64,000 bases of DNA from Rhynchonema sp. JSB1_4 (taxonomy: Eukaryota > Nematoda > Chromadorea > Monhysterida > Xyalidae). Position 1 is the stretch's first letter. Each line of letters opens with the position of its first letter. The stretch spans positions 37,811 to 101,810 of the forward strand of contig JASAMV010002753.1 of NCBI GenBank assembly GCA_030248065.1, written 5' to 3'. This document shows, piece after piece, positions 1 to 64,000 of this stretch. The notes under the pieces are model-generated. The model saw nothing but the letters and a program-made list of their open reading frames with translations, was not told where the DNA came from and ran no database searches. The translations under genes and the position numbers were made by a program.

Positions 1-600
1 AATATTATTGGTGAAACATCAACCAGTCAGCCGACAGGTCGCGCGTTCCTTTTATTTTACTCTCATTCGTAAAAAAGAAAATATACGTAATTTTATGTAT
101 AATGCGGTGCTCGGACAAGTGTAGAACACAGTGAATCGTCAGATAGGTGTATGGTCTTGGTTACGACTTTTTGTGCAGAGGATTTCCCTTGACGACGCTA
201 ATGTCGGCTGGGGCAAAATTTCGCGGCTGGTGCCATAATTGGAGAAAACTTGAAAACATTTGGTCGTATCGGTCGTATCAACTTTGCAGGCATAAATTTG
301 ACATAGACTTTTCAATTTTCCATTGTGAATGCAAAAGCGCGCGGAAAAAGCGTGCACGCTAATCGGCAACACGCTAACGCGCTGCATTGTGAATTTAGAC
401 CGAGTTAGGCCTTAGACACCGAGTTCACAGAGCGCAGATCCGCTAATGCGCTTTTTTGCATTATGAATTTGACCTTAGCATGGATTTGGGCAATTTTTCG
501 TTGAGTTGTACAGCAGAGTTGACCAACATTAGCCGTCAGACTTACATACGTATACTGTATACCTATGTACCTACGTAAGATTCGTATTACACCCGCACAG
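1..600. other. Upstream flank of the GPCR exons, no gene recognised
   Basis: No hydrophobic exon that could encode the missing first transmembrane helix of the downstream receptor is visible on the + strand. The stretch holds one copy of the recurrent 10-mer at 12-21 (reverse strand). A good acceptor (CCCGCACAG) at 594-600 introduces the first recognisable receptor exon. Confidence 0.5.
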
Positions 601-3241
601 AAAAATACAAAACTGATGTTTGTGGATTCCAGCCTTCGTATCTCGCTCAACTACACCATTCTACATCTGGCCTGCAGTGATCTGTGCATGTGCCTCTTGA
701 CAGCTCCGTCCAATTTGTATCTGCAACTTCGGCGTTATTGGCCTTTCGGCGATTTAGCCTGTCGCGGCATTGCATCCGCTCAGGTATGGCTAATCGGTGA
801 AACATCTGCCGCATAGGCTGAGCAGTCTGCTGCTCCGAAGTCGCCTGAAACTTTCCATTGGTTGACGTCGTCCATCAGACTGACTGATGTTTCAATCGAA
901 AGCAAAAGCAGAACGTTACCTGATATCGAACTATAGGTGATCGGTCCAATCCAAACTGGATCAGTTTTTACCGGGGTTTTCCAAATAATGCCTCTGGGGC
1001 CCTATTCGGAAAGAAGTGGAAAATCGGCCTCCTTGATTCAGACATTTTATCCATTGGGGCTCTATTCGAAAAAATTCGTAAAATTCAAGTGTGATCCAGT
1101 CTAGTCCTTTTTTCACAATATAAGCGAGAACATAAACACTGACCCCAGATTGCAGGCCCTCAACACATTTGTCGGGTCCCTGACCCTGGTCGCGATTAGT
1201 GTGTGTCGTCTCGCCCAACTATCATCGCATGGAGTCAGACGACGCCTATTGGCCCTGGTGTTGTTGGGTACCTGGTTCCTGAGCCTAAGTCTGGCGTCGC
1301 CCTATTGGAGCGCCGTCAGGGTTGAAAGCCTGATGCCGAAGACCAACGAGTGAGTTTATCGTTATATCGATTTCTTACATTCACTTTTCGATTGATACAT
1401 GATGAAATACTCTGCAGTTCATTACGTTTGATCGCATTCTGTGATATTCGTGTGCCCTGGCATTGCGTGGAGGATTGGTCACGACATTGGCTAAGTAGAA
1501 GGTTGGTCGATCATGGGGGCGGAATGTAAAACGCTCACAGGGCGTGCACCTTGCAGCAAACATCGTTAGAGATGGTCGCAAAAATTTCGTCGCTGTTTTT
1601 TAACCTTTACGCGTGACGCCCGCGGCCAGATTATGCAGATGACGAAGTTTTACGGTAACGAGTTTTGCTATAGCTCTTGGGAATTCTGCCCATAATATGT
1701 CGCTAATCTTGGATTTTTTTTAGTTTTTCAACCACCCTCTATATAGGACCTACACGCTGTCGGTGTTCGCCATACAGTACTTCACGCCCTTGTCGGCCCT
1801 GTTGTTGACCTACGTGAGCATCGGAGGCAAACTGCGCGCCAGATTGAGGTCAAACAATACGGTGTTGAGTGAGGCGGTGGAGAGGAAAAAACGCAAACTG
1901 CGGTTGGTGGCGGTGTGGTGCACTGCCGGGCGCGAAATAAATATTTTCTAAAAATAGTTTATGATAAATTTTTCGTAGTGGCATGAACCTCTCGGCCACA
2001 GTAATTAAACTCACTTCATAATGCGTGTTAGTCGTAACGGAAATTAATGGTGGTTTTGCACAATGTTGCTAAAAATACGGTAGTTCTCACTGTCACTATA
2101 AAAAGTGTACACTGCATAATCATATACCACCGTTTAATGCTGAGACTGTCGTTGATTAAATCGAACGGTTCAGCGGATGTATTCTTCTCAAAGCTCGGAA
2201 ATATCCCGATGTCACTAGGTGAAAAAGGTGCGGTCTTATGCAATCAGAACAAAAGCAAGACGCGTTTGCCCTTCCAGTTGGTCGTTGTTCCTGCTGATCG
2301 GCTTGGTTGCGTGCTTCGGTTTGTGCTGGCTGCCGCTCAATCTCTATCACGCCCTGCTCGAAATGCAGTGGGTCAACTACAGTCCGGTCATACAAATCGT
2401 GTGTCTCTGGGCCGGTGTGTTTGTGCAATATTGTCAAGGCTAAAGTTTTTTTAACCAGATTTAACCAATCCATTGGTCCGATCGCGAAGTTTGACACCGG
2501 GCATTTAATCGAGTTATCCAATTAGCATGAGAAACACAACCTCAATTGCTTCAGGTCTCCTCCAAACGGCCATCAACCCAATCTTGTACGGGTATTTCAA
2601 TGAAAACTTCAAAAAGGTTTACGTCCAAATTTTATACGAGCTGCTGACTGTATGTGCCCGGCTTCCGTCAACGAAACGTAACAGTCAAAGCGGATTTAAA
2701 TCGAAGGTAGGACGCTTTTGGCTCGAAGTCTCAAAACCGCCAGTGCAAGGTTGCAGCTTTGGGATACTTGGCCTTCTCTTCAACGTTGCTAAAGTTAAAT
2801 AAGCGGTTTCTCAGAGTTTTTCGCTCAAGTTTTCTAAGATCTGTGGTTACAGGCCAAAAATTCGCCATTACCTGCCACACCTCAACCGACGCCGGTGCCG
2901 GTACCAACAAACCATCACGTTGATAGCAATGCATGCATCTGTATTTCTCACAAATCACAGGTTCGTTTGCTAAAAAAACACGTCAGGTGATGTTTCACGA
3001 AGCGTGTACCTGCATAATTTCACCTTTGATCTTACAGCAATCAGCCCGCAGTGAACCACTCCCGGCAGTCGACAATGCCAGTGCAACCGCTGCTCAAAAT
3101 GATCAACAACCAGTGCGCACCGATGCCAAGTTGGCTGATGTTTCACACAGCCAACATTCGTCCACGGCCTGTCAGACGTCAAAGTCACTGGAGGACCAGA
3201 GCAACAGTCAATGTACAAGCAGCTCAAGGTATACTGTATGA
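601..3241 (+). CDS. Rhodopsin-family neuropeptide receptor (NPY/NPF-like), 5' end missing
   Basis: Seven exons join in phase: 601-783, 1156-1349, 1747-1902, 2278-2414, 2555-2706, 2853-2960 and 3038-3241, giving 377 residues and a stop. What is seen: TM2 with LACSDL (the conserved Asp 2.50), a WPFGDLAC stretch leading to TM3, TM4, TM5 after an extracellular loop, a basic third intracellular loop (ERKKRKLR), TM6 with CWLP, and TM7 with NPILYGY followed by NENFKK. The last two exons encode a Ser/Thr/Gln/Pro-rich tail. These motifs fit class A peptide receptors of the neuropeptide Y/F type; the ligand is inference. The protein would sit in the plasma membrane and couple to G proteins. TM1 and the N terminus must lie upstream of the window. 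Oddity: the usual DRY at the end of TM3 reads CRL. The 1902/2278 junction is the least certain. Confidence 0.85.
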
Positions 3242-3274
3242 TTGTCATCAGTGTTGTGCAACATGAAAAGGTTT

Positions 3275-3280
3275 AATAAA
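3275..3280 (+). terminator. Poly(A) signal of the GPCR gene
   Basis: A canonical AATAAA lies 34 bases after the receptor stop codon, in an AT-rich context, and is the likely cleavage and polyadenylation signal. Confidence 0.6.
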
Positions 3281-3537
3281 GAGTCCAACTTAGCCATGCC
3301 ATGACAATGACAGGTTTGCCAGCACTGATTGCAATTCTGAAGCCACTACTGCACTGTGACGTCAACACGCACAAAAACTTCCATGCACATGACGTTTCTG
3401 CCCCGTATGTTCACCGAAAAGGGCAGAGGAACATGAGTTCCTGCCGCGCGCTGCCCGGTTCAGCAAACCAGAGTGACTGTCGCGCCCACTTGGTTTATCT
3501 AGTAAACATTCACGCTAACTAACCATGTGCTAACCTA

Positions 3538-3717
3538 AAGGCAAACTGCGCCAACATGAGCCCGATTACGGAGGGGTGTGTGTACAAAACGAATAGAAAT
3601 GCTCATGCACCATGTTGTAGTCTACAACGTGAAACATTTCCCAAACCAGCAGCCACGTATGAATGTTTCACTAATCTGGCACCTCCGAAATCGGGCTCGT
3701 GTTGGTGTAACAACTAG
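3538..3717. mobile_element. Short TIR MITE, family M1, copy 1 (diverged)
   Basis: Begins GGCAAACTGCGCCAACA and ends with the inverted form CTCGTGTTGGTGTAAC. Inside are the family landmarks GAATAGAAA, CAACGTGAAACATTTCCC and GAATGTTTCAC. Four better preserved copies lie at 6231, 29473, 32315 and 44535. It has no coding capacity. Confidence 0.7.
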
Positions 3718-4243
3718 ACCACTCACACGCTTACCCATGCGGCACACCCAAAAACAAGGTATTTGACCGATCTACGGTACATGTGCACACTGGGCGCATG
3801 CATTCATGTAAGCGGAGCACATGCACATGCATAACACGTGCTGCGTGCACATAGACGGCACATAAATGCCACCAGCAGAAGTACTGTATACCGTACACAA
3901 CTCCCATTCATCAAAACCTTTGTAAAATGACTCCACGGTTGCTCTGCCCGCCGTTATATAAACTTTGAGTTCTCAAGTTGTTTTTACTCCAGTATTTTCG
4001 CTGATGAAAAACGAGCATATTGTTGACTTCTTCGGCCAAGAGTATCAGGTTTGCGCGGATTTCAATCAACCGCGCAGATTAAGCTGAAAAGAAGGGCTCT
4101 TGACATTTTCCTTGAAGGTCACAGGCTAACTGGTGTATTGACAACACACGACGTCAGCTATAAAGTCCGTCGATCCAGAGCTGCCATGGGTAAGAGAAAT
4201 ACATAATACGATACCTACATGGCATTCGGCCTGATTTTACGGC

Positions 4244-4433
<190 letters not shown>

Positions 4434-6230
4434 GAGCTTTAGTAACGATCTGAGTTGCTTGAACATAAGTCAGGGGCCATGAGTCTTCAAAAACCACCCT
4501 TTCCTCACAGTTATGCCCTTTGTTGACGATTCTGAACCACAACTGTCTGAATTTCAGATTCAGTTTGATGCGCCCGATGCTGAAGCTAAACCTGAGCGTG
4601 AAATCGTCGGCTTCGATTGCGAGCAAGTTTCGTTCGTTCGTCTCAGGTGCTACAGTCGTTTGTTCGTTTTTACAACACTGCTTTTTTGTGAATAATCACG
4701 GGACTATAAGGACCCTCACATGTGCCTTTCATTGTAGCTACAGCCTTGGGGTCAGGTCAATGCGCCATGCGTTGGCTGAATGCCAGAAACAATCGCAATC
4801 TATGTCAATGTATAATAGTGGTCCCTATTCGTAACGTCTGTAGCTCAACAACCAAACACGATAGATGAAATCTGATTTGGATAACCAGTCGCGTTGGGTG
4901 GTGTTGGGGATTCGGGCCGTTGCAATCGCAATCGTTTCTCGCGCAGTTTCGAGAACAGGGAGTCGTGACTAATGCACCTGCCACACCAAGTGAACATGCA
5001 GTAGACTTAAATACCGGCGAACCAACCAAAATAACGTTTCATTCCTCCATCATATAGGTGCTTCAACTGGGGACAACCTACAAGAAGTGAATATGGACAT
5101 AGATGATTCACAATTCGATTCACTGACATCCGGTGGGGAGCATGAGCCCCTGATGGATCAAGGCATGAACACTACAGGCACAACAGGGGTTGTGTCATCT
5201 TGTGGTGGTGATATCCCGATGAGTGAACGGTGATATTTGATTTTGCTGTTTTTTGTGTATCAAGCCATGATGCTTCAAACTGTCGTGTGCTGACTGGCAC
5301 TGACACTGACTTGGAGCCGTATTACATTGCCACCAAAGACGATGGTGGTATCACATGACCTGATGATGTTCCACCACAGGGTTGTTTTGAATTGGAACAC
5401 AATGAAGAGAGGAACTATACTTTATGAAACTGCATATTTGCTGTGGAACTCTTCTTCAGTCGGACTATCAAAATTAATGTTGTTTGTTGGTGTTAAAGAA
5501 CAAATATTGTATATTGGTTGGTACCAGAATGTCATGCTTTGGTCGCTTGCCCACGAAGGCTGACTAACATTGTGTCACTTCATTTGATTGATCTCATGAT
5601 TTATTTCAAAGGAAACCGTTGAAGTTCACGTAACAAGAAAAAAGACAAATGACAATAGCCTGGATACTTGCAGCAAAATCACAAAGAACAAACGTATTTC
5701 ATTCTGCTGATGATAATAAACACGTGAGCTGACAAAATAGGTGAATATAAGTGGTATGAAAGGGGTTGGCGCAGCAAGAAAACGACAAGTTTAATGCAAG
5801 ACCGAAGCAGAGCGCCATCAACCGAGACAAAAATGACATTGAATACATAAATGCAACAAGAGGAAAACAAGAATAAACTCAGACTCAGGTGAATCGGTTG
5901 TAACCATGCAGGATTGATATGTGATAAGCCAACATAACGTGGAAGAACCGTACCCGGAAAGCGATAACCACATGAAGACAATGATTATGTACAGTACCGA
6001 AAACAAAATGTATAAACATGAAAGAACGTGAAAGCAAACTTAACAGTTGAGCACGTAACATAAACACAAACGCAGTTTTCGAGTGTGTAAAGCTCGAAAG
6101 ACTAATATTTGATTTGGTGACGTGATAGCGGTACCATTAACATTAGTTTGTGGCGCAATTGTTGCATTCTGACACAAATGCGAAAAAAACACAGGTTCAG
6201 CTTCGTTTCGACCAAAAACAGATGCAACTA

Positions 6231-6418
6231 AAGGCAAACTACACGAACACAGCCCGATTTCGAAGGTGGTGTGCATACAGAACGAATAGAAAGAGAAAAT
6301 CATCATGCTCCACTTTGTATTCTTCAACGTGTAACATTTCCCAAATCAGCAGCAACGTATGAATGTTTCACTATTCTGCCAGCTGCGAAATCGGGCTCGT
6401 GTTGGCGTAGTTTGCCTA
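6231..6418. mobile_element. Short TIR MITE, family M1, copy 2
   Basis: A well preserved 188-bp copy: AAGGCAAACTAC at the left and GGCGTAGTTTGCCT at the right, with subterminal CCCGATTTCG / CGAAATCGGG inverted repeats. Flanks (CTA|... and ...|TATA) are consistent with a TA target duplication. Non-coding. Confidence 0.8.
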
Positions 6419-6553
6419 TACATTGTATTCAATAGGCTATCGATCATCAAAATCCAACGATTGCGCGCAGGATGAAAAATTCAAATTCAAATCTCAGTCA
6501 CGAAAATGATTAGGTGCAACAGATATGACACGGTTCAATAATTTGACGCTGAA

Positions 6554-9160
6554 TTACGCATTATACTTTGGAACCGTTCCCAATTGGTTGCCCGATTCAA
6601 CCATGCAATCAGGCAGCCGCGGTTCGCTCGTTGTGGTCTCATTCGTTGCCTTTTTGTGCTTATATTCCAGGTACGGTAGGCAATCACTGATGTTGCACAG
6701 TGGTTCGAGCGTATCGAGTGTTGCGTCATAGCCATGCCATTGCACCTGAACGAAACATCAAAAATGATGACGGGCCTGCGTGATTTGTGATCTGGCGAAT
6801 GGACACACACCCATACGCGTCGAGGCGTACAACCAACGGACCGGTATTATGTGTGTGTGTGCTGCGGTGCACTCTGTATTGAGTGTGCGTGCGTTGGGTT
6901 TACGAGTGATTCTGAGCCGCAGCCAGACCGCGTTCCCGTAGCTCAGTTGGCAGAGCAACTGGCTGTCCAGGCCTGGTGGCTGGGCGGTCGGAGGTTCGAG
7001 TCCTTCCGTGAGCATACGTTTGGTGTGGCGGTTCAGGATCACAGACTGGATGATGTTTCACAGCTGATTCAAATGCAAAAGACGACACACACACGTACCA
7101 AATAGAGCACCTTGTTTTCGTTCTTCTGCTTGGCCAGATTGTGCTGCGCGTTTGGTTTGTCGGTGAGCAGCTGAAATAAGGAAAACGCAACTTTGGATGA
7201 AAATACCACGTGATCTTGTCCACAAGAATTCGTGAAAATAGAAGGACAACGTTATTAGATATTAAACCGATCATCTACCTGTCCCCATTCGTTTCGCCAC
7301 GAGCGCACGGTGGCGTGCCACAGGATCTTGCTCACTTCATACGCGTTGTCCCGTTCCGTTAACCTGTATGATAGGAATTTACTTAATTCTCATTCAACTT
7401 TCATTCAAGTTTACGGTTCAGCTGGAGAAAACTGGGCGAATCAACAAGCAATCAAGTCATCGACAATTTATGAACTGGGCAAAACATTTTCGCGCCGAGT
7501 TTGAGCAAAGATGGCCAACAGGAAATAAAATACGTATAACAACGCATTGTTCCCAGGCGCTGTCAGAAACAGCAAATGTCGCCATACCAGTGGTGTCGTT
7601 GGGCGTCTGCGGGAAATTGGCCGGGGGCATGGGAAATGTTTTACTTTGGGAACAAGCACCCCTAAGGAATCAATTTTTGATCTCGAGAAGCACCACCAAA
7701 ATTGATCATTTTTCGCTTGAAAATGTCAAAAATCGCTTGTATGCGCAAGAAAACTCTGTTTTGACTACCTTTAGACAGATATTTAGCACTTGTAGAATTT
7801 TTGTTGGGGTCAGTTTTTCAGAAACTCCCTCGGGTATGGGAAGTTTTTGCAGTTTGGAGCAACCCCCTGTATAGAAAATTTTTGATTTTTGGGGTGTGTT
7901 GTATGGGAACATTGCCAAATTTGGGCGAGGCATGGGAAATTGTCGATTTCTCAATGACACCACCGCGCAATGTCACAGCAAAGCTTCAGAAAAAAGATAT
8001 TGCTTATGAAAGATTCAGATGCATCAGAAACTAACAATAAAAACAGATAAATACAACGTAGACCAACGTGTTTGCCAACGCGACCACTCTGACCGGCCAC
8101 ACCTCCCTGTACCACTTTGCACTGACCGTATCACCGGGCAACACACGTTCGTGATCAATGGACACAATGTTATTCCATGAAATCACCTGAAATTCAATCA
8201 GCCGATCCATTTTGGTTTTTATGTTGGCATTACATATGTGAGTAGAAGCGTGCTCGATTGAACACAGCGCGAAGCTGCTGCATGTGTGCTTCAACGGTGG
8301 AAGTGCAACTTATGGAACTTAACCACGGTAGCACTTCACGAATCTGCAAAAACGATCTCTAGTCAAGGTGCAAGTGATGAAAATGGAAGTGGCGTTTTAC
8401 GGAGTTAAATTGAAACCTCGTTATGGTCATAACCTCGATTTACTCATGCCTTGTGGCGGGTCCCGTTCCGTATGCATAACGTGTTATCACGACTCGTTAT
8501 AGTCATGAATTCGATACAGTCATGGCCCCCTTGACATGACTCTCACGAGGTTTCACTGTATATGAACTTTTCATTTCGTTTCGTTCAAGAAGGACAATGT
8601 ATTGCTTCAAGTTTTCAGAAAGCCTTTATATCCACGCCTGGAAACATTTTCTCACGCCAGAACGTTACGCACCCATAAAATTTTTAACCGCCGTTAGGCC
8701 GCTCTCTGACAAAAGCAAAAAGTTTACCACACACTTTTCGCTTTTTGCTTTCGTCAGAGAGCAAAAGCAAAAACTTGAAAAAAAGCAAAAAGTCATCATG
8801 ACTTTTTACGCCCAAAACCGGGCTGCACAAACCCGAAAATCAAAAATTACACAGGTCTGGAACACGCTAATGTTTGCTGCTTGTGCGCGCTGCACAACTT
8901 TTTGCTTTTTTGCTCTCTGACAAAAGCAAAAAGTCAACTTTTTGCTTTTGCTCTCTGACAAAAGCAAAAAGCAAAGCGTGTTGTGAACTTTTTGCTTTTG
9001 TCAGAGAGCGGCCTTACATTGATGAAATTCTAAACAGGACATTTTGCATGCAAATTGCAAAAAGCAGAGCAGAGCTGACACTCACACATTAACCAACCTG
9101 CGGTCGCCATTCGCGTAGCGGACGAAACGTGGCCTTGTCAAGCCATTGGATAAGCGGCAT
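6554..9160 (-). CDS. Chromodomain protein (partly resolved exon set)
   Basis: Six exons on the reverse strand: about 9160-9098, 8343-8234, 8186-8068, 7363-7279, 7170-7099 and 6745-6554. The last four join in phase. Exons four to six carry YEVSKIL, a roughly 35-residue insert, then KVLYLVQWHGYDATLDTLEP, which matches the chromodomain pattern YxVekIL...YLVKWKGYdxxxxTWEP, here with Leu in place of the usual Trp before EP. The third exon reads DTVSAKWYREVWPVRVVAL, reminiscent of a Tudor-like barrel. Such domains bind methylated histone tails in the nucleus; the partner is unknown. The ATG at 9160 is in frame but unproven, and the 8234/8186 junction does not close in phase as drawn, so an exon edge there is wrong. 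A hAT MITE, a Harbinger-like MITE and a tRNA-like sequence sit in its introns. Confidence 0.65.
6932..7014 (+). tRNA. tRNA gene or tRNA-derived sequence
   Basis: A clear A box (TAGCTCAGTTGG) and B box (GGTTCGAGTCC) lie at normal relative positions. A D-arm (GCTC/GAGC), a five-pair T-arm and an acceptor stem with one mismatch can be drawn. The stretch between D- and T-arms is 32 nt instead of about 22, so it has either a long variable arm, a short intron, or is a degenerate tRNA-derived copy. I could not assign an anticodon. It lies antisense in an intron of the chromodomain gene. Confidence 0.55.
7588..7965. mobile_element. hAT-type MITE, family A, old copy
   Basis: Starts CAGTGGTGTCGTTGGG and ends CAATGACACCACCG, a decayed inverted terminus. 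The interior shows the family landmarks of other A copies (GGGGCATGGGAAA-like blocks, AAAATCGCTTG...CGCAAGAAAACTCTG). The 8-bp flanks match at only about five positions, so the insertion is old. Located in an intron of the chromodomain gene. Confidence 0.75.
8697..9013. mobile_element. PIF/Harbinger-like MITE flanked by TTA
   Basis: Ends GGCCGCTCTCTGACAAAAGC and its inverted complement, flanked on both sides by TTA (8694-8696 and 9014-9016). The interior repeats GCAAAAAG / CTTTTTGC blocks. A 3-bp TWA duplication and GGC-type termini fit PIF/Harbinger elements; no transposase is present. It lies in an intron of the chromodomain gene. Confidence 0.75.
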
Positions 9161-9665
9161 CTCGAATGGTCGCAGCCTTTCGCAGGATTAAAAGCGCCAG
9201 GAATTAACAACGGGAAGAAATGATGACGAGCGGTGTTCGATTCAATTGGTCACAGACAACAACCAAGACCAAAATCGAAATTAAAAACGAGCGGATGGAC
9301 ACCGACAATCTGACATGAAGTATTAGAAGCGTTACACACGCGAATGCAAGCCGAATATTGCCAACGTCGGAAATACCAAGGTTCATATTATGTTTATCTC
9401 GCATTATCATCGCACGTGTGACATTTAGAACAACAAACTGTGGATTTTAAAAATGGACAGACGCACAATGTCTGATGGGTAAATCGCTTTTTGAACGCTG
9501 TGTTTAGAACTGTCGGTTGACAAAGTAATTGACAAACAATAGCTTTTGCAAGACAGTTTGTGATGAAGAAGAAACAAGAAGCGAGAGCTAAACACCAAAC
9601 TTATACAACAGAACAAAATAGAACAAACACGACAACAATCACTAGCCCAATCAAACAACTCAAAC
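9161..9665. other. Spacer between RBM22 stop and chromodomain gene start
   Basis: Both neighbouring genes are on the reverse strand, so this stretch holds the RBM22 3' UTR and the promoter or further 5' exons of the chromodomain gene. Nothing else was recognised; a possible acceptor (GCGAAAG) ends near 9180, so the chromodomain gene may have an upstream exon. Confidence 0.4.
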
Positions 9666-12600
9666 TCAGTCGATATCTTTAGCGCCCAAATGTTGAGGAT
9701 CCATGCTCGGGTAGTGGATAGCATGACGCGGGGGCGGGGCATCCGGAGGTAACAAGGCTGCTGGCACTGAAAAATACTTACTTTAGCGATATTCGTGAGT
9801 AAACTTCAAAACCTTTTAAAGCCCTGCCTGTGGAACGTGACTTACCCACTTTGGGCGGCGGCGGCATAGCTCCTGGTCCGGGCCCGGTAGCCGGTCGTTT
9901 CCTTGCACCAACCGGGGGAGGAACAACCTCGGTCTCGACCGGTACCGGTCCAGATGGTGGCGGCTGTTGTTGTTTTGATGTTGACGCTTCGTTCAGATTG
10001 AAAAAGTCGTTCGCCGTGGGCAGAGCTGCACAAATAAATTTGGGCGCGCGACATTATTTTTTGCTCAAATATTGAAATGTTTCGTAACAGTCATATAACA
10101 ACACTCCAAAGTAATATAGTCGATAGATAGTGTGTGATAATCCTCAATCCGAACATGAACCATTAACCAACCAGATGGCAAGCCAGGTACGGGCGCGTAT
10201 TGTTTCTCTTCATCTTTCGCCTGTTGAGATTGAGGCCGACCCCAGCGCACAGTAAGACGGCGGCCTGAAGAAATAACAACTTGCGGTTGTTATTACCGAT
10301 TTTGTTGCTTATTTCAGGGCTGTCATAATTTTGGGAACGCTTCATTAAACCGGCCCCGCCGCTATTGGTTTTTGGGATTTCGACCACGTTTTTTGTTCAT
10401 ATCGGTAGTTGGCGTCGAGATCAAGAACATTAATTTTGACGAACTTCACCAAAATGGCGATTACCCACCGAAATCGATCCGCAAACATGGCCTATCGGGA
10501 ACAAAACTGTCCGATATTGACGCACATCTGCACATGATAACCAGGAATCTATACTACTAAAACAGGAAGGCGTATGTAAGTATGTCGGGGGGGCGGGGGT
10601 GGCACGGCACGGGCGCAGCGCTGTAGCCGGGCCGTAGGCACGGGTCCCGTCTAGTTACAACAGAAATTCAAAATCACTGGGGCGTGATGTAGGCAGCGGG
10701 TCACGATAGCCCGATAAAACATTAGATGCTTTGCAAAAGATAAATGTTTTGTGAAGCTACTGTAACCCGGCGCCTATACCACCGTCAGTGATTTTGAATG
10801 TTGTTTTGCAAATGCTGATTTCCATGCAGATTGTCTGACAATATTGGGCAGGGTTCGGGTGGGGTCGAAAACCCCGAAAAAAACCCGAAAAAACGCCGAA
10901 AAAAAACCCCGAAAAATAAAACCCCGAAAACGAAAAACCCCGAAAAAAAACCCCGAAAACGAAAAACCCCGAAAAATATAAAATGTGTGGAAAACAATTC
11001 TTTTGGTTAGAGAAGGGTATTCATGTCGTTCGTGCACCAAAAAATGGGCACTGGTACAGTTCGGGCACAAGTTAGGTAATTCTCCTTTGTTCATGTCTTC
11101 CTAGCTGGCAGCCTAAGCCTAGCCTAACCCTAAGTGAAGGCCTATTCCGTTAAACTTTTGTGGATGTTGCTTTCATGTGGCCAGGTCTTCCTGGCTGGCA
11201 GCCTAAGCCTAAGCCTGACCCTGAAGGAAAGTCTGAGCAGTTAGGTTTTTGTGGAAGTTTTCTTCAAATGGACAGGTCTTCCTGGCTGGCAGCCTAAGCC
11301 TAACCCTGAAAGAAAGCCTGTGCAGCTGTACATTTGTGGATGTTTCCTTCATATGGACATGTCTTCCTGGCTGGTAGCCTAAGCCTAAGCCTGTGAACAA
11401 GCCTAAGCCCAAGTCTAGGTTCAAGTCTGATCCGAAGCCAATTTATCAAGTGTAGGGGTGATGTTTCACTCGTGGGTCACGAGCGACATGAATACTCACC
11501 TCTAACAAGATTTTTTTCATCCCTGACATTTTTTATTTTCCGGGCTTTTCCGTTTCGGGGTTTTTTTCGTGGTTTTCGACGGCCACCCAGGATTCTTCCC
11601 GAACGCCCATGTCGGTGGATGGATTTCGATTAGTAATCATCATTTTGGTGGTTTTTCAAGGTTAATGTGCTTGATCCCGATGATGATTCGTGGGCCAGTG
11701 TGGAACCCCATGGTAGGGATTTTTACACAGGTGCTTGATCCCAGTGCCAACTAACGTTGCAAACAGAAAAAACGAGACCGAAAACCCAAAAAACAATAGC
11801 GGCGGGCCCGGTTTAAATTTGGCTGACGTTTTGTCAACATTATTAGGATCTTTCACACTTTCAAAACGAGGCTTTCAACTAGAGTGACCCCTCGCAACCG
11901 TGATGAGATCAGGACCTACCCTTGATCACCAATCGATTGAACGATTTGGCAGCTGCCATTTCAGCAGCCGACCGAGTCGTGAATTGCACAAACGCACAGC
12001 CTTTCAGACCAACCACATTCACCGATCGAATCTCTCCGAATTGATAGAAATAGTTTCTGGAAACATTTATTTGAAAAAGTAAACTTTCGAAAAACACAGA
12101 CAATAATTCTATTATCTGAAGGACAAAAAATCCCACCTCAGATCTTCCTCCGTTATCATGCCCTCCTGTCCCAAACTGCCAATGTAGAGTGTCGTGATGC
12201 TTTTCTCGTTGGGCGGTTGCAACTGGGGCATGGCCTATAAAAACAAAGGGTTGCAAATCAAAGTGAAAAGCGATGCAAGCATCATGAATTGCAAGCAACT
12301 TGTCAAAAAATGAACTTGACATAGGCAACATACCTTGGCACGATTCAGCATCTTATCTGCCACAGGATCATTCACTCCATAATATCGATCGCGCATGTTC
12401 TGATCCGACAATGGGTCATCTGGGTCAGTCGGTTTCTCGTGCCTGAATATCGAGAAAAAATCGATGTAAGACAGCTTGTATCTTCAAAATACATTTGTTT
12501 TGTCACATTCATATTACAAATATTGTCGACGTTTATTGTCGATACAAAAAACCTCATAAATTTCAAACTTCAGAACGTGCAATCAATTATTTTCTTCAAA

Positions 12601-13794
12601 AATCAATGGTCATGGAAAAAGCAACAAACCTAAAGGGGCATTCCTCTCCGCGCTTACACTCCCCTTTCACCCAAAACGAGCATATGTGCGGTCGATTCCG
12701 TTTGTAATACGGCGTGGTGCGTGCCAATTTTCGCAGCAGCTCATTCGGTCCCTGATCCGGCAGTTTGCCCAACGCGCCGCCAGGTGTCGTCCCGTCCGTT
12801 TGGGCCAGCTTAATGAAAATCACGTATTTTAAGTTGTCGATGTTTTATGCAATGCACTCTTTTATAGTGACGTGGTCCTGATATTGTAAATATTTTTTTA
12901 GGACAGGACGTAGACAGGACTCCAAATTAATTTTTTCAATAATTTGCTAAATACAACAGTTACACGATGCTCTCGCATCCCTATTTATGCAGAAAATGAG
13001 GTTTTGATTATGTCACTAGTCACTATAAAGAGAGCTGACTGTAGAATTCATTGATGAGCTTTTGGTTAAATTTTTCAATGAAAAGTTGCGATTTTCTCGA
13101 AAGAGGACTCACATCTCGTTCAGCGTTCTGCACATAAAAGTCCCGATTGGAGCCGTGTTTCGGCAGTTCATCCTTGAGCTGCAGGACCGAATCACGCACT
13201 TGTACTGGCAGACCTGCATGGAAAAGAGAATTTTAACAAAAAAATTAAACAAAATTCTTCGTCAAGAAAAATAACTTACCGTATTCGAGATCAAATAGAC
13301 ACGTCTGACAAATATTCTTCAACTTTGAGCACGTTTGACACACTTCGGTCTTCTTGTAGCGCATGCCGCGGCCGGGACACCAACGGAACACGGTCATTGG
13401 ACGCTCGCAGATGTGACATTCCTGGCCGTACGTCTCTTTTTGCTGGAATGAAAATTTAATCACACCGAATCTAAATGCACCGATGGGGAGTTCTTGCCAA
13501 AATTCGAAGGCAAGCACTTTTGTGCGGTGGACCGCATCGAGCGACTCCGCACTCATTTTGACCAATGCAAAAAACACACGAAAATGTTCTGCTGGAAGAA
13601 CACAAAGGACAATAGCCTGGCTCACAACACAATAACTCCGGCAGTGCGTAAAAATTATCCAAAACAAAAAAAACACTTTAACAAACCATGCGCATGTACG
13701 GATTGTCACCAAGACAAGTCTGACACAAGATCGGGAAATCGGCGTCCTCCCAGGTTTTCCGATTGTACGTGTACGACGACTTGGATAGAGACAT
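9666..13794 (-). CDS. RBM22: Pre-mRNA-splicing factor RBM22
   Basis: Ten exons close in phase: 13794-13687, 13442-13280, 13213-13113, 12808-12630, 12442-12334, 12234-12137, 12056-11920, 10264-10172, 10025-9846 and 9766-9666, giving 422 residues (family about 420). The N terminus has [18 protein letters not shown] and the Cys-rich Torus-type zinc module ([21 protein letters not shown]). A CCCH finger uses C167, C175, C181 and H185. An RRM follows at about 227-300 (TTLYIGSLG as RNP2-like, GCAFVQFTT as RNP1), then a Pro-rich tail ending [15 protein letters not shown]. The family (yeast Ecm2/Slt11, human RBM22) acts in the nucleus in the activated spliceosome, contacting U6 snRNA and intron RNA. 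The start is the ATG at 13794, where family similarity begins. Intron 7 (10265-11919) carries a Helitron and a minisatellite. Confidence 0.96.
10548..10654 (+). mobile_element. Short Helitron-like element, copy 1
   Basis: Starts TCTATACTACTAAAACAGGA and ends with a GC-rich hairpin (ACGGGTCCCGT) directly followed by CTAG. It is inserted between A and T with no target duplication. 5' TC, 3' hairpin plus CTRR and A/T insertion are the Helitron hallmarks. A 174-bp relative lies at 45745-45918. Non-coding; in RBM22 intron 7. Confidence 0.7.
10860..10980. repeat. AAAACCCCG simple tandem repeat
   Basis: About 120 bases of irregular units such as CCCCGAAAAA and ACCCGAAAA in RBM22 intron 7. ORFs read across it are low-complexity shadows. 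Confidence 0.85.
11094..11420. repeat. Minisatellite, period about 88 bp, with GCCTAA runs
   Basis: Three and a half tandem units, each beginning CTTCCTGGCTGGCAGCCTAA and continuing through a TTTGTGGA segment to GGACAGGT. Each unit has two or three GCCTAA hexamers, the complement of the nematode telomere unit TTAGGC. It lies in RBM22 intron 7. Confidence 0.9.
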
Positions 13795-14362
13795 CTTTGT
13801 AATTTGTTCCTGCAACGCTGAAAATCCGGTTGTTTTTAACACCATTGCGAAATGCAAAAATACGATCAAGCAAGATAAAAATAGGCGGCGGATTTCGTAA
13901 ACCGCTGAGTGTCAATAAAATGAACTCCCAAGAATGAATCCAACTTTTATTCAAATTCAACTACAGCGCAACGATAACATCAACGACGGGCACAGACACA
14001 ACAACAAATAAATTCGTGTGAAAACTTTTTTTGAAGAAAATTCGCAATGATGTAACAACAAAGTCACTTGAAATAGCAGTCACCCGAAAAAGTATCCATT
14101 TACTAGGCTAATATTACACGAAAACAATCCCACTACGAAACTGACACGCATACATTAGATATTGATATCAATGACACTTTTTTTGAATTTTATAACAATA
14201 ATAGGCCAGATTTTGAAAACCGCATATATTTATGTCCAAACATTTTGTCGTTTGCCTTTCAGATGACTATAGCACTAGATTTACGTGACCGTCTGAAAAA
14301 CAAGAAAAAATAAAATTTATTAGCCAAAAGTTATACCAAACACAAAAATGACAAATATGAAC
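13795..14362. other. RBM22 upstream region and RPL12 3' flank
   Basis: AT-rich spacer upstream of RBM22 and downstream of RPL12, both on the reverse strand. No exon or repeat was recognised. Confidence 0.5.
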
Positions 14363-17300
14363 CTATTCCTCGGGAATTTGAATCGCTCCATCCTTAATTT
14401 TGTCGACAATATCGTGCGGATGTTCTCCATCGACCGTGCAGCCAACCGATTGGCACGTACCCAAAATCTCCTTGACAGTGCCTGAACGAAATTGGTTTTT
14501 CTGTTGTAATAATGCGAAAAAGACGACATAACCACCACACATGGTTCCATTGGTTGGGAAATGCCGGAACCCCGAGTGGCACCACATGGTCCGAAACTAT
14601 GGGCCTGTAAGGACAATGTGGGAAGGGGCGATGGTCCTTCTGAGCGGCTGGCCACCGCGGAAAAAGATGCACTACGGACACAAAGATCGACAATCTAACA
14701 GACTACTTTCGGATTTCTTTATGTCACAGTATTCCTCACCGTCCGGTATTGCACCGTTGTACATTGTTGTGGCTCTGCCTGCGTACATTTAGTTTCTGAT
14801 TGCATGTTGTCTGTGTCTGTCTGTCCGTGATTTCGTCCACCTTCTCGCCTTTTCCTGTCCTGTTTTTGCACTTATTTTTCATTCCCGTAACTTTCAACCC
14901 TGTTTTGATTTATAATTTATACTTGTATTTATTTTCAGGTCCGTAAACTCCACACCCGGTTTTGTAATCATGCTTCTTCCACTTAACGCTCTTATCCATG
15001 TATTACTGAGTTGGTGCCGACGCAATAAACTAACTAACATAACCACCAAATGTAAACAAAAATTATTGTGAATTGCAACGAACCTTTCAGATGTTTAGCC
15101 ATCGAGCGCGGGCGCATGATACGAGCGATCTTGATAATCGTATCCATCGACAGATTGCCGTTGTGTTTCACTGAAAACATTTTTTGTGATTCCTTTGGTT
15201 TCGGTGAATCTTTATCCCGGCCAAACAACCTGCAGGTTAATGCCAAACTCAATAGGATATTGCGAAAAAATTTGCGTTGCTTGGTTAGTAAAATCGAGCT
15301 TTCTAGATGTTATGTTATTATCACAAAAATATAAGAAAATTTAATACTATTTCAGTTGCAGAGCGCAATATGGAAATGTCACCATTTGTTCGTTTATCCG
15401 GACAGCGAGTCTCCTTGAAAAATCATGCAATACGCGCGTCTGTCCGGCCAATTGATTGTTTGGTTAATGTTTCATTGTCTGTGTCGCAAATAATTTACAC
15501 ACAACCAACTGCACGGTCGGCAAAACTGCAGCTTTTGGTGAACATATTAGTATGACAACAAAGAGCTACAGGCTATGCTCCGTCATGTTGTGGGGATGGT
15601 TGCACCCGACCCCTAAATGCGTGTTAGGCAACGCACAGAGAGGGCGGATGCGACAGATACCTGGCAAAAGCAAGAGTTTGTTCGAACAGGGCATGCTCAA
15701 AAAGCATTGTTTGCTTTTTAGTTCGATGATCTTACTGTTGATCAAACCATGAAAAACGAACCATGTTTGACTTTTTTGCGATCGCGCGGCGGCTCCTTCA
15801 ATTCCTTGATGATCAGGCTAGCGGCCGACGGCACCACTTCGATTTGTGCCTGTCGATTTTGGATCGTTAAGCGACAAGTCACTTTTAGTCCTTTCCATTC
15901 GCCTGTCGCCTTGGCAATGTCGTCGCCGATTTTCTTGGGCGACTGAAATCAACAGAAATGCAGTTTGTCTTTTTGCAATCCCAGTTCATTTTCCACAATT
16001 CTCCAAATTTAGTTCGAGAAGTCTAGGTAAGCGTCAGAGAATCGCATGCTAACAGTCACGGTACTCTCAGTGGCCTGGACACCGTATTTGATCACGTATT
16101 CATCATTCGCTTGGGTTCGGGCAAACGATTGTTACCAATGATTAGAATGTCGACAAAAAAGTTGAACTTCAAAGTCCACCGTGAGCTTTCAACTTACCAA
16201 TCCTAAAGGACCGACTTTTGGAGCTAAGGATGACGTTGCGCCAACTTCACCACCAACACAGCGGAGGTACACTGAATATTGAGAAGGCACGTTTGTATCT
16301 GATATCAGGTGCGGCCAGTGCTGTGGCTACTTCTGAGGGGGAGATACTGTACCTTGCGGCCAGTGTAGTTCCTGGTCCGGAGGAGGAACGGGCGGTACCC
16401 AGGGTGGGGGTCCCCCCAAATTCATTTATCTATCGTCAACACTTTTTGACTTCATCTATCTATCGTCAACACTTTTGGGCTAATCTATCTATCGTCAACA
16501 AATTTTGGGAACAATCTATCTATCGTCAACACATTTCGAACCCAAAATTGACATTTTTGACTAAAAATGGCTCATAATCGGTATTTTCACCACAAATAGG
16601 CAAAAAATCGCGCGCTACGCGCGAATTTAGTACATCTAAGTACATTTTCATTAATATTTAGAGGGGGGAGAAAATTTTTTAGGTCGAAATTTTGATGAAA
16701 ATGTACTCTATAACGCTAATTTCGCGCGTAGCGCGCGATTTTTCGCCTATTTATAAAAATACCGATTTTATACCAGTTTGAGCCAAAAATAGGAACTTAC
16801 TGTACCAGCCGCCGGGCGGCGACCTACCTACTGTATTGGTCGCACAATGACTTTATAAGAATTGGTCAAATTTTTTTCCTGAATCGTAAAGAGGGAAAGT
16901 GACGGGGCAATGACGTTGCGTTGCGTGATCGCACACAAAGCATGTAGTAAAGAGAATGTTTCAGACCTGCGGCAACGTGGTTGATCTGCTAGATTATTTT
17001 CAGCTGAAAATGTTTTGTGAGAATCACAAATATCACAGTGGTTAAGAGTGACTGAACGTGAAAATCAGGATTGATTTGATGAATTCTTATATAGTCATTG
17101 TGCGACCAATACCAGGATGGAGCGTCAACCTACCTACCTACTGTACCTTGGGGGGCCCCCCAGAGTTCGGCAGGAAACAAAAGGAAAAATTTTTTTCGTT
17201 TTTCCGAGGAAAAAAATGGTACCCAAAGAAAAGGAAAAAACATAGGAAAAAATGAAGCAATAGGAAAAAACGTTATTTTTAGGAAAAAAACGAAAAATCG

Positions 17301-20300
17301 AAAGAAAAAAAACGTCTGTCCAGCAAAAAAATGAAATTTCCGAAAATGGTGAAATTGATTACGATTGAGAGTTGAGTAGTTCGTTTTCCATTCCATTTCA
17401 TTTGTCATCAGTGTCTTTTTCTTGTGTGTGACGTTTTGTTTCTTTTGTGTTGGGCCGATATCTTGCTGCAAGTGCATTAAAAACGACAAAATTTTATGTT
17501 TGGAGCTCAGCCAAACATAAAATTTTATCGTTTACTTCAGTCTGGAGAACATAAATAAGGTGAATTGACGAGGTCATGTCATTGTCCTCAGAAACAGTTG
17601 TTTCCTATCTCGTTGTATGATTATTCATGAATTTCATTGTTTCATCTCGGGATTGGGATTTTGGCATTGGCAGGCGGCTGTGCGACGACGAAAAACAGGG
17701 TCTACCCGTGTGTCATGCAAATAAATGCTGTTTTACAGACAAAAATAGCTTTTTTTCATCTCAAATTGGCTGTTTTTTTTTCATTATGGAAAGAAAAAAA
17801 TAGCAAAAAAATGGTTTGAGAAAAGGAAAAAAATTGTTTTTTCCTTTTGTTTTCCTTTTTTTTCCTATTAGGAAAAAAATGAGCAAAAAAAATTTTTTTC
17901 CGAACTCTGGACCCCCCACCCCTGCTACACCATTGCCCATCTGGAGGGAAGGGGGAGGACCCAAATTTGGAGAAAAGTCATTTTTAAGGTCGAAAATTTG
18001 ACCCATTTTTGCCCCTTTTTGGAAAAAATACTCTCAATAAAAGGAGTACCGTAAAAACCTAAATACAGCCCCCCCCCCCCGGAATAGAGCCCCCCAAAAA
18101 GGGGTCAGTGACTCAGTGAGTTAATAGAGCCCCCCTTCTATTTAGGTTTTTACGGTATTTTCGCGATTTTTGACCTTTGAAAAGAAAACCTCAAATGTTC
18201 CTCTCTTGAGAACTGAGTCCCGAGTATCGAAGGAGTGCCCCCCAGCTATATCACTGGGCAGTGTAGTACTTGGTCAGGGTGTTGACGATAGATTGGGACC
18301 CGAAATGTGTTGACGATAGATAGATGACCCAAGTCCGAAATCTGGGGGGGTCGACCCAAACTTGTTGACGATAGATAGATGGTGGGGGGGGGGGGTCGCC
18401 AAAAATCAAGGTATAGTATAGTGCACTAAGAGGTAATAATGTGTAAATATTAATGAAAATGTACTTAGATGTACTAAATCCGCGCGTAGCGCGCGATTTT
18501 TTGCCTATTTGGGACAAAAAATACCGATTTTAAGCCTATTTTGAGGCAAAAATACCCATTTTGGGGTCCAAATGTGTTGACGATAGATAGATTGTTCCCA
18601 GAATTTGTTGACGATAGATAGATTTGCCTATAAGTGTTGACGATAGATAGCTGAAATCAAAAAGTGTTGACGATAGATAGATGAATTTGGGGGGAATCCC
18701 CCCCCACCCAGTGTAGTTCCTGGGGGGAGGGGGGGATCCCCCTAAGGCAGTGTAGTTCCTGGTCCGGAGGGGGAGATAGCGGACCCTCCGTTTTTTTCGG
18801 AGGGGGAGATAGTGTACCCCCGAGGGGGGGAAGGGGGGGGGAAGACCCAAATTCGGGAAAAAGTCACTTTTTTGGGAGAAAATTTGACCTATTTTTACCC
18901 CTTTTTGGAAAAAATTCTTCATAAAAAGGGTATTTTGGCGACTTTTGAAAACATTGACCCAAAAATCACACATTTTAGGCCTAAAAATGCCCATTTTAGG
19001 CCTAAAAATGCCTATTTTAGGCAAAAATTGGGGGAGATAGTGTACCCGGAGGGGGAGATAGGGGCAGTGTAGTTCCTGGGGGGGAGCAGTGTAGTTCCTG
19101 GGGGGGGGAGGGGGGTCCCCCCCTAAGGTACACTAACCGCCGCGACCAAGGTACACTAGTACACTAACCGCCGCGTCAGGTACACTAACCGCCTCAATTT
19201 TTGCCTAAAATAGGCAATTTTAGGCCTAAAATGGGCATTTTTAGGCCTAAAATGGGTGATTTTTAGGTCGATGTTGTCAAAAGTCGCCAAAATACCCTTT
19301 TTATGGAGAATTTTTTCCAAAAAGGGCCAAAAATCGGTCAAATTTTCTACCTCAAAAAGTGACTTTTTCCTGAATTTGGGTCTTCCCCCCCCTTCCCCCC
19401 CCCAGGGGCAGGGAGGTACACTAACCGCCGCACGGAAAAAAGGGGTAGGTACACTAACCGCCGCGCCGGACCAGGAACTACACTGGGGGGGAGGGGGGGA
19501 CCCCCCCCTCGGGTACGTCTGTTCCCCCTCCGAGGTACGCCTGCCCCACTGTTCCCCCTCCGGGTACGTCTGCTCCCCCAATTTTTTCCTAAAATGGGCA
19601 AATTTAGGCCTAAAATAGGCATTTTTAGGCCAAAAATAGGTAAACTTTAAGTGAAACCTCCAAAAAACGCCAAAATACCCTTTTTATAGGGGATTTTTCG
19701 CAAAAGAAGGCAAAAATAGTCCAATTTTTCGACCTCAAAAAATGACTTTTTTCCGCCCCCCCCCCAATTGGGACTTCCCCCCCCCCCCGGTAGGTACGTC
19801 TGTTCCCCCTCCGAAAATAGTGGAGGGTACGTCTGTTCCCCCTCCGGACCAGGAACTACACTGGATAGGGGGATAGTGTACCACCTGAGGGGGAGATAGC
19901 GTACCCGAGGGGGGGACCCCCCTGCCCCCCCCAGGAACTACACTGCCCTAAGGTACACTAATTTCCCCGACCAAGGTACACTGGTACACTAATTTCCCCT
20001 CCGGGTACACTAATTTCCCCAATTTTTGCCTAAAATGGGCATTTTTAGGCCTAAAATGTGTGATTTTTAGGTCAATGTTCTCAAAAGTCGCCAAAATACC
20101 CTTTTTCTGAAGAATTTTTTCTAAAAAGGGGTAAATATGTCAAATTTTCTACCTCAAAAAGTGACTTTTTCCTGATTGGGTCTTTTTGGGTCTTCCCCCC
20201 CTTCCCCCCACTAATTTCCCCTCCGAAAAAGTAGGGAGGTACACTAATTTCCCCGCCGGACCAGGAACTACACTGCCCCCACCCCAAGTACTACCCTGTC

Positions 20301-21211
20301 ACTGGGTGCGTTGGTGACAGACACCTGGCAAAACGCCGTAACGAAATTAAAGTCAAGTTGATGAGCGAGTCACCAAGACCAAACGAACAGAGGTCGCAAT
20401 CGGGCCGGGTTTGGCCGGCCCGGCCCGGCCCGAGCCCCCAAATCTCCGGCCCGGCCCGACCCGTACCCCCAAATCTCCGGCCCGGCCCGAACCCCCAAAT
20501 CTCCGGCCCGGCCCGGCCCGAATTTTTGGCTCAGATTTTAACCCAATTTTTGTCATAATTTTTGCGATTTTTGAATCTATTTTTTTGGTTGAAAATTCAT
20601 TGTTTTCCATGAAAAAGTCGCCAGATAGACAATACCAATGGTGTGGCTGGGGGTGGGGTCCCCCCTAGGTACAGTAGAAGATAGGTAAGGTAGATGACGC
20701 GCCATCCTGGCACAGTAGATAGGTCGCCGCCCCCCGGCTGGTACAGTAGGTTGCTATTTTTGGCTCAAAATGGTATAAAATCGATTATTTTTCACTCCAT
20801 ATAATAGAAAAATCGCGCGCTGCGCGCGAAATGAGGCCCCCCAAGCCCCAAGCTCGGCCGGTACAGTAGGTAGGTTGATTGCAGGTCTTTGTAGTGGTAC
20901 AGTAGGTTGATTGCACGCCTGGGTAGCCACACCACTGGACAATACTGATCACTTACTTGCTGAATCCGTCAGAAATTTTAGTATTTTTGACAAAAAAAAA
21001 CCCTACTTTTTCAGTAAAATAAGTCACTTCAGAAGCTTCGGGCCGGGGTGCCCGGCCCGGCCCGGCCCGACCCTCCAAATCTCCGGCCCGGCCCGGCCCG
21101 AGCAAAAAGCCCAAAATCGCGGCCCGGCCCGGCCCGAGGTCGGGCCGGCCCGATTGCGACCTCTGCAAACGAACCAATTTTGATTTCATTCGGGTCAAAT
21201 TTCGGCGGCAT
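14363..21211 (-). CDS. RPL12: 60S ribosomal protein L12 (uL11)
   Basis: Five exons close in phase: 21211-21175, 16271-16198, 15942-15762, 15170-15084 and 14481-14363. The product is 165 residues, the same length as human RPL12. It begins [17 protein letters not shown], continues through [19 protein letters not shown] and [14 protein letters not shown] to a C terminus with [16 protein letters not shown]. uL11 binds 28S rRNA at the base of the P stalk and helps form the GTPase-associated centre in the cytosol. Intron 1 is about 4.9 kb and almost entirely nested MITEs, whereas the coding sequence is intact. A hAT element ends nine bases inside the intron 1 donor side. The gene is divergent from RRM2. 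Confidence 0.97.
14760..15040 (+). mobile_element. Possible non-LTR or SINE-like 3' end
   Basis: In RPL12 intron 4 a non-repetitive stretch ends GACGCAATAAACTAACTAAC, a short tandem tail with a polyadenylation-like hexamer, as seen at the 3' ends of non-LTR elements. No reverse transcriptase and no second copy in the window support it, so this is a weak call. Confidence 0.25.
16835..17110. mobile_element. TA-flanked MITE, family M2, copy 1
   Basis: Termini TTGGTCGCACAATGACT and its inverted complement, with TA on both sides. It interrupts a hAT MITE whose sequence (CTACTG | TACCAGGATGG) reads on across the insertion, confirming the boundaries. A related, interrupted copy lies near 37096-37370. 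Non-coding. Confidence 0.8.
17161..17909. mobile_element. A/T-rich MITE with CAGAGTTCGG termini
   Basis: Begins CAGAGTTCGGCAGGAAAC and ends TTTTTTTCCGAACTCTG. The interior is rich in GGAAAAA / TTTTTCC. The 8-bp flanks GGGCCCCC and GACCCCCC match at six of eight. A hAT-like origin is likely from CAG...CTG ends, but the duplication is imperfect. Confidence 0.6.
19065..19863. mobile_element. hAT-type MITE D, nest level 4
   Basis: Same termini with perfect 8-bp duplication GATAGGGG (19057-19064 and 19864-19871). Contains the innermost copy. Confidence 0.85.
19087..19485. mobile_element. hAT-type MITE D, innermost uninterrupted copy
   Basis: A 399-bp complete element with CAGTGTAGTTCCTGG termini and 8-bp duplication GGGGGGAG on both sides, 22 bp inside the level 4 copy. 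It shows the uninterrupted size of a D element. Confidence 0.8.
20388..21165. mobile_element. hAT-type MITE F, copy 1
   Basis: Termini CAGAGGTCGCAATCGGGCC and its inverted complement, with perfect 8-bp duplication CAAACGAA on both sides. The ends are runs of GGCCCG. A family B MITE is inserted at 20636. Insertion is nine bases from RPL12 exon 1. Confidence 0.9.
20636..20937. mobile_element. hAT-type MITE B nested in F copy 1
   Basis: Termini CAATGGTGTGGCTGG and AGCCACACCACTG with perfect 8-bp duplication GACAATAC. Contains GGTACAGTAGGTAGGTTG units and the CGCGCGCTGCGCGCG core. Confidence 0.9.
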
Positions 21212-22126
21212 TTTCAACTATAAAGTGGTGCTCAGTTCTTCTTGGACAAACTACCGCTTCAGTCCGGTTCAGAGGCCCTGAAAAAAATCACAAGTAAAAG
21301 CTAAAAGATATACAATACAAATTAAAACAGAGATTAGGATAGGATCGGGCCGTGATTTTGGACTTTGGCTCGGGCCGGCCGGAGATTAGGATCGGGCCGG
21401 GATTTTGGACTTTTAAATCGGGCCGGAGTTTTGGTCAATCGAGCCAGGCCGGGCTGAGGTTTATCCGGCCCGATCCTAATCTCTGATGCAAAACGTGAAG
21501 TGAACGAAAAATAACGAAATGAGCACGACGAGATCAAACGAAAGAGAAAACGAAAAGTGGAACGAACAATCACTTCACCATTATTCCGCCTGACATACAA
21601 CCTGCAGATCATAAAAAGCCGGGAAGCTCAAGGGTTTACCGCAATGCACGCTGATTGGTCAAAGCGATTCGTTCGACGAGTTGATTCGTCAACTCCGCCT
21701 ACTTCTTGATAAGCGCGAACTCCTCGCCATTTCGCCGTCAGTCTTGCCAGAAAAAGGGGCAAAAACTTAATGCTTTGTTGGTAATTCCGCTCCGTCATGG
21801 ATGCGGTAATATCAATGCTGTGAGGTTTGTTTTCTCGAAACGAGATCCACCAATGATCCGTTTTTTCTGCAGTTTCATGTGCGTTTATGCAAGGCATTTG
21901 ATCATTGTTTGGGCGCCACAATTGTTCTCTTTTTTCCCAATCCCAACAGTTTTTTCAGGTGAAACCCGCGCTGTGATCTTTTCTTCCTTTATCCTTTCCC
22001 GATTGATTGACAGACAACGCTCGCTCGCCTTTGCAATCTCAATTCACAATCTCGCTAATAATCACTCATAAATACTTTCTATTATTCTATTCAAATCGTG
22101 TCGTCATTTCTTGCCCCGAATACATT
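21212..22126. promoter_or_regulatory. Divergent promoter region of RPL12 and RRM2
   Basis: About 0.9 kb separates the RPL12 ATG (reverse) from the proposed RRM2 ATG (forward), so both promoters must lie here. A decayed F-type MITE occupies 21328-21485. I saw no unambiguous TATA box. Confidence 0.6.
21328..21485. mobile_element. hAT-type MITE F, short old copy
   Basis: Starts CAGAGATTAGGATAGGATCG and ends CCGATCCTAATCTCTG. The 8-bp flanks AATTAAAA and ATGCAAAA match at five positions. GGGCCGG blocks fill the interior. It sits in the shared RPL12/RRM2 promoter region. Confidence 0.65.
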
Positions 22127-29909
<7,783 letters not shown>

Positions 29910-30746
29910 ATTTATCCATCGATTTTGCTGCGGCAGTGTTATTGATTGATGTATGTCTTGATTTCCTTGTTCTGGCATCGAGGACTTATTTTATTTACTC
30001 TTGTCTTTGTCATTTCATTGTTTCATCTTCTCGAGCTTTCGATGTTGCAATTTCCATTATGCTTTGTCGAATCGGTTACACAATTTTCGCTATTGTTGTT
30101 GATTGCATTTTAGCGAATCACTCACAAACGCCTGGTGCGGAATCTTGTTGCTTTCGGTTTTAAGCTTTGCTGTCATATTGTTTATTTGTACCAGTCTCAC
30201 CATCGAAGATTGTTGTTTCTGCTATCATAGCATGGTTATCTGAATACTTTCGGTTTTAACGTTTTCTTGTTATATTATTTTATTTGTATCCGTCTCCCCC
30301 TCGAAGATTGTTGTTTCTGCTATCATATCATGGTTATCTCAATATTTTTAGGCACCATTTTCTTGAATTTCTGGCACTTTTTGTTTGAACAGTGGTGCTC
30401 ACATACGTCATTTTCTCTCTTTAAATTTCCCGTGTTTCACTGCTGTTGCTACAGTCTGATTGTAAACACCGTGTCAGAAAATGCTGTGCACGATTCGCTT
30501 GTTCATTTGGATTCCGAGAACAGTAAAACATTTTCAATTAAATATCGTTCGACTTATCTTGAAAGATCAACCGTTTTCCACGGTGTTCCCCCAGTATTTT
30601 GTGTGGATTTCGTTTATTTTCCCGCCGCTGGCGTCAAGTCGCCTTTTTATTTCAGGATACTTTTGTGCTTTGTGGACTGAAGGTTTGCTTTGGGTTTAGA
30701 CCAGAACAAGTTTTGTTTCCTTCACCCGACGGTTTGTTGATGTAAA
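29910..30746. other. RRM2 3' flank and GTF2F1 promoter region
   Basis: T-rich spacer between two genes on the + strand. It contains an imperfect tandem duplication at about 30154-30345 and short spurious ORFs; no exon was recognised. Confidence 0.5.
30154..30345. repeat. Two-copy tandem duplication, unit about 97 bp
   Basis: TTCGGTTTTAA ... GAAGATTGTTGTTTCTGC ... CATGGTTATCT is repeated once with a few substitutions. Confidence 0.8.
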
Positions 30747-33700
30747 ATGGCAGAGTCAAGCAGTAAAGAAACGATGGTGATCAATGTGGCAAAGTGAGTT
30801 CGTCTTGTTTCTTCGCTGCACCTTGGTTTTGGCTTTGGGGATTGTGATTTTTGTTCCGCATCGTTTTATTGATGTTTGTGCAGGTCTGATCCGAAGAAAA
30901 AGCATATGGTTTTCAAATTCAACGCATCGCTCAACGTTGATGTGGCCAATTGGACTCGAAGCGATATACAGGTTGGTGCTCACTGGCGAATCCCCCTTTG
31001 GTCAAAGTTGCCCTTCGGAGAGAAGAAGGAAAAACGGTCCCCAAATCGAAGGACTTTCGCTCGAATACACTTCAAAGGTCCAAAAATCACGCGCTTCGCG
31101 CGTCAGGTATAACCGTTTCCACGATCACACGCTGGTATTGCCTCGGAAATCTCGGGCAGGCGGTTTTCAGGTCACAACTTTCAAACACGACCTAAATTCC
31201 CTTTTTATCGGGATTGGAAAAATATAGGTCCATTTTTCCACCCCCAAACATAACTATTTATTGAAGTTGGGTCCTGCCACTCTTGCCCCCTCGAGAGGTG
31301 CGCTTTCTCCCGTTGTCCTCCGAAATAAGTTGGGGTCCACCTATTCCCCGTCCCGCGACCGGGAACCACAGTGCCTCGAAGCAACGCCCTGTGCACAAAA
31401 GTAAAAACTTACTTGAGAAATTCCATCATCAGATCACATACTCCGCTCCCAGTGGTGTCGTTGTGAAATCAAAAAGTCAGGATACCGGATACCCAAAATC
31501 CAAAATTTTCGGAAACCGGATACCCAGAATGAAAAATCTCGGTTACCAGGGGGGCCTCCCAAAATAAAAAATCTCGGATACCCAGGGGGTTGTTCAAAAA
31601 AGGTCAATTTCTTAGAGGAAAATTGAGCAAAATTGGTGTTGGAAGCGCAAAAAATGGTCATTTTGGGGTCATGATTGCGCCAGCAAGCGATTTTGAGCAT
31701 TTTGGAGGTAAAAATGGGCGATTTTTACGGTTTTCGGAAAAATTTTAGGCTAGGATACCCCTGGACAAAAAGTCAGGATACCGGATACCCCTGGGTGAAA
31801 AAAACCGAAATACCGGATACTAGGGGGTAAGCCCCCCTTCCCCCCAACGACACCACTGTCCGCTCCTAAGGAATGGAGTTGCCTTGCGTCAGCCTCTTTC
31901 GCATCCAGCTATGTATTCGTATTCTCTCTTTTGATTTCATCTGCAGGTGCGGCTAGAGCGCGAGGACAACAGTGCCCGGTTTCACGATTCCGAGTTGGAG
32001 CCAACTGAAGGCGCCGGGTCGGAATTCGGCAAAGCGCAACGGGAGATGGCCAGACGCAAAAAGTATGGACGTCGTATACGAACATATGACATTGACAAAC
32101 AGCCGTGGTTGTTGACTGTGACTGGGAAAGGTGAGCCGTCATCATTTTTTAGTTTCTTTGTTTGTTTTATATATTGAACCGTGATTTCTGGCTTCAGTAG
32201 CTGCTTTTGTCTGAAAAGTACCATGTTTATGTTTCCATTGTTCCATGTTACTGTGAAACGACAGTTGATTTTGATTGAGACTCTCGAATGGCAATGTCCA
32301 TCACTTTAGAAGTATAGGCAAACAACGCCAACACGAGCCTGATTTCGCAGCTGGCAGAATAGTGAAACATTCTGACGTGGCTGCTGATTTGGGAAATGTC
32401 ACACGTTGAAGAATACAAAGCGGAGCATGATGATTTTCTCTTTCTATTTGTTTTGAATATACACCACCTACGCAATCGAGCTCATGTTGCTGTAGTTTGC
32501 CTTTACAAAGCCGTCAAAAATATTTTAATGACAAAAAATAGTCTAACCTATTATTGATCAATATATAACTGTTTTATCTGTTCAGACGAGTTGCGGTTCA
32601 AAGGCATGCGAGAGGGCGGCGCTGGTGAACATAGTGACTATTGGGTGTTCAGAAAGGTGAAATATTTTTGGAGATCCTAATAGTTCTTTGTTTTCTATGA
32701 TATTCTTTCGCATAAATTAAATACAATCTTGAATTGTGTTCGTTCAGGTGGCGGACGGTCACATGGAGGCAATCAAAGTCGACGATTGGTACAACATGAT
32801 GCCAATTGCCCGATACAAGCCACTCGACGACGAACAAGCGTTCGCTCAATTTGACAGGTGAGAAAGGGTGAAAAACGTGGCAGTTTTTTTTGGCTTTCCT
32901 TTTTTTGCTTTATGGTGTTTGTCAAACATTCATGGCCCCAGTGGTGTAGTTGAGGGGAAGGGGGTTACCCCTTAGTATCCGGTATCTTCATTTTTCAACT
33001 AGGGGTATCCGGTATCCTGGCTTTTTGTCCAGGAGTCAGGAGTATCCTACCCTAAAATTTTTCAAAACCGGCAAAAATTGACCGTTTTTACCTCAAAATG
33101 CTCAAAATCGCTTGCTCACGCAAGCATAACCCCTAAAGTGACCATTTTTCACCCCTCCAACAGCGATTTTGCTGAATTTTCCTCTAAAAAATTCAGCTTT
33201 CTTTGGACCCCCCTGGGTATCCGAGATTTTTTATTTGGGGGGGGCAACCTCCCCCCCTGATATCCGAGATTTTTCATTTTGGGAATCCGGTATCCGGAAA
33301 TTTTGGGTATCCGGTATCCTGACTTTGATTTCCCAACGACACCATTGCATGGCCCAACGAGTCTATTTGCAATCGTGTGTGTTGGTGAACACAGGCCAAT
33401 CCATGATTATTTTCAGACGTGACAAAGTGCTGAATCAATTCGCATTGAAAACGCAGCTTCACGATACAAGTGAAAAGCCGGAATCTGCCACCCAGTCGAG
33501 TAGCGCATTGGTCTGTTTTTTGTGAATTAAGTTTTTTTAATTTTCGTTATGTTTTTTCCTCCAAAAATCGTGAAATTAACAAACCGTTCAAATTCGTTCA
33601 GTATGCCAAATTTGCAGAACATTTCCGACCGCGACGAATACTCTTCCGGTACGGATTTTGAAGATAACGATGGCGAAAGTAAGCTTTTCTTCCTATCATA

Positions 33701-35455
33701 TGAATGTGATTCAGCAATGTTCCACTTGATTGATACTATATTCGATCCCCCAATCTCAGACTCGCGCGGCAGTAAAGATGGCGAAAGTGGCGGCAGGAAA
33801 AAGGGCAACAGATCGAAGAAACAATCGAAAAAGGATGCCAAATCGAAAAAATCGACAAAAACAGCTGACGATGTTGCGCCGATCGAGTCAGACGACGGAG
33901 ATGAGGAGGGAGTGGAAATGGACTACACATCGAGTGGAGAGGAGAGTGAACCGGAGTTAGTGCCATTGTTTTTGCCAAAAAAAATTACCACTTTTCAGCT
34001 GGGGATGCGTGCTGGTTGGTGTGCGTGCATTTTGTTTGGGAATTGAAACGGGTTCATATAGTCAACGTTGTTATCAGGGCTGATAAAACAACGTTTTACC
34101 TGATCTGGTAGAAATTAGTCATGTGGCCAACAACAAGGCAAGGCAGGGTTAAACCGATCACCAAATTGGATGCTAACCCAACCGTGGCCCCATTCCTGAC
34201 CACTGGTTTTTTCAGACTTGATCCGGCCAGTTATGATCCGAAAGGCATTCAGGAACAATCGGCCGACGCAGATGACCCTGCAGGGGAATCGGAAGCTGAG
34301 GTCGGTTGGCCGATTGTAAAAAACACAATGTTCGCCCAATCAATATGCTTGCTGAAATGTTTTGCCCACATCATGAATGTCAAGATTTTGCGTAGATTTA
34401 CTATTAAAGTTTTAAAACCCACAACAAAACTGCGAGCAACAAAATTGATCATGCAACTTACATAATTACGTGAAGATGTACCATTTTCTAATCACATTTT
34501 CAAAATCAGGATGAAGAACAGGAGGAGGAGAACAAGACTGAGGAGCCCGAACCACCAGAAGGCCCATCGGCGGCCTACAGGGAGAAAATGGGCGACCAAG
34601 CGGACGAACTCGGTACGATTTTACGAGTTTCAGGTTTGGAAATTTCCAATAAAATCAAATTTGGTCTTTCCTTTTCAGAATCCGAGGATTCCGGCAGCGA
34701 TTCAGATGATCCGGACAAGGAGGTGATGAAGTCGGCATTCTTTCTTCAGGTTGGCTAGCTCATATGATGGTGCATTTCGTTAAGGCCGCCAATTTTTGTA
34801 TTTTTTATTTGCTATCTTTTTCGGTCCAAATCTTTTGTCATCAACGTTTTTTACAGAAAAAGAGCTCGAACGGTGCAGCGACGTCCGGTGGTGGTGCATC
34901 AAAGCGATCGGGCAGTCCAACAGGTCATGCCGTGCCTGACAAACGACAGAAATTGGATGCATCTGCTTCACGGTTGGTTTGAGCTGAGTTGTGCGAAGGT
35001 GTAAATCAAGCGGTGTTCATCATGGAGTCAGCTGCACAGCAAGAACGGAAGAAATGTGCCGAATTTGTTGAAAAGGAAATGTTCTCGTGATCGCGCATCT
35101 GTGAACAACCACCAACGACAATAATTGCCGCCCGAACGTCGAAAAAAGAACCTAATCTACATTCACAAACATAACAATTGGGACTCGATCTAGTAGAAAA
35201 CAATAATGAGTGAAACTCTTTAGTGTCACGCCACAAATCACCGAAGCCGAAGTTCGACGTCATCTGCTCCGTCGCGCGCATACTACCAAAGAATTGATGC
35301 GAATATTCGGTGCAAAGGACGCCAAGACTGATCAACAAAAGAAAGAGATCGTGACAAGACTGGCGGAGATATTGAAGAAACTGAACCCGAAACAGACCAA
35401 GAAGACTGATAACAAGGGAAAGAAGACGACCTGTTATTCGTTGAGCACTGCATGA
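30747..35455 (+). CDS. GTF2F1: General transcription factor IIF subunit 1 (RAP74)
   Basis: Thirteen exons: 30747-30793, 30884-30971, 31947-32130, 32586-32656, 32748-32857, 33417-33494, 33602-33678, 33760-33955, 34216-34300, 34510-34612, 34679-34749, 34857-34972 and 35224-35455. They close in phase to 485 residues (human 517). TFIIF binds RNA polymerase II and stabilises the preinitiation complex in the nucleus. The N-terminal dimerisation half shows GAGSEFGKAQREMARRKKYG, QPWLLTVTGK and WYNMMPIARYKPL. An acidic, Lys/Ser-rich linker follows (SDDGDEEGVEMDY). The C-terminal winged helix has VTPQITEAEVRRHLLRR and EILKKLNPK, the FCP1/TFIIB-binding module of the family. The weakest junction is 33494/33602, with a poor donor. 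Two A MITEs and one M1 MITE lie in introns. Confidence 0.94.
31450..31858. mobile_element. hAT-type MITE A in GTF2F1 intron 2
   Basis: Termini CAGTGGTGTCGTTG / CAACGACACCACTG, perfect 8-bp duplication TCCGCTCC, 409 bp. Arms carry ATACCGGATACCC units. Confidence 0.95.
32315..32503. mobile_element. Short TIR MITE, family M1, copy 4 (inverted)
   Basis: AGGCAAACAACGCCAACACG at the left and GTAGTTTGCCT at the right, opposite in orientation to copies 2, 3 and 5. In a GTF2F1 intron. Confidence 0.8.
32939..33347. mobile_element. hAT-type MITE A in GTF2F1 intron 5
   Basis: Termini CAGTGGTGTAGTTG and CAACGACACCATTG, perfect 8-bp duplication CATGGCCC, 409 bp, inverted relative to the copy at 31450. 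Confidence 0.95.
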
Positions 35456-36450
35456 TCTCCACAGAAATGAGTATAGTAAATTTCCAAATTCGATACCGCA
35501 CAGTAAAAGACGCCCCATTAATGTCAAGTTATAAACCCGCAAGCTAACCATCCGCGATTCTGAAACATTGCAAGTTGATTTTCGGGCTTAGAACCTGACA
35601 TTAACTATGGGGCGCACTTCACTGTGCGGCAGCAAATTTGGAAATTTACTATAACATGCGAAAATGTACCGATGCACGCGCAGCGCCTTAGCCCAATTCC
35701 ACTCGAAATGAACCAACTGTGCACGTTGCACGGGTGTTATGTATCGGTACATTAGCATTCTTGTGGTTGTGGCTACAGCGTTCAACTATACTATTCATCA
35801 GTGTTCTGTTATCCGGTGCAAAAGTGTGGTTGCGGTGCATTCATTGTCTCGTGTGCAATGTCTGATGAATAAACCGAAAGGCTTGATCATTACCATTTCA
35901 GCTTCAGCAATCACGAACAAGGCTCACATCGGATAAGAAAGAGAAAATTCATTTACATGGTTGTGCACATTGTAGGCCCAGAAATTTGACGCGAGTGAAA
36001 CAATTAACAGTCGGTAGCGACATAAAATGCACACCCGTTGAGATTACCAAAGGGAACCAAAAAAGAAAAAATCACTTCCACAATAACAACAGAAAAGTGA
36101 CACCAGCAAGAAAAATCATTGACAACTACGGAAAGCATTGAAAGAAAACAAGGATAAAACTGTTCACAGTAATACCGGTAAAATAATTTACGGATGGATT
36201 GATTTCACCCTCCTGGTTACCTTGGTATTTCTCGAAAATTAGAAAAGGACAAGAATAACAAAATACCAAGGCAGCCTCAAAACCTGAGTCCAGCTCACAC
36301 ACTGTACAAGACGTATAAAACATTCTTACTTGCGCTCACTTATTAGGTTCGAATATCATGAATATAAAGACAACTGTCTGGCTTAAACGCCTAATAAGTA
36401 AGCGCTCCCATAATTACACGTTTACAATTTTACATAGTGAAAGAGAAAAT
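35456..36450. other. Convergent 3' region of GTF2F1 and histone H1
   Basis: Both genes end toward this spacer. It holds a TA-flanked MITE just after the GTF2F1 stop and, at about 36332-36405, an imperfect hairpin (TATTAGG...CCTAATAAG) downstream of H1. No exon was recognised. Confidence 0.5.
35474..35651. mobile_element. TA-flanked MITE in GTF2F1 3' flank
   Basis: Inverted ends TAGTAAATTTCCAAATT / AATTTGGAAATTTACTA with TA on each side, and inner inverted GCACAGT / ACTGTGC and CCCCATTAATGTCA / TGACATTAACTATGGGG. It begins 19 bp after the GTF2F1 stop and may be in its 3' UTR. Confidence 0.75.
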
Positions 36451-38736
36451 TTACGCTGTGGTGGCGACAACGGCCTTCTTGGGCGACGACTTCTTTGTGG
36501 TCTTGGTCTTCTTGACCTTCGGGCTCTTCTTCACCGTCTTCTTGGGCGATTTCGGCTTCTTCGGTGACTTCGCCTTCTTTGGTGACTTCTTCTTGGGCGA
36601 GGCCTTCTTCTTAGGCGACGACTTCTTGGCGGCTGGAAAATGACGACCGGTTTAACGAAGATCTTCCACACGCTTTTGAAACATCAGTAAATCGCTATGC
36701 TCAATGATATGCCCAAAGTAGCCACAACACTGATGACTAGGGTTAGAGGTCGGGGGAGGGGGGTACCCGACATCTGAGAAGATATCCGACAGTTCCAAAA
36801 AACCCGACACCCGACATCTAGTTTTTGGAAAAAAACCCGACACCACTATTAGTGCAATTTTTTGGATCAAGTGACTGAATTCAAGTATTTTCACACGAAA
36901 TAAACACCAAAATGACACATTCTGCGTCTTCGGAAACATTTGGTTCGAAGAAAATTTTCTCTCAAAATTCTTCTCTCAGCAAAATTGATGTTTTGAACCG
37001 CAAGTGTCGGGTGTCGGCTGTTGGGTCCCAAAAAACCCGACACCTACACTTTTTTGGCACCCGACACCCGACATCTCTCTAACCCTACTGATGACCAGAT
37101 AAGAATTCATCAAATCGATCCTGATTTTCACGTTTCAGTCACTTTTGTAACCACTGGCACTGTGCAATTCGTGATTCTCACAAAACATTTTCATCTGAAA
37201 GTAATCTAGAGCTCCCACGTTGATGCGGGGTCTGAAACATTCCATTAGTTGCATGTTTTGTGTGCGATCACGCAACGCAACGTCATTGCCCCGTCAGTCA
37301 CTGTCCCGCTTTACATTCAGGAAAAAATTGAAAAAATTCTTATTGTTATAGTCATTGTGCGACCAATGCCTACCGAAACCGCACCTAGCAGAAAAGTTCG
37401 CTCACCCTTCTTGGTGGTCTTCTTGGGTTTCTTGGCCTTCTTCGCCTTGGGTTTCTTCGGCGATTTCTTGCCCTCGGCCGACAGACGGAACGAACCGTTG
37501 GCGCCCAGGCCCTTCGGGTGCGTGAACATGCCCTTCTTCACACCGGCGACCAGGGCCATGCGGAGGTGAGCGTTGATCTGCAAGTATTATGACAAAAATT
37601 GGGTTAAAATCTGAGCCAAAAATTCGGGCCGGGCCGGAGATTTGGGGGCTCGGCAGTGGTGTGGCTACCAGTGGTGTAGCTACCCAGGCGGGGCGGCAAC
37701 CTAATGTACCACCCAAAATGCGGGGCGGCAACCTACCTACTGTACCAGCCGAGCTAGGGGGGGGGGTCATCTGGAAACCGAAATTTTTTATGTCTAAATA
37801 CTGAAGAAAATGTGGCCTTAAAACACTAATTTCGCGCGCAGCGCGCGATTTTTCGCCTATTTGCAGACAAATATGCTAATTTTATGCAATTTTAAGCCAA
37901 AAATGAATGTTTTGGGTGAAAAGTTAGGTGGGGCGGCATGCGGCAACCTACCTACTGTACCAGGGGAGGGGCGGCAACCTACCTACTGTACCACGCAGTG
38001 CTGTGGCTACTTTTGCGGGGCGGGTAGGGTACATAGGTGGAAAAAATCGGGGCGGGTAGGGGGGTAGCAATGGTGTGGCTGGGGGGGGGGGGGCGGGGTG
38101 GGGGGGTCCCCCCCCCCCAGGTACAGTAGGTAGGTTGCCGCCCCTCGCCTGGTACAGTAGGTAGGTTGCCGCCCCTCCCCTGGTACAGTAGGTAGGTTGC
38201 CGCCATGCCGCCCCCCCCCAGCTACACCACTGGTGGCTGGCTACCCAACCCAAGCGTGCAAAATCAGCCTACCTTCTAATTTCCCCGCCGGACCAGGAAC
38301 TACACTGGATGGAATGGAAGAATGAAAAACGCGAAACTCCCAAAAAATTAAATCAAGAGCAAAAAACCGAAACCCCGCCTCGACTGACCGCTTTGATGTT
38401 GTCTCCGACTTTGTAGTTCTGCAGGATGAACTTGAGGATGGCCTGCTTGCTGGCTCCCTTCTTGCCACCGTTGGCTTTGATGGCGGCCTTGATCATCGCG
38501 GCGTACGTCGGGTGCGACGCTGCCTTCTTGGTGGAGGGCTGCAGAAAATAAGATAAAATTGGTGGCTTGAATTAACAGTTAGTGTTAGCTCTGCTTTTCA
38601 GAAAAATACGCTCGCTTTTGGCTGTTTTATATTTATTACGTATGGAAACGCACGAAAGCTTAGAAAAACTTGAAAATTTTACCAATTTTCATTGAAAAAT
38701 ATGACAAGCACACACCTTTTTGGGTGTAGCGGCCAT
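36451..38736 (-). CDS. Linker histone H1
   Basis: Four exons in phase: 38736-38716, 38538-38389, 37577-37406 and 36632-36451, giving 174 residues. H1 binds nucleosome linker DNA. After MAATPKK the winged-helix globular domain runs from about residue 8 to 75 (HPTYAAMIKAAIKANGGKKG, ILKFILQNYKVGDNIKA, INAHLRMALVAGVKKG, GSFRLSAEGKK). The C-terminal tail is Lys/Pro/Ser-rich with repeated SPKK motifs, classic minor-groove-binding and CDK-site units. Three introns are unusual for metazoan H1, where replication-dependent genes are intronless, so this may be a replacement-type gene. A TATA box lies about 120 bp upstream. The opposite strand has open hydrophobic frames that are shadows. Introns 2 and 3 carry MITE blocks. 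Confidence 0.96.
36738..37087. mobile_element. MITE K with TAGGGTTAG ends, 8-bp duplication
   Basis: Ends TAGGGTTAGAGG and CTCTAACCCTA, with perfect 8-bp duplication CTGATGAC on both sides. Arms are tandem CCCGACACCCGACA / TGTCGGGTGTCGGG units. A half copy lies near 24047-24243. In H1 intron 3. Confidence 0.85.
37096..37370. mobile_element. TA-type MITE, family M2, copy 2 (inverted, left end unclear)
   Basis: Matches 16835-17110 in inverse orientation through AAGAATTCATCAAATCG, CAAAACATTTTCATC, GATCACGCAACGCAACG and the terminus GTCATTGTGCGACCAAT. Its distal end is next to element K. In H1 intron 3. Confidence 0.7.
37597..38300. mobile_element. Composite of hAT-MITE pieces in H1 intron 2
   Basis: An F fragment (GGGCCGGGCCGGAGATTTGG), then CAGTGGTGTAGCTACCC at 37669 starting a B copy, a C-type start at 37996 (CAGTGCTGTGGCTAC), a B end at 38232 (GCTACACCACTG) and a D end (CCAGGAACTACACTG). 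Flanks at 37661 and 38233 match at six of eight. Exact nesting is not resolved. Confidence 0.6.
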
Positions 38737-40157
38737 TTTTTCGACTTGAGTTGAATTGAAATCAACAAACGAAGGTTGAGACGAACGAAAGTGAGAACTT
38801 TGACTTGACGATAAACGCAAGAAACGCAGAAAATGCCCAAACAAATGCACGCGCCTTTATATATGGCAGAGCACAAGCGCGATGTAGGGCCCGCGTGTCT
38901 GACGTGTGTTGAGTGAATCCGAAGCCAAGCGCGAAACTTTTGTGTTAGATGGTATCAAGGATTGCAAGTTTTTGAAAAGTTTCACGAAACAACCTTACCA
39001 TTTTTTAATTCCATGAGCTAGCAAAACGTCTGGCGCTTCTTGTGGTGCTACATTCGTGACTGTCCTTAAATGTCAGAAACGACGACAGCGTTTTGCGCAC
39101 AAAATTTTTCGAAAAAAACTACGCGATCGCTTTGTGTATCAATGTGCACCGATACACGATGAGTGAATATGTGCCATATTTACAACGGACTTGTAACCCA
39201 GGCGTTTTTCTGCAGTTTGATGTGTTACTTGGTGCAGTTAAGCAAGAAATGTAAGTGAATTGATGCATCCGAAACACCACACCCAACACAATTTCGACTA
39301 TCTTCCGTGAATGACATCAAATGCTCCAGGCAACCATTTCGATCAACAAAAATCGCTCTTAAATTGGGGTTTGAACGATTCACTGACGAAATGTTTGCAT
39401 TTTCGGACCTTCTGTACACGACTGCAAGCCTATTTGACAAAAATATCGAAGCCAGAAAGGAAAACAGCATGCACTGCCAGTCTGTGGTTCTTGTCTGGTT
39501 GCTGTTACATACATAAAATATGTGTATGTATTGCTGCTGTGCTGTGTTTTGACATACATAATTTTCGAATTTTGCTTTCGAATTCAAACCGTCACATGTT
39601 CACCGGTATTGCTCTTCATCATTGTACGAAATTTATCATTTAAATCGCTTAGTAGCAGTTACAAAGTGCTTGTCCGTTTAGTTTTTGTTGCTCAATAATG
39701 TTAAAATCATGACAGCGGGACGGCGCCGTTCGTGAGATCTTGCAGCACAACATTGCCGAATACGTTGTGACACCCGATGTATTGACTGGTTTGTTTGATA
39801 AATCTGAAATTAATGTGAATGCACTATTATGTTCTAAGTTCCACGAACTTGTGAATTTTCATGATTATGCGTTGCGTTGCACTGCACTCAACACCATGGA
39901 GTGTGCATGCATAACTTCGGCTATCGGGACAGTTTTCTGAATACTAGTGGTGAAACCTCGTCCATTCACTGGCACCGGCGGCGGCGCCCAACAAGCAGAA
40001 TTGTTGCATGTCGTCACACACATGGCACGCTAGCATGCACCTTCACGATGCCGGGTGCAGTCAAACCAGTTTGTTGTCACCCTCATGCATAATGAACCCA
40101 GACAGTACACATCTGTTATGTGACTACAATGGCGTCGACTATAGTCCAACCACGAAC
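38737..40157. other. H1 promoter and downstream flank of the secreted-protein gene
   Basis: The near part holds the H1 promoter. Beyond about 39000 the reverse strand has a 120-codon open frame (39225-39587) without recognisable features. No supported exon. Confidence 0.4.
38856..38863 (-). promoter_or_regulatory. TATA box of histone H1
   Basis: Reverse-strand TATATAAA, preceded by GCCA and followed by GGCGC, about 120 bp upstream of the H1 ATG. No other TATA-like sequence is as good nearby. Confidence 0.55.
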
Positions 40158-42988
40158 TCATGAGACGACTATTTTTGAAGTTGACTTGTGCAGATCCAAT
40201 AATGTTCCGGTTCCACGTATTTCGGAAATGAAAGAAAGAGAAACGCACGTATTTTTTAAAAACACACTCTCCCCACCACCACATTCCTTTTTGACTCCCA
40301 AAACATTTGTGTGTTGAACAACGTTGCTGTTCGCGTAAGCACGCAACAAATTGAGGTCAGCAAGCTGGAACTTGTCACTGGGTGATATTTTCAAAACGGT
40401 GTAAAGGCGAGTTGGGTGTAAAGGTCGGTGTAAGCTCAATCGAAAGCTCGGTCGGTGTCAGCTCGGTGTAAACATGAAACATTGCCTGCTGTTAACGTGG
40501 AATGTTTCATGTTTACACCGAGCTGACACCGACCGAGCTTTCGACCGAGCTTACACCGACCTTTACACCCAACTCACCTTTACACCGTTTTGAAAATATC
40601 ACCCATTATCTCTCTCGGCACAATCTCTTTCTTTTGTTTGCGAAAACACGTGTAACCGGCGCATGTTTGAATCTGCGGCCAAGCAAAAGCTAGCGGTTTG
40701 ACCATACGTCCGTGCACGAGTGACTGTTACCACCACCCACTTGTTGAAGGGCATTTTGTCGCTGATGTTCCTTGGCAGTTCTTGATTGTGTTTCAGATTG
40801 AGGTGACGCCTATGAAATGCTTCCAGTTGTTTCTGCTTCTCGAACAGGCCGCCAACGTCGTGATTAAAAACGAACAGCCTGAGTGACACGCGGATTCGGT
40901 TCTCGTTTTGGTAGTTTTTCTGCAAGACTCAGCACGTAAAATGAACGCTATATGCATCATTCAACGGGTCACACAGCGATGTCTACCCATTTCGGATAAA
41001 CAGCGCACCAGGGCCCGGTCCACAGAAGCTGAATTACCTTAACCTAAACCTTAACCTTAGCCTAAACCGTAACCAAACCTTAACCTTGACATATAAAAGC
41101 AAACATAAAAGAGAAAATCCTTTGCGTTTTTGGTCGTCATTTTCTCTTTTATGTTTTCGTTTATGTCAAGGTTAAGGTTTAGGTTTATTTTTAGGTTAAG
41201 GTGATTCGGCTTCTGTGGACCGGGCCGAGGTGATCGTCATAGTATGGCTGGCTCATGCCTGTGCCTGTGCTCATGCATAAAATATTGTTAAAATATTGTT
41301 AGAACTGCTTGACTGCGCCCAACAAAAACAAAAAGGAGTGTTTGCCTTCATTATCACGCCACCTTTTGCATTGAGGGGACGATGATTTCATATCGACCAG
41401 CGACGTAAAAGCACTAGAGGTGGAAGGCGATGAGCGCAGTACAGTGGTCACGGGACGAGGCGAGACCGACCGGTCACCATACGCAGAGACCCATTCCCAA
41501 ACACAAATCGTCAACCGTAATCCTACCGTAACGTCAGCGATCTGTTCCCAAATGCTGTCGCCATTTCCGACGAGCGACAGAAACTGCAACTTTGTCGGCG
41601 GACAGAAATGCAGCTCCAGATCGTCATGCAGCCCGACATCCAGCCGTTCGTTGCATTTCATCGCGATGCCGCCCGCTTTGGTCACTTTCACGCGCGCCAC
41701 TTCGGCCTTGTCTTTCGATTTGGCCGTCACCTCGCATGGTTGTTTGTAGACACTGTAAAACACAACAAACTTCAGCAACAAATCGAGCTTAGTGCCATGT
41801 TCGGTGACTGTGAAACATCAACTGTCTGCGCAACGCAATGACTGTGCAACGCGCAATATAATAGATGAGTTTTCGATTTTAACATGAGGGAAATGCTCCA
41901 GCGAAAGTGTGATCGTGTGGAGTGTCACTCCACTCAGTAAACACCACACTGAACGGCACGGAAGTATGCTCGCTTACTACGCCCAAGTCCCGTGCTGACC
42001 ACTGTGTTGTTAATGTGATCTAGTATGCGAACTTGTTGATTCAATTGTCTGACGTATACCGTCGATGCATCCCGCCATGTCAAGTCTCAACTTATCAGCG
42101 CCACCCACCATGACCCATAATACTGCGGCGGTTGATCGTCCTCGATTTGTCTGCACGATATCGGTGTGTTGTCATCATCCAATGTGCCCAACTTCATTTC
42201 CACGTAAACTTCGATGTTCTGATGGATTGTGCCCAGCACCTCAACCGGGCCCTGCGAATAAGTTCGATATGTGTTGCAGACCGAGGACATGTGGTGCGCG
42301 CAGGGACTACCCTGCTCTTACCGGCAATGCCCGATCCCCGTCACTAAGTCAGCACCAGGCCTTCTTTTGACCTACGACGAACTAGCCGTCTTCACGGAAC
42401 AGCGTATTCAAATCGCAAAAAATAAAAAAATGTGCAAACCTTCAAAAAATAGCAGTTGTCCTCATTTGGATTTTTCTGAAGGGGCGCTTCTTTGTCAGTG
42501 GCAAACCTGAAACACGTCTTCACAATGGAAAGTGCCAGTCAAAATAAGACAGAGTCGGTCGCATCAAACCGTAACGCAATCGTGACATTATGAGAGTGCT
42601 ATAATCACTATGGTTCTTCTTCTTCATATCGGATTCTTTAGGCTAGACAGTTTTGGCACGGAAACAAAATTTTTCAGACCCACAATTTTTCAAACATAGA
42701 CCTCAAAATGAAACCCAGTTGTGCTCCAGCACATACACTCTACAAAACTGAACCGTATTGTGCACAATTTGATTGAAGCTCATGAAGTACATATGTATTT
42801 CCTTGCTCACACCTGATCATCTCATTCTTCGATGGCGCGTCTCGATTGCACGGATAGTGATTTGTGATGTCCAATTCTAGTCGCTGATCAACAATCGCTG
42901 CATCGTCTATGACAGCCATCGGTGAAACATCAGCCAACAACAACAACAGCACCAGCGAGATTGCACGCGACGCACATTCGCACAACAT
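40158..42988 (-). CDS. Unrecognised secreted protein
   Basis: Six exons chain in phase: 42988-42813, 42506-42440, 42251-42109, 41752-41527, 40919-40741 and 40377-40158, giving about 336 residues. The N terminus is a strong signal peptide (AISLVLLLLLADVSPMAV). The mature part has scattered cysteines (NHYPCNRD, EDNCYFLK, PISCRQIED, YKQPCEV, MKCNERL, LHFCPP) and no hydrophobic anchor. I do not recognise the family; the third to fifth exons look like compact beta-rich segments (IHQNIEVYVEMKLG, NRIRVSLRLFVFNHD). It is likely extracellular. The final exon boundary and stop are the least sure. The last acceptor lies at the edge of a hairpin MITE. The gene is divergent from the lectin pair and contains the recurrent 10-mer in its signal-peptide codons. 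Confidence 0.6.
40379..40605. mobile_element. Hairpin MITE with about 105-bp inverted arms
   Basis: TGGGTGATATTTTCAAAACG at the left and its inverted complement at the right, with arms rich in GGTGTAA and GTCGGTGT and a loop of about 20 bases. One end supplies part of a proposed splice acceptor of the secreted-protein gene. Confidence 0.85.
41012..41226. mobile_element. Inverted-repeat element with TTAACC repeats
   Basis: Ends GGCCCGGTCCACAGAAGC and its inverted complement, with subterminal runs of CTTAACC / GGTTAAG and inner AGAGAAAAT / ATTTTCTCT. About 215 bp, in an intron of the secreted-protein gene. Confidence 0.8.
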
Positions 42989-44375
42989 TTTAGATGAAAT
43001 TTTTCTTTTAACTGAAAAATACCCAAATACAGCCTGTGGGCAGGCATTATTCAAAACGCGCAATCGAAAAAATCAAGTGTCAACAAAGGCCTCAAAGATG
43101 GATGGTTGACCACACAACACAGCACAGAGTCCTTTCCGAACAGTGTTCACGCACGACAAGAGGACAGTGTCTGGTTCCCTGAACATGAACAACAATGGGC
43201 CCAAACCAAACTTGGTGATCGGATGCGGATCGGACCTGGCTTGGTCACTTTTTTGAATAAATGACACATTTCAAATTTATTGTCGACATCGACAGTGATG
43301 GCGATTGTATGCACAAGTCATCTGGCCAGAGGGTGGATCCGATTACAAAGTTTGATGCCGCTAACTAATTTCGTTTCGTTTGGTGTGACGCGTTTGGGAA
43401 AAGGAGAAAGGTTGAAAACGTTTTCGTAGGTACCTGATGCTAAAAAAGGTGAACTGCGTGGGCCACCAATGTGTGGAGAGCATAATATTTTTCACACAAA
43501 CTCGTTGCGGCGGCTACTCAACGCTTTCAAAAATTCTATTATGTCATCGTCCTTAACATTGCTAATGTGTTTTCAAAAATGCACTTGATGATTTCGGATG
43601 GCCTTATATATTCGTGCGTGCATCGTGCATGCATACTCTCTTGATTATAAAAGTATTAGTGACGTCTTTTGCACATGATGTGTGTGCGTGTTGCTTTATT
43701 TTCTATCAAACGTTCATGGTAAACTTCCAATTTACCGCCAAAAGTAATTTTTCCATACCCACCGATGTGTACTTTACAATGAGCACCCGCACCTGCACGC
43801 ACAAGAAGTTAATCAGCTAAAATACATTCTTTTTGTCTAGACAGATACACTGTAAAATCTTTTCGTGCCAAAAACCAGAGACAAAGTTTTTCGAAAGTGA
43901 CATGCTTTTTGTCAATCGATAGGTTGATTGCGCAAAACAACATAGTTTTCTTCGAGTTATAAAGACCATACTTGAATAGAATTTTGTTTATTCCCTTGTG
44001 TGCGCAGTGCAAACACAAAAAATACAGTGTCACTGGTAAAAAAAAATAGTGAACATCCTCGTATTGAGATTGGATAAATATTTCGGAAAGGTCAACCTTC
44101 AGTCAACAAGATCGAAGCTGGTGTTTGATCAACACCAGATTCCATAGTTGTGTCGCATCAAACCAACACCACAACCAACATAAACGCACCATGTAAAGTG
44201 CATCAAATCAAAACATCGCGTGCCGTTTAGTTCAGCTCACGGCCTGTAATACGACGGCAGCAGAAGGCTTTTGATCGGTACTACTGTACTACGGTATGTA
44301 TAGTATATACTGTCAGAGAAACACACAGCCCTTCTAGCGAATCACGCTGCTGGCGCTGCCAGAAACGGAAGAGCC
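42989..44375. other. Divergent spacer between secreted-protein and lectin genes
   Basis: About 1.4 kb with the promoters of the two divergent genes. AT-rich, short ORFs only, no recognised repeat. Confidence 0.5.
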
Positions 44376-46792
44376 ATGTTGGTACTGATTGCTATTCTAA
44401 CAATTTCCTCAGTCGGCCATGCGCTACTTCGACCGTGGATCCGTCGTTCAGGATCCGATCACCAATATCAGGTAATAGGCATTCAGTTTTAACGATGTAA
44501 ATAAAGTGAAACGAATAAATTAAATAAAAAGTATAAGGCAAACTACGCAAACACGAGCCCGATTTCGGAGGTGGTGAGCTTGCAAAACGCAAAGAAAGAG
44601 AAAATCATCATGCTCCACGTTGTATTCCACAACGTGTAACGTTTCCCAAATCAGCAGCCACGTCATGAATGTTTCACCATTTTGCCAGCTCCGAAATCGG
44701 GCTCGTGTTGGCGTAGTTTTACTTTAAATGATGCAGATTAACGATGACATGAATTTCGCACTGCGTGCCAGGGAAAGGTGCCGAGCACAGGGCGCTGACT
44801 TGATTGTCATCAATGACAAAGACGAACTGGTTAATACATATTTAGTTTAACATTTTTTGGATTACTGTATTTTGTTTGGATTGCGGTAGACCATTCGTGA
44901 CATTCAACATGGCTTGCTTACAGGAATGGTTACGCGCACAGTTCCCAGTCGAAGGACTGATCCCGCATGGTGACCGTTATATAACGATTGGACTGTATCG
45001 CAACACCGGCAATAACTGGTTGTGGACCGATGGCAGAGAGTTCTCGGATGCTTTCATGTTGGTTTGGGATGGCTGATGAAATTTAGATAATTGACCAAAA
45101 AACTTTTACGCCAAGATCCAACTTGGTGATCGGTACTGGCCGAATCGATCCTGTTTGGGGGATGTGACTTTAATCTGCTTCGAGATTCATCGATACCACT
45201 GATTTTGACCAGCGTAATGGTTGTTCATCATACAACGGACCAAGTTTGACACGGACCCCTAATCACAATAAAACTTTTGTCCGTCAAACTTCAGCCGAAT
45301 GAAAACCGGCCCTGATGTGCACAAGCATTGTGCGCAATACAAGGTGATCGCACGTGAGATCGAACCGATCGCATGTGAGATACCGTATCCCATTGAGACA
45401 CAGGCGCGATACGTGTGCGAACGAACGGCCGGTGCGTTCAAACGTCATTCTATGTAATTTAACCATGTCGTCAGATGGAGGACCGAAATAAAAATGCGTT
45501 CACAAAAACGCTTCCAATAAAGAAGGTGTGGGTCTGCCTTTTCAGAAGAGTCCCGTTCGGTAGTGTCCGCCGTTGGGTCCAACCTTCCCCACGACCTTAT
45601 TATGCAGCTGCATTCAATCGCGAAACAAAACGAAGAGAAAACCAGTGAGAGAATTGGACTGGTAAATGTCGAGTCGGCTGCTGTTTCAACAACAACGTCG
45701 ACACCTCAACCAAGTTGGTATTAAGATCATGTATTTGAATGGTACCAGACGGGACCCGTGCCGACAGCCCGGCTACAGCGCCGCGCCCGTGCCGTGCCCC
45801 CCCCCCCGAAGACCCGTTAGCATACCCAAAGCTACCCGTGAAAATTGACCCGTCCGCCCTTCCGAGGGAGGGGGCCACATACATACATACATACGTCTTC
45901 CTGTTTTAGTAGAATAGATTTGAAGGTATTTCAGGTGTATTTTAAGACCGCCCAGGATTTGCCCAAACAAGCTTGCTTCGAAATTCTGAAAGCACTAAGG
46001 ATGAGTCAGTGAATAGATTTTATTTCAGCACCGACTGCTAGCATCATACCAGCTGATGTTTCGACTCCAGATCTACTATCCGGCCTCATACCTGATCTCG
46101 GAGAGAACGGTTTGTGTATCATTTGAGTGTTCGTCGTTGATTGCAAATTTCAAGGTTGTCGTGCGCTGGTGGCCATCAAATTCTTGGTTGTCTGATGCAC
46201 CTTTTCCAAAGCTTTTGTTGGCTTGGGCACCAGCACCAGCTACGCAGGCCTGTACAAACAAAGCAAGAAATCCAAAACAGGCTTCATTTTAAACTTTTAA
46301 ATCCTTAGACATCTGATGGGATCTGGTGCTGCAAGCCAAACCCCCTGTGTAACATATTAGCCGGTTTGTTGTGTGGTAACGTTCAGTTTTATTTCAGCCC
46401 CAATGATTGATGAACCGACTGATCTTCTCGGATCTTTGGTGCCAACATTTGGCGATCCAAGCAAGTCTCACGTTTAAAATATTGCGTTACATTTGTCATT
46501 AATTATTAAATAGTTCCCGATAACAACAAGCGAATTGTGTTTTTGCAGTCCATCGTGGCGCTTCAAATCTGCCGCAATCGTTGAACACAAATCGATGGGT
46601 GCATGCATCTCTTGGTAGCAGTGAAGGTTCGTGAATGGCGGTATCTAGGATACGTTTATTTTTAAATCTTGTTTTCAAGTCATTCCCCTATTTACAGATG
46701 GCGGTGCAAGAAGCAGCAGTCGGTCAGCCATTCCAAGCACTGAACAGTGGCTGACAGCACTTGACCTACGAAATCGATTTGGAGGAAAATAA
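44376..46792 (+). CDS. Secreted C-type lectin-domain protein with Thr/Pro/Ser tail
   Basis: Nine exons in phase: 44376-44471, 44737-44829, 44924-45057, 45295-45431, 45546-45713, 46029-46109, 46398-46460, 46549-46626 and 46698-46792, giving 314 residues. A signal peptide (LVLIAILTISSVGHA) precedes the C-type lectin domain: RERCRAQGADLIVINDKDEL, then WLRAQF, YITIGLYR, NNWLWTDG, and a final HCAQYK...CEIPYP...ARYVCE. Canonical EPN/WND calcium-binding motifs are not evident, so sugar binding is doubtful. After the domain comes a Ser/Thr/Pro-rich tail (STTTSTPQPTPT). No membrane anchor is visible, so it is probably secreted. The intron after exon 7 uses a GC donor (A|GCAAGT). A tandem paralogue follows at 46988. 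A Helitron lies in intron 5. Confidence 0.88.
44535..44721. mobile_element. Short TIR MITE, family M1, copy 5
   Basis: AAGGCAAACTACGCAAACAC at the left and GGCGTAGTTTTAC at the right, with CCCGATTTCGGAGG / CTCCGAAATCGGG subterminal inverted repeats; in intron 1 of the lectin gene. Confidence 0.85.
45745..45918 (-). mobile_element. Short Helitron-like element, copy 2
   Basis: On the reverse strand it starts TCTATTCTACTAAAACAGGA and ends with the ACGGGTCCCGT hairpin followed by CTGG, inserted between A and T. It shares both ends with the copy at 10548. In an intron of the first lectin gene. Confidence 0.7.
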
Positions 46793-46987
46793 ATATTATT
46801 CAGTTTTTTGTTGTGTTTGTTCATAAGACTGTTTGCTTTCAGATCTCAAGAGCTTTATTTGTCGAGACTGTCGTTATTTGTTACTTCTTGATCTGGATTC
46901 TTGTTCCCGCTTGTCTTTGAGAAATACCGTTCATGTCGTGTCAGGCTTATTCACCCACTGATTAAAGTGGTTTCCAGAATAAAGGTG

Positions 46988-48259
46988 ATGTCCTATTGCG
47001 TTTTTTGTTTGACATGGTGTCTTGCATTCCACTCAACATTAATCAACTGTCTGTCCACTTTCCGACCGTGGTTGCGCTCACCTCACAACGATCGCGCTCA
47101 GTATCAGGTGAGGTTCGCAAAAATCTATTATTCGCTGCATAATTGATTCACAGTCATCTCACCACTATGGTGTTCTGGCCGTGGGAACCACCCGAACGAA
47201 TTTCAGTTCAATGACAACAAACAAACGTGGATGGGTGCACGTGAGGTGTGTTTGGGTCAGAATGCTGACCTGATGGTCATCGATGGAGGCACATCTGAAT
47301 TGGTAATGTTGCAATAGATGATGTTTCATGATTTGGTGATTAGGTTATTTTCTAAACCACTGCCCTTTTCCTGTTTAACGTGACTTCTTTGTATCCATAA
47401 CATCAAGTCAATCACAGTCAGTTCTTTCGACTCTTAGTCAATCACAGTCAGTTCTTTCGACTCTTAGTTCCGTGCTTGGCCAGTACACACTCAAATCAGC
47501 TTGCCAAAAATTGAAGTTTCTGTCTTTAGGATTGGTTGCTCTGGCACTACCCATTAGCGAACTACACCCACGGTCTGCTGTTACCGCATATGGAACGCAA
47601 GATCTTCCTCGGATTGATTCGGTCGTCATTAACAGAGTACAAATGGGTGGATGGAAGTGCGTACAATGGATCCTTGATGTTAGTCAATGATTTGGTGATG
47701 TTTCACAGTTCGCATAGCATCATTGTTTGTTCAGGGTTTCAATGTCTGGGTCTGACTCACCCTCGCAATGAGACATCACGTTTGCGCCACTTGCTGATGT
47801 TTCATCGAGTGTATATGAAAATGGCAGTTGTCGAATTGATGTTTCAGTCCCCTACTGATCGAGAGTCACACGCCTCCGTCCCACCAGTGTGCGTATTTCG
47901 AAGTCCTGACCAACACCGTCCGGCCGTGGGGCTGCGAACTGCACTTGATACCCATTCACGCACGATTTGTGTGCAAAAGGACATTGGGTGTGTTGGCTAC
48001 CAGGTGTTTGTTATCAAGAAAGAATTTGCCATCCAGACCATAAAGATGTGTGCCCATTCATTAGCCGGAATTATCCGGGAGAATCAGCCACTGAGAAGAA
48101 TGTGCAGGCATACAGCACAAATGTCATTTTTCATTGATAAACCACAAAACCGAGATTTCGCTTCTGCCCTTTTCAGCTCAGGCAGCCAACGTGGTGCACA
48201 GTTCCGCGGCTTCTTTGCCAAAGCAGGCAATTGATATGCTCACAAAATTGGAATTGTGA
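46988..48259 (+). CDS. Secreted C-type lectin-domain protein, tandem paralogue
   Basis: Five exons in phase: 46988-47107, 47207-47302, 47530-47678, 47848-47987 and 48177-48259, giving 195 residues. The first exon has a hydrophobic start and ends LRSPHNDRAQYQ, matching the exon-1 end of the upstream lectin (IRRSGSDHQYQ). The domain reads TWMGAREVCLGQNADLMVID, IFLGLIRSSLTEYKWVDGS, HQCAYFE, WGCELHLIPIHARFVCK. Intron positions and phases equal those of the upstream gene, so the pair arose by tandem duplication. It lacks the long Thr/Pro tail and ends in a short hydrophilic segment. The acceptor of exon 4 is a copy of the recurrent 10-mer (TTGATGTTTCAG). Confidence 0.87.
47319..47846 (+). promoter_or_regulatory. 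Cluster of four TGATGTTTCA motifs
   Basis: Exact copies at 47319-47328, 47696-47705, 47795-47804 and 47837-47846, all forward, inside the introns of the second lectin gene. The last one ends in a splice acceptor. The role is unknown; the core TGTTTCA is shared with the C. elegans 21U-RNA upstream motif. Confidence 0.5.
47406..47465. repeat. 30-bp unit, two perfect tandem copies
   Basis: AGTCAATCACAGTCAG...CTCTT is repeated twice without change in an intron of the second lectin gene. Confidence 0.95.
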
Positions 48260-48850
48260 AACGAACGTTTTTTTTAATTTTAACAAAAAACCGTGATCAT
48301 AATCAACATCAGGCTTTTGTTATGGTCGTCCAGCGTGGCATTTGCAGAGTATCAGTCAAAAAAAGCCCTTCATACTTTATGCTAAAATTGATGTATAATG
48401 AGGCGCAAAGATGACTAGCCATATTGCCATCAGCTGTTGCCATGGCTTAGTCATTCTTTCCTTCCTTCTTCATCTGTTATCATCTTATCAGCTCTTGTGC
48501 TTTGCAACAAACGGATGATGCTTCTGTCACTGATATACCTGACACAAACGTTCGCTTGATGCACATAAATATTATCATTTTATAATTATAAACTGTCATT
48601 TTCAGGCATTAGCACGTGACTGCGTATTGAAGCCAAATGAGTGTATACGTAAACAAAGACCATTTCTCACGGATAGAAGCAAGTCCCATGATTCCCACAC
48701 ATGATTATACACCTCTAGTGTACATGTACACGATTGATTGAATTGCAGCAAGCCTGCAGTAACATGTCTGAAAGTTACAAGTCACGCTATGCAAATGTGA
48801 CGTCAGTGGGTGGATTGATTATTTTTAGTTTACTTGGCAGATCTTGGAAG

Positions 48851-49271
48851 CAGTGCTGTGGCTACTTTTGCGGGGCGGATAGGGTACATAGGTGGAAAAA
48901 ATCGGGGCGGGTAGGGGGGTAGTGTACCTGGGATTTTTGGGGGGGGGGGAATCCGGTTTGGGGGGAAGATTTTTCGGGGCGGGTAGGGTACAACACAAGT
49001 TTTTTCGCGTGCCTGTTTTTATGTACTAAAAAGTACATATATCGCGCGCAGCGCGAAATTTTTTGCGCTTTTTAGGGTTTTCGGTCGAAATTTGGGCATT
49101 TTTGACCGAAAAATGGGCATTTTGGGGGTAAAAATCGGGGCGGGTAGGGTACCAGGGCAGGGCGGGTAGGGGGTAGGGTACCAGAGCGGGGCGGGTAGGG
49201 GGTAGCGTACCAGGCCGGGGCGGGTAGGATACCATTGGGGGGACCCCCCCACCCCCCCAGCCACAGCACTG
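48851..49271. mobile_element. hAT-type MITE C, full length
   Basis: Termini CAGTGCTGTGGCTAC / GCCACAGCACTG with perfect 8-bp duplication CTTGGAAG, 421 bp. Arms repeat GGGGCGGGTAGGGTAC; the centre has CGCGCGCAGCGCG. Confidence 0.95.
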
Positions 49272-51611
49272 CTTGGAAGCTTGTCATCAAAGCAAAGCAG
49301 CTGTTGTTTCGAAGGCGCACCACATTTTGTGACTTGCGTCATTATAATGACATTTTCCATTTCTTCTAATCAGCCCAAGCCACTAACAAAATATATCTGC
49401 GATGATCTACAGTATGACCAGTGAAAGCTCACAGAGTTGAGCTCGTCTGGCCCAGTAGTTGTCTGTCTTGGTTCTATCCGAACTAACCGTGCAAATGTTT
49501 CGTACGCGGTGGTTCCTTTTGCATGAAAATTGAGTTGGGCCTGCACTCAGGCAGCGTATAATCAAATGTTGGATAACGTAATTTCGAGCACACGGAAGAC
49601 GCATGATACAAAAAGACGACACGTCCTGTTTTTACGTAACGAAGCGCGTCGCTGGCAGGTAATATAGTAGCCCCTGGGCATTTCTTGGATGCAAAGTGTT
49701 TCGAATACATACATAGTTGATCTGCCTTTGTGTTTCGATGCCCGGTTTGGGTGTGCGTGGGCCTCGCGTTTCTTTTGAGTGTAGTCGGATTATTATATGG
49801 ACTGCTCAATTGTACAATATAGTTGACGAATAGATGTATAAAGGGTGTATATATTGTCCTGACTTTGTTCATGAAGCATGTCGTGAGGCGAAACTATAAA
49901 TGAATGACTATTAGTATAATGCATCAACAGTACTGCGCCTGGTGGATCAACTTTTGCCCTTACTCTTTCGATGCACAGGTATGACGAAAAGGATAACCTA
50001 ACCTTCGGCTGCATCAAATTTGATCCTTCTTTCCCGTAGCGTCGTGTAATCACCATAATAAACAGCAGAAACACCACCATGTAAATACTATCTTTATCCG
50101 ACATTATCTAACACCTATAGTTATTGCCTTGGCGCTCGTGCTCGCCAGGGGGTTGGTACTTTCTCTGGTGTTAGATTATTTTTTTATTATACTCCAACGT
50201 CCAACGATTGCTTTCAGGAAACATTATTTCAGCAAAAAGCAGTTACGCAAAACCGCTGATTACAAAAAAATGTTGCACAATACTATCTATATACAGTATG
50301 CATGGCATGCCGCTAAAGCTTGAGCGTGATACACTCCAGTACGTATAGGTGTCCATAGATAGGAGCTCAACGCTGGATAAGCTTGAAAGAAATGTTATTC
50401 AGTCGTGCCATTAGTCGTTTTCCAACGTCACGACCTATGCACGTGTCCTGAAACCCAGATGGAGCTTCCTGCTATGTACGTACGTTATGGACAAAACTAT
50501 GTCGTGATCGTGATAAGGTCCCATGCTTTTTGCAGTATGCGCCTTTGCTGTGAGTTTGCCGTAAACGTGTTGTGCTGTGCTGAATAGAACGTATATTTAA
50601 TCATGTGGAAGTTTCTTGGTCCACATGGACATTTTAATGACAGATGGGGATAAACTAGCATCACTAACAGGAGAGCAGCAAACCCAATAATTTTCGTCCG
50701 AAGCAGCATCGAAGCCAAATTATAGCCGCTTCAGCACATTTTCTTAACTAGGCACAGCGACGTCATCATCGGCGAACGAGGGAGCCGAAAACAAAACATG
50801 ACGGGGACGGCACACGGCACCATATATGCCAGATTACGATCTCTGGAAAGGATTTCTGATGAACATAAACTGTTTGTGCCACGCTAAGCTGATGTTTCAT
50901 AGCTCACGTAGTTCACTCATAGTTCACAGCTGCGTGCCCATCTACTGTATAATCTATAATTATAGCTTCTTACATGCGTTTTCTTGATAATAAACATGCG
51001 AATATGAATACCAGAAACCTTTAATCTCTTTCGCCGTGAGTTTTCTGAGCCGCGAAGGGTGGCTAAAATACACATTCGCACACGTACATGATTAGCATCA
51101 CGTTTTTTCATCATATCCTCGATCCGTTGGTCCTTTATTTCCACATCAACATTGTCACCTTGGAACTTTCATTTCATAGCAGATCTTTGAGTTACGCGGT
51201 TACGGTAAGTATTGCATGCCTGTTTGAGAGGACCTGCAAGGACACAAATGCGCATTACCATAGCTTTGTGATTCATTTCCAAAGCAACTCTCTTTATAAA
51301 CTTTCACCTGCCTTGTAAACAAAAGCTTTTCAGCAAAAGAATGGATCACTCACCCTTGATTATTTTGCAAGATCACAGGCTCGAACCACGGAACAGTACA
51401 GCGCAACTCATGCCTAACCCGTTATTTTTTAATTTCCAGGTAACCTTTTTACACATTTCGTTCTCCGGTGTGGTGATTGAAATTTTGTAACAATGGCTTG
51501 TTGAGATTATGTGCGATTGGCAAGAATTCCACCCACTCCATGCCACCCACGCACGCGTTCACAAGAGATACAGAAGTTATTCGACGTGCTTTAGTTCTGA
51601 AGTGTTTAATT

Positions 51612-51740
51612 TGATACAGGCTGTAGCCTAAACCTAGGCCTAACCGCGAGCCTAAGCCTAATCGTAACTTCGGGCTTAAGATTAACCGCTAGCCTATGCG
51701 TATACCTATGTAACTGAGAGCCTAAGGTTAAGCCTGCCAG
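51612..51740. repeat. Interspersed GCCTAA-like repeats
   Basis: Irregular AGCCTAAACC, GCCTAAGCCTAA and AGCCTATGCG units resembling degenerate TTAGGC telomere repeats, similar to those in the 11.1-kb minisatellite. Confidence 0.6.
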
Positions 51741-51898
51741 GCATAAAAGAAAGTATAGCATTGAGAGCTGATGGCAAATGTTCAACTCATGATGGTCATG
51801 ACGTTAAGAAATTGTTTCACAGAATTCTGGGTGGAAAATAAATAATTTCTCGAAAAGAAAACGCTGATAATTAAACAAAAAATGGGTCAAGAGATCAG

Positions 51899-54704
51899 CA
51901 GTCGACGTTACCAATTGTGTGGCAGTCCAGCAATTGATCGCAGGAGACGTCAGATTGGAGTCAACATCGACAGGAAAGTCAGGGAATTCAGCAAACGATG
52001 GGGCACTGGTTGGTGAGGGTGGTTTCTGTTTGAGTATGTACCCACATAACCTGGTCGGTCTTTCTCTATCCGATATTCTCCCCACCAGTGGACTCAAATT
52101 AGGCGCAAAATGAAGGCTAACCTTTTCGTCACCTTGGGTTCCCAGAACACAAATGCGCGTCGAGAATGCCTGACTTACAAACGCGCAGATGCGCAAAAAA
52201 CGCGAATGCATTGTGAAGACAGCCAGCAGGGCAGACGGTGAAACTGTACCAACCGATAATCAAGGTGATAGCATACAATACACCATATCAACATTGAGGC
52301 AATATAGTAGTAGGCAATAGGCAATCAACATCGACTACGGTGGCCGCGGCAGGGCCCAGGGCACGACACCAAAACAGTGCCTTGCTTTGAATATTACCTT
52401 GCCTTACACAGTGTAGTCGTTGTGCCTTCAAGTCTAATATTAGCTAAGTGAACTCAAATGTCATCATACAAACGGAGCAGCCCAGAATGGTACAGGTCTT
52501 GACCACATGCCCAACAGCACCCCCAAGGCCAACCATAGACAACGCCGACAGCAGTTACGCAGAGAATCGTCATCGATCGACCCGCCAAGTCGACAAGTCA
52601 GTCAAACAGACATGACCACCACCGGTGCTGGACAGACGCAACCAGCTGCCAAATGGAATTGTAAGGCAAAAAAGTTTATATGTATACTTTGATTTCATAC
52701 ATGGCTAATAGGTTGACAAAATGCGATTTCTTTCTACTCATCAGGTCAACATCGAACCTATGGATTGGACCATGATCAGATCTTTCTATTCACTTAAAAA
52801 TTGATTGTTGCGTTTGGCATAGTTCTGACGGGGATGGTTCTAATTTCGATCATCTGAAGAGTTTTCTGTTAACGGCCGGGAAACGATGCTTTCGCAATCA
52901 AAAACAGAACCGCCTGTGAATGTCGAAATCTCCGTTAAAAAACTGGAAAATAGCATGGGGTAGACAGATGTTTACCCTCGCAAAAGGAAAGCCAATAGCT
53001 CGTTGATGTTTCACAAACAATATGATCACAATAACAACCCGTCGATGTTTCAGCAATCGATCGTCACCATTCGCTATCGCCGCGTCGTGCGCGATTCCTA
53101 TTGCCCACTGCGCATGCGAACAGCATCGACGTTGATGTGCCACCATCAAGCAGTCCGATCCAGTCACCGCGCCAGCCATCTGCATTGTGCACCACTATTA
53201 CGGTAAGCTGGCAGATTCGTTGACAATACTCCTGCGGAGCACGTTCTGCAGGCTCAACTCTCGTGCGTTTAGCTATTGTAGCGGACGGTCACAGGCTGCG
53301 TGTTCCGTTCGGATCAGGCGATCAGGCAAAATCGGGCATCAATTTTGAAAATAATCTGCCAACCATATTTGCAAAACATGCAATTATCTGCCGAATATTT
53401 ATAGTGGACATGCACAGTTCCTGGGGGCAATTCTAGGCTGACAGTTGAAGTCGTGTGCACGCGCGTGCGAAACAGTGCAAAGTATAGGTAAAAGTCAAAG
53501 TATAACTTCGCGTGCGTTGCATATGTTTTAATACTATGAAGTCGCGCGCACGCGCGTGCACGCGACTTCAACTGTCAGCCGAGAATTGCACCCGGAACTG
53601 TACATACTTTTGTTCCGTTATTGATGTCCGGGCATGTAATGTATGGTGCTTATTGAGGACCGTCACTACGAAAGGGACAGTTTAAATGCTAGTATATGTA
53701 TACCACAACACAATTTGTGACGCATCCAAACAGGTGCTTGATTCGAACGGTGCCTTGATGACAGTCAACCCGGGAGGCGATCGTCGCGGCCCCAACAGTC
53801 TGCTGCCACAACCGTACTTCCGTTCGAGTCCCGGTTTGGCAGCGCAGCGAGAGGCCGGATACTGCTGTGAAACATCACCGAGACTCATCAAACAACGCTC
53901 ATTGTCCCCAACCCCGTTTGACCAGGATGGACAACCGATCATGTACGGGACACCGCAGAAACGATCATCGTACATTCAAATGAGCCACGGGTCATGTAAG
54001 TGGGAGGGTTATTCGACCTTGATTGACAGGACGCGGCAATACAGCTTATACATTGCATTGGGTGTGCTTGTGGCACGCATAAGCGTAGTGCGATCGATAC
54101 ACAGTGGGTTTGGGCCCTCAATTGGAGCCCACAAAGCTTATACATACATTATGTGCACGGAGGGGTTTTGTTACTACCGGGCCCGGTCTGTACTTGGCGT
54201 TCGAAAGTTTCGCTAATTCTATTGTACTCGAGCTAACACATCTGACCACTTGTGTTTTGTGCAATACAAAGCAAACCACGTAAGGCGCGACGAAAAGATT
54301 ATGAAGATCGAGTTTCAGCTTTGAGTTCACAACCGCAGCTTTATCTTAGATAAATAATGTCCAAAACTTGATCACCCACGATTACAGTATCACCTGCATC
54401 ACATCAAGTTTCGTCGGCCAGTTCGTTCGATCATCCGGACTCCAATTCGCCGCCAATAACTATCAACCCCTACAGTCCCCATGCCAGTCCCTATTCGCCC
54501 AGGGCCCTCTGGCCAGGTCGTTATGTGCCCCCATCAGGGGGAGACTACACACCAACGTCCTACACACCCCCAACAACGAGAAGGCAGCCCTACAAGAACT
54601 TGGGGGTGGCCGGGGGTACGGCCAGGGATCGAAGGGCGATGTTCGGGGCTCAAAGACACGTCACCGTGGATGTACACACAAATGGTGCCGTTAGATACGA
54701 ATAG
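51899..54704 (+). CDS. Pro/Ser/Tyr-rich protein, 5' end unresolved
   Basis: Five exons in phase: 51899-52012, 52496-52660, 53054-53202, 53734-53995 and 54388-54704, giving 334 residues before the stop. I do not recognise the family. Composition is low-complexity: basic and Ser-rich (RQRRQQLRRESSSIDPPSRQ), Ser/Pro clusters (PPSSSPIQSPRQPS), and a C-terminal part with NPYSPHASPYSPR and YVPPSGGDYTPTSYTPPTTR, ending VHTNGAVRYE. Such segments are typical of long cytoplasmic or adaptor tails with phosphorylation and WW/SH3-binding sites (inference). The ATG in exon 2 is internal; similarity in phase shows earlier exons exist. The acceptor of the third exon is a one-mismatch copy of the 10-mer. Confidence 0.65.
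53412..53603. mobile_element. Inverted-repeat MITE in an intron
   Basis: CACAGTTCCTGGGGGCAATT...GGCTGACAGTTGAAGTC at the left and the inverted form at the right, with CACGCGCGTGC palindromes inside. About 190 bp; target duplication not certain. Confidence 0.75.
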
Positions 54705-55260
54705 GATGTTTTAGGGTATTGAGCTGTTTTTAGGTTTTGGTCAGACATGTTCAAATTCGGATTCAAAAATACAAACGCTCACATCACGAAACGACGTGTC
54801 CTCGGCTATAATGTTGCTCATATGTATGTATTGAACTGGCATCGAACAACTGTGATATTTGTATATTTATCATATTGATTAATATTGCACAATTGCTGAA
54901 GATTTGTGTACGATCCATCAATTAGTCGTTCGAACTGTATAATTTCGCACGGTGTCTGACATCATCAACTAATTTCTCTCATCGCTAGTTATTTTATTTG
55001 GGGCGCAGGTCAAAGCTGTATCTTCAGTTGGATTTTCAGCGGCATATTGCAAAAAATTATACCGAGAATAACCTTGATTGATATTTGAAAGAAATCACTG
55101 AACGGTCGATGCATAGTTGAGAATGGTCATAATTCTGAGTTAACTGGAACAATGGAGAATAAGGCTCACTCAGCTGAAGTTGTAATCGGGGCTTCACAGA
55201 GAAAAGAAACTATAATATACAGTATTTGTGCTGTGTTGTTTTTTATTTTAGTTTGCACCT
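54705..55260. other. Convergent 3' spacer
   Basis: AT-rich sequence between two converging gene ends; nothing recognised. Confidence 0.5.
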
Positions 55261-57404
55261 TTAAGTTTTGGTCGTCAGCGTCTGGTCGGTAGTCTTCTTG
55301 GTCGGTTCATTTTGGTACTGAAAGCATAATAGGGCCCAGTGTTGATTCTTAAATTGGAGACAAAAACATTCGGCTATTATTAACAGACCTCACTCCCATT
55401 TCCGTTTTTATATCTGCATCATTACGCTGGTCTTTCTTCTTTTCGCCGATTACCAGGAAACCGACGCACGCGAGCACAGCTGCGCAGAGGACGAAACCTT
55501 GAAAGGCAATCATGTTTCAACTGCATTGTAATGTCGACGTCAACCAAGCACGGCTTTCAGTTTTGTGAGGTCCACTTTTCCCAAACCAACAGGCTGATGT
55601 TTCGCAGACGGTATAGCTACATATGTAGCTGTAGACACTTGCAGCAACTCACCGAAAGCGGCAACACCGATCACGACATAAATTGTCGGCCACCCTGCGC
55701 CGGCTCTGACGTGTGTCACATCTGAATAATTGGCAACAACTGCACTCAATGGTGGTGTACCCAAAAAAATGGTAAATGCAAAAAATACCAACATTTTCCC
55801 AAATAGCACCGTTTTGCCTTCGTCCATTTCAGCTCTACGCCAGCTTTGTCGCATGTAATGTTTTGCTCTCGTTGATACTGGCCGTCGAGGACTTCATCCT
55901 TGTTGTTTTTTAACACGTAACCTTCATGACAGACCACGGCTAGAGTGGATGCCGGTTTGTACTTCTTGGTCGGGCTCAATGTAGTTTTGTAGACGGCGTT
56001 GGCGGGCAGTTCTTCGGGCCGCGGTGGGGACGGGCAATCTGGAGATTCGCCAAAAATGTCCAGATATATATTGCTAGTATGATTCTCTTGACAGCGTCAC
56101 ATTTACTGACTTAAACTCGTAGTCTGGATGTGCAGCGAGTTACGAGATGAGGTGTAGTCCAGAGTATAGGTAGGGTATACAGTATGTGCAAACTCACGAT
56201 TCAGTTCTCTTTCACAGAGAAAACTTTTCTTTCGCGTGCATGCCAGGTCGGCCAGACCGTAGGGGTTTCCTGCTGATGGATCATCATGGTACTGGCAGCG
56301 GAAGTCGCCGCATGATTGATGTCCACCGAGACCCCATTCTTGGAACAAGTTGTTCGGCTGCAATGCGTTTGGCCTCATTAGATACTGTAGGTATACGTAA
56401 ATTATCCTTACTGTTTTGCTTTTAAAAAAGGTGCGCCCCCTCCTTGGGCCGCGTCCCCCTTCAAATTTTCAGTCTCAAGTGAGAATATTTGTTTTTTTTT
56501 CATTCATTCCCAATTAATTTATTCATCCCCGCTTTGCTTTCCAACGATGTTCAAAATAATCTGTTCGAATTCAAGTGCAGGTTAAATCTTAAATTAAGCG
56601 GCGGATTCCGACTGCCAAGTCGATTGCATGCACCTGTCTTTCGCTCCACACACCCACATCAACCGTTTTGTAGTCGGCCACCCATTTGTACCACGTCCTC
56701 ACGATGTCTCTGTCGTTTACATCCAGCTCGTGGTGCTCCAAGTTTGGAATGTGCGCCCCGGTCCAGTACGATTTCGACTGCTCGCCGTCACATTTCAGGC
56801 CCTAGCGAAGGCGCATCATCACATTTTATAGTGTTCATCATCATGACATGCTGCATACGTTGCTACCGGAAAACTTTACACAATAAAATATACAAGATGG
56901 GCTATCTTTAGCTATATATGCGTCTAACGCTTCGCGGGCCACAAATCGCTCCAGAAAAATCGTCTACTGTAAGTCCTGATTGATATTTTGCGGCTCCGAT
57001 AACTACCGTAACCGAGAAACCCATTGCATTGCCGTGCACAACTGTCTTACCATTTTTATTTGAATGATGTGCTTGATTTTCTGTTTTGGTCGGTCTTCGA
57101 TTCTGATCGACGCAAGAGTGCCTTGTTTGAAAACTGCCGTTTTTTCCAAGGCCTCACAATCGGCTTTTGCTTTCAACCAGGTGTAGCCGTAAGCTTCATT
57201 CGCAGCTTCTTTGCCGACGTAACACTTGCCGTTGTTTGGTTCTGAATCTTCATTGTAGTAGGATCTCATGCCGTACTGCAAGCCCGCGGCACACTCTTGG
57301 TTGAAATCGATCTGATCTGAAGATGCGCTCATCGGAGACACAATCAGGAGCAGCAGAATTGTTGGCAGGAACCGGGGACAGGGTCCGGTTGGGGAAGTTG
57401 TCAT
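55261..57404 (-). CDS. Membrane-anchored C-type lectin plus sushi-domain protein
   Basis: Seven exons in phase: 57404-57051, 56801-56634, 56357-56198, 56038-55793, 55721-55653, 55497-55394 and 55317-55261, giving 385 residues. Order of parts: signal peptide (LPTILLLLIVSPMSA), a C-type lectin domain (KCYVGKEAANEAYGYTWLKA, SYWTGAH, WYKWVADYKTVD, CGDFRC, SFLCERE), one sushi/CCP module with four cysteines (HCPSP, VVCHEGYV, NITCDK, RCYLG), a transmembrane helix made by exons 5 and 6 (TIYVVIGVAAFGFVLCAAVL), then a short Lys/Thr-rich cytoplasmic tail. A type I surface receptor for recognition or adhesion is inferred; the ligand is unknown. A shorter paralogue lies immediately upstream on the same strand. 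Confidence 0.9.
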
Positions 57405-57897
57405 GATGTTATATTGTATGTTCTGTTTCGTTCGAAATTTGACGCTTTGGTATGGCTCGGTGAAAATGAAAGAAATCGAATGAATAGGATCTGCATACGC
57501 AAATGCGTTTGAACTGCAGGGCGTCACCGCAAAAATTGACCGCCAAATTGTAAAATGTGTTGTAGACCTATTATATATGAGATGAATGCAGGGACAAATT
57601 TGTACTTCCCAACATTATATAATTACGATCGTATCGTAGATATTATGTCAACCAATGTGCGAACATAACACGTTGCTATTTTCTCCTCATTTATTGTCTC
57701 AATATCTTCATTTGATGATTCGAATGGTAGGTATTCGCCAACATTATTGAAAGAGAAACAAACGCAAAGCAAAGTGCTACTGCAGAGATTCTCAAGTTCT
57801 GCCATGCATGGGTTAATTGTGATCACATTACGGATTTAATTTATGGTTAGTATTTACAGTAGGTTCTACAATTCGATTGTTATTTGAAGTGCTGTCA

Positions 57898-59063
57898 TCA
57901 ATCAATGTGACTCAGTTGTCGTTCGCAGAGAAAGCTCTTGCGACGCGAGCACGGGAAGTCAGCCAGACCAAAGGGGGCTTCATCTGATGGAGCGTACTGA
58001 CAGCGGAAGTCGCCACACGCCTGGTGTCCGCCGAACTGCGGTCGATGGAGATTGTCAGGCTGTAATGTGTTGTGAGTTTAGTATCTCGTCTTCTGCTTTC
58101 ACAGGCGATGGGCGGCATGTTTTTTTAACATGTGAACACGTCTGACCTATATGTAGTTGACAACAACTGCAGCAGAAATCCGGCACCCATAAACTCGTCC
58201 GTGTCTCATTATGGCTTAACAGTTTTAATCTGCGCGCATGACCCAGAAGCAACCATATGAATAAAACATGAGAAATCTAATTCGAGCTCAAATCGCGATC
58301 ACAAACAAGTGTGCGCCCTCGATCTCGGTCACTCACCTGGTCTTCGTTCCACACACGCGCATCCACGACGGTGTTGTCGGCCACCCATTTGTACCACGTT
58401 CGAATCACGTCCACGTTCCTCTCATCGTGATCGTGATCTTGTAGATTCTCAACGTGCGCACCCGTCCAGTACGATTTCGCCCATTCGGCCACGCACGTCA
58501 GACCCTTAGATACAAGGTAGTATATCTTTATGGAGATGTGCACTTTTTCTCGGCTTGTATGCTCATACGGCCCGCCCAGCGCAGTTGTCAGACTGCTGCT
58601 TCCCAATGGTGTCTACTACAATAAGGACAATATTTTTGGCACGTCAAAATCTCACCCGGTCCCCCCCCCGACCTACAGTCTGATGCCAAAGTGAACACCG
58701 GCCCATATTATTTACTGTTACCATTTTTGTTTGGATGATGTCATTGATCGTGTGCTTGGGTTGATCTTGGATCTTGATGGACGCAAGCGTGCCTCGTTTG
58801 AAGAACTCGGTTGCTTCCAATTTCTCGCATTCCGCCTTTGCCTCCGTCCAATTGCGGCCGGTCGCTTCACTCGCAGCTTCATAGCCGACATAGCATTTCG
58901 CTTCGCCGTTCGATTCGTGGAAGTAGGACTTCATTCCCTTCTGCAGGCCCCTGGCGCATTCAACGTCCATATCGATTATATCTGTGCTCGTCAGAGGCGA
59001 CACCAGGAGTAGCAGAATCGTCGACAGTAATCCGGGAAGGGGTCGGTTTGACGATCGTGTCAT
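57898..59063 (-). CDS. Short secreted C-type lectin, paralogue of the sushi-lectin
   Basis: Three exons in phase: 59063-58722, 58504-58337 and 58059-57898, giving 223 residues. Signal peptide (LLSTILLLLVSPLTS), then KCYVGYEAASEATGRNW, SYWTGAHVENL, WYKWVADNTVVDARVW, CGDFRCQY, FLCERQL and the stop after SHID. The intron positions and phases of the first two introns match the gene at 55261-57404. In the longer gene the third exon has a GTGAGT donor after ERELN; here the exon reads on to a stop, so the sushi and transmembrane parts are absent and the protein should be secreted. Confidence 0.9.
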
Positions 59064-61295
59064 GATGACAATGGTGCTGTAGCCTGGTTAAAGCTCGGAA
59101 TTCGGCGATTTGGTATGGTTCGGTGAAATTCAAGGAAATCGAATGAATATGATCTTCATGTAATGTACTAATGACACGTTTTTGAGACGTTACCGTCCCC
59201 GTGGACCTCCAGATCATTATACGTACCTACACGTGTCTTTTCTGCGAAATACATACGTGTCATTGCGTCGGCCGATGGAAAATCATCCGGCGGAATTTTA
59301 TTGAACAGTTCGTTTAATGTAAGATTGTGTGACTGCGATCAATCCCTACAACACACGCAGCAATACTGAACTCATATTTCCTACGATGGCAAGGTAGCGA
59401 GTTAAGCCACTCATTAAAGGGCTCGGGACATAACCGAAGGAAGGGTAACAGAACATATTGTTACATACCGTTGGAAAGCATTCCGACAGCCTATATCACG
59501 CACAAATTTTAAGCTCCTTGGCGATTCGCTATCTCTTGGTAGAGCGACTTTTCGTTCCAGAAAAAAGCGAATTTTTGCACAAATTGGAACGACCGGTGCA
59601 GAAACCCCAAATGAGTTGAAGGTCAAGTAACACGCGGATAGGATTACAACAGCTTCTGAATAGCTTACCATCACAACTTCAGAAGCATTGCTTCACACGG
59701 TGAGGGTGCGAAACGCTCCAAAAATCGGCCTTAATTTTCGAGAACGCAAGTTTGTCCCTAAATTTTGAGGCCATGCTCAGCGCTGCGGAAATCAGAATAC
59801 AATGGGGAAATAGAGCATCGTCGAAAGTACCAGAAAATAAGGTTTTTTAATTTTTTGACTCATGGCTAGCTCCGTGACAGGCCTAAAAATCCATTAAATT
59901 GCCGCTAAGTTAGGTGGTTACATTCATCGCCAGACTTGTGACACATAAAGGCCACAGATTGTATCGGCTTCGAAACAAAAAAATGAGAGAAACGTCTGGT
60001 TTAACAACCTATCAAGGTCCGAAGACCCCAAGGTCTACAAATCTTCTTGGGGCAGCCATACCAATCTGAATACGATATTCAGCCATAAGTGCTCAATGTT
60101 AATAGCTGTTGCAAATGTGATATCACCAAGCAATGTATCTCGGGAGTAGCTTTCGAATGATATATAACAAGCCCCAATAAATTCTTACGCTTAAGGTTAG
60201 AGGTTAAAAAAACCTTTTTTGACGATTCTGGAATGAACAGTCACGTCACCGTGTGCGATTTCGGAATTTTGACCGTTTCTTGTCCACAGTAAGAGATAGT
60301 ATGGGCATGTTATATATCGTTCGATAGCTACGTTGAGGCTACATCGTGTGATGCTATCAAATGTGCAATAATCTTTAACAGTGACGACTTATAGCCAAAT
60401 ATCTTATTCAGGTTGGCATGGCTGCAGCAGCCGGACCATGGGGTTTGAAGTCTTGAAACTCGTGTAGATTGGTGGGCTGTGCGTTTATTTGACTTTCTCG
60501 TTTCCAATGCAATGCAATACGCGGCTTATTCACATCACATTTCCGTCAATGAATGCAACTATGCAGTTTAGTGGCAATTTTTAGGTCTTTTTCCTCCTGT
60601 CACGCCGCTATCTAAGTGTTTTCAAATCTAAAAACCTTATTTTCTGGTACTTTCAAAAATGCTCTATTTTTCTATTGCATTTTCATTTCTGCAACACAAA
60701 GCGCGACCTCAAAATTTAGAGACAAACTTGCGTTTTCGAAAAATGTGGCCGATTTTTGGAACATTTCGCACTCTCACCGAGTGAAGCAATGCATTGAGCG
60801 ACTGAAGTTCTCTTGATAAGTTATCCAGAAGCTGTTGTATTCTATCCACGTGTTACTTGACTTTCAACTCATTTGGAGTTTCTGCACCGGTCGTTCCAAT
60901 TTGTGCAAAAGTTCACTTTTTTCTGGAACGAAAAGTCGCTCTACCAAGAGATATCGAATCGCCAAGGAGCTTAAATTTTGTGCGTGACGTATGCTGTCAC
61001 AGTGCTTTCCAACGATGTATAACACTGCGCTCTGCTGCCCTTCCTTCGGTTGTGTCCCGAGCCCTTTAACATGCCCAGTCAGTCAGGTGGTGGACTTGGG
61101 ACAATAAGGAGTGCGACAGATGGAACAATGCTTGGTTACTGAGTCGTGCAAAGGGGCACTATATACGGTTATTGCTTGAATTTGTGATTTTTGAATCTGA
61201 GACATTTATTTGAGCGTGCTTACAGTGGAAACTTGAGGATTTCACTGATTTGTTCGCTGTGCTTTTTGAGGCTAAAGTGCGTAGTGGCTCATTAG
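59064..61295. other. Spacer dominated by a large inverted-repeat element
   Basis: Upstream flank of the short lectin gene, then the TTAA-flanked element at 59414-61069, then a short spacer. No host exon was recognised. Confidence 0.6.
59414..61069. mobile_element. 1.66-kb inverted-repeat element flanked by TTAA
   Basis: Left end TTAA AGGGCTCGGGACATAA and right end TTGTGTCCCGAGCCCT TTAA are inverted. Inverted similarity continues inward for most of the length (GAAAAAGGTTTTT-type blocks, CAAGTTTGTC / GACAAACTTG, GGAACGACCGG / CCGGTCGTTCC, GGTACTTTC). Each outer arm has an open frame reading TFNSFGVSAPVVPICAK, once per arm, which is an echo of the repeat rather than a gene. TTAA duplication is typical of piggyBac-type or foldback elements. 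Confidence 0.85.
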
Positions 61296-62971
61296 ATGTT
61301 TGCGAATGTCAATGCCATGTCTGCGTCAAGCGTGAATGAGTCTAGTCACCCCACAAGCGCACAGAATCTTAACGTGGAGACAAAGGGTCAAAAGACGCGG
61401 ACTCCAAAACGACAAACGGACAAACTAAATAGACATAATTGTCCAATTATACGGCATTTTATTTGCCTCCAACTTGATATGCGCCTGAGTGGCAAACAGT
61501 ATACGTCTCATTCGTCTTTCTTCATTTCACCTTTTCATGTTTTCATCAAGGCGTTCCTTGGAAAAGATAGAATTCTTGAATTGAGCTGAAAATATTGCCT
61601 GGTATCAGTGCTACTCCAACCCCTGACATACGTAAAGCATGCCGCCAGCACGCTGCAGAACAGCATGTGACTTCAGACGAGCAGACGCCCCAATCAGGCC
61701 TAAACCTTTGGCCCTGATTTACGACCGGGACATCTATGCGCGATTGACGAGTGATTGGAATCAACAGTTGGTGGATGAGATCATCAGGTTGAAGCAGGAG
61801 AATGAGATGTTGAGGACGCAGTTGAACAGGGCGCACGAGAGAAATTCAGGTTGGAAAAAGTATAATGTGCGGATTTGTGATTGGAGGATTCGATGTGGGG
61901 TCCATCATTGCCGGCTTATGTTTACTGATGTTGTCAATGCAAAAGCGTTGTCTGTGTTTCGTGTATTAATTGAACTGCTACGTCGTCGCGCTGCGTTTTT
62001 GCAGGCGCGCGCTTCCCACCCCCGCGCCCCGCGAATAACAGACAGCCAGAAAGCTCGTGCGAAACACAGGCAGTTGCGTTAACAACAATAGCATTAGTCC
62101 CCGATTGCCGAACAATCTTTCGCGGGAGACGGCAACGTTTGTTACCATCAACAAGCATGCTACATTATGTCACCCCGGGTTGGAAGCCAGGGTCAATAAT
62201 ACGTTAGGTGGTACAAATCATAGCTTCTCTGTGGGTTTTCGTCTGTTGTGTTCTCGATCTGCTGAGATGCATAAAATTAGCAATTATGAAACCGTCGCTA
62301 TCAACGGACAATTCCGTTGTGTTTTTTGAATAACCTTTGTTTGGGGGTGCAAGTAGTTCATTTTATTGTACACACATAATGATTGTCGAGGGGATCGCTT
62401 TGGAAATCCAGAGCAAAAACAATTAGGTCTATCGAACTATAGGCGCGCAAGACCGGGCCCGTTTCAGGTCCCGTATTACCCGGCAACAGTCAGATGAACT
62501 ATAGTTTGTTCGAATCAAGCACCCCGTCCGTATCCAATGATGATGTCATTAACCAATATTCAGCTGTTGTCACCATACCGGCGGCGAAATTGGACCAACT
62601 TCGATTGTATGGTGTGAGGGCTCATGCCAAGGTGAAGCTTTTCTTGACATAATCTGCTGTGCGTCTGTCTAACCTTGAAAATCTTAGCCTCCCGAAAGTT
62701 TTCGTTCAAGCTGGAGGATACGATCGGCTTCTAATCCAGTACACCGTTAATTTCAAACCCTTGTCCTTTGGTCATCACTTTTTATGTGTAGGCATACCGC
62801 GAGCGTCGCAAGTTGAAACGCATGACCAGACGACTAATTGGTCTACAGCACGTGCTGCGTACCGAACCTGATGTTACGCGACCAGACATATTCGCGAATT
62901 TCTCAGAATTTGTAGAGTTGATTTGCCCGAAGCAACTGCGGAAACACGTGCATGAGCCGGATGGGCTTTTG
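61296..62971 (+). CDS. Coiled-coil protein of unknown function
   Basis: Proposed exons 61296-61498, 61677-61849, 62005-62179, 62468-62631 and 62792-62971 have compatible phases. The second exon has a leucine-zipper-like heptad stretch (DEIIRLKQENEMLRTQLNRA) after IYARLTSDWNQQL. The fourth is hydrophilic (NSQMNYSLFESSTPSVSN). The fifth begins with a strongly basic helix (RERRKLKRMTRRLIGLQHV) and ends FVELICPKQLRKHVHEPDGL. A nuclear, possibly DNA- or RNA-associated role is a guess from composition only. The first exon and the third exon's end are weak; the gene may continue past 62971. Confidence 0.5.
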
Positions 62972-64000
62972 GTTAGGCATTGTCGTTGTTGGTGGTCTTG
63001 TCGTGGTCGGCTAATTGTTCAGTCGTCAACGCAAATGGTCAACACTGGTCGTTAACGCAGCCCCCAGCACACGTGTGTGCTGTGTAACGCACGTGGTTGT
63101 GTGCATTTGATGCTCCGACGGCATCAGACCAAAGTACATACATACTGTATGTAGCCCTTCTTCTGAATGAATGCAATGAGAATAATAATAGTGTGATGTT
63201 CTTGACTTTGGCAAAAGATGCAGCCAACACACTGGATAGCCCGACGACCATCGTTGACAACTTTGCGTTGACTATATTGTGCATAGTATAAACCGAATCG
63301 TCATATCGTATAATCATCGTATAGTCGTTGATAACCCTGTCAGGCATAGTTCACGCCAAATGTTTTGAACAGCTTGCCAACAACGGTCAAATGTTTGTTT
63401 GAGGTGATCGCGCAAATGAATGAAACGGAACAATTCAATAGCGAACGACGTTACGCCCGACTTGGGACTGACGGACAGTCCGTGAGCTTTGCAGGGCTCG
63501 CAGAATAATGGTGATTGCGGCTGCTGTAAATATAGTTTGGGAATACAGTCCTCCCTCCCTGTGGTGGCATGATTTGCGAACTTACATTGTATACACTAAC
63601 CCTTGATTGAGAACCAATTTGTTGTTCACAACAGAGTCGCACCACACGAGGACAGACTGGCCTGCCTTTTTCTTATTGCTTCTTGCCGCTGCTGTTGGTG
63701 AGCTGAACACCGGTGATACGTTATACCCTATTGTCAAGCAGGTTTTGTGCACGTCTTGTGTTTCGTCGGTGAGGATTTTGAACAAAAATTTATACAAGTC
63801 AATTCGTGATTCTGTACTTGATTTATTTTATTTCATTCGCGTTGAACTTCAGTAACGTTGGTCGAACGAAGCACAAAAAGAGCGTGTGTGGCACAGGTTT
63901 TGGCTAAACATCAACTGATAATATCCGAAACGCAGAATAACAAGAAAGAGAGAGGTTCGGAAAAGGTTGAAAAATACGTATCAAACCACAAAGAAACACA
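62972..64000. other. Right edge of the window, no supported gene
   Basis: AT-rich. A reverse-strand frame at 63582-63797 (KKKAGQSVLVWCDSVVNNKL) looks somewhat protein-like and could be an exon of a gene beyond the edge, but it has no recognised motif. Confidence 0.35.

What the first reader, a model, noticed from the sequence alone, without database searches (positions are those of the whole stretch)
1..55604. A strongly over-represented 10-mer, TGATGTTTCA, in two blocks, resembling a piRNA promoter motif
Seen: exact copies, both strands, at 12, 885, 2988, 3136, 7051, 11459, 36677, 41811, 42923, 47319, 47696, 47795, 47837, 50890, 53004 and 53868. One-mismatch copies lie at 798, 6751, 46054, 53043 and 55595. 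About 0.1 exact copies are expected by chance. Copies lie in and around the GPCR, chromodomain, secreted-protein and lectin genes; one is in an RBM22 intron. None was seen from 11.5 to 36.6 kb, the bulk of the housekeeping block, or after 55.6 kb. Known: C. elegans 21U-RNA loci have an upstream CTGTTTCA motif. Inference: these may be motif-driven piRNA loci or sites of a related SNAPc-type promoter. I checked the spacing to a YRNT start by eye for six copies and found it at +38 in only one, so this is unproven.
Basis: partly seen in the sequence, partly recalled or inferred. Interest (0 to 1): 0.85.

Follow-up and report, generated by a model that had tools for sequence, protein, structure and literature searches.

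The report
Dispersed snRNA-type promoter motif in nematode
A ten-letter DNA word repeated tens of thousands of times in a roundworm genome closely matches the switch that turns on its splicing-RNA genes, and may mark a huge set of tiny RNA genes that guard the genome, although that last step is unproven.

Summary
All 16 exact TGATGTTTCA copies are where stated, about 0.1 expected. The genome (203.9 Mb) holds 37,556 copies against 345 for the reversed word; in a sample, 107 of 112 stand in unrelated flanks.

The word is a form of this genome's proximal sequence element (PSE, the SNAPc site of snRNA genes). It or a near match lies at -44/-45 of 8 of 10 U1 hits (2 exact), at -47/-48 of 8 U2 hits scored of 9, and at -56 of 4 U6 hits of 7 examined. 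The commonest U1-type word (2,024 vs 1,728) and the U2-type word (810 vs 1,950) are not amplified.

PIWI-clade Argonaute fragments and SNAPC3 are present. One gene tree places the worm outside Rhabditida.

So the SNAPc-type-promoter reading is supported; the piRNA reading is plausible but unproven. The YRNT start expected at a fixed distance was not found in 169 copies; one used by 10% at a single offset should have shown. Small-RNA sequencing would decide.

The parts
12..21 (-). exact PSE-like 10-mer
885..894 (+). exact PSE-like 10-mer
2988..2997 (+). exact PSE-like 10-mer
3136..3145 (+). exact PSE-like 10-mer
6751..6760 (-). variant TGATGTTTCG, a form that is 10.9 times its control genome-wide
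7051..7060 (+). exact PSE-like 10-mer, starts 37 bp past the end of a tRNA gene
11459..11468 (+). exact PSE-like 10-mer in an RBM22 intron, opposite strand to the gene
36677..36686 (-). exact PSE-like 10-mer
41811..41820 (-). exact PSE-like 10-mer
42923..42932 (-). exact PSE-like 10-mer
46054..46063 (+). variant TGATGTTTCG
47319..47328 (+). exact PSE-like 10-mer
47696..47705 (+). exact PSE-like 10-mer
47795..47804 (+). exact PSE-like 10-mer
47837..47846 (+). exact PSE-like 10-mer
50890..50899 (+). exact PSE-like 10-mer
53004..53013 (+). exact PSE-like 10-mer
53868..53877 (-). exact PSE-like 10-mer
55595..55604 (+). variant TGATGTTTCG

Best explanation
TGATGTTTCA is the core of one particular form of this nematode's PSE, the site bound by the snRNA-activating complex SNAPc. 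Shown: the same or a closely similar element stands at the PSE position of U1, U2 and U6 genes, and this form (with TGATGTTTCG to a lesser degree), not the commonest U1 form or the U2 form, is amplified to about 37,000 dispersed sites on both strands. Inferred: each site recruits a SNAPc-type complex and RNA polymerase II to make one short RNA, in the way that Ruby-motif and Plectus piRNA promoters work, and the RNAs feed the PIWI proteins that this genome encodes. I put the PSE identity at about 0.95, active short-RNA promoters at about 0.65, and PIWI-bound piRNAs at about 0.55.
For: Genome-wide 37,556 copies vs 345 for the reversed word. U1: exact word at -45 in 2 of 10 hits, TTATGTTTCA at -44/-45 in 5 of 10, a 7/10 match at -45 in 1 of 10 (a hit below cut-off). 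U2: 7-9 of 10 letters at -47/-48 in all 8 hits scored, of 9. U6: 8 of 10 letters at -56 with a TATA-like GATAAAAGG in 4 of the 7 hits whose upstream I fetched, of 9. Of 20,000 random window 10-mers scored on these promoters, only the motif itself (drawn three times) reached the score; of 5,000 letter shuffles one did. Flank preferences learned from 106 dispersed copies put 6 of 17 snRNA sites scored within the top 2% of background. Amplification depends on the form: TTATGTTTCA 2,024/1,728, TGATGTGACA 810/1,950, TGCTGTTTCA 1,713/616, TGATGTTTCG 3,222/296. PIWI-clade fragments on three contigs, with PIWI proteins the best solved-structure matches. SNAPC3 domain on two contigs. In print, Plectus piRNA and snRNA motifs are almost identical and the Ruby motif is proposed to derive from the SNAPc site (PMC6436959, passages and sections 10 and 30).
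Against: No YRNT start at any fixed offset from 15 to 85: best 21 of 169 at +39, z 2.5, where an injected 10% would give 4.6. The first +39 signal was 14 of 71, then 1 of 36. No GC step downstream. The 5' half is weak, whereas the Plectus piRNA motif is bipartite with both parts almost always together. 2 of 10 U1 hits have no such element. 3 of 7 U6 hits examined lack it at -56, though two of these have 8/10 matches at other distances (-50 and -14 in one, -64 in the other). In the flank test the U1 gene L094, which has the exact word, scores below background (88% of background is as high or higher) and the three U6 sites are not raised. No RNA or protein-binding data. PRDE-1 and TOFU factors were not looked for; the U6-type word was not counted genome-wide.
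Confidence: 0.6

Rival explanations
1. The dispersed sites bind SNAPc but do not make piRNAs: they drive another class of short capped RNA, or act as structural or decoy sites.
For: The match to the snRNA PSE is strong while the YRNT start is absent. Neighbours share a strand in 43 of 89 pairs and clustering is mild.
Against: PIWI-clade sequence is present and the nearest published parallels, Ruby and Plectus sites, make piRNAs. No precedent is known to me for tens of thousands of inert SNAPc sites.
Confidence: 0.22
2. The word is the site of an unrelated DNA-binding protein (a forkhead factor, or a zinc-finger protein of the chromosome-pairing type) and resembles the PSE by chance.
For: Forkhead factors have been reported to recognise the Ruby motif, though the paper's own screen found none (PMC6317315 passages). 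A strict word in unrelated flanks is what such a site would look like.
Against: The match at the PSE position of three snRNA families is reached by no other of 20,000 window 10-mers, with flank agreement at many U1 and U2 sites. TTATGTTTCA keeps TGTTTCA yet is only 1.2 times its control.
Confidence: 0.1
3. The copies are debris of a repeat family spread by transposition.
For: Some copies lie in recognisable duplicates: within L025, within L027, L053/L054/L070, L024/L109 and L071/L023. 5 of 112 copies were dropped as more than 60% identical to another.
Against: 107 of 112 copies have unrelated flanks; beyond about -8 and +10 no clear base preference is seen.
Confidence: 0.05

Closest known systems
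Nematode PSE / SNAPc-binding motif of snRNA genes
   Same: The same or a near-identical element at a set distance upstream of U1, U2 and U6 genes of this genome; SNAPC3 present.
   Different: Tens of thousands of copies, far more than snRNA genes found (28 hits), in a form that is amplified while the commonest U1 form and the U2 form are not.
Plectus sambesii / P. murrayi piRNA promoters (Beltran et al. 2019, PMC6436959; passages and sections 10 and 30 seen)
   Same: Piwi present outside clade V; piRNA motif and snRNA motif almost identical; P. sambesii loci not clustered.
   Different: Plectus has a strong bipartite motif, and 3,082 sites in P. murrayi; here the 5' half is weak, copies number 37,556, and no initiator is visible. 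SL1 (one mismatch allowed) has no match in this genome.
C. elegans Ruby motif (CTGTTTCA) and type I 21U-RNA loci
   Same: GTTTCA core (ATGTTTCA matches CTGTTTCA at 7 of 8), thousands of sites, PIWI in the genome.
   Different: No YRNT start at fixed distance; dispersed over the contigs seen (one search list); the C. elegans-like form TGCTGTTTCA is only 2.8 times its control.

Membership tests
snRNA-gene PSE (SNAPc site) | Stands at a set distance upstream of snRNA genes | tested here: met
   U1 8 of 10 hits; U2 8 of 8 scored, of 9; U6 4 of 7 examined, of 9. This concerns the word and near matches to it, not the window copies
snRNA-gene PSE (SNAPc site) | SNAPc genes in the genome | tested here: met
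   SNAPC3 domain, 3 matches on 2 contigs; SNAPC1 and SNAPC4 not tested
snRNA-gene PSE (SNAPc site) | An snRNA gene follows the site (window copies) | tested here: not met
   At gathering scores the window has one Rfam hit, a tRNA that ends before the copy at 7051
snRNA-gene PSE (SNAPc site) | SNAPc binds the site | not testable with these tools
   needs chromatin immunoprecipitation
Ruby-motif piRNA (21U-RNA) locus | Core with GTTTC(A) | tested here: met
   sequence
Ruby-motif piRNA (21U-RNA) locus | PIWI/PRG-1-type Argonaute in the genome | tested here: met
   PIWI-clade fragments on C1663, C3368 and C4595; best solved-structure matches of two C1663 exon pieces are PIWI proteins
Ruby-motif piRNA (21U-RNA) locus | YRNT start at a fixed distance (21U about 42 nt from the motif in print) | tested here: not met
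   169 copies, best offset z 2.5; 10% of starts at one offset would give 4.6, but 10% spread over 7 nt (3.0 against 2.3 seen) would hardly show
Ruby-motif piRNA (21U-RNA) locus | 21-nt 5'-U RNAs from the sites | not testable with these tools
   no reads available
Ruby-motif piRNA (21U-RNA) locus | PRDE-1, TOFU-4, TOFU-5 | not tested
   -
[quoted passage not shown]
   weak preferences upstream in 106 copies (p 2.9e-9 at -2, 5.2e-6 at -1, 2.6e-5 at -4; 0.004 to 0.06 at the other places from -8 to -3)

The most novel reading that the evidence does not exclude
A nematode lineage outside Rhabditida keeps PIWI and runs about 37,000 one-promoter-per-RNA piRNA genes from a dedicated PSE form that differs from the main U1 and U2 forms by one or two letters, without the YRNT initiator. 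That would put PSE-driven piRNAs outside Rhabditida in a lineage beside the plectids and show how the two promoter codes were separated.
Probability: 0.45. Interest if true: 0.82.

Novelty: new variant of a known kind. Interest (0 to 1): 0.62.

Why it matters
In print, Piwi and its upstream motif are reported for clade V and plectids and as absent or largely absent from the other nematode clades (PMC6436959, PMC4323106, PMC6468775; passages seen). A nematode outside Rhabditida with PIWI-clade Argonautes and a PSE-like word in about 37,000 copies would test the proposal that nematode piRNA promoters were borrowed from snRNA promoters. The sharp difference between amplified and non-amplified PSE forms gives a concrete handle on how a cell could tell the two gene classes apart. 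My paper searches listed no such report, but I saw titles and starts of abstracts only, two lists were cut (20 of 48, 20 of 37), and the library holds open-licence papers only.

Tried and rejected
Fixed initiator: YRNT at +39 looked good in the first copies (14 of 73; 14 of 71 after dropping duplicates), failed in 36 new copies (1 vs 2.5) and stayed at z 2.5 in 169. Dropped as evidence.

Orientation runs that I saw by eye in the window: over 89 neighbouring pairs 43 share a strand, so nothing there. Clustering: variance/mean 2.42 in 20 bins of 20 kb (0 of 500 random placements reach it), 1.46 in 10-kb bins (6 of 500), 1.26 in 5-kb bins (13 of 500), 1.13 in 2-kb bins (30 of 500). This used only the window and 19 contigs that had at least one copy; contigs C1, C8, C20 and C23 (no listed copy, length unknown) and C24 (list cut) were left out.

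Selection on the motif from duplicated loci: 13 alignment rows, but many pieces had been fetched because they hold the motif, so the test is biased and is not used. GC step downstream: none. SL1 with up to one mismatch: 0. Species naming by SSU rRNA or COX1 failed because the server was busy. A Pfam scan of whole frames was not accepted because of stop codons.
Full report
What was checked. The enrichment is not local. The genome that holds the window (203.9 Mb, 5,747 contigs) has 18,829 forward and 18,727 reverse copies, against 172 and 173 for the word read backwards. That is one copy per 5.4 kb and 109 times the control.

What the copies look like. From the window and pieces of 20 contigs I collected 112 distinct copies with enough flank; 5 were dropped because they are more than 60% identical to one kept, which leaves 107. 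These pieces were chosen because they hold copies. One search, with a slightly different flank, kept 106. Outside the 10 letters there is only a weak preference upstream (G at -2, p 2.9e-9; C or G at -1, p 5.2e-6; T at -4, p 2.6e-5) and C at +10 (p 3.6e-7). No longer repeat unit is seen, though some copies lie in duplicated stretches. Strand order shows no pattern, and copies cluster mildly at 20 kb.

What it is. I searched the same genome for snRNA genes: U2 9 hits, U1 10, U6 9. Upstream of U1, 2 of 10 have the exact word at -45, 5 of 10 TTATGTTTCA at -44/-45, 1 of 10 (below cut-off) a 7/10 match at -45, and 2 of 10 nothing there. Upstream of U2, all 8 hits scored have a 7-9/10 match at -47/-48; the ninth hit, below cut-off, was not scored. 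For U6 I fetched 7 of 9: four have TGATGCTACA at -56 followed by a TATA-like GATAAAAGG. Three do not; two of these have 8/10 matches at other distances. These three were left out of the score test. The fit of the word to these promoters is reached by no other 10-mer among 20,000 drawn from the window. I then scored the flanks of 17 snRNA sites with the preferences learned from dispersed copies: 6 of 17 lie within the top 2% of background (L089, L095 and L032 at 0.3%), 6 more between 3.7% and 12%, and 5 are not raised, among them the three U6 sites and both U1 genes that carry the exact word (L094 at 88%, L097 at 24%). That the PSE is the SNAPc site is established knowledge; that SNAPc binds here is inference. 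A SNAPC3 domain is encoded on two contigs.

Form specificity. The commonest U1-type PSE word TTATGTTTCA occurs 2,024 times against 1,728 for its control and the U2-type word TGATGTGACA 810 against 1,950, so neither is amplified. TGATGTTTCG is 10.9 times its control (3,222/296), and the C. elegans-like TGCTGTTTCA 2.8 times (1,713/616). The U6-type word was not counted. The dispersed set therefore follows a stricter code than snRNA promoters do, although two U1 genes carry the exact amplified word.

PIWI. The Piwi domain family has 54 matches in the genome. From the pieces I fetched, those on C1663, C3368 and C4595 are of the PIWI clade by their motifs. Two exon pieces from C1663 match PIWI proteins best among solved structures: 59.2 bits for 'Protein piwi' (6kr6), against 27.9 for HrAgo1 and 23.9 for Argonaute-2; and 37.8 for Siwi, against 23.6 for Argonaute-1. 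Others look like AGO and nematode-type WAGO proteins by eye and from recall; neither supports nor excludes the WAGO label.

Which animal. Of the 120 best listed relatives of the window's RBM22 (2,012 found), the nearest is an unnamed metagenome protein (73%) and the nearest named ones are nematodes (Gnathostoma 71%, Romanomermis 70%, Acanthocheilonema 70%, Trichinella 69%). In a tree of 35 rows (the window's protein and 34 that I picked) it falls outside a clade of the Rhabditida sampled plus one metagenome protein (support 99/94), and Romanomermis, Trichinella and Trichuris form a clade without it (96/87). One gene is thin evidence: the fork that holds it is weak (82/47) and pairs it with a long-branched row. 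SL1 was not found. I could not name the species.

Does it make piRNAs? In C. elegans, type I piRNAs have the Ruby motif and a YRNT whose T is the first base (PMC6317315 passages), and the motif-to-21U distance peaks at 42 nt in the species studied by Beltran et al. (PMC6436959 section 30). I tested all offsets from 15 to 85 on 169 copies: 107 ending in A, and 62 ending in G (of 68; 6 dropped as duplicates). The best is 21 at +39 against a mean of 12.4 (z 2.5). A start injected at one offset into 10% of copies gives a median top z of 4.6; spread over 7 nt, 20% gives 4.8 and 10% gives 3.0, where 2.3 was seen. A C. elegans-type initiator is thus absent or rare. This counts against the piRNA reading but does not exclude it, because the Pol II start may be set by the PSE alone.

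Verdict. The word is a PSE form in about 37,000 copies: strongly supported. That the copies are promoters of short RNAs and that these are piRNAs is inference from the Plectus and Ruby systems and from the presence of PIWI. By the initiator test the sites are not to be filed as Ruby-type 21U loci; they may work like them.

Noticed in passing
window 6932-7014 (+): A tRNA gene (38.8 bits, Rfam) ends shortly before the motif copy that starts at 7051.
   Followed up: no
L094, L095, L097 (U1 promoters and gene starts on C137, C4510, C3984): U1 variants with changed 5' ends (AAACTAACCTGG twice, AAACTTACTTGG once, against AAACTTACCTGG in 6 of 10 hits); two of the three carry the exact TGATGTTTCA at -45.
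   Followed up: no
window, several places: Other over-represented words: ACCTACTGTACC (17 copies), ATCTATCGTCA (11), CGGCCCGGCCCG (23) and TAATAATAATAA (58).
   Followed up: no
G000 contigs C1090 and C2701: The same part of the SNAPC3 domain on two contigs: two genes or two haplotypes. A germline-type SNAPc paralogue would be of interest.
   Followed up: no
L078, L080, L083: Argonaute fragments that resemble nematode WAGO proteins from recall; solved structures do not decide it for the one tried, L080.
   Followed up: partly
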